Of a stretch of 64,000 nucleotides of DNA, positions 1-64,000 are shown in pieces. Within the stretch, counting starts at the first letter, position 1; each line of letters opens with the position of its first letter. The DNA comes from Lumbricus terrestris (taxonomy: Eukaryota > Annelida > Clitellata > Crassiclitellata > Lumbricidae): assembly GCA_949752735.1 (NCBI GenBank), contig OX457047.1:3023782-3087781 (forward strand), read 5' to 3'. Both the position numbers and the translations under genes were made by a program. Under the pieces are notes generated by a model. The model had not been told where the DNA came from. It made no database searches and saw nothing but the letters and a program-made list of their open reading frames with translations.

Positions 1-464
1 GTCACGACGACGACGAAGCGCTAAGAACAGAGCAGCCTGTCAATTCCGGACTTCCGTTTCATTCCGTTTCATATAGCTCCGGGTTTTGTCTAGCCCAATC
101 CAAAATTTCTGTGGATGTCTATAATTGTCAGATTCAGGGTCGTCTTATCCATTAGGCAGAGCAGGCACCGTACCTAGGGCCTACGAACCTGTAAGGGCAG
201 ATACGAATGTCAAAAAGAGTTATTGACAAGCCACATAAATTTTGTTCAGTGCCTAGGTCCTACCAATAAAAAATAAACACGAAGTTTATAACCTTAAAGT
301 TTGTACTGATACACAATTTAGGTTAGGCTGCATTATTTTAGGTTTGCATGAACATAATGGCTTTAAATGTAATTTCCCGCATTAGGCGCTCATGAATCAT
401 GAGTACCGTAAACAGTCTGGGCTGTAACATGAGTACAGTGGTTGATATGACGTCACGAAATAAG

Positions 465-761
465 CATAGGCGGAGACCTGGGCCGAGAATTGGGGCGGGG
501 GACGGAAAGACGCGAGATTTTCCGAAAATTTCTGACGACCGGCGAAATCTCGAACAAAAATTTATTTTCGCCGCCAAAAAAGTTGATGACCTCTTTTTTT
601 TAGTCATCCGGCCAAAGCCAAAATCTTGACGAAATTTTCTCTTTTCGCCGCAAAAAAAGCCTTCACGCTCAAACATTGGGGGGGACAAATGCATGGGCCG
701 TCCCCCCAACACTTTTATTGGGGGGACCGTCCCCCCTGCCCCCCCTAGGTCTCCGCCCATG
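465..761. mobile_element. hAT-type MITE with 8-bp target duplication
   Basis: Ends are CATAGGCGGAGACCT and AGGTCTCCGCCCATG in inverted orientation, flanked by the perfect 8-bp duplication GAAATAAG (457-464 and 762-769). The second segmental unit holds the empty site (cacgaaataaggtgaatg near 8768-8790), which proves the insertion. It is 297 bp with no coding capacity. Its interior has the hairpin core GATGACC-T-run-AGTCATCCGGCC shared with several other MITEs in this window. Confidence 0.93.
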
Positions 762-1270
762 GAAATAAGGTGAATGTGCTTAGCCCTAAAACGGAGTTGG
801 CGTTGGAGCCTACGAATGCGAGACTGCCTACGACGACCTGAAAATGACCCCGCATGGTCAGATCAAGTCGCTGTTGAAATAAGCCATGCAGGTCTACGTT
901 GCATAATTTTACTTCTAATTTCTATTTCCGTTAACGAAAATATCACTGGTCTACGTTGCATAACTTAACGAGCAGGCCTTATTCAAAGGCAGACAAACAG
1001 CAGCGATAGACGGTTGAAGTTGTTCAAAGGTTTCTGCCTAACTTTGCCTGCTTGCTGGAAGCGTACTTTAGCACAACAATAACTACTTTCACACGAATGA
1101 ATAACTTCATGCAGACCTTATGTTATGTAGACTTTATGTAAGCCTATGTTTTCAAGGCGCCGAGTAGTCCGCATGATGTTAATTGACTCTAATTGGCTCC
1201 GGCTTTCCCAGACTGTGAAATTGGAACAAACCACTTATCCTAGATCCAGCATTTGGCGCAATGCCTAGTG

Positions 1271-1724
1271 CCGGTGTAAAGGTTTCAAGTTACCCCCTCC
1301 TAAACATTACCCCCCTGAAAACTGTATTTTGCATCAATCATCGCATTTATTGCACTAAAAAGATCAGAAAAATCATCCCGCTTCTTGGTTTGTTTGAAGA
1401 TTTTCATCCGTCATCCCACTTCGTGGTTTGTTATCAATATTTTCATCTGCAACTAAAATACTAATCGCCGCTGAAGTTACAATGGAGAAATGGCCTCGAG
1501 GCTTTTATTTCTTTTCGATCAAAAAATTGATAACTTACCACGAAGTGGGATGACGGATGAAATTCTTCAGACCAAAACAAGAAGCTGGATGATTTTTCTG
1601 ATTTTTTTTAGTGCAATAAATGCGACGATTGATGCAAATCTAGTTTCCGGGGGGTAATCTGAAACCGGTTTCAAGTTACCGGGGGTAATGTTTAGTAGGG
1701 GGTAATTTGAAACCTTTACGCCGG
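1271..1724. mobile_element. Inverted-repeat element with CCGGTGTAAAGG ends
   Basis: The left end CCGGTGTAAAGGTTTCAAG is answered by the inverted right end GAAACCTTTACGCCGG, and internal arms also pair (cacttcgtggtttgtta against taacttaccacgaagtg). It is about 454 bp, non-coding and absent from the second segmental unit. No clean short target duplication is visible, so the superfamily is unassigned. It resembles the CCGGTGTCACGAAATAGAG elements at 16625 and 37549 in end sequence and in C/G-run subterminal repeats. Confidence 0.7.
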
Positions 1725-1849
1725 CAATGTCTTTAGATTCGTTTCAGTTGTCGATTGCTGACTCTTCGTTCCTCACTGAACATGGCGCCTGCACATAATT
1801 ATGACGTGAGAGAGCGACGCAAACGTGGAGACTATATCAAAACTACTAC

Positions 1850-1857
1850 TAGGCCTA
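1850..1857. other. TAGGCCTA micro-insertion in an ACT repeat
   Basis: The sequence reads ctactacTAGGCCTActacgacc. Deleting GGCCTA restores an unbroken CTA run, and the homologous place in the second unit is a pure ACT array. This is one of the places where TAGGCCTA behaves as a 6-bp insertion at TA. Confidence 0.7.
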
Positions 1858-1885
1858 CTACGACCACCGACACCACAACCACAAC

Positions 1886-2262
1886 AACATTCATTCATTC
1901 GTTCAGAGCATTTATATAGCGCCCCTTCAAGAAACTACTCAGAGGCGCTCCCAGCCCAACCACGAACAAAGAAAAAAGACTTGAGAGACTTGTAGAACCT
2001 ATAGCCGGATGGACCACAGGTAGAGAGCGAAGCGCAACCGGGAGGTCGTTCCAACTGTAGGCCCCACAACCGAGAAAGCACGGCGCTGCTTAATAGCTAA
2101 GCGGGCCCGCGGGACCAGAAGCTCACCCTTAGCCGAAGAGCGAAGTACACGACGCGCTGCAACGTCTGAGACTGGACAGCAAAGAGCACACAAGTATGAC
2201 GGAACACAGCCAAGGGCACAGCGAGAGACTACAGCAGCAATGCGGTATGAGATCCGCTGGGA
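1886..2262 (-). mobile_element. LINE 3' fragment inserted in the unit 1 repeat
   Basis: On the minus strand the fragment carries the C-terminal motif of non-LTR reverse transcriptases (RRAFSVVGPTVGTTSRLRFAL) and then the 3' tail gggagcgcctctgagtag...ggcgctatataaat followed by gaatgaatgaat. The same tail ends other LINE and SINE copies here. It splits the ACC-rich repeat that is continuous in the second unit (near 9540-9580), so it is a later insertion. The clade is probably L2/CR1-like, judged from the tail. Confidence 0.75.
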
Positions 2263-2395
2263 CACAACCACCAACATCACCACTACCAACATCACCACCA
2301 CCACCATCACGGCCACCACAACAACAACAGCCACCACTACCAACTGTCACCACCGCCACCACCACACTACCACCACTACTGCTACTAATACTAAG
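2262..2395. repeat. ACC/CAA-rich low-complexity sequence, unit 1
   Basis: Irregular (ACC)n, (CAA)n and (ACT)n sequence about 450 bp upstream of the first receptor ORF. Its counterpart in unit 2 (9527-9690) is preceded by a very long pure ACT array. Open frames here are translations of the repeat. Confidence 0.9.
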
Positions 2396-2838
2396 TGAGT
2401 GAAGGAAATACACCCATACCAAATGTAATAGGCGATAAACATCCTTTATACATTAGACCCTACAATGATTATAATTTCCCATCTGTTTAAGCTTAGTTGC
2501 AGGCACTCTGCAAGTTTTTTTAGTTGTGGCTAATGGATCATTAGCGATAGGCCTACACAGACTGAAGTCAAGTAGACACGACTGTCGACTTCTAAACACC
2601 TGCTATAGGCCTAGATCTATACCGTAGGGCTAAGCCGTGGCCAAATGTCATGTAGCATAGCCTGGATTCCCACACAACAGTTGGAGCCTATTGGATATTT
2701 TATTATCTAGAGAGAGTAAACCTTCGGAAAAGCTGTGTCCTTTTGCGCACAATATTTTTTAAGTTTCGCCAACTACAGTCGAAATCTCGCGACAAGTTTT
2801 CTGTTTTAAACTGATCTGTGAGAAGTTAAACGAGGAAG

Positions 2839-3921
2839 ATGTTAAGCGAAGCAGACGCTGTCACCGATGGTGTTATGAATATGACAACAAATCAGAGTCG
2901 TCACAACGATGATGACGAACTAAATCCGTTTGAGTATCACGGAAAGGAAGAATCAGGGTTTCTATTTTACTTAGAGATTATTGGGTTTCCGTCAATGACG
3001 ATTGGTGGCTTCTTCACGAATGTCTTCGCTTTCGTTGTTATCGTGAGAAGTCGTCTGTGGCTGAAACACGAAGGATATGTTTATCTGGCTGCCAATTTCT
3101 GTGCAAACCTCGGAATTCTGTGGTTCTGTACAAGCACATTCTGGCTTACATCCGTCTATGGAAGGGGACCTTACTATCCACCGAATACTTCGAATTTCAT
3201 GTGCAAGGTTTGGCACTTCTTGATGAGTATCTTCTTTGCGTCGGGTTGGCTGTCTGTGGCTCTCTTGTTTAACGTTTACCTTCGTGAACATCTGACACAG
3301 AGGAGAAGATGTGGATGTCCGACGTTTGCAGCCAAGTACTGTACGCTGTTTGCAACAAAGATCATCGTTGGTGTTATATTCGGCGTACTGGCTGTGCTAG
3401 GTATATCGTATCTGGTCAATTACGAGCTTGATCAGTCAGGATGTTCATGGCGTGGGTCAATTCGCGTAGCTCTACTCGTCGAATCGATGGTGATGTGGGT
3501 TCTACCGTTCATCTTGTTCCTACCCATCATTCTACTAATGACGCTTTGTATAAAGACACAAGGTAACACCTTTGGATTTTCACAGATCGAAGAGAGATCG
3601 ATTCCTAATGATCAGATGAGAGTCATGGCTGTTACTCTGTCGTCGATGATTCTATTTTCGCAGATCGTTTTTGTAGTCCCTCTTGTTTTATCTGAGATGA
3701 GACTATTCTTGGATGTGCAAATCGAACTGACCTACGGTCTGTCCCTCGCTCTACAGCCGATCCTGTGTTTCATTATTCTGAAGACGTTACGCGATGGATT
3801 CCGTTCTCAGCTGCGAGACATCCGTTGCTGTCGTCGACTGTTTCCATCGTTGGATCGCGATGAGCAAGTGGTTCAGCTGACCTCCATCCAGGGAGATCCA
3901 CCCAATCCAACTGAATCCTAA
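2839..3921 (+). CDS. Orphan rhodopsin-like 7TM receptor, copy 1 (intronless)
   Basis: A 360-residue single-exon protein with seven hydrophobic segments at about residues 44-69, 80-104, 122-146, 172-195, 211-237, 260-285 and 295-316. The N-terminus is acidic with N-glycosylation sites (NMT, NQS), and a further NTS lies in the first extracellular loop. Cys122 at the start of TM3 and Cys202 in loop 2 can form the class A disulfide. Standard switches are altered: the DRY position reads YLREH (Arg149 kept), NPxxY reads LQPILCF, and the TM2 LAxxD region reads LAANFCAN. CC at 330-331 could be palmitoylated. It should act at the plasma membrane through G proteins; the ligand is unknown. The start is the ATG homologous to the one in copy 2. 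Intronless tandem receptor families of this kind are known from marine invertebrate deuterostomes; membership is inferred. Confidence 0.88.
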   Translation: MLSEADAVTDGVMNMTTNQSRHNDDDELNPFEYHGKEESGFLFYLEIIGFPSMTIGGFFTNVFAFVVIVRSRLWLKHEGYVYLAANFCANLGILWFCTSTFWLTSVYGRGPYYPPNTSNFMCKVWHFLMSIFFASGWLSVALLFNVYLREHLTQRRRCGCPTFAAKYCTLFATKIIVGVIFGVLAVLGISYLVNYELDQSGCSWRGSIRVALLVESMVMWVLPFILFLPIILLMTLCIKTQGNTFGFSQIEERSIPNDQMRVMAVTLSSMILFSQIVFVVPLVLSEMRLFLDVQIELTYGLSLALQPILCFIILKTLRDGFRSQLRDIRCCRRLFPSLDRDEQVVQLTSIQGDPPNPTES

Positions 3922-4318
3922 GTCATCCATCAGCATCTTCACAAATGCACCTAACTTACTTTCAACAGGAAAGCGAGGCGAGCGCTCAGTCGCCATATAA
4001 CCGGTCGTACAGACTGGACGTTCAAGAAGATAAAGCTGGGAAGCGTTTCGACATTTATTTTGCGACATTAAACGTCTTCTGCCTTCAACGATTGAAATTG
4101 ACGAAGATTACTATTTACTGTATGCGAGAACCGTCTGAAAAACGTTTGCGATCGTTGTTGAACATTGAAACAAAGGAAAGTGAAGCGCTTCACTTTCTTT
4201 AATATCATTGTCGCTCATATTAAAATTATCCATAATAATTATTAATTGGCACACACGTAACGTCTTATTTAGCATACTTCATAATGCTTTCCGAAGTAGA
4301 CCTATCGGCAGGCCTATC

Positions 4319-4472
4319 CATGGGCGCAGTTTATCAGGAGGTAGGGGGCTAAGCTCCCCAAGAACACCCAGATTAATTTTTTACCTTGTAAATGGTATCT
4401 TTCCCGGGCTTAGCCTCTCGCCCCCAAGAAGGCTTTAGCCCATCCAAGAACGGAAATCAAACTCCGCCCATG
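4319..4472. mobile_element. MITE, CATGGGCGGAG family, copy in unit 1 3' flank
   Basis: Ends CATGGGCGCAGTTTATC and GATT/CAAACTCCGCCCATG are inverted repeats. The interior matches the MITE at 22269-22416 (ggtatcttt-cccgggcttagc, aagaaggctttagccc). Flanks ggcctatc and ggtctaca are only a degenerate 8-bp match, so this copy is old. Confidence 0.75.
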
Positions 4473-5118
4473 GGTCTACATGTATCTATTTTTGCTTTAT
4501 CGAAATACAAGGCTTAAAATAATAGTCTACCACTTCGTGAATGTGCTGTTTATAAATTGTCACCACTTCCTGAAGATACAGTCTTGCACACTGTTTTCTA
4601 ACTATCGGTTGGAAACTATTTAGCGATGAAAGCGTGCATCGTTGTAGTGTGAGTTTGAGGGCTTCCAGTGCGAGAGGTGTTTGATTCAAATCCAACACGG
4701 ACCCACATTTAAACACACAGTGGCCGGAGTTATTTAATAGACGTCGGTTGAGCAGTCATGCGGGATAGAAATTACGGTGGCCAGTGGCAGCATTTTGGTT
4801 TACCACAGATGTGGAAAGGTAATTGAGATTTCTAAACCAATAACAGACAAAAACAATAAGAGGTATACCGCATGATAGCCTGCAACAGAATATATTTTAA
4901 CTGATAGGCATCAAGTATTTACAGATATTATGTTGTGAGTTGTAGTTTTATTATTGTTTGAGGTCGGAAAACTTTTTAATTCATACTATGATAGCAGTAA
5001 TTTCGCTGTGGCCGTAGTTTTATCATTAAGAATCATTCTGACGCATAGGAGAAGATGTGACACAGTAAGTTTAAATTTCAGAACTTTCTCACTGAACCTT
5101 CTCAAAACTCAACAGTGA

Positions 5119-5160
5119 CGGTGTCACGAAATAGAGTAGCCTATCCCCCGTATCACTATT
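5119..5160 (+). mobile_element. Fragment of the CCGGTGTCACGAAATAGAG element
   Basis: The sequence ggtgtcacgaaatagag matches the ends of the elements at 16625-17079 and 37549-37987. After gag those copies read TATCCCC; this one reads TAGCCTATCCCCC, a 5-bp insertion of GCCTA at the TA (5137-5143). Confidence 0.75.
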
Positions 5161-5301
5161 AGACCTACAGTAACTATGCTTATACCCCCGTCACTGCAGC
5201 CAATACTTTGCAATCAATATGCTACTATAGTAGAATTAGTGAATAGTGATAGCTGTAGTTACTGCTAATGCTATTCTACTATCCTGTAATTATAATACAA
5301 G

Positions 5302-6457
5302 CAGGCCCGCCGAGAGGGCGGGGGCAGGGGGGCAAATGCCCAGGGGCCCGGCGACTTTTAGGGGCCCGGAGGGGGCCCGGGCTACAGTGATTGTAATATG
5401 TTTCATATGTTGATTACGGGCTGCGGGTCCAACCTTTAATCACCTATATTACTCAGCCTATTATTTGTGATTTATGTTGTTTTAAATATAGAACCTAATT
5501 GCTATTACTGTTATACTATTACAACTGTTTAAGTTTCAAACGACTGTCCATTACCTTAGTTATCAGTGTTTTGCCAAACAGCACGTTCACTTCCGTCTCA
5601 GAACGTTCTTTTGCTAAATTATGCGTTGTTAGATTTCAATCGCAAGTGAACAAATCTAAAATGATAAATTTCTCTCACAACGATGGAATATTTTATAAAC
5701 ACAAATCTGGAGCACAAAAACAAAAAGAAAAAGCTCGAAAAGTTTAAAAAGTTTGAAAAGCCAAAATTGGTTCTCAGAATATCAAAAGAAATGCAATCAC
5801 AGCCGGTTATTAGGCCTACTCCTACATCGGTTAATTCTGGTGTATTAAATATTCCTGCATGATGATCGTATTATAGGCTAATAGCTTAACTGAATGGATG
5901 AAAATGAAGTTTGTGGTGTTAATATCTTAATTCCAAATTAAAACATCATAAATAAGAATAATGAAAATGCTGAAATTATGGAAACTGTAAAGAGGTATCG
6001 AGGCATCGTTTTGATGTTGGCACTCTTTCGCCAGGGCCCGCGTTTAGGCCTATACCGGTACACAAACGAATGAGGCGATAATTATAGCCTGCTATTAAAC
6101 TTATAAGAAATGGCCCTACAAAAAATTCGAACAATTTTCCAGGCGATGAAGAAAGAGCATTTCCGAAGTGCATTTTTTAGGTTCGCAGACAAGATAGAGA
6201 ACTAACAGAATATTATAAGATATATTGTTGCAGCTATTTAATTAAGAAAGGTTGCTTGTTGATTACCATATTATTTGAAAATTTAATTCTTAACATTAGG
6301 AACCGATAAATGTAAGCATTGGCGTAGGCTACATTCATATCCACACTATTGTTATTTTTATTTGTTTTTGTGTAAATTTGCTCAATAAGTCTAAAGATAT
6401 ATAGTTTGGGGCCGTGACTGCTCAGCACAGGGCCCGGATTTTCTGTCGGCGAGCCTG
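5302..6457. mobile_element. Degenerate hAT transposon, 8-bp target duplication
   Basis: The 1156-bp element has ends CAGGCCCGCCGAGAG and CTGTCGGCGAGCCTG and a perfect 8-bp duplication AATACAAG (5294-5301, 6458-6465). The interior holds broken coding remnants. At about 5690-5745 is FYKHKSGAQKQKEKARKV, which resembles the KR-S-GA-KRK lead-in of hAT transposases. At about 5995-6040, frame RFDVGTLSPGPAF recalls the same families. All frames carry stops. The terminal structure is seen directly; the internal coding assignment is weak. Confidence 0.85.
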
Positions 6458-6657
6458 AATACAAGTAATCCTACAGCTCTATTTCACTCAGCCAATGATG
6501 TGTAAAAAGAAGAAGAAGATAAGCGCCAGGACTAACACAATATTATTATTCAAATTCGTAAAGCTGCCATCGTGGAACAAGCGCATGACTTGTTGCGCTT
6601 TGTTTGGCAAGCTTTCAAAACCTGGGTCACATAAATAACGATGCTTCATCATTTACA

Positions 6658-6658
<1 letters not shown>

Positions 6659-6733
<75 letters not shown>
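6659..6733. repeat. (ATT)n microsatellite
   Basis: About 25 uninterrupted ATT units, followed at 6775-6880 by an ACC/ATC-rich imperfect repeat. Apparent Tyr/Thr ORFs here are translations of the repeat. Confidence 0.97.
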
Positions 6734-6734
<1 letters not shown>

Positions 6735-6989
6735 TCACTGCCATTATTTTCATCACTGCTATTACTATGATTAGTATCACCACCACTACCACCACCACTA
6801 CCACCACCACTACCACAACCACCACCACCACCATCACCACCACTATCACCACCACCACCACCACCACCACCATCATCATCAGTATTATATTCTTTGTCAT
6901 CAATACAATGAATAATTATAATAAATATTTTCAGGATATGTTTATATCTCCTAAATTCGCACAATTGAAATTACTATTAGTCTAATCAT

Positions 6990-7840
6990 TGTTACTCCAA
7001 ACATTCATATTACCGGTAATCTTGGTTGGGTAAAATCGGGTCTACATGGTTAAACCGACAACTCCATAATAAAGGCTGTGTGGGACAAAACTAAACATAT
7101 TCGACATCTGGTTCGAATAGACAACGTGCAGGAACTATATTCTACATTGTACTACGAGTCGGATCCCTTCGTTGGTTAACCAAACGCAGCTGTTCGACTG
7201 AACACAAAAACCACGGATTCACTCGATGTGTTGTCGTCTAACTCGGGGTACACGTGGTGCGGATCCTAGAGTAACGTTGCGTATAGTTTGGTGGGACGTG
7301 GAGTTGCAACTGCAGACGGTGTTTTTAAAAAAGTTGAAACTGGAACCAGTATATGCTGTGTAAATGAAAACATTATATCTGTTGTGCATTTTTGTCTGCC
7401 TGTCTAGCTGTCTGTCTATCAATCTGTCTGCCTGCCTGCTTGCAGGGCTGTTTTTTAAAGGAATTTTCAGAACTGCACAACCCCTTCTTTCCTTCCCTCT
7501 CCTCCATGGTAAATTACTTCCAATTGGAGGACAATGACCTTTTTGCTGATTTTAACTGTGCAGAAGTGCTTCTGCAACTGCACAAATTTATTTAAAATGA
7601 GTAAAAAGTTAATAATATGAGAACATCAACTTTGTGTCGTCTAAGATAGTTACGCCGAAGATAAATTCAAACTTAACTATAATAACTAAACTGAAATCAT
7701 GGTACCGCCACTGATCTTTTCATTAGCGATGTGCGAGCGATTGCTAGCGGCCGATTGGGCCGGTGCTGTAGAAAGTTTCGATTTCTTTCGTCAAGAGCTA
7801 GCTATGTTTACGCAATCCAGTCTTTAGAGAGAATGTCTAC
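6990..7840. other. Intergenic, no gene recognised
   Basis: I see no gene, TIR pair or recognisable transposon. A short CTGT/CTGC-rich stretch lies at about 7393-7445. Confidence 0.6.
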
Positions 7841-8207
7841 TGTCAGATTCAGGGCCGTCTTATCCATTAGGCAAAGTAGGCACTGTACCTAGGGCCGACG
7901 AACTTGTAAGGGTGTATGCGAATGTCAGAAACAGTCATTGAAAAATTAATTTATTCATTGCCCCAAAATAAAAATTAAATTAAACACAAAGTTAATAACC
8001 TTAAAGTTTGTACTGATACACAATTTAAGCTAAGCTGCATTATTATAGCCTACATATTAAGTTTGCATAGCCTACCCATAAAAGTCAGACTCACAGCTCA
8101 CCGCGGTGAAGGGGTGAACAATCAAGTAGGGGATGGCCTGCTGGGGCTATGCTAACAGTGATGAAAGTCTTGACCAAAGTAGCACCTAGGGCGCTACGCG
8201 TGTTGGA

Positions 8208-8352
8208 CAGTGGTGGCGCCAGGATTTCAGTTTTTGGGGGGGCTAAAGGGGGCAAATCGCCCAAATATTTCATTTTTACATGGAAAAAAAATGGATGGCC
8301 TTTTTTAGGGGGGGGGGCTTAGCCCCAGCCCACTCCCCCAGCGCCGCCACTT
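8208..8352. mobile_element. hAT-type MITE, CAGTGGTGGCGCC ends
   Basis: A 145-bp element with left end CAGTGGTGGCGCCAGG, right end CAGCGCCGCCACTT and perfect 8-bp duplication GTGTTGGA (8200-8207, 8353-8360). It sits in the block present only in the second segmental unit. Confidence 0.88.
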
Positions 8353-9059
8353 GTGTTGGACAGGCTCAGCAGGAACCCTTAAAAGATTATCAAACGTGAG
8401 CGGCAGGTCTCGGGCAGCAGCGAGACTTTAATGGACTTGACGAAGGATCCAGCAGAAGGACAACGGCAGGTTCATATCAATGAAAGGCATGTCTGGTAAA
8501 CCCGGAACATGGCCTCCATACTGCGAGATGGAAAGGAACTGGGGAACCTACCATCTCATCACCTCCAAACAGCAGCATGAATAATGGAATCCAAAGGACG
8601 CTGGAGAAATATTGTTCATGATGCGGCCGAACCTAGGAACGAGGATGGCTGAGAACAGAACAGGTTTGCATGAACATAATGTCTTTAGATGTAATTTCCC
8701 GCATTAAGCGCTCATGAACCATGAGTAAAACTAATGTCAGTAACATGAGTACAGTGATTTATATAACGTCACGAAATAAGGTGAATGTGCTTAGCTCTAA
8801 AGCGGAGTTGACGTTGGAACCTGAGAATGCGAGTTTGCCAACGACGACCTGAAAATGACCCGCATATTAATTGACTCGAATTGACTCCAAATTTCCCAGA
8901 CTGTGTAATGGGAACAAACCACTTATCCTAGATCTAGGCTTTTGGCGCAATGTCTAGTGCCAGCAAGGGGCACAACGTGGGACAACATGGCACAAAAATT
9001 AAATGTCGATGTATGTCTGTTGATTTGTTTCAGTTGTCGATTGCTGACTCTTCGTTCCT

Positions 9060-9536
<477 letters not shown>

Positions 9537-10125
9537 CGACACCACAACCACAACAACAACCACCACCATCACCACTACCAACATCACCACCTCTGCCACC
9601 ACGGCCACCACCACAACAACAACCACCACTACCAACTGTCTCCACCGCCACCACCACAACACTACCACCACTACTGTTACTATTGCTAAGTGAGTGAAGG
9701 AAATACATCCGTACCAAATGTAATAGGCGCTAAACATCCTTTGTACAGTAGACCATACAATATTATAATTTCCCATCTGTTCATGCTTAGTTGCAGACAC
9801 TCGGCTAGTTTTTTTAGTTGTGGCTAATGGATCATTAGCGATAGGCCTACACAGACTGAAGTCAAGTAGACACGACTGTCGACTTCCAAACGCCTGCTAT
9901 TATAGATCTATACCGTACGGGCTGAGCCGCGGCCCAATGTCATGTAGCGAAGCCTTGATTCCAACACAAGAGTGGCAGCCAGCATTGACCTATTTAACAT
10001 TTTTTGATCTTGAGAAAACCTGTATCCTTTTGCGCACAATGTTTTAATAGTTTCGCCAACTACAGTCGAAGTCTGGCGACGAGTTTTCTGTTTTAAGCTG
10101 ATCTGTGAGAAGTTGAATGAGGAAG

Positions 10126-11211
10126 ATGTCACGTGAAACAGACGCTGTCACCGATGGTGTTATGAATATGACAACAGATCAGAGCCGTCACAACGATGAC
10201 GACGAAATAAATCCGTTTGAGTATCACGGAGATCAAGAAACAGGGTTTCTATTTTATTTAGAGATTATTGGGTTCCCGTTAATGACGCTTGTTGGCGTTT
10301 TGACAAATATCTTGGCTTTCGTTGTTCTCGTGAGAAGTCGTCTGTGGTTGAAACACGAAGGATACGTTTATCTGGCTGCTAATTTCTGTGCCAACGTAGG
10401 AATTCTGTTGTTCTCTACAAGCTCATTCTGGTTGTCATCCGTCTATGGAAGGGGACCGTACTATCCACCGAATACTTCGAATTTCATGTGCAAGGTTTGG
10501 CACTTCTTGATGAGTATCTTCTTTGCGTCCGGCTGGTTGTCTGTGGCTCTCTTGTTTAACGTCTACCTTCGCGAACATCTGACGCATAGGAGAAGATGTG
10601 GATGTCCGATGTTTGCAGCCAAGTACTGTACGCTGTTTGCAACAAAGATCATCATTGGTGTTATATTCGGCGTATTGGCTGTGCTCGGTATACCGTATCT
10701 GGCGATTTACGAGTTTGATCGGTCAGGACAATGTTTATCGCGTGGGTCAATTCACGTAGCTTTTCTCGTCGAATCGATCGTGATGTGGGTCCTACCGTTC
10801 ACGTTCTTCCTACCCATAATTCTAGTGATGACACTTTGTATAAAGAAACAAGGTAACACTTTCGGATTCTCTCAAATAGAAGAGACATCGATTCCTGGTG
10901 ATCAGATGCGAGTCTTGGCTGTTACTCTGTCGTCGATGGCTCTATTTTCCCAGGTCATCTTGGTAGTCCCTCTTGTTTTAGCCGAGATGCGCCTATTCTT
11001 GTCTGTGCAAATCGAACTGACCTACGGCCTGTCCCTCGGTCTACAGCCGATCCTGTGTTTCATCATGTTGAAGACGTTACGCGATGGATTCCGTTCTCAG
11101 CTGCGAAACATTCGATGCTGTCGTCGAATGTTTCCATCGTTGGATCGCGATGAGGATGTGGTTCGACTGACCTCCATCCAGGGAGATCCACCCAATCCAA
11201 CTGAAACCTAA
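10126..11211 (+). CDS. Orphan rhodopsin-like 7TM receptor, copy 2 (intronless)
   Basis: A 361-residue receptor (from the conserved ATG), roughly 85% identical to copy 1 by hand alignment. Substitutions are mostly conservative and frame is kept throughout. One codon is gained in loop 2 (SGQC against SGC). Retained are the seven TM segments, the TM3 and loop 2 cysteines, the YLREH variant of DRY, LQPILCF in place of NPxxY, and the C-terminal PPNPTE tail. An in-frame ATG three codons upstream (10117) exists only in this copy because aac became aat before gag; the homologous ATG at 10126 is the better start. Differences cluster in the TM1, TM4 and TM5 segments and the extracellular ends, as might follow from ligand divergence, which is inference. 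It is likely a functional gene. Confidence 0.88.
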   Translation: MSRETDAVTDGVMNMTTDQSRHNDDDEINPFEYHGDQETGFLFYLEIIGFPLMTLVGVLTNILAFVVLVRSRLWLKHEGYVYLAANFCANVGILLFSTSSFWLSSVYGRGPYYPPNTSNFMCKVWHFLMSIFFASGWLSVALLFNVYLREHLTHRRRCGCPMFAAKYCTLFATKIIIGVIFGVLAVLGIPYLAIYEFDRSGQCLSRGSIHVAFLVESIVMWVLPFTFFLPIILVMTLCIKKQGNTFGFSQIEETSIPGDQMRVLAVTLSSMALFSQVILVVPLVLAEMRLFLSVQIELTYGLSLGLQPILCFIMLKTLRDGFRSQLRNIRCCRRMFPSLDRDEDVVRLTSIQGDPPNPTET

Positions 11212-11214
11212 GTC

Positions 11215-12860
11215 ATCCATCGGCATCTTCACAAATGCACCGAACTCACTATTTCTAACAGGAAGGCCAGCGCTCAGTCGCCATGTAACCGGTCGTAAAA
11301 ACTGGACGTTCAAGAAGATGAAACACTGGGAAGCGTTTCGACATTAACTTTGCGACATGAAACGTCTTCTGCCTTTAGCGATTGAAATTGACGATGATTA
11401 CTGTATGCGAGAACCATCTGAAAGACGTTTGCTATCGTTGTCGGACATTGAAACACTTCACTTTATTTTATTTCAGTAGGCCTATCGCTTATATCAAATC
11501 AACAATAATTATTATAATTATAATTATTAGTTGACACACACGTAACGCTTTTAGCCTACTTTATAATGTTCTCTGAAGTAGGCCTAGGCCCATAGCCTAT
11601 ATATCGGAAGGTCTATTATATTTTTGCTTTATCGAAACACAAGGCTTAAAAAATTATGATTTCGTGAATGTGCTATTTATGAATTGCCATCACTTTCTGA
11701 AAATACGGTCCTGCACACTGTTTTCTAACTATCGATAGCGATGAAAGCGTGCATCGTTGTAGTGGGAGTTTGAGGGCTTCCAGTGCGAGTGCCAGCCTAT
11801 TCTTATATTTTTGCATCATTTTAGGTGATGGTATCATACACCGGGGGGGGGGGGTAATCACCTACACCGGGGGGATAATGTCCGGGGCTTTTTGTACGGG
11901 GGGATAATATCCGGGGGGATAATGTCCAGGGGATAATGTCCGTTTCCCGTTGCGATTCTGCGAGCCCTGTATCTCGCCACCAATGGTTTTTCTTGACTCG
12001 TGGTTGATTTTATGCATTTAACTATTATATTGTTCTCTTAAATCGAATGTGAAAATCGCCCGCAGCTTGAAGACTTTTAAACGGTCAACTTTGTTTAGGA
12101 TATCATGGATATGGATGCAATTTGGTTAAGTGTTAGGCAGAGATAGGAAGAGAACTGCAACGTGGCAGAAAAACTTTAATGCAACGCAATGCATATTTAA
12201 ATGAAAAATAAGAGGAGAAGACGGGTGTGAAAGTTTAGGTTGGTGTGACATCAACCGACAGCACAGCCACGTCCACAGTAAGCCATAATATTATTAACTA
12301 GATACATAGCATAACATGATTATACGTGGTCTTATTTACATCTCGTAACAAATCATATCAAATTTATTGTGCACAACACTGTACAAGCTATGGGAGTATA
12401 ATATTCATAATATTCTAGTACCGGTAACAAGTAGGCACTATGTTTTGATAAAATAGCAGTTCATCATCTTACGCAGTAGGCTAGGAGACAAAATATTAAG
12501 AAATCAAGGCATGTGAGCCAGTTATTCTTCAAGCAAGAAGCAGTAACAGAAGTTAATGGCGGCGGATTGGGTGATTGGAGAGCAACGTCCAGGTTAGAAG
12601 GACCTATTTACCTGGGGGGGGGGGTGAATTGAAGATGAGAGAATCTTTAAAGGAGCAAAAAATATGGGAACATCGACTTTGCTTCGTCGAAGATTAAGGT
12701 AAATGTAGCACCAATGATGAATCCAAACATAATTTTCTTTTTTAATTTAATATTTTTGTTTTTTTATTTTTGTTTATTATTTTTTTAAATAATTATAGTC
12801 ATCAATTTACATGTCGCCAACTTCATGAGAAACGCATCGGAGACGACCCCGAACTGACGA
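11215..12860. other. 3' flank of receptor copy 2 and repeat-rich intergenic DNA
   Basis: Homology to the unit 1 3' flank runs to about 11800. At 11840-11950 is a cluster of G-run repeats (ccggggggataatgtcc) like the subterminal parts of the CCGGTGT elements. The rest is AT-rich with no recognised gene; I looked on the minus strand for later SLC5 copy A exons and found none. Confidence 0.6.
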
Positions 12861-12864
12861 CACT

Positions 12865-13193
12865 CATAGGCGTAGGAGGCGGGGTTCCAGAGGGGGTAAA
12901 TACACTCCCCCAAATTTCGGGCAAATGTGTTTTTCGGGCAAAATAGGCATGGGCGGACAAACCATTTTTCGAGCACACAGATGTAGAACAGCTAAATTTT
13001 CTGAAGATTTGTACGAAATGACTTTTGAAAAAGGTCATCAGTTATTTCGGCTTGGAAATCAAAATTACTAAAAAAAAAGATCGACGAAAAATGTCAGCGA
13101 CTCGCGGTCCCCCAAAAAATTTTAAGCATACTTTTCGGGCAAAAGTAAAATATTTGCCCCCCTCCGACTGCCGAAATGTCCCCTACGCCTATG
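12865..13193. mobile_element. hAT-type MITE, CATAGGCGTAGG ends
   Basis: A 329-bp element with ends CATAGGCGTAGG and CCTACGCCTATG; the 8-bp duplication ACGACACT/ACGACACC (12857-12864, 13194-13201) has one mismatch. The shared hairpin core AATGACTTTTGAAAAAGGTCATCAG lies at about 13017-13041. Several overlapping open frames are fortuitous. Confidence 0.85.
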
Positions 13194-13399
13194 ACGACAC
13201 CAAACCCCAATCGGAAAGAATGGTTTTCAAGCGCTTGCAGAAAAGGGGGAAAAGACGAAGGCTTTATTACGGAGTCTGCTATTATAAGGGAACTTATTCC
13301 AAAAAGATGGACCGACCACACTGTCCACAGTGATGCCTTTGTGCAGCATTCTGAAGTGCGAATCATCGGGGCAAACATGCGCGGCAGAACGAAGAAGCC

Positions 13400-13690
13400 T
13401 ACGACCTGGTAGGTCCATGGTTACCACTGGCACACCAGACTCATAAGCATCAATCGAAGCTTGACCTGCAAGGCAGTTAGCATCGATTCTTCACCCGCCC
13501 TCAAGAGCTCGGCCTACAATGTGGATTGTGGGTCCCGCTATCTGAAATGACCTCCCTCCCATCAGCCTTGAAATCGATGCTATAGGCTAAACTCCCCTCT
13601 AAGTCGCCCAAATCCTGCTTTTTAGGTGTGGCTGGGCTGGGAGCGCCTCTGACTAGGTATCTATATAAATTCACGAAATGAATGAGCTGT
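13400..13690 (+). mobile_element. LINE 3' fragment (L2/CR1-like tail)
   Basis: A broken C-terminal RT frame (about WIVGPAI-NDLPP) is followed by gtggctgggctgggagcgcctctgactag and ctatataaattcacgaaatgaatga, the standard LINE tail of this window. It contains TATAGGCTA at about 13583, possibly one of the micro-insertions. Confidence 0.6.
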
Positions 13691-13953
13691 CTTCCTGTAT
13701 ATATGCACAGGATATTATCCTACGTGAACGTACCTTTTCTAACCCAGATTCATTTTATCGTGGGTTTCAACAGTCAACAGGTGGGAACCTGTATTGGGGC
13801 AAATGGTTTTTTTCAAGCCCCATGATCTTTTGGCAAGTCCGTTGAAAGACAATTTTCAATTCATCGGAACTTTTCCCCTACAGAATGTATTGTTAGAAAA
13901 CACATGTACATTGTTAAAGAACACATACATGTACGTTGTTAGCGAACACATGT

Positions 13954-14176
13954 GAGGCGCGGTGGTGTAGTGGTGGCGTCATTGCCTTGAAGCCGGAAGG
14001 TTCGAGGTTCGAATCCACCTCGCCGCGTAAGGACCTTGGGCAAGTCCTTCACTCACAATTGCTCAGCGCTTCGGCGTGAAACTCCGATGCAGTGTCCGCT
14101 CTGCATTCGGGAGCGCCTCTGAGTAGAGAGAGCTTGAAGGGGCGCTATAACAAGTGCACATACAAACAAACAAACA
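13954..14176 (+). mobile_element. tRNA-derived SINE, full-length copy
   Basis: The 5' part is tRNA-like: A-box-like GGTGGTGTAGTGGTGGCG and B-box GGTTCGAATCC, spaced as in RNA polymerase III promoters. A body with ccttcactcacaattgctcagcgcttcggcgtg follows, then the LINE-type tail gggagcgcctctgagtag...ggcgctataacaag and (CAAA)n. The shared tail implies mobilisation by the LINE family seen at 29-30 kb. Other copies: 16288, 24211 (minus), 43067, 47452 (truncated), 54603 (minus). Confidence 0.9.
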
Positions 14177-14406
14177 TGTACATTGTTAGAGAACGCATGT
14201 ACAATATTATTGTACATTGTTAGAGAACACATGTTCCGCTCGTCGCCTCAAAGAAGAAACGGCATTTTTGCCCAACAAAAACAGAAACCTTCCATCAGAT
14301 GTCACCATCACCTAACAATGACCTAGATCCCCTCTCCCCCCCTAATGAATTGTCCACGAGTAAATGCAATTCAAAGCAGTTTGAAAACTCGGTTTCTTGC
14401 CCTTAC

Positions 14407-14475
14407 CCCAAATATAATGCCGACCGCAGCTCCAGATATTCTTATGATCTTCGACATGTATCGCTTTTCGAAATA
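14407..14475 (-). CDS. SLC5 transporter copy A, exon 2
   Basis: After a tttcag acceptor, 23 codons read YFEKRYMSKIIRISGAAVGI then IFG, ending at GGG|GTAAGG. It matches exon 2 of copy B (YLEMRFMSKIVRIFGAAIGI) and the family segment that follows TM2-TM3 (YEYLELRF in human SLC5A8). It is in phase 0 with exon 1 at 17677-18015. Intron 1 is about 3.2 kb and holds LINE, SINE and inverted-repeat elements. No exon 3 or later was found below this point, so copy A looks truncated. Confidence 0.75.
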
Positions 14476-14559
14476 CTGAAACACACACAAAAAGATATCC
14501 TAAAAATTGCAGCTACCACTCGATGCTGGAGTAACCCGCTCCCTTGTCAAACTAAAGCG

Positions 14560-15530
14560 TGTTTCAAACTGCTTTACTTCGGCTCCGTTCTGCTGGCGAC
14601 AGGGCCGGATTTGAACAGAGTGAGGCCCTAAGCACTTTCAATTGTGAGGCCCCACTTAAGAATAAAAACAGACAAAATGCATATTGCATAATTGCTAGAT
14701 CTAAGTATAGGCCTATTCCTAATGCATATTGTTTTTGTTGTTGCATTCGTTTAATTTAAAATCAGACAAATCCTGGTGACACACCACACCAGGTTGCATG
14801 TCAAAAATGTAAAATAAAACAGAAACAACAATAAAGTATAGTAATAATAAAGTTTAAAAAATAAAATAGCGCCAGTGATTCTTATTATATTCGTTTAATT
14901 GGCAACAAAACTGTTAGACACACTGCTACCACGTACAAAGAGTAGTTCAACAAATGAAACACAATAGGCTACCTAAAATTGTTTATGTCCATTGTCCATA
15001 ACAATTGAATCCATCTTAGGATGTGTGTAGAAAATTACATAAATAATTGCAAAAAGGGAATGTAGATCATTTGACATATTTAATGGGCATAGTTGGCTCC
15101 CTAAAAGTTCCTAAACAAAACAGGTGATATATAGTGTCTTTGATCCATGTTTGATCAACTACTGTTAGCATTCTTAGACTGTTAGTCTCTAACAGTATAA
15201 CGAGTCGAATTGTAATTGATGCACTCATTTTATTCCAGTTTTTATGGTATAGGCCTACATACTAAAAACATGAAGTTTTAGATAATCTTTTTCCTGCATT
15301 TCTGCATTGCATAATCTGCGATAATTATTTTTATTAATCCGACTTCAATATTGCAAGAATTATTTTCGTCAATCCGACTTGTATCCGATAAACACTGAAA
15401 CGGTGAAAACCGTGAAACCGATGCAATGGCGAATAATTAAATACGCTAAATGCGCTTTTACCAAAGATATTAGTTTTTAAACCCTAATATCTTAATATTA
15501 GGCTTTAGGCCGCCGCGCACTGCGCTCTGC
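14560..15530. other. Intron 1 of SLC5 copy A, AT-rich, decayed repeat
   Basis: An AT-rich stretch whose ends carry matching gccggatttgaa / ggccctaagc and gccctaagccgg / aaatccggcc sequences near 14605-14632 and 16083-16125. These suggest the borders of an old inverted-repeat element of about 1.5 kb (GACAGGGCCGGATTT...AAATCCGGCCCTG) into which the LINE tail at 15536 later inserted. No coding capacity is recognised. Confidence 0.5.
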
Positions 15531-15535
15531 TGTCC

Positions 15536-15770
15536 ATGTTGACGTAATGGTTCCTTTCACTCGCTCTGTAACAATGCAGAGGCGTTCGTTCTCTGTGGTT
15601 GGTCCAACAACCTGGAATGGACTTCCCTTGACTATGCGACACCTCCCAAGCTCTTCTCAATTTCACAAACTGTTGAAGACTGTTTTTTTCGCTTGATCTC
15701 GGCCGGGAGCGCCTCTGAGTAGGTACCTTGAAGGGGCGCTATATAAATTACGATTGATTGATTGATTTGC
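15536..15770 (+). mobile_element. LINE 3' end with (ATTG)n tail
   Basis: The frame MQRRSFSVVGPTTWNGLPL and following residues (HKLLKTVFF) is the C-terminal signature of L2/CR1-type ORF2 proteins. It is followed by gggagcgcctctgagtag, ggcgctatataaattacg and (ATTG)n. 5' truncated. Confidence 0.85.
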
Positions 15771-16287
15771 TTTTACCATCGCTCAAACATTCAACTAACG
15801 TGTTTTCCTCATTTTCCGCCATAAACAATATAATATTAATATAGGCCTATCGGTTGACGCAGGTTATTACGGTATAGATGTCTGACGCAAGCGTTCAACT
15901 TAATTTTTTAAAGAACTGAGACTAAGAGTATGTGTTTTCGATCTTACGCATAAGGCTAACCGTATCAATTCCTAGTATAAAAGTTGACTGACAATAAGTT
16001 ATAATCAATCGTGAACTAAAGTAAAAATTCAGTGTCTTATAATTTAGATGTTCACTTTTGGAGGCCCCCCAGATCCCGGAGGCCCTAAGCCGGTGCTTAG
16101 TTGGCTTACATGTAAATCCGGCCCTGGCTGGCGAATAAAACCATAATTAATGGTAGAAGATACCTGCTGTCTTCAATGTGTCTGGTTAAAAGAGTTCAAC
16201 ATAAAAACCTATTTTAAGACTAAGGTCTACTGCCTGAGATGAGGTGCTGAGGTGCAGCCTTTTTTGCCGCCGCAAAACACGCCAGCA

Positions 16288-16457
16288 AACTGTGTGGCGC
16301 GGTGGTGTAGTGGTGGCGTCGTTGCCTTGAAGCCGGAAGGTTCGGGGTTCGAATCCACCTCAAGTGGCCGCGGTGGAACCTTCTGCAATCGGGAGCGCCT
16401 CTGAGTAGAGAGCTTGAAGATGCGCTATAACAAGTGCACATACAACGAAACAAACAA
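16288..16457 (+). mobile_element. tRNA-derived SINE, internally deleted copy
   Basis: The same head (gcgcggtggtgtagtggtgg, B box ggttcgaatcc) and the same tail (gggagcgcctctgagtagag, gcgctataacaagtgcac) as the copy at 13954, with the central body missing. Confidence 0.88.
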
Positions 16458-16624
16458 ACGTAGAGACCAGGGTAGTATGCTTTGCAAACTTGACCTTTTG
16501 GCTACCACGCGACTATCGTGAACATGGCGCATTTTCCGTCACACCAAAAACGATCAATGTTCATGCCTCTCTTGAAGTCTCTTCCGACACCTGACCCCGT
16601 AACATCAACACATTTTGTAGATGG

Positions 16625-17079
16625 CCGGTGACACGAAACGAAGTATCCCCCTTGAAAGCTATCCGGGGGGATGAATTAATCTATCCCCCCGGATGGAATT
16701 AACCGGTCTATACTATCCGGGGGGATTAACCATTCTATTCCCTTTTTTGAAAAATGCGCATAATAAATTTTTTATGCTGTAATCAAAATTTAAAGTGACT
16801 CTAATTGTTTTAAGTGTCCTAAGCAATGCTCAGACAAAGGCAACTCGAATTTATTTAGTGACTCTGAGTGTTTTAAAGTGTTTTAAATGTTTTACGTGCT
16901 CTAAAAACAGGGAAAAACAAATTATCTAGTAGGAATAAACATACCTGTTAGTGTCATTGTCGAAAACCAAGCAGATGAAAATTAATTTGCAAAAACAATT
17001 GACGCGGAAGCGGTTTTTTCGACTTTTTGTAATTTGGGGGGACACAATTAAAACGGGGGATACTCTATTTCGTGACACC
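16625..17079 (-). mobile_element. Inverted-repeat element, CCGGTGTCACGAAA family
   Basis: Reverse-complement homologue of 37549-37987. Ends are ccggtgacacgaaacg and tttcgtgacaccg. Subterminal atccggggggat repeats are followed by an AT-rich core containing caattagagtcact-type sequence. It is non-coding, about 455 bp, with no clear target duplication. Confidence 0.85.
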
Positions 17080-17676
17080 GTCACTGCCCTCCTGCCCCAC
17101 TTTTCACCGAGTAAGCTCATTTTGCTATAATTATATGATCACGCTATGTTCTTGTTTCTGTTCAAGCAACGTCCGAGTTCCCATTAGATATTTTTATCTT
17201 TCGCAGAAGCTCTGCCCATGACGCCCAGTAACGGATTAAGAAAATGAGACTTTAAATGTATAAAATATCTCCAAAAACTAACAGATTGCTTCACAGACAA
17301 CTTCTTCACAGCTTGTAGAGAGGTCGAATCATCACCTGACTGGAAAATCTTGGTGCTAGGCCTACAATCTGTTACAATTCTTAGAGAAATTAAAGTATTG
17401 GAACATTCTTCTGCGGATATTTGAAAAAAAGAAAAAAAAATTTGAACAGCAGCAACTTTTGAAATAAAGAAATTCTTTATGGAGATTTTCAGAATTTAAA
17501 AAAAAATCTTTTTCTGTAATGTCTGCTATTTTCATATAAAAAAATCATAAATAATTTATTAGTTGCGGAGAAAGTGCATTTTTACCGATGGGACATTTTT
17601 TTCATTGAGCCACCATGTGTATGGGCCTACAGCAATTTATTTTACAAATACGAAATAAAACGCAGAGGAAACTTAC

Positions 17677-18015
17677 TTCGTAGATGCTGACGAGCTGCAG
17701 TGGATATAGCCACGGAATAATGATGCGTTCCACAAAGATGCAAGTCATTATGTTTATGACAACGGCGAAAATAACAAACTGGACGCCGTAGCTGTACATC
17801 TCGGCCGTGTGACTAAGCAACAGGATGCCTGACTGAAAAGACACAAACATCGAAATGGCCGTCGGGATCACTTTCAGTTTTCGATCGGCCATGATGAACT
17901 CAGCGGTCGTCTTCTGTCGACCTCCTGTCAGCGAATGGTAGACTCCGATGGAGAGGGAGATGACGAAGAATATGACAATGACCAGGTAGTCCGCCCAATG
18001 CAGATGCGACGCCAT
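17677..18015 (-). CDS. SLC5 transporter copy A, exon 1
   Basis: 113 codons starting MASHLHWADYLVIVIFFVIS, ending SIYE at a strong GTAAGT donor. It covers the N-terminus, TM1 (helix with ISLSIGVYHSLTGGRQKTTAEF) and TM2-TM3 of the sodium/solute symporter fold, and has exactly the same length and phase as exon 1 of copy B. The Na+-site region differs: copy B reads SFYSGAGLIGHTAEIY, close to the family SFxSxxxxxGxxxE pattern, while copy A reads SFQSGILLLSHTAEMY, replacing the conserved Gly by Ser. With only exon 2 also present, this may be a decaying duplicate, although the frame is intact. Confidence 0.75.
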
Positions 18016-18078
18016 TGTCGTGTATTACTTGTGTTGGAGGTAGGTTACCTGAAAGAAGATCGTAAACTCGAAATTTCT

Positions 18079-18455
18079 AAAGCGCCACTCGAAAGCCAAG
18101 CGCAGGGCACCAGCTTATTCACGAGCGCTGATGAGGTAGGCCTAACGTTAAATTCAATTTATTGCAACCGTCAACCATCAAGTAGGCTACTTAGAATATA
18201 TAATTCACAATATCAAGATAGCAAGTGGGAGAGCACTAAGGGATGGACATCTCGATTACAGGACACCCATTTTCTAATCCTACATTGATCGGTGGCAAAA
18301 CGGTTAACAGCGTGAATTGAAAGCCTTTCAAGTAACACAAGCAATAAACTAAATGGCAAATAATTAACAGAATAAGATAAGTGGAGCGAAAGAGAAGTCA
18401 ACGTATAGCGCCACTCGAAAGCCAAGCGCGGGCACCAGCTTATTCACGAGCGCCG
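18079..18455. repeat. Two copies of a CACTCGAAAGCCAAGCGC repeat
   Basis: agcgccactcgaaagccaagcgc...caccagcttattcacgagcgc occurs at about 18079-18127 and 18404-18452, and again at 27975-28028 with a longer 3' extension (gagagtagtccgtggtggtccgggtcgag). It is an interspersed repeat of unknown class. Confidence 0.8.
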
Positions 18456-20339
18456 AGTCAAAATTATCCGTAAGAGTAGTCCATTGTGGTCCGGGTCGAG
18501 TTACCATAGGATCGGGGAGGGGCGGAACAACTACTAAGCCAGGTGTCGTCTGAGCCGGGAATTGGAGTGTGGAGGATCAGATTAGATGGTTAAGAGTTAT
18601 GGAAAAGGAGTGTCCTACGTTTCGAATGAAAAGCCCGAGGTGTGACAGATGGAGGAGCCTGAGGAAGGTACGGGATACTGGGTGATTAGTAATGATGGTG
18701 GAGGAACTTTAAAAAAATCGGAATTCAGGGGGCAGATCATTCCAAAGGCGTGGTGCTGAGTTGGATATGACTCGGTTGGAGAACTTGAGATGAATTACTG
18801 AATAAGCCTACCTGAAGCTGCTCCATTGTCCGTGACACTTTAGTCGGAATTATGATTTTGAATCGTCAAAAAACGGTGGGTGGGTGGTCTCACAAGATGT
18901 CATATAACTTTTGTTATGTTTGAGATAGCTTTATGAAATCTGGCCATCATATGTAAATCTTAATTGTCTTTTAGTCTGAAAATGTTCATTTCGAAATTCT
19001 TACTTTTTGTCAAGATATTAAAAAAAAACCTTGGGGATCTTTTTTGGCCCACCCTGCATGGACATGTACATTAATCTGTAATTTGTTTATATATCTATCT
19101 AAACATCCATCCGTCCTTCCGTCCTCCCACCAACACATCTGTCTCTCGCTCTAAACTATAAATGCCTGCTCTACCGCAAAGTTCTGGTTGTTCGACTTCA
19201 ATGTACAATTATTCTAAGCGCTGAAATAAGGGCCTCATAAAACTTTAGTTGCATTTTATTGCGTTGTAGGTCTATGTAGGCTATAGGCTACACGGTGTGT
19301 CGCTTATGTCACTTCGGCGAAAACTTATAAAAGCTTGTCGCGTTCCAATGGTTAAGATTGTAGGTCACTTTCATTTTTTGGAGCGCTTCTGAGTAGCCCC
19401 ATTGAAGAAGCGCTGTATAAATGCATCTAATGAATAAATTCATTTTCTGAAAGTTGATAATAAATATCCTTTGCAGTTCTTCGCGTTAAGTTCATAATCA
19501 CTTCCATGCATATAATTATGACCATTTTAGATATATATATATTTCACTTACTAGTGGAATGTACTTGCTGACAATAAGGCGCAATTAAATAATAAATTCC
19601 GACCATACACTTTGACAACGGACAAAAGCCTAATGCACGAATAAACCGTGAATACGAACTGTAACCCCAAACGACCCCCCCCCACACACACACACTGTGG
19701 ACCCTTAAGGGCAATGGTCGATTTTCTTGAGGGGTCGGATTGTTCACCTATTATTATCTTAATCGTACAATTTTGTGAACCTTAGCCGTTCACACTGTCA
19801 GCCCCCAACACTGTATACGCCTAGCGAGGTCCGGACAGCATGGTCTGCAGGAGCTCTATAGCAGGGCATTTCGCCACTGGTTGCATTCTGCCAGTGCCAG
19901 TCCCAAGCCTGGATAAAGGAGGGGGGGGCGACACTAATCATCATTGAAATGGCAGTTTCAGGCATGAAAATTCCCTCTGCGCTGGCTATTTCTTTGAATG
20001 CATTGGTAAAAGAAAACGTCATGGCATCGACTTTGAGCAGTGGCCTAGTATAACGCGAATAGATGAAACTGGGGCGCTGTCAGTGAGAGTCGGGGGTGAG
20101 GGTATGGCGGTGGTGGTATAAAGCGGACATCACGCTGTATATTTGGGGGGGAGGGAGGTGAAGGTCACAGCCCTGTCATGACTTCAGACAAAGGAGCCTA
20201 CGACATCCATTGGAACTGCATACTGGGTACACGAGTACACAACTACACAAGTAGGCCCTACTACACATTTTGCAGACCTCGAAACAGCGCATGAAAATGG
20301 ACGAAAAAGAAAATTTTATATAATTATATCAATGCAATA

Positions 20340-20373
20340 TAAGTAAGTAAGTAAGTAAGTAGGTAAGTAAGTA
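20340..20373. repeat. (AAGT)n microsatellite
   Basis: About eight AAGT units with one variant (aggt). Confidence 0.95.
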
Positions 20374-20739
20374 TTTTCTTTATTACTCCACTTGCAAACG
20401 CAAAATGGAGCATTAGACATCATAATTTAAAATACATCGAAGTAATTATAATTGGTAATGAAAAGTACAAAGTAAATCGCAGGTTGAATAAAATGACTAA
20501 AATATTAGCGTTATTATACAAGCCATCTACCGGTACATCCATAGCAGCATTCTGGTGATAAATACAAGTAGAAAATAGGCCTACTTGACCTGGAAAAGTG
20601 CTTTAAATACTACGTACAAATATTCTGTGCCAAACTATATAGGCCTAACAAATAAGGAAGTAGTATTAAATTGCGACAAAAATTCTTAACATTGCATTTT
20701 GAACACCAACAGACATTTTCTTCAATTCAGCATTCTTTG

Positions 20740-21115
20740 TGTCCATGTTTGATAATGCTGGTGCTAGATCTATTTAGGACAGCATGAATCCTTGTCATAA
20801 ATCCAGTTTCAATTTAGGCAAAAATTCGTTTAATCAGTCTAGCTTCTATTTAAATAGCAACAATAATTGTCTCCATCAATCCAACTTCTATTTAAATTAC
20901 AATTATTTCACCAATACGGCTCCAAATTAACTTAATTAAGCAAGAGCATTTTCATCAATCCAGCTCCACATTAAGCAAGAGCATTTTCATCAATCCAGCT
21001 CCAATTTAAGCAAGAACATTTTCATCAATCCTGCTTCAATTGAAGTAAAAATTATTTTGTATAAATCCGGCTTCGATTAATTTTAGCGATAATTCTTTTC
21101 ATCGATCCAACTTGC
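20740..21115. repeat. Degenerate tandem repeat, unit about 38-48 bp
   Basis: Repeated blocks of the form ttcatcaatccagctccaa-tt-aagcaagagcatt follow one another with variable spacing. Related single units appear at about 15330-15370. Non-coding. Confidence 0.75.
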
Positions 21116-22268
21116 TTAGGCCTACTCAGGACCGCCGTTTTATAAGAATACCACTTATGCGCAATAATGTTCTACCAGGTTTTTTCCATACCCGGGAGGT
21201 GGTTTTGTCCGGGGGTTTTATCCGGGGTTTTGTCCGTGAGGTTTGTCCAGGGGGGAATGCCCGCTCCCCCTTGAAGGGCAGCCACTCAGCAGTAATACTA
21301 TGGCGACTTGTCACTTCTGGCTAATGTTCTGTTTCCAGTGATGTAGTCAACTCCACCTGAGTCATGACCGAGTCCATCTAAGCTGAGTCCGAGTCGAGTC
21401 TGGGTACAAAGGTGTTCGAGTGCAAGACACTAGAGATGGGATCTAAGTCCGAGTCAGAGTACATTAACATGAAGAACCACAGAAACACTCAATAATTTAA
21501 CGACATAGAAAAATATCGATATGACTATTATTTATGCAGAAATAATTATTGTCAATGTATTTTATCCAAATTAAAATTTTAAAACACAAAATTAGAAGAA
21601 CATAATTCAGTAATCTGGCACAGTGGGATGGATAAACATTCTTCCACTGTTGAACACAGGTTCAACGTACATGTATGCTGGAGAAATGCCAAATTCTGCA
21701 ACCAAAACCAAGAGCGAAAAGAGAATTTATTGTTTGTCGCATTGAGTCGATATGGGAAGATTTACCTGTGGAACACACCAACGAGGTCATAAAGAACTTT
21801 GCAAAGTGTGGACCTTGATGGTAGACACAGGGGAGTGATACAGTTCACAACAAATTCAGGTTGGGTCAACGAATAAGCATTTCTAAAGTGATTGGCCACT
21901 TTGTGAAACACGTGCAGCTGCAAAGTCCGAGCAGCCGGTTCTGCTAATCATGGACGGCACAGGAAAATTGACAGTAAATAGGCCTACATGTAGTATTAAC
22001 TAGTACAGTAACTGCGTGGACGAATACATGTAATGTTAGCTAGTGCTATGTGGACGACTATGCTTTGTGCACTGGATATGGGGTAGCATAGACCTGGACC
22101 ATGTTAGCTCTCTCAGGGTCCATAATATTTTTACTACTTTCAGGCGGGTCCATAATGCCATGACCATGTGGCAATTTGAGGCCTCCTTGCAAATTTTTAT
22201 TTGTGCAAATATTGAAATAAATTGATGTAATTGTTTTCTAAACAGTTATGTTAATATTTCATTATTAT

Positions 22269-22416
22269 CATGGGCGGAGTTTATCAGCGGCTAGGGAGTC
22301 TAAGCCCCAAGAAGTCCAGATCCTTTTTTTTTACCGTGCAAGTGGTATCTTTTCCCGGGCTTAGCCCCCAAGAAGGCTTTAACCCCTCCAAGAGCGGAAA
22401 CCAAACTCCGCCCATG
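22269..22416. mobile_element. MITE, CATGGGCGGAG family, with 8-bp duplication
   Basis: A 148-bp element with ends CATGGGCGGAGTTT and AAACTCCGCCCATG and perfect duplication ATTATTAT (22261-22268, 22417-22424). The interior matches 4319-4472 and the partial copy at 60774-60890. Confidence 0.9.
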
Positions 22417-22944
22417 ATTATTATAAAAACATTTAGGCTGAAATTTAATTGAACTATATGTACAGTACGCTTTATTTTGTTCAGAATTACTCGTTTAAGT
22501 TAAGTGGTCCTTAGTATCCTAAACTACCCTACTCTTGACAACATGCTAACACATCCAAGAGACTGAGTCAATATCGTTCAACAGACACGTAGAACGAAAA
22601 TGTTGTGTCAGGTCAGCAATTAGCTGTTGCTTGAACACATTTGAATACATTGAAGCTTTAACCAACATATGTATGTGATACAATAACAGAATGAAAAATT
22701 AGTAGCTATTAACCTAGCTATCATCATTAATAAACAAATAGAAATATTGACGCTACAACACATTGCTACAAAGGTATGGTCATATTTGTCTGCTTCTTTA
22801 AATGATATAGCCATGTTAATTCGTGAAGTGTAGTCCAATGTCAGATTTCTCTATGACCTTATGCAATTAAAGAATCCACTGCTTTCATGCCAAATTCAAG
22901 TAAAAGATGACCCATATCGAAGACATGTTCAAGAAGAGATTCAT

Positions 22945-23795
22945 CTATTTCGACACAAGGTTCATGTATTGGTGAACTTCTTTAGATTTCAGCTCAGTAT
23001 ATTCGCTCATTTCTGTTGGGCACATTTCCGTGAATTGGTTCACTTCTTTCGGACCCAGATAGATTTCTTGGCTCATTTCTTTCGGACTCAGATCCAAGTA
23101 TTGGTTCTCTTCTTTGGGCCTCATATCCATGTATTGGCTGTCCTCATTGAGACATAGATCCAGGTATTGGCTAACTTGATTGGGACTCTGGTCCAGGTTT
23201 TGGTTGACTTGTTTGGGACTTGGACCCAGGTATTGGTTATCTTCACTGGGATTTGAATTCAGGTATGAATTTAATTTTTCCTTGCATAGGTCCGATCTCC
23301 CAAGATCCAAATTGTCATCATCCTCTTCACGATTGAGATCTGAGTATGCATTCGTTGATTCTGGAGACTCGTTTGACTTTGCAAATTTTCCACATTCACT
23401 TTGCACTAATTCATGACCGTTGTTTAGTTGTTGATAAATTTTGCCGTCATTTGTGGCTTCTTCCAGAGGGACTGAATTCTCCGTATTATCGTAAGAAGTA
23501 TTTTCATCCAACATCGGTCTGCCTGAGCTCATGCCTCTTTCCTGTGGAGATTCTATAGATTCGTATCCGTCATATCCGTCGACATCAGCCGAATGCGATG
23601 CCGCTTCTTCTCTTCGCGACATGTCTTCCAATACTTGATCAATTGAATCATATCCTACTTGTTCATAGATGCTGCAAGCTCTTGGCATCGATCTATCGTT
23701 GTTATCCATTGGAAGACTCATTGAGTCGTATCTTACACATTCGTACAAGCTAGGAGGGTTCGACTGCTTCCTATCTTTATTTTTTCTGCTGACAA
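22945..23795 (-). CDS. Ig receptor exon 4: cytoplasmic tail with 11-residue repeat array
   Basis: The tttcag acceptor in phase 1 opens 283 codons plus stop. Tyr motifs in order include YECV, YDSM, YEQV, YDSI, YDGY, YESI, YDNT, YQQL, YSDL, YLNS, YLGP, YLDL, YMDM, YLDL, YLGP, YTEL and YMNL. From about residue 348 to the end, nine and a half units of 11 residues follow the pattern Q-Y-[LMT]-[DEN]-[LM]-x-x-[KN]-E-x-[NS]. Adjacent tyrosines are therefore spaced YxxL-x7-YxxL/M, inside the ITAM range (x6-8). YMDM and YDSM fit PI3K p85 binding, YMNL and YLNS fit Grb2 (YxN). Some units have lost Tyr (QNLDQ, QFTEM). At DNA level the array is a 33-bp tandem repeat at about 22960-23275. Confidence 0.8.
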
Positions 23796-24210
23796 CTGAA
23801 ATTAAAAAATGTTAAATAAAATATACTGCAAACATCATTTATTACAATGCCGCATCCATCAACAATATTTATCTGATAGTGATACCTCATCACTTTGGAT
23901 TAACGAGGAAGATGAGGTGTCAGACAGCAAACGCTATAATCTTATACTATAATCTATGCAGGCGTGGTTTCAAAGTCTTCGAGGGCAAACAGTGTCTGCT
24001 GCACCTGAACCCATTAATAATCAGCATTACTCTACATGCGTTTGGCCTATCACGTCGAACGCTGCCAGGTGGGACGATAGGAAGTCAATGGAAACCACTG
24101 GTCATCTCGTAAGGCCAGTCTATTAGAAAAGTCATCATGCACTAAATTGTGCCGATTGCTGTCCCTTCCGGGTATTCTTTTTTATGCCATGATGCAGTCT
24201 TCAATAGATT

Positions 24211-24450
24211 TTGTTTGTTTGTTTGTATGCGCACTTGTTATAGCGCTTCTTCCAGCCCTCGACCGCTACTCAGAGGCGCTCCCGACTACAGGCTACAGCA
24301 CGGACACTGCATCGTAGTTTCACGCCGAAGCGCTGAGCAATTGCGAGTGAAGGACTTGCCCAAGGTCCCTACGCGGCGACTCGAGGTGGATTCGAACCTT
24401 GAACCTTCCGGCATCAAGGCAACGACGCCACCACTACACCACCGCGCCCC
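24211..24450 (-). mobile_element. tRNA-derived SINE, minus orientation
   Basis: Reverse complement of the 13954 family: caaacaaacaaac tail, gcgcttcttccagc / cagaggcgctcccg, and ggattcgaacc...ccaccactacaccaccgcg as the inverted tRNA-like head. Full length. Confidence 0.9.
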
Positions 24451-24624
24451 ACACTCGGCTGATCGATGTATTTCCTCGCGTGCGCCATAAATTATGAGCG
24501 GTTGCGTCATAGTGTGTCGCGGACTCTGAAGTCCTTTGTCACTCCATGCTATCGATGCGGCTTGATCCAAAGATGCGAAACAAGATTCCGTCAAATTTTC
24601 ATGGTATCCGTTTTATTTGGGCTC

Positions 24625-24760
24625 CTTATGTGTGTTGTTTGTGCGTGTTTTGTCTGTGTGTTTATGTGTGTTGTGTCTGATTGTGTGTGCGTGTGTGTGT
24701 GTGCGTGCTTTTGTGTGTGTGATTTTGTCTGCGTGTGTGTATGGGCACGTCATTGGTGCC
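24625..24760. repeat. GT-rich imperfect microsatellite
   Basis: Runs of tgtgtg broken by c and t over about 130 bp. Cys/Val-rich and His/Thr-rich frames are artefacts of it. Confidence 0.9.
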
Positions 24761-25489
24761 ATCGACTTATCATGTCTCGTATACGTTTCCATTGAGAGAT
24801 TCGGCATTTCGTATCACACAATAAAACTTCTAGTATCTGTACCACCATTTACCAGTGTGCCATAATTCTGTTTTGACATCAGGCGCACAACCACCGTTCG
24901 CGTTCATTACACAATACACATCCAAAAAATCCAAATGTTTTGATTAGTTTTAATGCGTTAACATACTGTACCTGACCATAATGCATCTTCCGTTTTAGAT
25001 AAGATAGGCTTCTGTCTCGATTATGCTTATTTTAGGATACCTGCTCTTCGGTTGACCACTGCCAATCAGTGGTCTGCTACAATGATCGTCACTTCGCGTT
25101 TCATCTCCCTTCCTCGATGCTCCGATATTATGTCCAATACAAAGCTAAACAGCAGAGGACTAAGACAGCTAAGGTACACCCACTCTAATCTCGAATCTTC
25201 CTGTGTTACCAATGCCTCTGCTCACGAAGTAGGCCTACTTGCATGTTTATATCTTTATTTCACCAACTGCGCCTCTTTTTTTTATTTAAATCCGTTTCCA
25301 TCTAAATTCTAGCGAAGAACACCTTTTGGTACTCAATCAACGCCTCATTCCAGACCAAAAAGTCTATGATAATTATTGTTTCCTTCTACTATCTCCACTT
25401 GCATATGTCTTATTAAGAAAACCACGATTCATCGTACCGTACCTCCACCCCGGTCTTAAACAAAACGATTATAGCTCAAGCTACAATGT

Positions 25490-26325
25490 ACTATGGCGGA
25501 AAAAGACTCCCAGCAGCACGCCCAATCATCCGTGTAACCAGGATAGCGGAAGTGGAAGGACGCGTGTCGCTTCAGAGGGGTGGAAACGCAAGTCCGCCTC
25601 CGGGGTATTTCGAAGGAACAGTGTGGCACTTCCGGTCGCTCGCCCGTAGAAAACACCACGACGTAGGAATGAAGACCGTTTTATTCTCACAACGACAACT
25701 GTCACACGGTCGCTAAATCGTCCGTCGGTCCACTACTCGTCTGCTGTACGTCACGGACTGACTGCCTCGCTGATTCGTGGACGACCCTCTCGATGACGGC
25801 GTACGGACTCGAAGACTGCCTCTGTCGATGACTCACTTCACTACGTATCGGAGCTGACTCTCGCAGCGTGACTGGATCGAAGACTCCCTCCGTCGAAGAC
25901 TAACTCTTGCTAAAACACAGCCCCTTATATACACCTCCCGGGGCGGGCGTGGCCTAAAAGACGCGGGAACGAAAAGGCAGGCGGCCTCTAACAGAGGCAG
26001 GCCAGCCTTCAACAGAGGCAGGCCAGCCTTCAACAGAGGCAGGCCAGCCTTCAACAGAGGCAGGCCAGCGGCCTTCAACAGAGGCAGGCAGCCTCTAAAA
26101 GAGGCAGGCTAGCGCGCGGGAAACGAAGGCACGTGCGGACTAAAGTACAGGCGGCCTCTAAAAGAGGCAGGCTAGCGCGCGGGAAACGAAGGCCCGTGTG
26201 GACCAAAGTTCAGGCGGCCTCTAAAAGAGGCAGGCTAGAGCGCGGGAATCGAAAGGCACGTGAGGACCAAAGAGGCAGGCTAGCGCAAGACAAAATGGGG
26301 AGGGTCCCTTCCCCAATTTCGTCAC
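25490..26325 (-). mobile_element. Possible solo LTR with GC-rich minisatellite
   Basis: Read on the minus strand, a GC-rich block contains a TATA-type sequence (ggtgtatataaggggctg, near 25925-25945), then about 230 bp later gagaataaaacggtcttcattcc, a plausible AATAAA polyadenylation site. This order is that of an LTR R region. Upstream lies a minisatellite of aacagaggcaggccagcctt and ctctaaaagaggcaggctagc units (25980-26280). I could not define TG...CA ends with a 5-bp duplication, so the LTR call is tentative. Confidence 0.45.
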
Positions 26326-26451
26326 AGTACCATGAGATTCCTAAAAGCCATTCATTCATCTTTTCAACCATTCTCTATCAGTTTGATTCACAGCGTATAA
26401 TTAGCACATTAATAACACCTCATGTTGTTTGTATAGTGATCGTATTAATAC

Positions 26452-26574
26452 CTAAACGTCTCTTCGAATAGATGACGACGAATATTCCCATGAGGAGCAG
26501 AACGAGAATCACCGTTCCGATTCCCAAAAATATCTTCCACATTGTGCATGTCTCTTCTTTCTTTGTGTCTGCAT
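26452..26574 (-). CDS. Ig receptor exon 3: stalk and transmembrane helix
   Basis: Acceptor cttacag; enters and leaves in phase 1 (123 nt). It encodes a short charged stalk (DADTKKEETCTMWK), a hydrophobic helix (IFLGIGTVILVLLLMGIFVV) and the stop-transfer SKRR. Donor G|GTATTA. Confidence 0.8.
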
Positions 26575-26744
26575 CTGTAAGTGAAATCTACTGTTGATGA
26601 AATTGTTTGAAGCAATTTCTTTTAAATTTGATTCGTAATTTTTAATATTTAAATTCACACTTCGAATAATTCATTAAATGATGAGATATGAAAGCATCGT
26701 ATTTAGAATAAGCTCATTTTTCATTAACTCGTAATTATGTTCAC

Positions 26745-27077
26745 CTGATGATGGTCTGTATCTGTAAGACAGAGTTATCGTGCGATTTTCTCGGTGATAT
26801 CCGTTGTCAACATAGCATCTGTATTCTCCGAGAAATTTAGAACACTGAGAAGAACAGTGTGGAAAAATCATTATAATCAAGACATCCATCACCACATATG
26901 CGTAAGGCGGTTCAGATCGAACTAAATCGCCATAAGGTTCCGTTTTGTACCATAGCACAGTCGAAGGTATGCTGGAATCAGAGATTACATGGCACTGAAA
27001 GACGAACTGCTTTTCCTCCAGAAAATCAACCGACGCATTTTCTGAACCTCTGATCGACACATTAAATTTTGTTTTCA
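26745..27077 (-). CDS. Ig receptor exon 2: immunoglobulin domain
   Basis: A 333-nt exon, symmetrical phase 1-1 as is usual for Ig-domain exons, acceptor gttctag, donor G|GTGAAC. It encodes about 110 residues with the Ig pattern FQC...VLWYK...GEYRCYV (Cys48, Trp62, Cys107). Two extra cysteines (HCSSQC, 94 and 98) lie before the F strand. Potential N-glycosylation sites are NVS, NAS and NRT. No second Ig exon was found in the 4.7 kb upstream. Confidence 0.82.
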
Positions 27078-27314
27078 CTAGAACAAAAATAAATACAACA
27101 CTGGCCTGTGATATTCTCGGTAACGAAACTAGAATTTAAAAGTAAAATTATCAATCAAATTCCACTAACCGACAAGATAGGCTGTGCGAAGAGACTTAGA
27201 CCCTAAATTCAAGGTTCAGGCATTTTAGCGTCACGCAATGGTACGGTCTTCAATATTATTAGTAGGACCTACGTATGCCAAAAAAATCTTCGCGTATCTG
27301 GTCGGTTAGTGGAA

Positions 27315-27379
27315 TATCAACTTTCTATTGAACAATGGAAATGCTTTAGTCATTTCCATTGTTCAGTAGAAAGTTGATA
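27315..27379 (-). ncRNA. 65-nt near-perfect hairpin in intron 1 of the Ig receptor
   Basis: Arms of 29 bp pair with a single mismatch (tatcaactttctaYtgaac and aatggaaatg halves) around a 7-nt loop; after a short bulge, outer gtgg/ccac also pairs. The size suits a miRNA precursor, but a tiny palindromic MITE is equally possible. No expression evidence is available. Confidence 0.4.
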
Positions 27380-27611
27380 CAACCACGGTATAAATAACAA
27401 ATTCACCATGACATTTTTGATTTGCCCCTCCGACAAAAATAACTACGGGCATCCGTGATTGAGAATTTGCACCAAGTTAACTTTTAAACTTAAATGCATT
27501 CTAATAATAACATACAATAGTAAGTCCAAACTCTTTTTAAAAGGCATAGGCCTATTTAGAGCTGCACAATCCATTCTTTTCCTTCCCATTCTTCATCATA
27601 GATTTTCTCAC

Positions 27612-27885
27612 TTAGCTGACAATGACTTTTTTACCATTTCGAGCTGCTACTACATAAATCCATTTAGAACTGCACATTTTGTCAAGAACTGCAGGCTTAA
27701 AAAATACTGTCTCACCGATTTGTTGGGCTAAGTTAAGTCCTTTTAGCAGAGCATTTATTTTTTTTACTCTCATCATCCAGTCATTGCGTTTTGTTGGTCT
27801 GAGACCTTCGCTCATGTTGGTCAAGGCTGATAACTGGCTGGCAATGTCAGCAGCCGCAGTCTGGTTCTTCTGAGCAGTTCCTTTA
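27612..27885 (-). other. Exon-like open frame of unknown identity
   Basis: After a possible acceptor (cttattag) a frame runs from VKGTAQKNQTAAADIASQL to a stop after ARNGKKVIVS, about 91 codons. It has ordinary protein composition and no recognisable family. It lies in intron 1 of the Ig receptor on the same strand but would end that transcript. It could be a terminal exon, a pseudogene piece or transposon debris. Confidence 0.2.
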
Positions 27886-28029
27886 ACCTAATAAGAATTA
27901 CTAATCGCTGTAACAGTCAAACTATAAGTGAAGATGGAATGACAAGTCGTAATCGTAATCGTAAAGTCGAAATTTCTAAAGCGCTACTCCAAAGCCAAGC
28001 GCGGGGCACCAGCTTATTCACGAGCGCTG

Positions 28030-29030
28030 CGTTGAGTCAGAGGGGTTGTCCGTGAGAGTAGTCCGTGGTGGTCCGGGTCGAGGCAAGTGCAGAGAAACAT
28101 CTCATTGAGTAATTGGAATAACAGGTTTTTCGCGCAAGTAAAGGCCTGATGACGCTGTCAATAAATAATTATTGTGAGTGAAGGTCTTGCTGAAGGTTCC
28201 CACAAAGTGATCATCTCATGAGGGGATCGAACCCATCGTGTAAGCGTTGCATAACAAGCGATCAAATCATTTGGTAAAAATAATGTCCTTTGGAATGAAG
28301 TGTTAGTAAGCACTAAACGCGAGGCCTTTGCTAGACTTGATCATCTGTTCGGCATCAATTGCATCAAGGACCTCAAAAACTGTTATAAAAATCGGTTGGA
28401 AAGTATATGGAATTGATCAGGGATGCAGACAATTGGCTGGATACAGTGGATACAATAAAGCAATGTATGCCGTAGACTCGTAAAGTGAATCCGTAGTCGG
28501 GTCACAAGCCTATCTAACACACCTCTTCGGAATTATTCCAAACACGAAGGCCAAAATCGTCTACCCCGCAATCTACTTGAACTTCATCAATGCTGACCGT
28601 CTTTATAGGATGCACTGCCTATTTTCAAAGCAATCTGCAGTCGTGCATAATTATGAGCTAGTCATTCTAACTAAAAATGTATTATTAATCTTAATAAAAT
28701 CAGTTAGAAATTTGCACTGAGTTTAGAGACTAAAAGTGTAGACACAGGTATTAACCATTTGTAGTAAAACTTCAAATTCTTCGTCATAGAGAGCGCAGAA
28801 GTTCGTAAGAGACCAAACGCCGTTCAGAAGACACTGTCTTGAACACAAGCCTAGAATAGGCAACGTTTATCGAACACTGTTTCCGTCATTGAAACACAGA
28901 GCGACAAAAAGGATGGAGTACATCTTTCTTCACAAATATCTACGAGTAACTGTGTTAGTTGATCAAACAGGCCGAATAATAGGCCCAATCAGTAAATGGA
29001 TCTAAACCCTGCAAATTGTCTACTCCGAAT
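28030..29030. other. Intronic DNA of the Ig receptor, no feature recognised
   Basis: Mixed AT-rich sequence with no open frame of note. Short stretches (about 28300-28640) have a degenerate ORF2 look, but I cannot assign them. Confidence 0.5.
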
Positions 29031-29039
29031 TTACAATCA

Positions 29040-30265
29040 TTATTCATTCATTCATTCATTCATTCGGACATTTATTATAGCGCTCCTTCAAGAAAAAACT
29101 ACTCAGAGGCGGTCCCGACTCCAGCGCGCCCAAAAAGAACAGTTTTAAGTTTAGCAAGGAAGGATCCTGGTTGAGTCCAAGGGTGTAGGCATAGCGCAAA
29201 AGGAAAGTCATTCCAGACCACTGGGTCAACCACAGAAAAGGCTCGATTTTTCATGGTAGTATTACGAGCAAAAGGAACAAAGAGGACTCCCTTATCAGCG
29301 AAACGTAGCTGACGACGTCCTTGGATACCCAACGTAAAGCTGCATAGCTCTTGGAGGTAAATTGGAGCGAGGCCCTGACAACATCGCCATACCAATGCAG
29401 CTACCCTGAACTCAATACGCTGGTGAATAGGGAGCCAGTGAAGTACCTCAAGTATGTAGTTTGAGACATGGCCATATTTAGGGATTTGCCCAATTAGGCG
29501 CGCAGTATAGAGCAACACCTGGTCAAGACAAGTCAATCTGCTGGATGGGAGGCCAATGTAGAGCGAAGAGCAATAGTCGATGCGAGATGTAACAAAGGAA
29601 TGCACTAAAGTAAGAGTAGCAGCAGACGTAAGAGAACGGATGACAGTGCGAAGCTGGCGCAGTTGATAATAGCAGTCTCGAGCAAGACGGTGAAGTTGAG
29701 GAGCAAAAGTGAGTCCTTGGTCAAGTTGGACACCGAGGTCATGAACCGTGGCTGCAAAAACAAAGCCAGGAAATTCAGATGCATGGGAAAAGAGATCAAG
29801 CTTGGCAAGCTGCTGCCGTGTGCCCAATCAATTTTTTTTGTCTTAGATGGGTTCAAGCGTAGTCTATTGGATGATATCCATTCCTCTAGAGCATCCAAAG
29901 TCCCGCTCATTATCCGAACCGCTTCGACAGCATTGAAAGGGAAGCAATGGGTGTAAGCCTGGACGTCGTCAGCATACTGCTGACCCGAAACCGCATGAGC
30001 TGTTAGGAGTGTGGCAAGACCTGAGGTGTGGCTATAAAGTATGGGACCAAGGACTGAACCCTGGGGTAAACCATATTGTGCAGGCAGAAGAACCATGGAC
30101 CACACAGAGAGAACGTTCATGAAGAAAATAATTTATCCATTTGTAAAATGCACCAGACAAACCAAAAGAAACACTCAGCCGCTCTAACGAAATCTCGTGG
30201 TCTACAGTGTCAAAAGCAGCGCTGACGTCGAAAAGGGCCAGAAATTATAATGATGCATCAAGCAA
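29040..30265 (-). mobile_element. 5'-truncated LINE, L2/CR1-like, reverse transcriptase broken by frameshift
   Basis: Minus strand. The first frame (30120 downward) has the RT motifs YGLPQGSVLGP and QQYADDVQ, then NRLRLNPSKTK. The frame then shifts near 29830 and continues from KLDLFSHASEFPG through HDLGVQLD, the thumb and C-terminal region, to RAFSVVDPVVWNDFP and LAKLKTVLF. The 3' end is agtag...cttgaaggagcgctataataaatg followed by (GAAT)n at 29040-29065. YADD is the RT active site. The catalytic region is incomplete at its 5' side, so the copy is dead. Confidence 0.9.
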
Positions 30266-30922
30266 AAGATGATTAGTGTCGCCCTCCTCCATTTAAGAGT
30301 TAGCTCAACATTGAGCCATCATAATATGACTAATGAATGTGTGATAGGGCGGTTGCTAAAGTTCGTTGACTATTTTTGCAGAATATTTTGTATGCACGCA
30401 TAATTATTAAAAGAGTTGCCCACCGTAACTGTTTCCAGGGCATGGCTGAGAAATTTCAGTTCCAACCGTTGTGCGATTCCATTGAATAGAACGTTCTTCA
30501 TCATGTTCGCAGTACTTAGACCCACCTGAAACATCAACATCTGTCATTGACTATAATGAACCTCAGTCTCCTCACTCTCTGGTCGCTTTGTTCTCTACTC
30601 GGCTGCTACTGGACTGCTGTATGTTCCCCGATTGCGTGGTGCCATTGTCCAACTCGGAATCATCACTTAATATGACTCTGGCTGGAGCGATCTTCCGCAG
30701 AAATTGCGACTAGGAGTCCTAATGGTCCCTCCTTCTCTGTTTTGGAAAAGCCTATCTCATTGTTTTGACAGCACTGCCTTGAGTTGGAAGCGTCTCTGAA
30801 TTTCTGAGAGATTTACAAATGTTCAATTACTGCAACTAAACCACAATGAATTGCACAGAACAGCTGCTTGGCTGCCTATGGCCGCTTTTAAACCCGTGCG
30901 ATGCTTGGTGACACAAGCACAA

Positions 30923-30925
<3 letters not shown>

Positions 30926-30992
<67 letters not shown>
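30926..30992. repeat. (CAT)n microsatellite
   Basis: About 22 CAT units. Poly-His, poly-Ser and poly-Met frames are artefacts. Flanking text (30550-30800) looks like decayed LINE C-terminal sequence, but no motif is clear. Confidence 0.95.
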
Positions 30993-30994
<2 letters not shown>

Positions 30995-31827
30995 TGGCGT
31001 GCCCCTCTCTGGAGCGTAACCGTTTCCACCGTCCGTTGCCACAAGACTCTGTCCTGCGCTCGTCTCCATGCAGTGCTCAGCACAAGTTCCCAACCGAATA
31101 TTGAAATTGAACGGATTGTTGATGATTAGATCTACTGTGCACTATGAGGGTGACAATTAAAGTTTTTTTTTAAAATATGAAACCTTCATGCCACAAAATT
31201 TCTGTCCGTATGACAACGAAACTCTCGAGACTTTCTCATACACCACTAATAATTTAATGGCTGACGACACGACTTGCAGGCCTTGATTTCTACAGATATA
31301 GGCTACCCTCCGACACGATTCGGGATTCTATCGAACTCATCAAGGTTTTCATATTTAGCTGTTGCTCTTCCCAGTGTATGGCGCCTCAAAGAAATCCGGA
31401 TAATTCCGATGTCTTTGCGCTGTTCTCTCCCATGTGAATAGGCTATTTTAGGACAATTTCATTCGATCCAGTAATAGAATTTAGTCCATTTCAATCTGAT
31501 GCAATAAATATAATAACGATTCCAGTATAATATTGGAACTTATCTAGTGCCACTGCATTACAGAATATATCTTACGGACAACATCCCTTTCTGAATTTAG
31601 AATCGAATATTGTGACCAGTTCAGTTCCAATAGAGGTTAAAGGCATTGAGATAGGACCCAGTGATATCGTAATGGCAATAGTTTTTGCCATAGTCTTCCT
31701 TTCCGTGGGCAAGGTTCGACCAAATGTCGGATCATGTTTATTTAGACTATAATTATTCTTACAAATGCATGCTTATATTTTCTCGGTTTGTATCGGCATA
31801 CTTTTAAAGACAAAGTTAACGGCTTAC

Positions 31828-31885
31828 TGAAGTCTTGAGTACAACTCAGAGTAAGAAAGAGTGAAACGACGAAAGTTGTCTCCAT
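31828..31885 (-). CDS. Ig receptor exon 1: signal peptide
   Basis: METTFVVSLFLTLSCTQDF, a short hydrophobic leader, ends at TTCA|GTAAGC in phase 1, matching the phase 1 entry of the Ig exon 4.75 kb downstream. The join is inferred from phase, strand and the lack of any other leader. Confidence is lower than for exons 2-4. Confidence 0.6.
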
Positions 31886-31889
31886 AATC

Positions 31890-32670
31890 TTCATTCACGT
31901 ATCCGTTGAGAAAGATAATTTAACCGGCATCAGATTCCTTCAGCACAGTCAAATTCTGTGGTGATCGTCCCTTGTCTCTGATAAGAATCACGAATGGAGG
32001 TGGGACAACTTCAAGTTCTCAGACGACCTGCAGCGTAAGTAGCCTATGGTTCATTTGAATCTGAAAGAAATTCAAGCGGAGTACCTTTGTTTATAGATTT
32101 TGAATTTTCGACCAAGACATGGCAGAAGGAGGAGAGTCTCAGACTTGGTATAAGTGTGTATTTCGGCTCTTTCAGACCGAAGGTCAGATTAAGGGTTACG
32201 GCTTTGTGGGCTAAATAGTACATTCCCTAAAACACGATGAATCAAAGTAACCATTTTCATCTTAACTGACTCACCTGAATACAACTCATGAATTCTGACA
32301 GGCCAACAATATAGTCTGCGAAATTGGCGTTGAGTTGATGGACTTGAACCTCTTTAGCTTCTGTAAATTCCGTCTCAATGTGGGTGTTCTAGCCAATTAA
32401 AGTCTTTCAGCTCTGAGGCACTCCTGACCATGAAAGCATAACACATAGGCCTAAGCTTAGGCCTATTACACTGGACAACAAATTTTTACAAAAGTCATGT
32501 TACTGAAATGAAATTAGTCAGTTCTTATCAATTTTTATGTGCTGAACACGAATATGACAGTGAAATTGCTTAATTGGCTCTAGTTTTTTTGTAATCTCAA
32601 ATGAAGTAATTTTATATCGCACAATGCATTCCAATAGTGATACACTTATGGTTAATATTTGTAAAAACCA
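31890..32670. other. Upstream region of the Ig receptor
   Basis: No gene recognised. Two TAGGCCTA motifs stand next to each other at about 32448-32466. It should hold the promoter of the minus-strand receptor, but I see no clear core motif. Confidence 0.5.
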
Positions 32671-33201
32671 GGTCATAGACTAGTTCTTAGATTTTTTTGC
32701 CTGTCTCTTGTACAGCTGTTCGGGAGCATCTCTGCGGAGTGTCCAGCAGTAGGCCTAGTCAGCCAACATTGTAGTGAACCATTTTCCCTGGTAGGCCTAC
32801 CTTTGCTCCATTGTTGCGATATTTTGATGAAAGCGTTCGCCATGTTCGTCACTAACCATACCACAGTTGTCAGGGAAGAAATCCAGATGGGAGTGAAGGA
32901 AATGCATCTTCAGCGACATATTGCAGCGAAATTTCTGGTACTGCTTGAGCATGTCTTCTACTAGTTCCTTGTAGTTTTCTGCCCTAACATTCCCCAGAAA
33001 GTCTGTAGACACTAGAAGAAAAGCATTCCATGCTTGTTTCGCATCACCCTCCAGCAAGTTGTTGAAGCGGTCATCTTTGAAAAGTTCTCTAATCTGAGGA
33101 CCCACGAAAACTCCCTCTTTAATCTTTGCTTCGCTGAGTCGAGGGAATTTTTCATGCAGGTATCGGAAAGCTGGCGAAGTGCGGTCCATGGCTTTCACGA
33201 A

Positions 33202-33625
33202 CAGTGGCGTAACTACGGGGGGCACGGGGGGCAGCCGCCCCCCCAAATGGAAGGGCTGCCTCCCCAGCTGCCCCCCCAATCCCTGCGTTTGTTTTACTTT
33301 TTACTTTTACGAGTGATAAAGAATTAAAGAATGCTATATAATTTCTGACTTATTTTATTTTTTATACAACTTCCTGTACAACTTCTTATAGGGTGGGTGA
33401 TTGGAAAGTGGGACAGGCCACTATAGTGCACTGTGGGACAGACAAGCTAGTGAGGCTTGCATGCGTATTATGTCCAATACTGTAATACATCCAAAATCTA
33501 AAAATACATAGTCTATGGCAATATACCGATGCCTGTGCACGCTTTAATTGCTAACGGTAGCCACCCCATCATTTTAAGCTGCCACCCCACTGCCCCCCAT
33601 GAAAAAATAACTGGCTACGCCACTG
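33202..33625. mobile_element. hAT-type MITE, CAGTGGCGTA ends, inside the dead ORF
   Basis: 424 bp, ends CAGTGGCGTAACTACGG and TGGCTACGCCACTG, perfect 8-bp duplication TTCACGAA (33194-33201, 33626-33633). Removing the element with one duplication joins the host frame as GLVKNFV-KAMD, so the insertion is exact. Confidence 0.93.
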
Positions 33626-33921
33626 TTCACGAAGTTCTTCACCAAACCTAGTTTGATGTGAAGGGGTGGTAGTAGGATTTTGTGAGCCTCGACCAGAGCT
33701 GGGTGCTGGATATTCTTCTGTCCAACTGCCATGTTTTGTCTGGGAGTCCATTCCTTCCGCACGTAGTGCAACTCTCTTGCACGACTCTCCCACTCACACA
33801 AGAAACACATATAGGGCCTATTTTGTATATCCTTGCTGCAGTCCCATTAAAATGGCAACTACCTTCAAATCACCGCACAGGTGCCATTTGTACCTGTTAT
33901 AGTCAATGTAATGCAGTAGCT

Positions 33922-34261
33922 CAGTGGTTCCCAACCTTTTTTGACTGTCGGGCCAATTTTTCTAAGTTGGAGTACACGAGGGCCACTTTTTCTTAGTTGA
34001 AAGACATTAGGGGGCCATAAGGCTAAAATTTAATTAACTAAAGGCGTATAAAATTGTTATAATTGAATCAAAATAGAATGTTTGATGCGATTTATTAACG
34101 TCCAAATAAAATAATTTGTAATAAAAAAAATTATACATTCTATCATGTCCAAAATGTCAATATATACATATGTTTTTCTTAATTCATTGAGATGCTGCGG
34201 GCCATTTTTATAGGCCAGGCGGGCCACTTTTGGCCCGCGGGCCACGGGTTGGGAACCGCTG
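33922..34261. mobile_element. hAT-type MITE, CAGTGGTTCCCAACC ends, inside the dead ORF
   Basis: 340 bp, ends CAGTGGTTCCCAACCTTTT and GGGTTGGGAACCGCTG, perfect duplication CAGTAGCT (33914-33921, 34262-34269). Removing it joins KQLL-HYIDYNRYKWHLCGDL. The end sequence is of the kind found in hAT (Charlie-like) elements of vertebrates. Confidence 0.93.
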
Positions 34262-35119
34262 CAGTAGCTGTTTTAGGTTATCGTATGTCTCTTTCATGTG
34301 GACAGCATGCGCTAATGGAATAGATGGAAGACGGTTTCCATTGCGCAAAAGCACAGCCTTAAGACTCAGTGTCGAAGAGACTACAAAGAGTCTCCATTCT
34401 TGTGGGTCATGAGTGATCTGTAAGGCATTCACGAGGTCGTCAATATTGGAACAGAATACCAGATTACCTTCCTTCATGAAGAAAGGTTCCAACTGCTGAT
34501 GGCGCTTTCTATATGAAGTGATTGTGACATCTTCTTCTAGAAGATTCCATTGTTGGAGTCTTGATCCTAGCAACTCTGCCTTGTTTTTGGATAAGTCCAA
34601 ATCATGAACAGGGTCATTTAGTTCTTCCTGTGTTATTCTGTGTGGGGTTGATGATGCACCACAGTGAAAATCGGGATCACTGCACGCTGACGGACCAGGA
34701 GAAGAACATGTCGTCTCACCCTTGTCCTCATCAGATGAATCAACGAAAATATATTCTGCTGGAGGTTCTGGAATAGGAAGTCCATCACCATGTGGAACTG
34801 GTCTCAATGCAGACGGAATGTTTGGGTAGACTATTGTCGACTTCTTTTGCTTCGTTATTCCACCGGAAAGAGGAGGAACCAAGCAGAAGTAAAAGTCATC
34901 TAAGTGGTTGCTTTGCTCTCTCCACACCATGGGAACTGCAAACGGCATTGATGGTCTTTTGCCATTCAACCACTGTGAAAGCTGTGTTGTACATGTAGCA
35001 CAGCATATATGCTGGGCCCATGGCTTGTCTTGGTCACCAACCTTGCATCCGAAGTAAGCATGATATGCCTTCTTGACTTGAGAAGTGATACTTTTCTTCT
35101 GTGCAACATGTGTCCATGA

Positions 35120-36015
35120 TGGGATTATGCCATGAGGTGGAATATTACATCATTCTAGACTTATTTACGATATTGTCGCAGTTCTACTGCATAAATTCAC
35201 ATGGTGAAACATAAGAAATGAACTATATGAAATATTTTCAAAACGAGAGCCAATACAAACTTTGTATGGCTATATTCGTGTTCAGCACACCAAAATGCTA
35301 CAAATCAGGGCCTTTTCCAGTCAGTAACGATTTCTGTGTTGACCAGTGTTATTTTATCGTTCTCGCCTTAACTTTGCACGGCATAAAAATTATTCACAAA
35401 CTGTATGGTTGTATTGGCTTACCTGTCGATACTTTCCAAACGACCACAGGTCTTAAGAAGCTGCTCCACTGCATGCCTAGGATTGATCTATAATTATCAC
35501 TTAGACGACGACACCCAGTGAAAACGTTGAACAACTTAAGAACACACGCAAAACAGCATCATGATGAATGAAAAGTTTAAAATATTTCTGCGTATAAATA
35601 GGCTTCGGGATGATTTCAAGCTGGTCAATGTTGCGCGCAGCTGATCTCCCAATGGAATGAAGACTCGAATGCTGGGTCAGGATTAATCACAACGACAGAT
35701 GTTATCAGCCGGAAGTGCTCAAACGACAGTCAATGATTGGTATTTCAAAAAATTACTGCAACAAAGCTATAATTATGTAAGCCAACACCAGTCTATTACT
35801 GGTGCAATGTTCTATTATTGTTTCAATAGACTGTGTGATCATCAGACGATAATAAATTTAATGAAAACTAGCATATGCAAGCGATTTGCACACATCGACA
35901 CATGATGCACGAATGACCAAGTAGGCTAACTCAAACCGTGACGTTAAACCCCTCCACCAAAATAACCCCTCCCTCTTTGGGGAGGGGTTGTTACTTGTAG
36001 GGTAACGGAAACACA
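35120..36015. other. Intergenic, no gene recognised
   Basis: AT-rich sequence with short unconvincing frames. It contains decayed text at 35150-35470 that may be non-coding end sequence of the dead transposon, but no inverted end could be matched. Confidence 0.5.
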
Positions 36016-36022
36016 CTGTCAC

Positions 36023-36235
36023 GAAGAGCGCACGGATGCGGGATCCTTCCCGAAACCCTGTCAAAAGTTCCCTCAATCTTTCATTTCACAGGTGGTGTTG
36101 GTAATATGAGTATTACCCGATGGGCGACTTGCATGGCTATCTACAGTCAAATGTGATTGATGTAACAACTTGCTATCATCCGTTCATACTACATATTGTA
36201 ATCATGCTGCGCTGTGTCAGTTTTAAATTAAAAAG
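36023..36235 (+). mobile_element. Second SINE-like repeat family, copy 1
   Basis: gaagagcgcacggatgcggg...gatggcgttg-type sequence then cttgcatggct...tcatccgttcat...gtaatc, matched by 40311-40545. A B-box-like ggttcgcttcc is present in the other copy, suggesting a tRNA-derived head. Assignment rests on the two-copy match. Confidence 0.55.
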
Positions 36236-36239
36236 GGCA

Positions 36240-37545
36240 AAATATGGTGGTGGTGATGGTGGTGGTGGGGGTGGTGGGGGTGGTGGTGTAATTGAGTCGC
36301 AAAACCTGCATATATGAAACATGAAACTCTTTGCACTCTAATCAGCTAAATCATCATGCCTGGAACACTAGACTAAAAATGCGGGGCCTGCAGGGCCAGA
36401 ATGATCTGGGTACATTCCTACATATTATAATAAAATTATGTCTATGGTAATGCTAAACAGCTTTCATTTTCAAATGGGTTCAGTTAGCGTTCTAGGCCGT
36501 CAAGTCAAATGACCAGGAGAACATAATCATAATAATAATATTATTATCTGTTCTTTATTATCTATAGCCTATTACAGATATTCTCTGTTTTCTGTAATTG
36601 CCAACATGAGATCACACTTGTGAAGTTGCAGGCGGGTGAGCGATACTTCTGGAGGATGGAGATGATAAGAGCGACACAAAGGATAGGCTATACTTATTGA
36701 ATTGCTTCCATTAATCGTGTCGATTATTTTGAAAATTTTCAAAGCTGCAAACGGACCCTGGTACAAATATTTAGAAAAACGCGAATGTTTTCAAATATTG
36801 GATAGGCCTATAATATCCATCCATGTTTTGTCATGTACATAATATTATGTACAGATGTAAGCCTATGCATCTCTAATCTAGGCACGTAGGACTAGATACT
36901 TACCATAACACCTCAAATGAAGAAAAATTGAAAATCTACTTCGTAACAGTGAGGCTATGCGTCAAGCAAGAGATTTTTCAAATGATGCACTTTAAATCAA
37001 GCCATTTTTCACGCTTCCGACCATCCACCTCGAAATGCCTCCATTTAGAAACTACGCGCTCCATTATCCGGGACTGCTACCTACGTCTTTCACAACAGTA
37101 CTGTCTAATTAGTCCATCTTGAGCAGACTAGGGACGTTCCATAAAAATTTAAGAATAGGTGAAGGAATAATGGATAAGCCTACGAGCAAGCATACATAAC
37201 CCCACACTTACGCACATGCGCGTGCACTTGCAAAATAAGTGTTTGCATGTCTACGCGATGACGTTTAATGACGTCGTAACAGATTGATTGAAGATGTAAC
37301 ATCTTATTTGAAACAAATGATGGGCTGAGTGTATTGTTACAATTTTAATAGCCATGATGATCAGGGCCTTTACAGGATCTGAGAAAACCGGTGAGCTATA
37401 AACATGCAGTCAATTTAAGCATATTAATTTTTACTTTAGCCTACAGTTTCTCCACTGCGGAACTGGTGGCAAATTGCAATTGCGTATGGTTATAAAGTTC
37501 CAGACTCGAACTGTAGGACATTCCTGGCAGGTTCGAGAAGTGCGG
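36240..37545. other. Intergenic with TGG-rich repeat
   Basis: A (TGG)n-like stretch at 36243-36290, then AT-rich DNA with several TAGGCTA/TAGGCCTA motifs (36565, 36685, 36805). No gene recognised. Confidence 0.6.
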
Positions 37546-37548
37546 CTA

Positions 37549-37987
37549 CCGGTGTCACGAAATAGAGTATCCCCGTATTAATCGTATCCCCCCAAATTAA
37601 GAAAAGTTTAAAAAAAACAGTTCCGCGTGTATTTATTTTTGCAAATTCATCTGCCCTGTTTTGACCAATAACGCCAACAGGTATGTTTATTCCTACTAGA
37701 CAATTTTATTTTTATTTTAGAGCACTTAAAACATCTAAATCACTTAAGAACACTCAGAGTCACAAAATAAATTCGAGTTGCCTTTCTCTGAACATTGCTT
37801 GAAACAATTAGAGTCACTTCAAATTTTGATTAGAGCACAATTTTTTCAATTATACGCATTTTTCAAAAAAGGAGATAGACTGGTTCATCCCCCCGGATAG
37901 TCTAGACCGGTTAATTCCATCCGGAGGGATAGATTAATTCATCCCCTCGGATAGCTTTCAGGGGGATACTCCGTTTCGTGTCACCGG
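37549..37987 (+). mobile_element. Inverted-repeat element, CCGGTGTCACGAAA family
   Basis: 439 bp with ends CCGGTGTCACGAAATAGAG and CGTTTCGTGTCACCGG. Subterminal repeats of atccccccggatag type occur near the right end. Homologous to 16625-17079 over its length; the fragment at 5119 shares the left end. Confidence 0.88.
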
Positions 37988-38203
37988 CGTGCATGGAAAC
38001 GATCATTCAATGCTGAAAATTTAGAAATATTCACCTCTCTTCGGTCTCAACAAACACTGACGAGTCAACCCAGAAATCCTATGTAGCAGGTGTATCACCA
38101 ACGTTGTATACGATACCTAACATTGGTTTATCACAGATTTAGTTTAGCTTGATTTAGCTAAGCGTAGGGCATAGCCTAGCTACCTCAACTTTGTAGGCCT
38201 ACT

Positions 38204-38597
38204 CAGGGGCGGATCCAGGGGGGGCCAATCCGGCCATGGCCCCCCATTTAAAAATTGCATGGGACGTGGCCCCCCATTTGGTTTGAAGAAATGTAGGGGA
38301 GAGAGAAAAAGAGGACATCAGGCCCCCCTATTAAAAAATCGTACGGGACGTGGCCCCCCCGTCGATTTAGCGGCGAACGAAATGGTACCTTTTCCCAAAA
38401 ATAGGTTGATGACTAAAAAAAAAAAGTCATCAGTTTTTTTGGCGGATGAAATGGTATCTTTTTCCCGAAAAATTGGTCGATGACTAAAAAAAAAAGGTCA
38501 TCAGTTTTTTCCGGCGACACAACGAAATTTTTTCCCGCCCCACCAACAAGACCCAAAATTTTGGCCCCCCCTTCGAAAATTCCTGTATCCGCCCTTG
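38204..38597. mobile_element. hAT-type MITE, CAGGGGCGGATCC ends
   Basis: 394 bp, ends CAGGGGCGGATCCAGG and CCTGTATCCGCCCTTG, perfect duplication GGCCTACT (38196-38203, 38598-38605). Two copies of the shared core (gatgactaaaaaaaaaaagtcatcag) are in tandem at 38407-38500. The target itself is part of a TAGGCCTA motif. Confidence 0.92.
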
Positions 38598-38771
38598 GGC
38601 CTACTCCATTTCTGACGTTCCCAGACGGATGCATTATAAACTGGTATCAACCAAAGTAAAATAGTTCTTTCAGTCAAATGTTAGAATTGAAATGTACGCA
38701 TTTTAGCCACGCCATATTGTATGCTGATGTCAGACATTAGGTTCATTCGCTTATTTTAAAAGTCAATTGAT

Positions 38772-38936
38772 CTAGACACAGGATGTTTCTCCCGAGTTGT
38801 CTGCTGGTAGTAAACTATTTTCCGTTTCTTTCTCTGCGCCGTCTTTCATTTCGTTTGAAAACCGGTTTTCAGTCTCATTTGAAGAATCCGTTTTTACGAC
38901 GTTCTTAAGACAACCATCTTCTTGTTCCTTCAGTTT
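38772..38936 (-). CDS. Transporter copy B exon 16: alternative C-terminus with PDZ-type end
   Basis: Acceptor tgttgttgcttttag|AAACTG, phase 0. 54 codons (614-667) from KLKEQEDGCLKNVV to GETSCV and TAG. The tail is acidic and Ser/Thr-rich; SCV fits the class I PDZ ligand (S/T-x-hydrophobic), comparable to the TRL end of SLC5A8. Use of this exon needs a weak donor (TGG|GTGAAA) in exon 15. Confidence 0.55.
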   Translation of the reverse strand, partial: KLKEQEDGCLKNVVKTDSSNETENRFSNEMKDGAEKETENSLLPADNSGETSCV

Positions 38937-39377
38937 CTAAAAGCAACAACATCAATTAAACCGCGGTATAATATTGAAGAAAATTTTCAGACTTGTGAGA
39001 CACGGAATTTGATTATATGGAAGAAAATGGAGACATCAACTCATGCCTGTGGTAGAATATGCATGCATATTATTTTGTATATGAACATTTATATAGCGCC
39101 TTACTATAGCCTCACGAAGGCGTTTAGCGTAGGCCCCTATAATAGCCTATCTAGTTATCTACCCGACAGTTCGGAGCAAGTGCGACTTAATTGACTTTGA
39201 GAATGTTTCATGCGATACATAGGCCTATAACAGTGCAGAATATATATAAATTCTATATAATTATGCGGTATATAATGTAGTGTATTGTCAATATTATAAT
39301 GCAGACTATTTTTGGCCATAGAAACTGGTGATGAAAACGATGTTGATAGTGGTGAATTGGAGAATATAATCAATAGA

Positions 39378-39379
<2 letters not shown>

Positions 39380-39445
<66 letters not shown>

Positions 39446-39496
39446 CGTCGACGACGACGACGACGACGACGACGATGATGATGATGATGATGACGA

Positions 39497-39530
<34 letters not shown>

Positions 39531-39537
39531 TATAATG
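39380..39537. repeat. (GAT)n/(GAC)n compound microsatellite
   Basis: About 158 bp of GAT units switching to GAC, back to GAT and again to GAC. It lies in the intron between alternative last exons 15 and 16. Poly-Asp and poly-Arg frames are artefacts. Confidence 0.97.
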
Positions 39538-39554
39538 ACGATGATGGCGCATAA

Positions 39555-39733
39555 TTATTTCACCCATACTGTATCTTCCTGCGGCGATGTTTCAATCTTT
39601 TCATCCACGTGTTCTTCATTTTCCTTTCCATCCGAACAACTGAAAACATGAATGCGCAGAAGAAGACGTTCGTCCACTTTCGACTCCAAGTCTCTGTCCC
39701 CTGTTCCAAAAACAAGGCTGAAGTAGAAATCGC
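39555..39733 (-). CDS. Transporter copy B exon 15: cytoplasmic tail, default stop
   Basis: Acceptor cccactatag|GCG in phase 1 gives SDFYFSLVFGTGDRDLESKV then DERLLLRIHVFSCSDGKENE and an acidic end QEDTVWVK plus TAA. VDERLLL aligns with LDPRYIL of human SLC5A8. Two other AG sites within the exon would give a different frame, so this acceptor was chosen for frame and similarity. If the donor at 39563 is used the exon ends after DTVW and joins exon 16 in frame. Confidence 0.7.
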
Positions 39734-40017
39734 CTATAGTGGGTCAATGCGCCGAGACTTGCTTGGATTGCCTTTTTGCGAGCAAATTTCAATTTCAATA
39801 GGGAACTTTCTGCATACGCCCAGTTCAGTGGAGTAGGCTAGTGCACACCAATCAGAGGTGCTCCCAGTGCGAAGGACCCACAGAAAATAAAGCTTTTTAA
39901 GACAGAGCAAAGATGGAATTCATGTACCATTTAATAACAATGGAGAGAGTTGATTCCAAAGCGCAGAACCAATGAAGGTTAAAAGATCGCACTTTGGCCA
40001 TAGCAGATCGTACTTAC

Positions 40018-40126
40018 TCATGATGAAAGAAGCAGTTATGCCGACGATTCCAGTGACGACGAACGCAATTGCTGGAAACCACAGATAAGATATGGCATAG
40101 AAATTCTCCAAGCCCCGCAGTTGAAT
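40018..40126 (-). CDS. Transporter copy B exon 14: last transmembrane helix
   Basis: 109 nt, phase 0 to 1, acceptor tctacag, donor A|GTAAGT. IQLRGLENFYAISYLWFPAI then AFVVTGIVGITASFIM, aligning with the final helix after MDNWYSLSYLYFS in SLC5A8. Confidence 0.88.
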
Positions 40127-40310
40127 CTGTAGACATATTACAGCGAAATGAAGCGTTTGAACTCACCCAACGTTACGCAACATCATGCAGTATTGACGGG
40201 ATTATTTTGAAATGCAGCACTACTGCAACATGCAATAATGCAAGCGCCACATTTTCTGAGAGCAACACATGCATGGAGAGGAGTTTGTGGTAATGGTAGG
40301 CCGGGCCTAT

Positions 40311-40545
40311 AGGCACTCTGGGCCATAGAGCGCACGGATGCGGGTTCGCTTCCCGCTACTACCCTCCCTAGAGGTCTCACTCAACCCTCCATTCAGTAGA
40401 TGGCGTTGATAAACTAAGCAGTATGATGTGTTGGACGTCTTGCATGGCTGCCACCAGTTTAATTCGAGTTCTCTAATAACTTCTGGTCATCCGTTCATGT
40501 TATGAATGGTAATCGTACTGTGTTTATCAGTTTGAAATAATAAAC
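40311..40545 (+). mobile_element. Second SINE-like repeat family, copy 2
   Basis: Matches 36023-36235 along most of its length (gagcgcacggatgcggg, cttgcatggctg, tggtcatccgttcat, ggtaatcgtactgtg). It carries ggttcgcttcccg, a B-box-like sequence. It lies in the intron between exons 13 and 14. Confidence 0.55.
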
Positions 40546-40775
40546 AAGGATTATTATTGGCATCTGTAATAATTTTATTATAGTAATAATAATTATTATG
40601 GTATGACGTTGAGCAATGAGTATTTGCAGTTTAACGTCGCTGTGCGGTAACAAAGACCATTAGCGACGCCCTCCTCCTTTATCCAGGCCTGGGACTGGCA
40701 CTGGCAGAGTGCAACCAGCCGCGGAGTTAAGAGCAATGACTTGTGATGGATTTTCCTTGGTAAGTTTACGCTCAC

Positions 40776-41015
40776 CGCTTGGTTTGGAACTTTGAGCAGA
40801 TTCTCCGATGTTTGGTTCCAGTCGTTTTCATCGAAGACTGACGAATAGTTGGCGTGGTTCAATGAGGAGTGGAAGAGAGTCAAGCTTACGTTTCCAGAGG
40901 AACATTTCGCCATCGATACATGGGGCAGAGGAGGTTGTAGTCTGCGCATCGTCAGAGACCCCACAGTCAACCAGAAGACAAGAGAAATGCCAACGATGAC
41001 ACCTAGTAGCGCGCC
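40776..41015 (-). CDS. Transporter copy B exon 13: helix and large extracellular loop
   Basis: 240 nt, 80 codons, phase 0-0, acceptor ttcttcag, donor GCG|GTGAGC. GALLGVIVGISLVFWLTVGS then a loop with three N-glycosylation sequons (NVS, NYS, NQT), as in the corresponding loop of SLC5A8. Confidence 0.88.
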
Positions 41016-41574
41016 CTGAAGAAGAACACAGCGTCACCATCTTTTATTCACTGTAGCATGAAAATGTACGATCGTGGGTTGAACTATTAGCATTCTGCCA
41101 ATCAAATTAACCGAATTTAATTCATAATTTGCTTATGATTATGGTATTCAAAACACCTGCACAACTAAAGTAGCCCAGTGTAATCCAACGAGTTATGTAA
41201 CGATTTAAAAAAAGACACAAGTTGGCCTTTACAAGTGTAACCACAGTCGAAAACATAGTCAGCGCCTCAGATTCGCATTTCGGTGTGAACTCTCGCGTAA
41301 GAATATTTTTGAAAATTATAATATATAAAAAACACCGTAAAATATTCATTGACCATAAAGGGTCACACGAATAATTAACAGAGAATTTTTAATTGCAAAT
41401 GCTACATGTATTTACGTCGCCGAATTATGAGGTTAGAGTCCTTATCGCAGTCATCATATCCACTACCATCCCGGTGGTGGAGACTCCATTCATAATAGAC
41501 ATGGAAGAGCAATTAGCTGTCGCTCAGGTCCACCTCAACAGCTAACGGATATCCTTGTTGATTAATATGCTAAC

Positions 41575-41661
41575 CTTCCAGTTGGCATGTTTTGAAACAG
41601 CGCCAAGGACGAAAATTGCAGCAACTGGACCGACCAACGAGCCACAAATGGATATCGCCAC
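41575..41661 (-). CDS. Transporter copy B exon 12
   Basis: 87 nt, 29 codons, phase 0-0, acceptor gttttcag, donor AAG|GTTAGC. VAISICGSLVGPVAAIFVLG then AVSKHANWK; matches GMVGGPLMGLFALGILVPFAN of the family. Confidence 0.88.
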
Positions 41662-41787
41662 CTGAAAACGTAGAACGGTAATTATTTATTGTGTCATTAT
41701 TAGTAATAAAACTGCCACTTAGGCTGTGCTATAACTACTTCTATCTCTACTACTATTACTCTTGCTGTGCAATAATAATTATGCTAA

Positions 41788-41788
<1 letters not shown>

Positions 41789-41825
<37 letters not shown>

Positions 41826-41872
41826 ATCATCATCATCATCAATCATCATCATCATCAATCATCATCATCATC

Positions 41873-41907
<35 letters not shown>
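41789..41907. repeat. (ATC)n microsatellite with periodic AATC breaks
   Basis: ATC runs interrupted several times by caatcatc at 15-18 bp intervals, followed by ATT units. Lies in intron 11. Confidence 0.95.
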
Positions 41908-41908
<1 letters not shown>

Positions 41909-42154
41909 TTTAATTATTATTATTATTATTTCTTCTAATAGTAGGCCTACTATTTTATATCTTCATAACAAGCACCTTGCTACATGGTAATTCAAATGAT
42001 CAAATCCAAAAATGCCATAATTATAATAACAGACGTGGTAATATTTGAGGGATCATATCTTAATCGCAACAAGGTATAATATTGTCACCAGAGACAGTTT
42101 CACAGTAATTCACACACCCAGTTTGCTTATGGCAAATTGACAATATTGCACCAA

Positions 42155-42907
42155 TCTATATAAATAAAAATGTAAAACGTTTGTTTCTAATGGAATTTCT
42201 CGGAAACTTCATGACCGATTCTTTTGAAATTTTTCGCAAAACGCTCCGTTCGAATACGATCGTGTTTGTAAAAGGATTCCCTGGAAAGAAACACATCTTT
42301 TACACCAAAAAAACACAACTTTCTCCTCGAGTTGACACGTTTATACATTTTAACTTTAACGCATACTCCGCCATTTTGGCCCGTGTATTTATAACTTACA
42401 GGGATGCCACTCTGAATTTTTAATAAGGTCAGGGATGCCACTCTGAATTTTGAAAAAGGTCAGATCCGGTCGAAAAAAGGCTAGAAAAGGCTAGATTGAC
42501 AATTTTCGCACAACGTTCGAGCGGACGGGTTTTTATATGCTTTTCTCGAAAAAACACAACATTGCATTCGATTTCAGCGAATTCAATTTATTTGCATTTG
42601 AATGCGGCCGTGTGGGAGAAAGGGAGCGGGAGGGAGCGGGAGGAAGGGAGAGGGGTGGGAGCGGACGGGATGGAGGGAGGAGAGGGACGGAGGGGAGGGA
42701 CGGAGGGGAGGGAGGGGAAGAAACGGAAGGGAGGGGGAGGGGAGAGGTGGAGGAGGGAAGCGGAGAGGGAGGGGGAATTGAGGTAGGGAGGGACAGAGGA
42801 ACGGAGGGAGGCAGGGTAAGGGAGGGAGGGAGGCAGGGGAAGGGAAGTAGGGAGGGAGGGTTGGACGGTCTTTTCAGCCACAGCAACGCGTGGCCGGGTA
42901 CAGCTAG
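42155..42907 (+). mobile_element. Non-autonomous Helitron
   Basis: It starts TCTATATAAATAAAAATG after an A and ends GGCCGGGTACAGCTAG before a T, that is, insertion between A and T with 5'-TC and 3'-CTAG (CTRR). A hairpin GCCAC-AGCAACGC-GTGGC stands about 12 nt before the end, as Helitrons have. It has no inverted repeats, no target duplication and no Rep/helicase. The interior holds a G/A-rich GGGA microsatellite (about 42620-42870), also found in the second Helitron end at 60280. Confidence 0.88.
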
Positions 42908-42947
42908 TCTATTATAAAAAATATAAACTAATCAACGAGCGGCTCAC

Positions 42948-43018
42948 CTGTAGAATTGGGCTGTTCACGGAAGCCACGAGGAAAGCCACTCCAGTGGCTA
43001 TCACCCCAAACAGGATAA
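42948..43018 (-). CDS. Transporter copy B exon 11
   Basis: 71 nt, phase 1 to 0, donor CAG|GTGAGC, acceptor gtcttcaag. VILFGVIATGVAFLVASVNS then PILQ; aligns with VVYGALCIGMAALASLMGALLQ of SLC5A8. The Helitron ends only 40 bp from the donor. Confidence 0.88.
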
Positions 43019-43066
43019 CTTGAAGACAATAAATAAACAAATAGCAATTAGCCCAAGGAATGTAAT

Positions 43067-43290
43067 GGGCGCGGTGGTGTAGTGGTGGTCTCCGGCGCCT
43101 CCGGATCTGAGGGTTCCAGGTTCGAATCCACCCTCAAGCCGCCGCTTAGAGACCTTGAGCTAGTCCTTCACTTGCAATCGCCAGTGCGCCTCGGCATGAA
43201 ACTCCGATGCAGTGTCCGCGCTGTAGTCAGGAGCGCCTCTGAGTAAAGAGTCTGAAGGGTCGCTATGGAAATGGAAATAAATAGAAATAA
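43067..43290 (+). mobile_element. tRNA-derived SINE
   Basis: gcgcggtggtgtagtggtgg, ggttcgaatccacc, then gggagcgcctctgag-type tail (caggagcgcctctgagtaaag) and (AAAT)n. In intron 10 of the transporter, antisense to it. Confidence 0.88.
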
Positions 43291-43975
43291 AATAAATACT
43301 GAGTATCGTGTTCCCAAAGAAATTCCTGGATTCGTGACATTGGCACAGATGTTGCAGTGAAGTTATCACTTTATTTATTAAAAATTCAATGAGTAATGTT
43401 GGTGTAAGAAAGTTGAAAATGTAAACCAATCGCAAAAACCCGGGAAATAAAAATAAAATTGAATGTAATAGGGACTAGAAAAATCACGACGTAGTGGCAA
43501 ACAAATTAAAGCCTTCACTTGCTTGAAAATGTGAACTCTAGGTTCTTGCTGAATGAGCAGCTGCTGTTGCAGATGTTTCCAACTTATTTGACACAGGTCA
43601 CGCAGTCAGGGCTGAAAGTGAACTGGTTCTGTCCCGGTCTGCGACCCGGCATTGATTTTCGTGACCTGCTGCTGCCGAGTTCTATCCGGATCGCTTGTTT
43701 AACACATGAACGCATAAGGAGCAAAACAAATCGGTTGCTGCGAATGATTGAAAAAGGCTTCGGAAAGATTTTAAAAATTTCCGGTCAAATGCTTCGGCTC
43801 GTCGGCCAAAGTCACACGCGGCAACTTTTTCAAGTCACTTTCAGCCCTGGTTACAAGGCAGGTGTTCATGCGATGGAAACATTAAAGTCGACGGTATGTT
43901 GTGCTACGAGTCTACGAATCTACGAGAATATTGACTTAGGGCAACGGAATAAGTAGTTAAGTACTAAATATTCAC

Positions 43976-44088
43976 CGAAGATCCGGTTGATCAGAACCTT
44001 TTTTGTTTCTGGCAGGTGGTTCAGCTTCCACTTGAACATGTCCTCCCAACAGTTCGCGGCTGCACCGCTCAGCATCGAAGATACCGTA
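43976..44088 (-). CDS. Transporter copy B exon 10: TM8 Na+-site helix
   Basis: 113 nt, phase 2 to 1, acceptor tgtgaag, donor G|GTGAAT. STVSSMLSGAAANCWEDMFK then a loop ending LINRIF. Aligns with [20 protein letters not shown]; the STVSS residues are the conserved Na2-site signature. Confidence 0.88.
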
Positions 44089-44239
44089 CTTCACAAAGCA
44101 CAACCAGCGACAAGGTAATGGCACGATATTGTCTTAACATAATAATAGCAATGGCTTTAAGCTGTTTGGACTTTTGTTTCAACCACTGCAATTTCACATG
44201 GAAGACTTAATAGCCCCTTTTCCATAGCTTTTTTGTTAT

Positions 44240-44635
44240 CATAGGCGGAAACTTGGCCCAGAATTGGGGTGGGGGCAAACTAGCGGTCGAAGAACGATCG
44301 CCAGGGCACGACATTTTGGGCGGACGGCAGGGTCGCCGACGACACTCATCGACCAAATTTTCTTACTACCTTTTTTTAGTCATTTGGTCGAAATCTCGTG
44401 AAAATAGAAAATATACAATTTTTCCCTGCCAAAATGGTTGCCAAAATAGCTTACTACCTTTTTGTCTTTCCATCTAATTGACCAGAATTTACCAACAATT
44501 GTGCACTATCAGTGTAAAAATTAACGATGTTATTTTTGAATAGTTCTTAAATATTGGGGATATAAGCATCTGCTTCCCCACACCACAATCATTGGGGGAT
44601 CGTCCATTCTGCCCGCCTCTAAGTCTCTGCCCATG
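44240..44635. mobile_element. hAT-type MITE, CATAGGCGGA ends (old)
   Basis: Ends CATAGGCGGAAACTTGG and AAGTCTCTGCCCATG, interior core tactacctttttttagtcatttggtcgaaatc. No matching target duplication remains. Intron 9. Confidence 0.7.
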
Positions 44636-44907
44636 TCCACTGCCATTCTAGCCATTCCACAAGGCTTTTGGACTGAAGAATTTCTGCCCTAATATTATTC
44701 GCTTTGGCCACTTGAATAACTTATGCGTGTATTCCCGAGTTTCCTTACTTGGTGCTAATTCAGATAACATCTTAACTTATAGTTTTACCTTTCCAATGAT
44801 GTGAGATAGAGAAGGGAAGACCAGAAGATGTGGAGAGGAAAGGGAAACGTTAGGTATGTGATCTAAATTATGACGAATTTTTACGTTGCACCTTGGCAAC
44901 TTTTAAA

Positions 44908-45171
44908 CAAGGCCGTAGCCAGGATTTGATTTCGGGGGTGTTTCTTCAGTTTCCCGTCCGGAAAAACTGATGACCTTTTTTAAAAGTTATCCGGCCGAAA
45001 TCTGCAGAAATGTCACCAATTCGTTCAATTTGTTTACTTTTCCATTTGGGGGGGGTGTTTTCATGGTTTTATTTCATGGTTTTTACATAATGCGCTAGTA
45101 AATGTGTTCTATTATTTTCCATTTTCCATTTCGGGGTGTTCAAACACCCAAACCACCCCTTAGCTACATTG
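44908..45171. mobile_element. hAT-type MITE, CAAGGCCGTAGCC ends (old)
   Basis: Ends CAAGGCCGTAGCCAGGATT and CCTTAGCTACATTG; core ctgatgaccttttttaaaagttatccggccgaaatc. Duplication not preserved. Confidence 0.7.
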
Positions 45172-45443
45172 TACATCCTTGCTCCTAGATACAGTAAGTG
45201 CACAGTTTCAGAAGAAATACCTGGTATGGATAGCCTATAGTGGATGGCCTACTTTGCCATAACATGAGTTCAAACATTTTCATGATAAACAAAATGATAT
45301 CAAAGTATTATTGACGCTTCTGATTATCTAAATTACTACGGTAGAGTGTTCCTTTGCATTTCTAGATAACATTCAGATAAAATATTCAGATCACAATGAT
45401 TAGATTGCAACAGATTAAATTACTGTACGACAGATATCAGTAC

Positions 45444-45532
45444 CTCAAAGATGCTCCGTAGATTGTGGACAGGAAGAGACCAGAAAATCCCGGCGAATCG
45501 GCGAAAATTGTCACAACAAAGTATGAGAGCAA
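45444..45532 (-). CDS. Transporter copy B exon 9
   Basis: 89 nt, phase 0 to 2, acceptor ctgtacag, donor AG|GTACTG. LLSYFVVTIFADSPGFSGLF then LSTIYGASL; aligns with LMPYLVLDILQDYPGLPGLF. Confidence 0.87.
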
Positions 45533-45795
45533 CTGTACAGGTGAGACAAGCGTGTTGTCAATTTGCAGATAATCATATTAAATATGAAGTATATAGATTT
45601 AATGTGATCAATAATTGAATATGAGATAGCAGCGATTGGTATCGAGTTTTGTACTCGGTAATTTGTTTCAATCTGCAGGTGACCTACAGGATTACATTAT
45701 TATTATTAGTAGGCTATTACATTATTATTAGTAGTAGTATTACAAGAGATAAATTACTTTTGGCATGCAGTTTCAACGTATTATTTACTTATAGG

Positions 45796-47413
45796 CATAG
45801 GCGCAACCACCCTATGGGACCCGTCCCCCCAACTTTTGAAAGGCTTGGGACGGTCGCCCTGAACTTTCGACGAATGGTCCCCCACTTTCGACGAGCGGCC
45901 TGGGACGATCCCTTCCAACTTTTGCAACTGATTGCTGCTAATAGCCATTTCAATACAGATTGGCATGTTAAGAACGTAGCTTCTCAGCATTAAGGCTGAA
46001 TCGAGAGCGTTTTAATCCTGCCTGTAGCCCTACATCTTACTCCGACAGTGTTGGCGTCTCACACAGCTTGCACGTGAAACTGTTGCTAAGTGTAAATCAC
46101 TGCTACAGTAACTGATGTCTGGTGATAATGTTATGTGACTCTTGAGTCTTGGCTTTTTTCAGTAGGCTTATTTTCGTGTGTGATGTGAATGTTTTTGTCT
46201 TTCAAATGCAAAATTCCAGGTCATCTGCAGTGAAATGTCATTATCAATATATGTACATAGAATTCATTTAGTTAGGTTCTTCTCAATCACTCTTTTTAAA
46301 TATTCTTATGTGTACGCGATGGGCGTAGACTTTGGGGGGGGAGCAACGGGGGACGGTCAGGGGTTGAACCTCACCATCCCCCGGTATAGGCGCAACCACC
46401 CTGTGGGACCCACGGGACGCGTCCCCCAACTTCTGAGAGGCTTTGGACTGTCCCCAACTTCCGTCGAGAGGCTTGGGATGGTCCCTCCCAACCTTTGCCA
46501 CCGACTGCTGCTTTGTTCTTTACTGTTTTGTTACTGTTGTAACGTATGTCTATATCCTGGGCGCAGACTTAGAGGTTGGTGGGGACGGAGATGCATATCA
46601 TCATAATTTTTTGCAGTTTTAGTCACTATTATTTTATCCTCCTTCGATCGTTAGTTCGTCCCCCAAAGTCAGCACCAAGTCTTCACCTATGGTCTACACT
46701 GTCAGGAGATGGAAATGGACATAATTTATGTTTATCATTCCTTAGTTCCGCTGTGTGCTGATTTATATGTGCATTTGAATCAATGGATAATTTGGATATT
46801 TGTTCCACGACTACAATTTTGGCACGATTTTACCGTTTCTAAGATAGATATGTTTCTCTAATAATAAGCGGGACTTCTATCCCTTTTCCGGTTAGACGGA
46901 AATGAATACTCATGATTATCATTCTTTGGTCCCTCTGTGTCTAAATTTATGTGTAGACTTATTATTAAAATCAATGAAAATGTGTTGAATGACTCCTGTC
47001 TTTTTAGGGTAGGCCTAAGCTTTGGATCCCCAGAAGCTGCGCCGTTTTTTAAACAATGTCAAATGTCAATTACAATGGCTATTAAGTGATCGATTTACTG
47101 ATTTAGATTTAGACTTTCACAAATCGAGGTGGTTTAGTTAGGCTACTTTTATTTCGATGTCGTTGCAAAATTTCAGGTAAACTAGAACCCAAAATGCACT
47201 CGATTTTTTCATCAAATGCTCAAAATTGCATCGGTTTCTGGGGCTCCGCCCCAGACTCCGCTGGGGGAGCTTACGACGCTCCCCATACCCCTAATTGTTA
47301 GGGGCTTCTTGCCTTCGGCAATCGCGGCTTCGCGCGTTTCGCGCTCGCTGTTATTACTCCTACTAAGAATTTCCATTTGTTTCCCCAACTTTTAGGACGT
47401 GATTGCGCCTATG
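45796..47413. mobile_element. 1.6-kb hAT-type element with nested insertions
   Basis: Ends CATAGGCGCAACCACCC and GATTGCGCCTATG with perfect duplication CTTATAGG (45788-45795, 47414-47421). Inside, the left-end sequence recurs at 46387 (ataggcgcaaccaccctg), and a smaller inverted-repeat piece runs from about 46318 (gatgggcgtagactttgg) to 46690 (aagtcttcacctatg). It therefore looks like one element invaded by others. No transposase recognised. Intron 8. Confidence 0.85.
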
Positions 47414-47451
47414 CTTATAGGCTAAATAAATGTAAAATAATATTATAATAT

Positions 47452-47600
47452 CAAGCTGCCGCGTAGTGACCTTGAGCAAGTCCTTCACTTGCGATTGCTC
47501 GTGCGCTTCGGTGTGAATCCCCGATGAAGTGTCCGCGCTTCAATCGGGAGCGCCTCTGAGTAGCCAGCTTGAAAGGGCGCTATAGCAAATGCGAGAAATA
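47452..47600 (+). mobile_element. tRNA-derived SINE, 5'-truncated
   Basis: ccgcgtagtgaccttgagcaagtccttcac, then the tail gggagcgcctctgagtagc, gggcgctatagc. Immediately follows the hAT element's right flank. Confidence 0.85.
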
Positions 47601-47678
47601 AAATAATAAAAAAATCGGTCTTCGGAAGCCAGGCAATAATTATGGTGATATGAGGGGAAAAAGAAAGAGTTGCCTGAC

Positions 47679-47814
47679 CATGTTTGGACTTGCAATTTCT
47701 TTGTTGGCGAGAGGATCGCATTTGATGGTCGAGTAGTAAGCCACGATGATAAGTCCAATGATGCCACTTATGGCAAACATTATTACCAAGGCAGGAATGT
47801 TTAAGAGAACCATT
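47679..47814 (-). CDS. Transporter copy B exon 8
   Basis: 136 nt, phase 2 to 0, acceptor tttgcag, donor ATG|GTCAGG. TMVLLNIPALVIMFAISGII then GLIIVAYYSTIKCDPLANKE; the CDP motif and position match RYHDCDPWTAKKVSAPDQ in SLC5A8. Confidence 0.88.
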
Positions 47815-47870
47815 CTGCAAATCAAGATCAGTTGTCCATGAATTCTAACAAATTGAAGAAGACTATGACC

Positions 47871-48055
47871 CAGTGGCGGCGCTAGGGGGCCAAGGGGGGC
47901 TAGGCCCCCCTATCAAAAGGTAAGCTCCCCCTAAAAAAAGCAATATGTTCCACGATTTTCAACCTGACGACTAGAAAATAATAAAAACAAGGTCGTCAGA
48001 AATTTCGGCGGCTGAAAAATGGGAAATTTCCATGAGATTTCGGATACGTCCTTAC
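47871..48055. mobile_element. hAT-type MITE, CAGTGGCGGCGC end, right end lost
   Basis: Left end CAGTGGCGGCGCTAGG, core ctgacgactagaaaataataaaaacaaggtcgtcagaaattt. No right terminal repeat is recognisable. Intron 7. Confidence 0.6.
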
Positions 48056-48387
48056 CACCTGAAGAAGGTAATCAATGGTCATGATTGTGATCTCAAGAGT
48101 CCATGTTGGAAGCGCCAAGGAACCGCTCGTGATGACGATGGTAAAGAAGAGAAAGGCGACAAAAAAACGATAGCACCGACAATGTTTGTGCTCCGGTTAC
48201 ATAAATAAATAACCAAGTAATAGCCTTCTTGTGAAGCCTGAAAACCCTGAATAAAAATAAATCTGCAATGAAAAAGTGTCAAGCCTTGAAACCCTGAATA
48301 AAAATAAATCTGCAAAGAAAAGGAGTTGACTACGCGCGAACATAAATGGCAAATAAAAGGAGGAGAAACGTCGTGCGCAACACTTAC

Positions 48388-48528
48388 GTCCTTGCCTTTG
48401 ACAGTTTGTTGACGGCACCGTATCTCTGAACGGCGACCTGTGACAGACCGTAAACTGCCGTCAGATTGATTCCTGCTCCAATGAGAATATTCCAGACGGT
48501 GTGACGCTCTCGCGGGTCGAGGCTAGTA
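48388..48528 (-). CDS. Transporter copy B exon 7
   Basis: 141 nt, phase 2 to 2, acceptor gttggacag, donor AC|GTAAGT. NTSLDPRERHTVWNILIGAG then INLTAVYGLSQVAVQRYGAV; aligns with NPNPLQRHTFWTIIIGG...YGVNQSQVQRY. Confidence 0.9.
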
Positions 48529-49153
48529 CTGTCCAACACAACATGGAAACCATGAATTTCTTTAAGGAGTAGCCTAGGCTATTAGGCTATTATCTAATGA
48601 TGTGCAATAATAGTAATCTCTCATCATCACCTGATCATGGTGATAATGAGAGAAAGGCTGCAAATAGGAAAACAGTGATTGGTGATTGTGCAAATGATAA
48701 AAGTAGGGCTGTTGCTCTATTAAATAATTTAATCGAAATTAATCGCACAACTAATTTTTTTCAAAAATTCGGCAAATTTATCGCAACACATTTCTTTCAA
48801 GTATTAGGCTATGGGGCCTATTACTAGACCTACATTTATTTTTCTAAAGACCCTAAAGCATAAATGAATAAAGGCATAATTTCCATTACAAAAAATGTCA
48901 ATAACCTTTTGGCTCAGGCGTATATCTATTGAATTTCTGCATTTAGCTTATTGAACAGTTTTGTATAACAGACAGACTTGAAACACTGTTCAAATTAGTC
49001 AAATCCGTTAATTTTTTTAGTTTGAGTCACCTTTAGAATGATATAGGTCTAAATATGAAAATTACACAACCTTATTTCTGACTATTAATATTAATGATTT
49101 ATCCAGCCAATTGTTATGGCAGGCCAGTTAATTTACATTAGTCGGTTCAATGG

Positions 49154-50006
49154 CAGTGTTATTTCTATTAACTGAAACTGTAACTGAAATAGCAGAATAA
49201 CTGTAAAATCTTTGCCAGTTAACTGTAACTGAAACTGAAACTGAAAACTGTTGACTAACTGAAACTGTAATAGAAACTGAAAAACAATAACTGTATAACT
49301 GAAGAATCAAAAGGAGTTAACTTGAAAATAAAACAAGTGGCACAGCTGCACAGGAGACGACTGCGTCGTCGAGAGAAGACCAGCCACCGCCATTGAAGCG
49401 CTTCAAGCTCCTATCGCAGGATAACCGGACCAGAATCTCCTTGAGTTCAGCATTAAGGACGTCCGGTATCGATGGGGAGCTTGATCGATACTTGGCGGAA
49501 GCAACCATCTTCAGCGGTGACCTAGATAATGGACTGTCCTTCTGGGTGGATCGACAGAGGTCCTATCCATCTCTGACCCTGATTGCAGAAGACTTCGTAT
49601 CCGCGCCTGCTTCACAAGCATACGTTGAGCGCGTCTTCTCAGTTTGTGGGGACTTGTGTGCAAGAAAGCGAAACAGATTAAGTGTAAACCTGGAACGTCG
49701 TGTGTTCCTTAAAGTCAACCGACAATAATTATGTAAAATCAGATTGTCAATCACCTATTCAACTTTCTGGGAACTTTGCGCAATATGTGTGACTGTGATC
49801 AGTGTCTTAGTAGTTGTGACGTTTGAATATACACGTAATAAGTAATAACTGTAACCGAAACTGTAACTGAAAAATAAGAAATAACTGTAACTTAAACTGA
49901 AAAATCTCATTGCAGTTAACTGTAACTGAAACTGTAACTGAAAAATAAAAAAATAGATAACTGTAACTGAAACTGTAACTGAAAAACCATAACTGAAATA
50001 ACACTG
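49154..50006 (+). mobile_element. 853-bp hAT deletion derivative with transposase fragment
   Basis: Perfect 12-bp inverted ends CAGTGTTATTTC...GAAATAACACTG and perfect 8-bp duplication TTCAATGG (49146-49153, 50007-50014). Both sub-ends are packed with aactgtaactgaaactg direct repeats (49160-49310 and 49836-50000), likely transposase-binding sites. Between them lies only the C-terminal part of a hAT transposase. Intron 6 of the transporter. Confidence 0.95.
49393..49728 (+). pseudogene. hAT transposase C-terminal dimerisation domain, fragment
   Basis: The frame ends FWVDRQRSYPSLTLIAEDFV then SAPASQAYVERVFSVCGDLC and RKRNRLSVNLERRVFLKVN: the hATC signature (FW...YP.L...A.D.L..PAS...ER.FS..G.....R.RL....E..V.LK). 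The upstream catalytic core is missing. The fragment is open and unusually well kept for a 111-codon remnant. Confidence 0.92.
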
Positions 50007-50014
50007 TTCAATGG

Positions 50015-50545
50015 ATGCTCTTTTTAATTAACAATAGTATATCCTACTATTAAACCTCATCAACTTGGTCAGACATTTTCACAAGCGTGTGCAGTTCTTG
50101 CCACACTTCATCTCTTTTGTCCTTCTGTAAGCATTTAGATTATTAGTTGAAACCTGGATCTTGACATCTCTTGGAGTTCAACCAATTTTAGTCTGACGGG
50201 ATGCCGAAGCAATTTTAGCGGCTGTGCGATGCGGCCGATGTGCCAGCGGTTCATCGTTAGCGATAGGCCTATAGCCGCATGTTTTGGTTTGTATGCAGGC
50301 GATAATTGAGCGACGAAGGGCTACGATTACACTCTTGGAATATTTGCAACGAATGTATCTCTATAGTTTTAAATCTGAGCTGCCCGTTTAAAACGATTTC
50401 TCTGCCTTTGATTCCACTTTAATCATATCCAATGAGCGCGTACGATGAATGCGTTAAACAAAATTAATCGCAGATTTTTGAGCGTATTAATCGCACGCGT
50501 TAATCGCGACTAATCAACAGCCCTAGTACTTAAAAGGTCATGATT
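50015..50545. other. Intron 6 remainder
   Basis: No feature recognised beyond TAGGCCTA at about 50267. Text at 50440-50525 (aaattaatcgcaga...gactaatcaacagccctag) matches 48700-48760 in inverse orientation (agggctgttgctc...aatcgaaattaatcgcac). These could be the ends (AGGGCTGTTG) of a roughly 1.8-kb inverted-repeat element that holds the hAT insertion. Confidence 0.5.
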
Positions 50546-50547
50546 AC

Positions 50548-50621
50548 TTAGCCCAGACAAGTCGACCTTCATCACCAGCCAATCGGAAGACGTTTGATAT
50601 TCCTCCGACCACAATCAACCC
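50548..50621 (-). CDS. Transporter copy B exon 6
   Basis: 74 nt, phase 0 to 2, acceptor tttcgtag, donor AA|GTAATC (weak at +5). GLIVVGGISNVFRLAGDEGR then LVWA; aligns with VVMQGGISTILNDAYDGGRL. Confidence 0.85.
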
Positions 50622-50831
50622 CTACGAAAAAAATAAACAGGCATATCACTCAACTTACATCGCTTAATTAAGTCCGCATTTATAGTTCGTCCCTGGTAAG
50701 TCTACCATTAAAAATGGTTTTCGATGCAAACCCATAACGAGAAATTCCGCTAGCATCGTCAACGTTAACTTATTCATCGCCATAAAAATTGTCATGGCTA
50801 GTTGTAGCCTATAAGACTAGTGCATGCCTAC

Positions 50832-50912
50832 CTTTACAAGAATGGCGACCAATCCACCAAACATGATGAAGAACTGAAAGACGTCCGTCCATATCACAGC
50901 TCGCATTCCACC
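50832..50912 (-). CDS. Transporter copy B exon 5
   Basis: 81 nt, 27 codons, phase 0-0, acceptor cgtag, donor AAG|GTAGGC. GGMRAVIWTDVFQFFIMFGG then LVAILVK; GGxxAVxWTDVFQ is a hallmark of the SLC5 family. Confidence 0.92.
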
Positions 50913-51120
50913 CTACGATTATAAAACATCCGTCGAACATAAATTTAATAGCAAGTGCTAACAATGCAGAGTTATCACCATAGAAGCTAAAAACGATCAA
51001 ATCGAATGCCAAGCGGAATAAAAGGTGATTTTTCCAAGAAATAAAAAACGGAAATAGGCTACGACAAAGAACAGACAACACAAATAAATTGGCTTTGTTA
51101 GCCTACAACTTGTAGGCCTA

Positions 51121-51955
51121 CTCGATCATCATCATCATTCTTCGCCTACTCCGCCAATGGGAGCGTTGCACAATGAGTTGATTAAATTTCTCCAACGTAT
51201 TCGATCTTCAGCCACAGTAATGGCCATGTCTAGACAGTAGCGGCGCTAGGGGAGCTAGAGGGGGGTTAAGCACCCCCAAAGGCCATCCATTGTTTACATG
51301 TAAAAATAAAAATTTCCTTGCTCAGCCCCCACCCAAAAACTGAAAACCATATGCAGGAGATTTCGGCCGAATGACTAAAGAATGTCGTCAGAAATTTTGG
51401 CTGCTGGAAGTGGAAATTTTTCCGCGGAAGTTCAGCCCCCGAAAATTGAAATCCTGTGTCTAGATCTAAACCCAACCCTGCTAAGTCTTCATCTATCATT
51501 CTTAGCTAGGTAGATCTAGGTCTTCCTCTAGGGCGCTTCCAGGAGGGTGGAGCCTGCGCCAGTAGTGCCTGTCGAGAATCCGAGTCTGTTGGCATTCGGG
51601 CAATGTGCCCAAGCAGCCCCAGCCTCCGTCCAACAGTACCGCAAACCGTTGTTTGTCCAGTTTTAGTGAAGACCTCCGCGTTGGTGATGAAGTCGGACCA
51701 CTTGATGCCGCATAAGGCCCTCAAGCACTTAGTGCCAAAGGCGTCTAGGTACAGCTGATCTCGCTTACTCAACGACCATGTTTCAGAGCCGGAGAGAAGA
51801 ACTGGCAAGATATAATACAAATTGGACAGTCGTATCCTGGTACTGAGGCTGATACGAGTGGACCAGATGTTATTTCTTAAGGCTCCAAGCGCTCCGCTTG
51901 CCATTCCCATGCAGGCGTGTTGAGATCTCCGCGGTGCTTCGACAGGACTCATGGG
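51121..51955 (-). mobile_element. LINE 3' part (RTE/CR1-type C-terminus) split by a MITE
   Basis: Minus frame reads LSNLYYILPVLLSGSETWSL, CLRALCGIKWSDFITNAEVF, GHIARMP and RPRGRPRST. A one-base shift follows (MIDEDLAGLGLDLD), then the MITE at 51235-51456, then MAITVAEDRIRWRNLINSLC, GGVGEE and stop and a (TGA)n tail at 51121-51137. The SETW...RPRGRPR...W region is the standard end of many non-LTR ORF2 proteins. Intron 4. Confidence 0.85.
51235..51456. mobile_element. hAT-type MITE, CAGTAGCGGCGC end, inside the LINE
   Basis: 222 bp from CAGTAGCGGCGCTAGG to AAATTGAAATCCTG, perfect duplication TGTCTAGA (51227-51234, 51457-51464). The core ggccgaatgactaaagaatgtcgtcagaaattt is present. Confidence 0.9.
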
Positions 51956-52340
51956 AAAGCACGCCCAATTAGTTGAAGCCCTCTACCATGATGTAGGCCC
52001 ACTGCATTTTAGAATAAATAATCTTGTGTAGGCCTACGCAATTTATGCCGAATTTTGAGCAGCAAATAACACAACTTTATGCATGGTTAAGCACTCATTA
52101 GGCAAACATTAATCCACATCGATTGTTTTACGCTTTTCTGACGCACGATTGCCCAATAAATTCGTTTACTGGTTTATTCGTTAATTGACTGATTGACCAA
52201 CCGAGTTGACAGATTGCTTTTGATCTTATATTCATTTATTCGTTCATATTATCCTAGAATCAATCATTCACTCAGCAGTAATTTTAAGAAGTCTCTAATA
52301 CAGAATGAGCAGCTTTTCCTTACGGAAGTAGACCACTTAC

Positions 52341-52408
52341 GAGAACTGTATAGGCAACGGATAAAATGGTCATAAGTGGTACTGAAGCGGCAAGTGGCAA
52401 ACCAGTGG
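52341..52408 (-). CDS. Transporter copy B exon 4
   Basis: 68 nt, phase 1 to 0, acceptor tatccag, donor CTC|GTAAGT. ATGLPLAASVPLMTILSVAY then TVL; aligns with [23 protein letters not shown]. Confidence 0.87.
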
Positions 52409-52964
52409 CTGGATAAAGAAAAAACATCATTTTGGCCTATTAATATTTTACTTTTAAATTACCTGTTTTCCCCTATCCATAGAGGCACTCTTATAATATA
52501 TCTATATACTAAGCACCTGTTTTACTCACGTTCGTGACATTTTCTTCAACTCAAAGCTATGTTTCATAGAACACAAATCATTATTAACTAGTGTCATGTA
52601 CTGTAGCCTATAGGTTAATTAATTATTAGCACGTTTTATGTAAGTACCAATCACCTGAATTCGTGATAAGACGAAGAATAATAGAACTTCTTGTTATAAT
52701 ATCTGGTTCTATATTTATGTCTAGTTAAGTCGCTGGTCTCAAGCCGACGCCTCTTCTATTTTACTAGCATTTCAAAAACTATAACAGTACTGAGTCCAGA
52801 ATATCTTGTCAAACGTCAGCATTGAAACTACGAAAATATGAAAATTTATGTAGCATGTCACTGTATACCGCGAAACAATTTGAGAACAGTGGCGTCACAA
52901 AAGCGTCATTTTCAGATTATTAGGATAAATTTTGCCTGACACATTAACACCTGCATCAATATTG

Positions 52965-53608
52965 GGTATGCGGATCTTTCGTCCAAGGACGATTCGTCAC
53001 GGACTGTTCGTCATGGCCTATTCGTCAAGCGGACGATTCGTCAGAGGACGTTTCATCCACGGACGATTCGTCATGCGGACGGTTCGTCACCGGACTGTTC
53101 GTCAACCAGTCAAAGTTGTACGAAATACGATAGCAGTTCATCCATCTTTTCATTTTGTGGCAGAGGCCATGGGATATCATTCACTGAATGCGCCCATTGC
53201 TGCAGCCCCAAAGTCGGTTAGAATGACAGTTGGTGCTGCGGTAGGTATCAGCCTCTTGAATTCTTCAAAAAGACTGTTGTAAGATAGGCGAGTTTTGTTT
53301 GTTAACAGGCAACATATCGCTGCTGGGTTAAATCCGTTGACAAACTGGAAGTGAATGCTGTAGAGTTGGAAAAAGAGAGACGGCACAATCTTACATGTAG
53401 GCTACCGTCAGCAATCCACACGTGGCCTATGTGCCGATAGTCTTTTATGTACAACTTTGACTGGTTGACGAACAGTCCGGTGACGAACCATCCGCATGAC
53501 GAATCGTACGTGGACGAAACGTCCTCTGATAGCGATTCGTCCGCTTGACGAACAGGTCATGACGAACAGTCCGTGACGAATCATCCTTGGACGAAGCGTC
53601 CGTGATTC
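52965..53608. mobile_element. Mutator-like (MULE) foldback element with 9-bp duplication
   Basis: Long inverted arms (about 52965-53122 and 53448-53608) are built of repeated GGAC-NN-TTCGTCA units. A perfect 9-bp duplication TCAATATTG (52956-52964, 53609-53617) fits Mutator-like elements. Between the arms, on the minus strand, lies a MULE transposase piece. Intron 3 of the transporter. Confidence 0.9.
53177..53435 (-). pseudogene. MULE transposase domain fragment
   Basis: Minus strand: HVWIADG, then after a 5-bp insertion KIVPSLFFQLYSIHFQFVNG, CCLLTNKTRLSYNSLFEEFK and VILTDFGAAAMGAFSE. WIADGTF...LFxQLYxIH, LLxNKT and MTDFExAA are the MULE domain motifs; the Asp of TDF is a catalytic residue of the family. 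TAGGCTA at 53398-53404 breaks the frame after ADG. Deleting five bases of it restores GTCKIVPS. Confidence 0.85.
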
Positions 53609-53838
53609 TCAATATTGTGCTCAAGTTACAATAATATTGCACTCTAACTAGAATAGGCCTAGTCGTGCTTTGTATCTCATAATTATGTTTTTGCTGAAAT
53701 GACCTTATTCTAATTTCTGTGTCAATAAACAAATCAATAGCTGTTCCTGGTGTATAGTTCAATCGTGATGTGATGTTGACAGTAAAAACGGTCGTAATTT
53801 TCGTATAATAGAAGTGTCAGCATTGTTCATAAATTTAC

Positions 53839-53890
53839 CAGATTCCAAAGCCGCCGATGGTGCATAGATCACCACTCCCGTACCCATAAT
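53839..53890 (-). CDS. Transporter copy B exon 3
   Basis: 52 nt, phase 0 to 1, acceptor gttttcag, donor G|GTAAAT. IMGTGVVIYAPSAALES; aligns with ILYTGIVIYAPALALNQ. Confidence 0.9.
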
Positions 53891-54602
53891 CTGAAAACAT
53901 AAAATCCAATAACCAGAACCTTTCCCTGTCCTATTGTCACCTCGGTTCACCTTTAAATCCTCGCGGCGCAGCCCCACTTTCCTTCAGGCATCTTCCATTA
54001 AAAATAAGTTTTTCTTTCTTAGCTGCATCCGTGGCTTTAAATCTGAAAAGGACTCCCTTCGGAGCTGCGCATTAGTTCTGACCTATCAAACTTTGTTTCA
54101 TACAAATTAATTAATCACTCAAGTCTTATTTCTTTTTATTGGACGTGACTGCACGGGTTGGAAGCGCACCTGAGTATTTTTCCTGAAGGCGCTAAGTAAG
54201 TTCACATGGTTCTTTCAGGGCTGAAAATCATCCCCACTCCCTCCTTCATAGGCCTGGAGTTCTTCGTTTATAGGAAATAATTAGCTGCTTTTTACTAGGA
54301 ATGTGTTATTGATTGCCTGTGGTCTATTAAAGATTTGATGTTTTGATCGCCAGCTGGTTCTTCATGGACGAATGAGTCATTCATTGAACTCCTTTGATTG
54401 GAACTGTCTGCGGTTCGACAGCTTGAACTCTAATTAAACGAATAAACATATCGAATAGTCTACGTATACATTGCGCCTACATGTGAAGCCATCGTTCTAC
54501 CGGGCATGTAATTGCTATGTCTCATGCCTCCAAACTAGATGCATTTTTACATCTTCACTAACAACAGACCTGCATGTACTCCCTTGCCCCTTCTAACTTT
54601 TG

Positions 54603-54786
54603 CCCCTCCTTGTCTACAGCGTGGACACTGAATCAGAGTTTCACACCGAAGCTCATGATCAATTGCGAGTGAAGGACTTGCTCAGGGTACCTATACGATG
54701 GGGCTTGAGATTGATTCGAACATGCAACCTTTCGGTTGCAAAGTATCGAACATACCCTAGGGTCCTACACCACCGCGTCCCTCAGA
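54603..54786 (-). mobile_element. tRNA-derived SINE, diverged, minus orientation
   Basis: gtggacactgaatcagagtttcacaccgaag, aattgcgagtgaaggacttg, gattcgaacatgcaacc, ctacaccaccgcgtcc: the reverse of the 13954 family, without the LINE-type tail. Confidence 0.8.
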
Positions 54787-54844
54787 TGAATAGGTCGTGT
54801 AATGCATGACCACATGCGCCAGGATAGCAGTATATTTTAAAAGA

Positions 54845-55095
54845 CCGGAATCCGCCTCAGCACATGGCTGTTAATACAGCTACCAGACAGCGTCGAACCT
54901 TCTCGGTTATTGGCCCGTCCACATGGAATGGGCTCCCACTTGCACTACGCTTGCTACCTCGAAATAATTTGCCTGCTTTCTACAAGTTGCTCAATACCTA
55001 TCTTTTTAGCTGTGGCTGGACTGGGAGCGCCTCTGAGTAGACTTCTTGAAGGGGCGCTATATAAATTTTCGGGATGAATGAATGAATGAATAAGT
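54845..55095 (+). mobile_element. LINE 3' end with (GAAT)n tail
   Basis: RQRRTFSVIGPSTWNGLPLA then YKLLNTYLF, ctgggagcgcctctgagtag, ggggcgctatataaat and (GAAT)n. Same family as 15536 and 29040. Confidence 0.88.
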
Positions 55096-55621
55096 AATCT
55101 CAGGGAATTATTTGAATCGAATGGATTCGAGTTGGTAGGCTACAAGTCGCCCCTTTGGTCAGCAATGCTTCTCGAAGCTGGGAATAGCATCGTGCTCAGT
55201 GTTTTGCCCTCACCACAACATGTAGGTGAGGATCACGCACGCCCTGGAGACCTATAGAGTTTTAGCCCACAGTAGCCTACATCTGTTTTGCGTACCCCAT
55301 GACTTCGCTTTTGTGGGCGCTGTAGAAGTCTCGAGATTACGATTGCGATTACGATTAACTTATAACGAGGGTATATTTTCCTTAACGTTATCCTTTCCAG
55401 AGAATATCATACACTACTGATGCCAATAAGTTCTATATTCTTTGGTCACCGGAACTAATTTCACTGTCTAAGAACGTGCCCCATCTTTCGTACAAACGTT
55501 GCCTTATAACGATCTCGTGAACTGCTGATAATAACAGAAGATTAATCCAAGTTATAACAAGAGAAGTCCAAGTTTAATCAGTAGGGTCTACTGCTACATG
55601 ATAACTCAAATGCCCCCTTAC

Positions 55622-55690
55622 CCCTACTAAGATTCCAATCGCGGCTCCAAAAATCCTTACGATCTTTGACATAAATCGCATTTCCAAATA
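55622..55690 (-). CDS. Transporter copy B exon 2
   Basis: 69 nt, 23 codons, phase 0-0, acceptor ttgtttcag, donor GGG|GTAAGG. YLEMRFMSKIVRIFGAAIGI then LVG. Length, donor and most residues equal copy A exon 2 at 14407-14475. Confidence 0.88.
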
Positions 55691-56224
55691 CTGAAACAAC
55701 ATTATGCAGAAGATAATTTAAATGTCACAAATTGCAGCAAACATTCAATAGTAGGATAATAAAGCATGTTACAAAATAATTAAAGCCTTCCCAAATCTTC
55801 GGTGGTCCGCGATTGTATTTTTCAACTGCTATAGGCTTCAAAAATATAAATTAAATGAAAAATGACATAGGCCAAAATAGACTCATAGCAAATGGCCCGC
55901 TTTCCATACCTGTCGATATTATTAAGCAAATCAGAAGGAAGTTTATCAGATAGCTAGACATGTGGCCTAATAGTCGAACATTTTAAGGCACCCCAAAAAT
56001 TCCGAGTTTTACTATCAACGGGGCGCAAATCAAAAGGGTGTAATCAAAAGAGCGCAATAAAAATGACAGATCCTCCCCAGTGCAGCTTCCTATCAGCGAT
56101 GCCATGTAAAATCGCGCGATGACCATGCAGGGCTTAAAGTGTGGCTGGACGGTCATGGACAACGTCCATGCACTTATTTTAAAATCTGAACGCCGTCCTG
56201 CCACTTATTGGCCAGCACAGCCTG

Positions 56225-56615
56225 GAAGGGTAAGGGGCGTCCAGGCACTTCTTTTGGGAAGGTAAGGGGCGTCCAGGCACTTCTTTTGGAAAGGTAAGGG
56301 CGTCCAGGCACTTCTTTTGGGAAGATAAGGGCGTCCAGGCACTTCTTTTAGGAAGGTAAGGGCGTCTAGGCACTTCTTTTGGGAAGGTAAGGGCGTCCAG
56401 GCACTTCTTTTGGGAAGATAAGGGCGTCCGGGCACTTCTTTTGGGAAGGTAAGGGCGTCCAGGCACTTCTTTTGGGAAGGTAAGCGCGTCCAGGCACTTC
56501 TTTTGGGAAGGTAATGGCGTCCAGGCACCTCTTTTGGGAAGGTAAGGGCGTCCAGGCACTCCATGGGAAGGTAAGGGCGTCCAGGCACTTCTTTCGGAAA
56601 GGTAAGAGGCGTCCA
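56225..56615. repeat. 31-bp minisatellite, about 12 units
   Basis: Unit gcacttcttttgggaaggtaagggcgtccag in its main form, split here as gcacttcttttgggaa + ggtaagggcgtccag. Small variants occur (agataagg, gtaaggggcg). Lies in intron 1 of the transporter. Because 31 is not a multiple of 3 and no stop occurs on the minus strand, all three minus frames stay open and yield spurious Lys/Pro-rich ORFs. Confidence 0.95.
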
Positions 56616-56694
56616 GTCACCTATTTTCCACACTTTAAGAACTGGCGATGGCATAGTATTAGAATTTCGAAATGAAAATGCAAAGGTAACTTAC

Positions 56695-57033
56695 ATCATA
56701 GATGCTGACCAGCTTCAGCGGATAGAGCCACGGAACAATGAGGCGCTCGATAAATAGGTGAGAAATGGCGCTAGTGATCGCGAAGAAGACAATGAACTGG
56801 ACTCCGTAGCTGTAAATCTCGGCAGTATGGCCAATCAGCCCGGCACCTGAATAGAATGAAACGAACAGTGACATGGCCGTCGGAATGACCTTGAGTCGAC
56901 GATTGCCCAAGATGAACTCAGCGGTCGTCTTCTGTCGACCTCCTGTCAGCGAATGGTAGACTCCGATGGACAGGGAGATGACGAGGAATGCGACAAAAAT
57001 AAGATAGTCCGCCCAATGCAGATGCGACTCCAT
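56695..57033 (-). CDS. Transporter copy B exon 1
   Basis: 113 codons from MESHLHWADYLIFVAFLVIS to SIYD, donor GAT|GTAAGT. An in-frame ATG 30 codons upstream (57123) is not used in copy A, whose frame starts at the equivalent of MESH, so 57033 is preferred. Covers TM1 to TM3 with the conserved SFYSGAGLIGHTAEIYSYG region. Confidence 0.9.
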
Positions 57034-57039
57034 TGTTCC

Positions 57040-58005
57040 AAATCTCCTACAAGAAGGATAAAATAATTTTAGGTAGCGTAGTCGAAGAAAAAATTTGGTC
57101 AATGAAAATGGCGTCTCCGACATGACTCAGCCATCCGCCCAAATGTCGCGTCTCAACCCCCTTCCGTCGGCCGCTCATTCGTCCCCCCCCTTCCCCAATT
57201 CTGGACCAAGACTCCGCCTATGCCAGACTGTCCAGACACATGGATAAAACGGATGATTGGTTGGAATATTGGAGCTAATTGGATAAGGAGCTTGAATGAA
57301 AGCTCAACACGAGAGTTTAGTAGCTAAGCCAACGCAGAACACTATTATCTTCATCTATAATTCTATACTGTAGCCTACCTGACGTTGGTTATTCCAAGAA
57401 TTTGCCCCAACTAAAGATGACTACTGGCGTGTAAATACGTGGCCTACAATCGTGCGTTTCTCACAAAAGGACAGACTGGCATCCGTGACCACGTTCGCGA
57501 AAGTCTGCGCCTGAGTAGGCTTACACATGCACGCATGTATAGGGCTGGTTAGTGGTTGTGGTTACACACACTTTCAAACACAGAGAGACAGACAGACAGA
57601 CAGATTGACAGAGACAGAGCTGTGCATATGTATTGCACTTTGTGACCGCAACGAATATAGGCCTATAGTGCTCATAAAATATTACAACAGTCTTCGTTGT
57701 CTCCGTAGGCCTACCCGTATATAATTATATATAATTATTATTATTGGCGACTTTGTTGGGATGTAATATCTTATTAATAAACGGTCGTTGCGCGTCACTT
57801 TGGCTGGAGCTGATATTATTTTAATTATTGTATAATATTATAATAATATAATTTTTCTTCTGATGAACGCAGATGAGAGAGACGCCAATAACTTGTTATC
57901 TTCAATCGCGATAGTCGCTATAACTGCAATAAGATATAGTATGCAGATATAGACTATAAAATATGTAGTAGGCCTATATTATATAGCCTACAATAGAATG
58001 CAGAT
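57040..58005. other. Upstream region of the transporter, no second gene
   Basis: Contains a lone MITE end (ccaagactccgcctatg near 57210), an ACAG/GACA microsatellite at about 57583-57605 and several TAGGCCTA/TAGCCTA motifs. Any promoter for the minus-strand transporter should lie here; no core motif is convincing. Confidence 0.55.
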
Positions 58006-58007
58006 TA

Positions 58008-59981
58008 GGGGAGACCGGGGCTGGTTGCAACATTTTTCACATTTTCATGTGTAACATTTTTATCTTTAGAGCTATCTGCAAACTGTTTAGCCCATATGAA
58101 TCCTTTATATCTCAGCATCAAAACAAGCTATAGTTCCGATCTCAGTGACCAAGCATGTACCCACAACAACTAACTGAACAGAGGGCTCCAAAATGTTGCA
58201 ACGAGCCCCGGGCCGGTGTTGGTTGCAACGACCCTCGGGGAAGGTTGCAACAGTATTGAAAGTAGTCTAGATATTCAAATGAGGCTGTGTAGCCCTGGAG
58301 CCAACTGAGGCCTGGCTATGCATCTAGGTTATAAGAATGTAATAATTAAACAAATTCAAAAATTCAGAGCATCGAGAGCATCAAAAAGATCTTTAAAAAC
58401 TGTTTTTGTACTAATAATCATCATGCGAAAAGTTTGATAAATATTCTCCAGTGGCCTATAACTGATAGAGTTGGACTGGCTACATCTACCTAATTGGGCA
58501 AATGATGTTCAAAATTAGATCTAAAATGTGGGATTATTCCAAGTCGTCCGAGTTGTTTTCAGGGACATGTAGAATCGATTCCAGTGTGAGAGTTATGGTT
58601 GTCCATCCACCAAAGAGATTGTAAACTTGATTTATTATATATGCCCAAAAAATCGCCTCATAGTCTACATATAAAGAAGCTTATGTTTGTCATCCATCCG
58701 CAGGATTGGCAATCAGAACATCTAGAAATATATGTCATGAAGTCAACTCGCTTAAAAAACAATGGAGGCTCAGAATTCCTGCAAACATCCAGTGCAAACC
58801 TCAAAGTCTCTAATTGTCTTCTTTCACCGGATGTCAACACACCAATCTGCTTTATGCTTCTGTTTGTCAGAACTTTTAAAAAATCCGTTGAACAGTGGTT
58901 ACTACGGTTTCATCGAGATTGTAAAATGTAAATGTCAGTTGCTTGGAAAGTTTAACCGAATATATTTCATCATGAGTTTATAGCACTTTCATTGAAGCTT
59001 TCTAAACTTGAAGGTTCACTGAACCTTGATTCGCAACTTAAATCCCGAAAGTCAGTCTTCAGCAGCAGCGACAGGTATAGCACACCATTGAAAGGAAGTT
59101 CATATTAAACTTAGTGGCACTTTGGTAAATGCAGCATGTTCACTTGCTTCAACAATAATCCATAATACATGACACCAACCATCAGCAATATTATAGTCAG
59201 CAAATGATTTTGGTTACCTACGGGATAAGTCGGTGTTCTCAATAAGCAAATTTACTTCCTGAATATATCGCCACAATGTTGAATAATCAAATTTGTGACT
59301 TTAACAGCCCAAGTCTAGCACCACTATCAGTGAGTTCTTTTTCTACACCGACATTATTGCTTCTTTACTAGCAGAACCGCAATCAGTTTTCGCTAACAAT
59401 TTCTCATCGTGGCGGATAGTTTAGAGGTTAAAAATAGGCCAACAAAGGTCAATTGATCAAAGCATGTGACATGGCTTAACATAATTCAATCAGTTTACCA
59501 ATTTATTGAATGCATATATATCCTGTAATATTTTAATACAATATGCTCTAACGGCGACGGGCAGGCCAGCATGTTGCAACCATCCCCGAAAAAAATGTTG
59601 CAACCAACCCCAGAAGCAATGCCTAGACAGTGTTATGGAACAAAATTTCGACGGCACTGATTATTATAAATAAAATGACTAAATGCATTTTGAAGCTTAA
59701 GTACTTGTGCAACTAATAGAACTAAACCGAAAAATATTTCTTCAAAACATTTGGCTATAGAACGAAAAAACAAAAAACGAAAAATTTACTTTCGATCGTC
59801 AAAAATTATTTTTTAAATTTTTTGGTAATCATTATCAATTGCCTGCTAAGAAATTAGGACACATTGGCCTAAAATGTAATCTTTACAAAATAGTTTGCTT
59901 AATTTTGAGTTGTTATTATGTAGTGCCGAAATATCGATGGTGTTGCAACCAATACGTGTTGCAACCAGCCCCGTTCTCCCC
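58008..59981. mobile_element. 2-kb TIR transposon with TA target duplication and GG...CC ends
   Basis: Ends GGGGAGACCGGGGCTGGTTG and CAACCAGCCCCGTTCTCCCC are inverted repeats, flanked by TA on both sides (58006-58007, 59982-59983). The palindrome GTTGCAAC recurs in subterminal clusters on both sides (58025, 58195-58250, 59575-59600, 59945-59965), probably transposase-binding sites. No transposase motif was recognised; ORFs of about 110 codons at 58599-58983 look fortuitous. The TA duplication suggests a Tc1/mariner-like or related superfamily. Confidence 0.8.
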
Positions 59982-59984
59982 TAT

Positions 59985-60280
59985 ATAAAAAAATTAAAAC
60001 GTTACCGTTCGACATGAAGGAGCTCGGAAAGGGATGGAGGAAACGGGAGGGAGGGTGTGAGGCAGGGAAGGGTAGGGAAGGGAATGGAAGGGAAGGCGAG
60101 AGGAGGGGAGAGAAGGGGAGGGGAGGGGAGGGGAGGGGAGGGGAGGGGAGGGGAGGGGAGGGGAGGGGAGGGGAGGGGAGGGGAGGGGAGGGGAGGGGAG
60201 GGGAGGGGAGGGGAAGTAGGGAGGGAGGGTGGGAAGGAGAGTCTTTTCAGCCACAGCAACGCGTGGCCGGGTACAGCTAG
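59985..60280 (+). mobile_element. Helitron 3' part, second copy
   Basis: Ends with ccacagcaacgcgtggccgg gtacagctag before T, identical in its last 45 bp to the Helitron at 42155-42907, and it also has a G/A repeat just before. Its 5' end abuts the TIR element at 59981, whose TA insertion may have split a TATATAAA start. Confidence 0.8.
60106..60213. repeat. (GGGGA)n microsatellite
   Basis: About 21 units inside the Helitron. Gly/Glu/Arg and Pro/Ser frames are artefacts. Confidence 0.97.
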
Positions 60281-60299
60281 TATATAATATATTTATAAA

Positions 60300-60314
60300 T
60301 TATGTATGTATGTG

Positions 60315-60345
<31 letters not shown>

Positions 60346-60350
60346 GCACA
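60300..60350. repeat. (TA)n/(TGTA)n microsatellite
   Basis: gtatgtatgtgtatatatatatat and following short units. Confidence 0.9.
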
Positions 60351-60773
60351 TCGTGCAGCCGGTCTTCAATATGTGGCTTCTTGATGAGACCCATCACCAA
60401 CATCATTCCCAAGAATTTCTGCATTCCTATGTGGTTTGTAGGTTGCCCTATCTATCAGCGAGCTCCGCTCTTCGATGTCAGAGTTGCACTGACAAGGAGA
60501 CAGACAGACAGACAGTTTTTTCGGCAAATCAGTTTGTCTCAGTCACAATTAGAACGTGCAGCAATCTCGTTAGTTATGAAGCATTAATTTTGAAAATGTC
60601 GACAGGTCATCTGTTCACAGTGAAAGAGAGTCCGGTTTTCGAGTTATGGTAAAAAAACACTAGCATTTGGATCATAATCTGCATCCACTGGCTCCCAAGC
60701 ATCTTTGATTTGGTTGGACTGCAGCTGTACAAACTTCTGGTGCAGCAGTTGAAGAGTCAGGTTCAATTTCGTA

Positions 60774-60890
60774 CATGGACGGAGTTTGGTTTCCGTTCTT
60801 GGAGGGGTTATTGGTTAACTTATGAGTCTGCGCCTTCTCGGGGAAGGGGGCTAAAAGATACCGTTTACACGGTAAAAAACTGAATCAGGC
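60774..60890. mobile_element. Partial MITE, CATGGGCGGAG family
   Basis: catggacggagtttggtttccgttcttggaggg, then ggggctaaaagataccgtttacacggtaaaaaactg: reverse arrangement of 22269-22416; one end missing. Confidence 0.65.
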
Positions 60891-60894
60891 TGCT

Positions 60895-61735
60895 TTCGTA
60901 TGACTCGCCTTCAGCCGTGTCAGTGCCCACGTGGTCTGGTCACGTTGCTTCGTACAATTTACACATATTTTGATGCTGCATGTATCTTCGTTTGATTTCT
61001 ATTCGCTAGACTGCCAAAAGTAGTTTCATACACATTCAGTAGGTGGCAAACGATGTCCACTATGACGAATAATAGTGGCAGGAAATAATTATAATAATCG
61101 GACGTTGAACTGCCTCTGAGCGGTTGATACCTAAGGGACGCGTAGGCGTAGGCTATGCTCGCTATTGGCTTACACGACCCTATAACGTTTCAAATAACGC
61201 AACACCCCCAATCTTTATTAGAGCCCAATAGTAAAGTCTATTTTTCACACCCCGATTCCAAGTGGTTTGAAGTGGATCATAGTTCAACTCCCCCGCTATT
61301 TTTCCACAATTCTTACACTGCATGGAGGAGGGTGAGGCAAGAGCGTTGCATCTGAATGGAATAGAAATATTCGTGAGTTTTTCAAAGTTTCGTTTTTGGT
61401 ACTGCATCTCAAACGCTCATAAATATTTGAAAAACCCAAGAATATTTCTAATCAGCGTCAGGATCTCGTGTCAATATGGTCACTGTTGTTGTGTTTAAAA
61501 TTTCAGACAAATCCTAAAAGTTTTCACCGAGTTATGACACTTTTTGTTGCGTTCAACTTTTCATCCGGACACAGTACATGCAGTATTTGAAAAATAAGTA
61601 AATTTTCCAGGGGGTTGGAGATTGCCCTCTTGCGGTGGCCAATGGGAACTATAGGCTACTTGACTCATAATAATTACATAAATCTGTTGGACCGATGAAT
61701 AATTGATGGTTATAATAACAATATCATGTCATCGA
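60895..61735. other. Intergenic, no feature recognised
   Basis: Mixed sequence without a convincing gene or inverted-repeat pair; TAGGCTA at about 61149 and 61650. Confidence 0.55.
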
Positions 61736-61740
61736 TAGAC

Positions 61741-62079
61741 TGGGCCGGGCGGATACAGGTCTTAGCTTGGAAATTTTTTTTGCTAGTCTTTGGCCGAAAG
61801 ATCTGATGACCTTTTCTCAGTCATTTGGTTGAAATGTCATGAAAAATACACTGTTTTCCCCGCAAAAAATAGCTGGTGACCTTTTCCGTTTTTATTCATA
61901 TGCTGCTGCTTTTCTCCCTCTGCATTCATCGAATACTTTTTCAAACTTTGGATCCTATACTAAAATTTTCCTCTCTCACCTTTTCCCGCTGCATTGTAGA
62001 AACCTGTTGGGAGGGACACGTCCTGTGCCATTTTCTCAATGGGGGCGTGGCCGAATTGGTCCCCTGGATCCGCCCCTGT
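61741..62079. mobile_element. hAT-type MITE, CAGGGGCGGAT family
   Basis: Right end CCTGGATCCGCCCCTG is perfect; left end is diverged (gggccgggcggatacagg). Flanks CGATAGAC and AGATAGAC agree at 7 of 8 bases. Core ctgatgaccttttctcagtcatttggttgaaatg present. Confidence 0.75.
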
Positions 62080-62089
62080 AGATAGACAT

Positions 62090-63170
62090 AGGCCTATAAC
62101 AGGGAGGGAGATCAGCTGATTTTGGAGTAGTTATTGAGCAGGAAGCTGCTGTAATGGACGTCTAGGGAATTTTCCGAAGCAGGATATGCTCGTTTGCGAT
62201 ATCGCTTTCGGAGAACTCTGGTAGGCCTGGGCTATTGATGTAAAAATAGGTCTATCATGCTCGTGCCCTTTTCAGTTGCCTGTGATTCAATGATGGTTTC
62301 CAGTAATTAATCAATTAGCACTAACATTGGCCTGAGAAAACTGAATAACAATACAGTCTAGCAAGAGAACTGAAACCTAAAACTACAACCCTGTGTAATG
62401 CACTCTTGGAATATTATTTTGCAGCGCCCACAAATGTCAAGAAGACCAGCTTTATCGTCGGCGTCTACCAGTACCACCCTGTTCGTTCCGGTGCCAGGTA
62501 GAAATTCGATTAGGTCAAGCCAAGGAGGCAGTGTGGTGATACGGTGGTGATCGGTGATAGCAGACATTTGACAAAATGGACGTTAGTTTGGAGAAGAGTT
62601 CCTTGTTTGTCAAGGTATGGTTTGTTGACGAGTGGTTTTACCGAGCCTTTGAAGCACAGAAGAAGTTCCGTTTGATACAGACGATGGTGGCCATGTCAAA
62701 AATGACAATGCATATCAATAATAATATAATGGGCTCGTTTCTCAGATAAATCATCGTCAGCTGGTCTAGGCCTACGCTTTCCGCAGTAAGCTCGAATGCT
62801 AGACGGCCTAGGTTTATGCACGGACATTATAGTAAGGTTGTACTATGTGTCATAAGAACGTTTATAACTATATAGAAATAATTCCCGTATATGCGTGAAC
62901 GACCTTTGCTGTCATAAGATGTCGTTAAACCATCGATCTGGGTTAAGAAGTTGATTTACAGAGGAAGGCGATGTCTGCTTTACTCAGATGTGTGTTCAAC
63001 AAACATCTTGAAAGGATATTATTATTGTGTCTTCCTGTAGGATTCTTTCGTCGTCGTCTTCTGAAGGTCCCCAGGTCATGTAGTTGGAAACTTGAGACCG
63101 TCTCTCTTTCAGCTAGGGCAAATACACTTCAGTAGTATAACTTACGCCTCCCCAACATCAGTCTATAACT
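62090..63170. other. Intergenic, no gene recognised
   Basis: Short frames only. The stretch at 62360-62630 has mixed open frames without a recognisable motif. Confidence 0.5.
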
Positions 63171-63178
63171 ACCTTAAG

Positions 63179-63440
63179 CAGTGGCGTAGCCAAGGAGTTT
63201 CGGGGGTTAAACCCCCCATTGGTTTAGGGGAAAAGTTTTTGAAAAGGTTATTTATCCACTTAAATAAGAAAAAACAGAACAATTGCTTGTAGCAACAATT
63301 GTTTTTCTTACTTTGTTCGCTTTGCTACTTTATTCCCTTTTTATTTACTGTAATACTGTTGGGTTGGTGTCAGGAATGGCATCCGACCAGGCCATAAACC
63401 CCCAAACCCTTCCCATCATAAATTCCTGGCTACACCACTG
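63179..63440. mobile_element. hAT-type MITE, CAGTGGCGTAGCC ends
   Basis: 262 bp, ends CAGTGGCGTAGCCAAGG and CCTGGCTACACCACTG; flanks ACCTTAAG and ACTTTAAG agree at 7 of 8 bases (63171-63178, 63441-63448). Same end family as 33202-33625. Confidence 0.88.
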
Positions 63441-63511
63441 ACTTTAAGTACCGCCCCAATATGCATTCATGCATTTCACCGCCTACTCCTTTCTCCTTAC
63501 TTGGTGCTTCT

Positions 63512-64000
63512 TTTCCAGTGCCGGCGCTAGCACCCCCCCCCCGTACCCCCCAATTGGGGGGGCCCGAGTTTGAAAGGGGCCCCAAATTTAGCTGGTCATT
63601 ATGCCTATTAATTTTGTGACTGTGCAGATCCTTTCTGGTGCATGTCTCAACTAACCATATGGCACTGCCATAGCAGACCTAATGCAAATACCATACTGAT
63701 TTTGGGCGTAAGTATAAAGCCATTTAAACTAACTCAGGCAATTGCGTCCACTTTCTCAAACACAACGCTTATAAATTGTAACTTATTCTAATTGCTAATT
63801 GGATGATGCCTCAAAATAAAACCTGCGTGAGACCCAAACATTAAAGCCTGTGTAGGGTCCCATATGTCCTTGCAATGGTATGTGTCTGATCTCAAGTTTG
63901 CAAGGGGCCTCAAATGTAGCTGGTAATTATACCTTTCATAACTGTTCAATCCTGAAACCATGCACCGAATTATGTTTTAACGCAAAGCATACAAATTTAT
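63512..64000. mobile_element. Possible start of another hAT-type element, running off the window
   Basis: ccagtgccggcgctagcacccccc resembles the CAGTGGCGGCGC ends seen at 47871 and 51235, followed by ggggggcccgagtttgaaaggggccccaaattt. No right end before the window stops. Confidence 0.4.

Follow-up and report, generated by a model that had tools for sequence, protein, structure and literature searches.

A window of 64,000 nucleotides from the earthworm Lumbricus terrestris (assembly GCA_949752735.1, contig OX457047.1, positions 3,023,782-3,087,781, forward strand) raises the question of why a few short words beginning and ending in TA recur in it far beyond chance. The initial annotation of this window had estimated about 35 copies of TAGGCCTA where chance gives about one, and about 45 of TAGGCTA/TAGCCTA where chance gives about eight, and had read them as excision scars of a TA-targeting transposon with 5'-GG...CC-3' ends. 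Of the 13 coordinates it gave, nine are exact (1850, 9842, 11477, 15842, 32750, 32792, 41942, 20252 and 33812), whereas those for the sites at 36803, 57658 and 62767 are one or two bases off and its 2535 is really 2548.

Abundance of the motifs in the window and the genome

The estimates by eye were close: the window holds 37 TAGGCCTA against 0.9 expected under an order-2 Markov model, and 24 TAGGCTA plus 18 TAGCCTA, together 42, against 6.1 expected with simple repeats masked (Table 1). The longer variants reported earlier also occur, TAGGGCCTA twice (175 and 33812) and TAGGCCCTA once (20252). When 8-mers are ranked by z-score, TAGGCCTA is the top word outside simple-repeat words, and it is the strongest of the palindromic 8-mers with a z of 38.4, the runner-up reaching 17.7. 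The over-representation extends beyond the window and spans the genome, as had been proposed: in 1,056,305,194 bp there are 354,398 TAGGCCTA against 8,418 of the reversed word, and 460,350 TAGGCTA on both strands against 85,208 for its reversed word. The spread is uneven: among 20 loci lying at contig ends or close to them, many of which are telomeric, 9 have no TAGGCCTA. In nine long open reading frames (6,528 bases), which we chose as a proxy for exons and which are not curated exons, none of the 79 motifs is found where density alone would place 8.1, in agreement with the earlier remark that no copy lies inside an intact coding exon.

Table 1. Motif sites and empty counterparts in the window; "scar" stands for putative excision scar
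Feature	Position	Strand	Basis or remark
TAGGGCCTA, rare 5-nt variant	175..183	.	paralog 7890 = TAGGGCCGA, equal length
TAGGCCTA scar in (ACT)n-type tract	1850..1857	.	aligned copy at 9519 = TACTACTA
TAGGCCTA scar	2548..2555	.	common to paralog at 9842
TAGGCCTA	2606..2613	.	paralog 9900 3 bases shorter (TATTATA), no exact empty site
empty paralog of scar 11477	4134..4259	+	paralog alignment
TAGCCTA scar in repeat with 3,360 pattern hits	5137..5143	-	empty contexts at 17053-17086, 37550-37578
TAGGCCTA scar	5811..5818	.	word count
TAGGCTA scar (3-nt body)	5874..5880	+	word count
TAGGCCTA scar	6045..6052	.	word count
TAGGCTA scar	6325..6331	+	word count
empty-length paralog of scar 27547	7452..7497	+	paralog alignment
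TAGCCTA scar	8046..8052	-	word count
TAGCCTA scar	8068..8074	-	word count
TAGGCCTA scar	9842..9849	.	common to 2548
TAGGCCTA scar	11477..11484	.	paralog at 4209 exactly 6 bases shorter, TG at site
TAGCCTA	11552..11558	-	paralog 4270 = TAGCATA, substitution, no empty site
TAGGCCTA	11579..11586	.	paralog 4297 = TAGACCTA, equal length, substitution
TAGCCTA scar	11593..11599	-	word count
TAGGCTA scar	12477..12483	+	word count
TAGGCTA scar	13583..13589	+	word count
TAGGCCTA scar	14708..14715	.	word count
TAGGCTA scar	14965..14971	+	word count
TAGGCCTA scar	15250..15257	.	word count
TAGGCCTA scar	15842..15849	.	word count
empty site, TA only	17053..17086	-	34-base context identical to scar at 5137
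TAGGCCTA scar	17357..17364	.	word count
TAGGCCTA scar	18137..18144	.	word count
TAGGCTA scar	18183..18189	+	word count
TAGGCTA scar	19277..19283	+	word count
TAGGCTA scar	19284..19290	+	word count
TAGGCCCTA, rare 5-nt variant	20252..20260	.	word count
TAGGCCTA scar	20576..20583	.	word count
TAGGCCTA scar	20640..20647	.	word count
TAGGCCTA scar	21117..21124	.	word count
TAGGCCTA scar	21979..21986	.	word count
TAGGCCTA scar	25230..25237	.	word count
TAGGCCTA scar	27547..27554	.	joined form (TT): clean paralog L142; also window 7452-7497, L146
TAGGCTA scar	31299..31305	+	word count
TAGGCTA scar	31439..31445	+	word count
TAGCCTA scar	32040..32046	-	word count
TAGGCCTA scar	32446..32453	.	word count
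TAGGCCTA scar	32458..32465	.	word count
TAGGCCTA scar	32750..32757	.	word count
TAGGCCTA scar	32792..32799	.	word count
TAGGGCCTA, rare 5-nt variant	33812..33820	.	word count
TAGGCTA scar	35922..35928	+	word count
TAGCCTA scar	36565..36571	-	word count
TAGGCTA scar	36684..36690	+	word count
TAGGCCTA scar	36803..36810	.	word count
TAGCCTA scar	37437..37443	-	word count
empty site, TA only	37550..37578	+	context of scar 5137, one C fewer downstream
TAGCCTA scar	38172..38178	-	word count
TAGGCCTA scar	38194..38201	.	word count
TAGCCTA scar	39143..39149	-	word count
TAGGCCTA scar	39220..39227	.	word count
TAGGCTA scar	39834..39840	+	word count
TAGGCCTA scar	41942..41949	.	word count
TAGCCTA scar	45231..45237	-	word count
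TAGGCTA scar, ATT-rich tract	45710..45716	+	word count, flanks
TAGGCCTA scar	47010..47017	.	word count
TAGGCTA scar	47139..47145	+	word count
TAGGCTA scar	47418..47424	+	word count
TAGCCTA scar	48570..48576	-	one TA in common with TAGGCTA at 48575
TAGGCTA scar	48575..48581	+	one TA in common with TAGCCTA at 48570
TAGGCTA scar	48583..48589	+	word count
TAGGCTA scar	48805..48811	+	word count
TAGGCCTA scar	50264..50271	.	L139 paralog: larger gap, no clean empty site
TAGCCTA scar	50805..50811	-	word count
TAGGCTA scar	51055..51061	+	word count
TAGCCTA scar	51099..51105	-	word count
TAGGCCTA scar	51113..51120	.	word count
TAGGCCTA scar	52029..52036	.	word count
TAGCCTA scar	52604..52610	-	word count
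TAGGCTA scar	53398..53404	+	word count
TAGGCCTA scar	53654..53661	.	word count
TAGGCTA scar	55136..55142	+	word count
TAGCCTA scar	55273..55279	-	word count
TAGCCTA scar	57371..57377	-	word count
TAGGCCTA scar	57658..57665	.	word count
TAGGCCTA scar	57706..57713	.	word count
TAGGCCTA scar	57969..57976	.	word count
TAGCCTA scar	57984..57990	-	word count
TAGGCTA scar	61149..61155	+	word count
TAGGCTA scar	61652..61658	+	word count
TAGGCCTA scar	62089..62096	.	word count
TAGGCCTA scar	62767..62774	.	word count

Exact insertions at TA

The motifs were compared with paralogs, rather than alleles or orthologs, at 224 sites in the window and 30 fetched loci, 29 of which have a clean paralog. Ten of these 29 are empty, i.e. 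shorter by exactly the body plus TA, and 19 are filled, against 71 of 924 control sites shorter by the same rule. Among the filled sites, 16 are units of two satellites bearing a scar (5 units in L138 and 11 in L140) and 2 are one duplicated pair, so that 4 are independent; after collapsing, 10 of 14 sites are empty (Fisher p ~1e-8 against 71/924, the control not being collapsed). Within the window alone the joined form fits better at 4 of 8 sites, counting the site at 2606 which is not an exact empty site, against 16 of 148 controls, and the scar at 5137 is an extra case which the clean filter dropped owing to a nearby gap. In a test with separate anchors an exactly shorter paralog appears at only 2 of 27 sites. 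The dinucleotide at the 10 clean empty sites, with one paralog each, is TG in 4, CA in 2, TA in 2, TT in 1 and AA in 1, and the non-TA cases may reflect a TA target lost, or recently gained, in diverged copies. At a set of sites, then, the motifs are micro-insertions of exactly the body plus TA, and most independent paralog differences are insertions of 5-6 bases rather than point substitutions. Some scars are inherited: that at 2548 is common to the paralog at 9842 and is therefore heritable.

A high-copy repeat, matched by 3,360 pattern hits, shows the same change at one of its TAs, where about 95% of the hits have 0-2 bases, the empty length. The first 100 listed hits comprise 92 of two-base length, 4 at +1 and 4 at +5, +6 or +7; of the 172 hits with 3-16 bases, 100 listed ones comprise 48 at +1, 12 at +2 to +4, 10 at +5, 19 at +6 and 11 beyond. 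Exactly TAGGCCTA is found in 22 of 33 hits at +6, and exactly TAG[G/C]CTA in 14 hits; since contig C9 alone holds 9 of the 22, some probably go back to a single event copied by duplication. This TA thus exists in several states, of empty length, as TAGGCCTA and as TAG[G/C]CTA, and together with the paralogs it supports the earlier proposal that the motif equals TA with an inserted body and a second TA. A second family with an A-TA-T target (n=24) gives an ambiguous length spectrum: 2 at +1, 1 at +3, 7 at +4, 3 at +5, 3 at +6, 5 at +7, 2 at +10 and 1 at +13.

That the motif is merely the unit of one conserved interspersed repeat, as the two satellites might suggest, is scarcely credible and largely contradicted by these data: it lies in different contexts with empty copies, and the 37 flanks in the window are mostly unrelated by eye, except for the duplicated pair 2548/9842, with which the site at 50264 has only 7 preceding bases in common. 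The motif is not carried by a single repeat unit.

Product set and target preference

Between two TAs the body GGCC is observed 110 times against 2.4 expected (45.8-fold) and GGC/GCC 96 times against 19.9. Both lengths have a common target preference, R-TA-Y, which is the context of 55% of the 110 GGCC sites and 60% of the 96 GGC/GCC sites against 23.3% of TA sites; over 220 sites, GTAC is favoured 5.25-fold (~5.2) and TTAA stands at 0.16-fold. Genome-wide, TAGGCGCCTA is about 2-fold enriched (307 against 156). Selection keeping or spreading a functional palindrome, such as a binding site, would account for the perfect 8-bp palindrome and its favoured context of 10 bp, but we hold this very improbable, for two different lengths have their outer context in common, exact insertion gave rise to a set of sites, and the copies number hundreds of thousands, satellites and microsatellites included, with 0 of 79 in the long open reading frames checked.

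We consider it likely that the motifs are scars left in the germline by excision of a cut-and-paste element, Tc1/mariner-like and targeting TA, whose ends begin 5'-GGC...GCC-3'. Such an element would insert at TA, favouring R-TA-Y and above all GTAC, and duplicate the TA; at excision the non-transferred strand would be cut 3 nt inside the element, leaving a 3' overhang GGC on both chromosome ends, and end-joining would then close the gap. TA-GGCC-TA would arise when pairing is confined to the final, self-complementary GC of each overhang and the gaps are then filled in, and full overlap of the two overhangs around a G:G mismatch in the middle would give TA-GGC-TA or TA-GCC-TA; GGC ends with a 3-nt 3' overhang would thus predict the main enriched set. 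A point against this explanation is that other bodies, too, are in excess or occur in the same context: CCGG (9 against 1.6 expected, R-TA-Y share 0.33), CAGC (23 against 6.9, 0.52), GAC (41 against 27.6, 0.49) and ATTA (91 against 20.5, 0.40). The CAGC excess is at least partly due to one repeat in L123.

Two other overhangs have to be weighed. With the 2-nt GG overhangs that the initial annotation implied, the scars would come from TAGG and CCTA ends joined blunt or after trimming, and the source might perhaps resemble the element at 58006-59983, which is flanked on each side by TA and has ends reading GGGGAGA...; the small-number enrichment of TAGGGCCTA/TAGGCCCTA (together 7 against 0.84) also fits. 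We nevertheless find this improbable, given that G:G overhangs are unable to pair, that trimming should yield TAGGTA/TACCTA, which are not enriched (73 against 80.6, 0.9-fold), and TAGCTA, which is at 1.4-fold (59 against 41.2), and that G3/C3 products such as TAGGGCCCTA should occur, of which there are 0 in the 200 kb checked. The scar reading is supported, and the proposed GG...CC ends would be refined to ends beginning GGC that leave a 3' overhang of 3 nt. A 4-nt palindromic overhang GGCC religating directly, the 3-nt forms having lost one base, agrees with TAGGCCTA being the most enriched form, and is unlikely in that the genome-wide excess over reversed words is ~375,000 for the 3-nt forms and ~346,000 for TAGGCCTA: the former are about as abundant as the latter, whereas a base lost now and then should leave the 3-nt forms scarcer.

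Candidate source and known excision systems

A search of 294-314 kb of sequence turned up no resident element with TA-GGC...GCC-TA ends, and the transposon origin of the scars is therefore still an inference. The genome has at least 147 matches to DDE_3 transposases, many without stops, and none of these Tc1/mariner-type transposases was linked to GGC ends. Could the scars then do without a transposon, a TA-specific nuclease cutting and fill-in or a template-independent polymerase adding GC-rich bases at the breaks? The missing source element speaks for this, and the R-TA-Y preference fits a nuclease equally, but untemplated additions should vary in sequence, whereas GGCC and GGC/GCC are far ahead among the 3-4 nt bodies tabulated, with R-TA-Y kept, and CAGC and GAC show that preference with a much smaller excess; we regard it as an improbable explanation.

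A transposase as maker, GGC termini and a 3-nt overhang would find parallels and differences in known systems. Ciliate internal eliminated sequences are mobile-element-derived DNA excised between TAs, which leaves a single TA, unlike the earthworm scars, which keep 3-4 extra bases and are inherited. The Tc1/mariner (IS630) superfamily shares the TA target, the TA duplication and the DDE_3 transposases of this genome; it differs in that no such element with GGC termini was found here, and to our knowledge such termini are not among its ends. As described for this group, the 3' overhangs undergo NHEJ repair (PMC8151067), and the excision footprints given for Sleeping Beauty are TACAGTA and TACTGTA (PMC4378557). 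On these descriptions, Sleeping Beauty resembles the present case in that a duplicated TA flanks the 3 terminal nucleotides of the element in both centre-base forms (PMC8151067, PMC4378557), and as a CAG overhang yields TACAGTA/TACTGTA, GGC would analogously yield the present set. The body is CAG/CTG there and GGC/GCC here, the earthworm adds a third, 4-nt product GGCC, which by reasoning a CAG overhang cannot make, and the footprints so described come from experimental tumours, in contrast to several hundred thousand genomic sites. Among PIF/Harbinger, ISL2EU and relatives (PHIS), ISL2EU ends are described as mostly beginning GG, a likeness, with target duplications of AT within A|AT|T for ISL2EU and TWA for PIF/Harbinger (PMC4482050); the earthworm scars instead duplicate TA in R-TA-Y.

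Among the entries listed in our literature search there was no earlier description of this genome-wide scar pattern. The activity of the element would span about the most recent 9-16% of divergence, at a rate estimated at about one scar per 100 substitutions. The genome of L. terrestris bears several hundred thousand insertions of 5-6 bases, turning TA into TAGGCCTA, TAGGCTA or TAGCCTA, which look like healed transposon cuts.

Abundance and insertion-like behaviour of the motifs

The palindrome TAGGCCTA, in which a GGCC body lies between two TA dinucleotides, occurs 37 times in the window against 0.9 expected from an order-2 Markov model, and no other palindromic 8-mer there is so strongly over-represented (z 38.4, with 17.7 for the runner-up), while TAGGCTA and TAGCCTA, with a body of 3 nt, occur 42 times against 6.1 expected. 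In the whole assembly (1,056,305,194 bp in 331 contigs, the largest seen being 98.9 Mb; the window is C13:3023782-3087781), TAGGCCTA is found 354,398 times and the same word read in reverse 8,418 times; for TAGGCTA on both strands there are 460,350 copies against 85,208 for the reversed words, an excess of about 346,000 for the former and about 375,000 for TAGGCTA/TAGCCTA. Ten interior samples of 10 kb held 37 TAGGCCTA (in 8 samples) and 36 of the 3-nt forms (in 9 samples); in 20 samples taken from contig ends or close to them, many of these telomeric, the counts were 38 and 35, and 9 samples lacked TAGGCCTA.

The initial annotation had proposed that such motifs are micro-insertions at TA. Motif sites of the window and of 30 further loci of the genome, taken with 60 bases on either side, were compared intact and with body plus TA removed, the partners being paralogs in the same sequence pool of one assembly. 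A clean paralog was available for 29 of the 224 sites examined, and it lacked the body plus TA (empty) at 10 and kept the motif length (filled) at 19; the filled ones include 16 units of two satellites and 2 members of one duplicated pair, so that 4 are independent. Clean paralogs were available for 924 of 7,541 control TA-N3/4-TA sites, and in 71 cases the paralog was 'empty', many of these cases lying within AT-rich or tandem tracts. The difference between 10/14 collapsed motif sites and 71/924 controls gives a Fisher p of about 1e-8, satellites being collapsed for the motif sites only. A looser test of 232 sites found an empty paralog at 19/44 motif sites, several of them not clean, against 50/474 controls, and within the window the joined form was better at 4/8 motif sites, including 2606, which is not an exact empty site, against 16/148 controls. 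When the flanks were anchored separately, an exactly shorter paralog was seen at 2 of 27 sites and one of the same length at 16 of 27; this length test is too strict.

Single cases illustrate the comparison. The 34 bases around the TAGCCTA at 5137 are identical at 17086-17053 on the minus strand, where TA replaces TAGCCTA, and the same context at 37550-37578, with one C missing, again has TA in its place. The paralog at 4209 of the putative scar at 11477 is shorter by exactly 6 bases, and a repeat near a contig end (locus L128) has 30 empty copies. In an inverted repeat of locus L149, GGCCTA is present in both arms at different TAs of GTAATTAC, and since GTAATTAC is palindromic, this may represent two insertions, or one insertion followed by local inversion. 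Two pairs in the window, 2606/9900 and 11552/4270, do not qualify as clean empty sites. Exact insertions of body plus TA agree with the TA target and duplicated TA of Tc1/mariner elements, though 8 of the 10 empty paralogs have another dinucleotide than TA at the site: taking one paralog per clean empty site, the dinucleotide is TG at 4, CA at 2, TA at 2, TT at 1 and AA at 1.

The high-copy repeat around 5137 allows a view of many copies at once. A genome pattern search with the anchors CACGAAATAGAG ... TCCCCC gave 3,360 matches with spacings of 12 bases or fewer, and 172 matches with spacings of 3-16 bases, which leaves at least 3,188 (95%) with 0-2 bases. Among the first 100 listed of the 3,360, 92 had the two-base length, and 4, 1, 2 and 1 were longer by 1, 5, 6 and 7 bases; among the first 100 listed of the 172, the additional length was 1 base in 48, 2 in 5, 3 in 4, 4 in 3, 5 in 10, 6 in 19, 7 in 2 and 8 to 14 in 9. 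Exactly TAGGCCTA was present in 22 of the 33 matches longer by 6 bases, and exact TAG[G/C]CTA in 14 matches, the window's own copy included. These matches are scattered over many contigs, but 9 of the 22 TAGGCCTA copies lie on one contig (C9). Not all of them are therefore independent events, and a copy already carrying the scar may have spread locally; repeat copies that multiplied after gaining a scar would be counted more than once. A second repeat family, with an A-TA-T target, showed no clear length peak and is ambiguous.

Some scars are clearly inherited: one is common to 2548 and 9842 within one duplication, and two satellites each carry a scar, one in 5 of its units and the other in 11. 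The 24 neighbours that differ from TAGGCCTA by one substitution together number 112 against 67.6 expected, with 110 exact copies. A simple model with constant production since a start time, which considers substitutions at the 8 sites only, places the onset at 0.09-0.16 substitutions per site with a rate of 0.75-1.07 scars per 100 substitutions. The 3-nt forms exceed expectation by about 76 and all 24 neighbours together by about 44, which makes it unlikely that the 3-nt forms arose by decay of TAGGCCTA.

Product set, target preference and a possible excision mechanism

Counts of bodies and of the purine-TA-pyrimidine (R-TA-Y) context were made in the 270 kb left after masking, from 24 of 31 sequences (seven telomeric or satellite-rich loci were dropped). 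The G/C-only bodies standing out are GGCC (110 against 2.4 expected) and GGC/GCC (96 against 19.9); CCGG (9 against 1.6) and TAGGGCCTA/TAGGCCCTA (7 against 0.84) are enriched with small numbers, GC hardly (59 against 41.2), and GG/CC not at all (73 against 80.6). The R-TA-Y context surrounds 55% of the 110 GGCC sites and 60% of the 96 GGC/GCC sites, compared with 23.3% for TA dinucleotides overall, and in the window alone 22/37 TAGGCCTA and 27/42 3-nt forms against 1,804 of 9,026 TA; this outer context, common to both lengths, argues for a single process. The reconstructed targets of 220 sites in 304 kb are enriched for GTAC (5.25-fold), ATAC (2.41), GTAA (1.39, a class inflated by the 11 units of a satellite in locus L140 that were retained in the table) and ATAT (1.19), and depleted for CTAG (0.33), CTAA (0.26) and TTAA (0.16).

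Tc1/mariner transposases make their cut in the non-transferred strand a few nucleotides into the element, and the resulting 3' overhangs lead to footprints through non-homologous end joining (PMC8151067); for Sleeping Beauty, the excision footprints are TACAGTA and TACTGTA (PMC4378557). If the ends of an element started with GGC, its excision would leave GGC overhangs. Full overlap of these, with a G:G mismatch, would yield TAGGCTA or TAGCCTA, and a two-base overlap through the self-complementary terminal GC would yield TAGGCCTA; the last two bases of the Sleeping Beauty CAG overhang, unlike the GC of GGC, are not self-complementary. This scheme, which we infer from the product set, predicts the main products as well as the missing ones. 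The joint enrichment of GGC/GCC and GGCC with a common R-TA-Y preference would fit footprints of the Tc1/mariner kind if the putative element had the predicted GGC termini; that GGC and GCC are equally frequent follows necessarily from strand symmetry. TAGGCGCCTA, which would result if two GGC ends were joined in full without pairing, occurs 307 times genome-wide against 156.

Other known systems differ in their targets. ISL2EU/PIF-Harbinger elements duplicate AT in AATT, or TWA (PMC4482050), whereas the targets here are R-TA-Y with GTAC highest. PiggyBac uses TTAA and is excised without a footprint (PMC8151067), whereas TTAA is the least-used context here and extra bases are left behind.

Some mixed bodies share the R-TA-Y preference, namely CAGC (23 against 6.9 expected, R-TA-Y 0.52), whose excess comes at least in part from one repeat in locus L123, and GAC (41 against 27.6, 0.49). 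CATG (33 against 5.1) lacks the preference (0.21) and GATC (15 against 3.3) has it at 0.40 on 15 sites; the GGC-end scheme offers no explanation for the enrichment of these two. The corresponding TACATGTA and TAGATCTA are also over-represented in the window, with 10 and 9 occurrences, and are possibly scars of other TA elements.

Candidate sources and other features of the window

No TA-GGC...GCC-TA element was found in 294-314 kb. The searches took in inverted repeats flanked by TA, with TAGG starts in the window and with TAGG/TAGC starts across 314 kb (26 sequences), as well as the ends of repeat families that follow a TA (304 kb) and repeated 13-mers (294 kb). Pairs of TAGGC...GCCTA in five distance classes (294 kb) numbered 8, 11, 18, 97 and 205 against 5, 5, 36, 95 and 210 in inverse order, with no clear excess. 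The candidates GGCGCAACCAC and GGGCTGCCAAC were rejected, as they seem internal to the longer termini CATAGGCG... and TAGGGCTG..., which we take to be hAT-like. The element with GGGG ends at 58006-59983, probably a non-autonomous DNA transposon, fits as a source in its TA flanks but does not match the product set.

A Pfam search of 10 of the 132 ORFs of the fetched loci found no transposase. Genome-wide, scoring of 150 of the 2,198 candidates gave at least 147 matches to the Tc1/mariner transposase domain DDE_3; many have open frames, some of them 346-383 aa long, and they are not linked to the scars. Five frames with identical scores possibly belong to a recently active large transposon family.

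Features located in the window and DDE_3 frames elsewhere in the assembly
Feature	Position	Details
Duplication	2264-4304 and 9556-11586	86.5% identity, 2,072 columns
Two ORFs inside the duplication	2830-3921, 10117-11211	about 364 aa
Perfect (ACT)n microsatellite	9061-9527	467 bases, 155.7 units, 100% match
Dispersed short repeat, family D12	14101-14155, 15697-15751, 16383-16437, 19371-19425, 43221-43275, 47538-47592, 55015-55069	7 copies
Inverted copies containing GGGGCGGATCCAGG	38204-38284 and 62000-62078	
Encoded hAT C-terminal dimerisation domain	49321-49725	Pfam search
1.98-kb stretch with TA at both edges	58006-59983	inverted ends GGGGAGAMCGGGGCTGGTTGCAAC
DDE_3 open frames	C2:72341757, C5:6404599, C9:12649498, C9:13818797, C13:20450532	911-913 aa, identical scores

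The duplicated ORFs look like seven-helix receptors; a protein search gave 25 relatives, the best sharing 61-65% identity across 90-100% of the length, and Pfam at 1e-3 gave no match for the copy at 10117-11211. The D12 repeat, with the core GGGAGCGCCTCTGAGTAG...GGGGCGCTATA, may be a SINE, and in a background check its core had no exact match in viral contigs. The sequence GGGGCGGATCCAGG is reminiscent of hAT ends.

Implications of a putative genome-wide scar series

To our knowledge, most work on excision footprints has dealt with individual sites or engineered systems, and a literature search, mainly beyond subscription journals, found among the entries listed no account of TAGGCCTA or a like series as a genome-wide scar. 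Here one footprint-like series is frequent enough to show in the 8-mer spectrum of an entire animal genome. We tentatively suggest, with slightly less than even confidence, that a 'ghost' family, a single TA-targeting transposon family with GGC ends, has left about 700,000 germline scars in the 1.06-Gb genome, exceeding its presumed surviving copies by orders of magnitude. If so, the scars would form a measurable class of neutral mutation, at about 1 per 100 substitutions under the simple model, together with an internal clock of transposase activity. They would also give a count of past excisions and a target preference from thousands of events, as well as the spectrum of repair outcomes of 3' overhangs in an animal germline. 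The scar series predicts the termini of the putative element ahead of finding the element itself, and in genomes of this kind it would bear on models of indels, on analyses built on k-mers and on the annotation of transposons.
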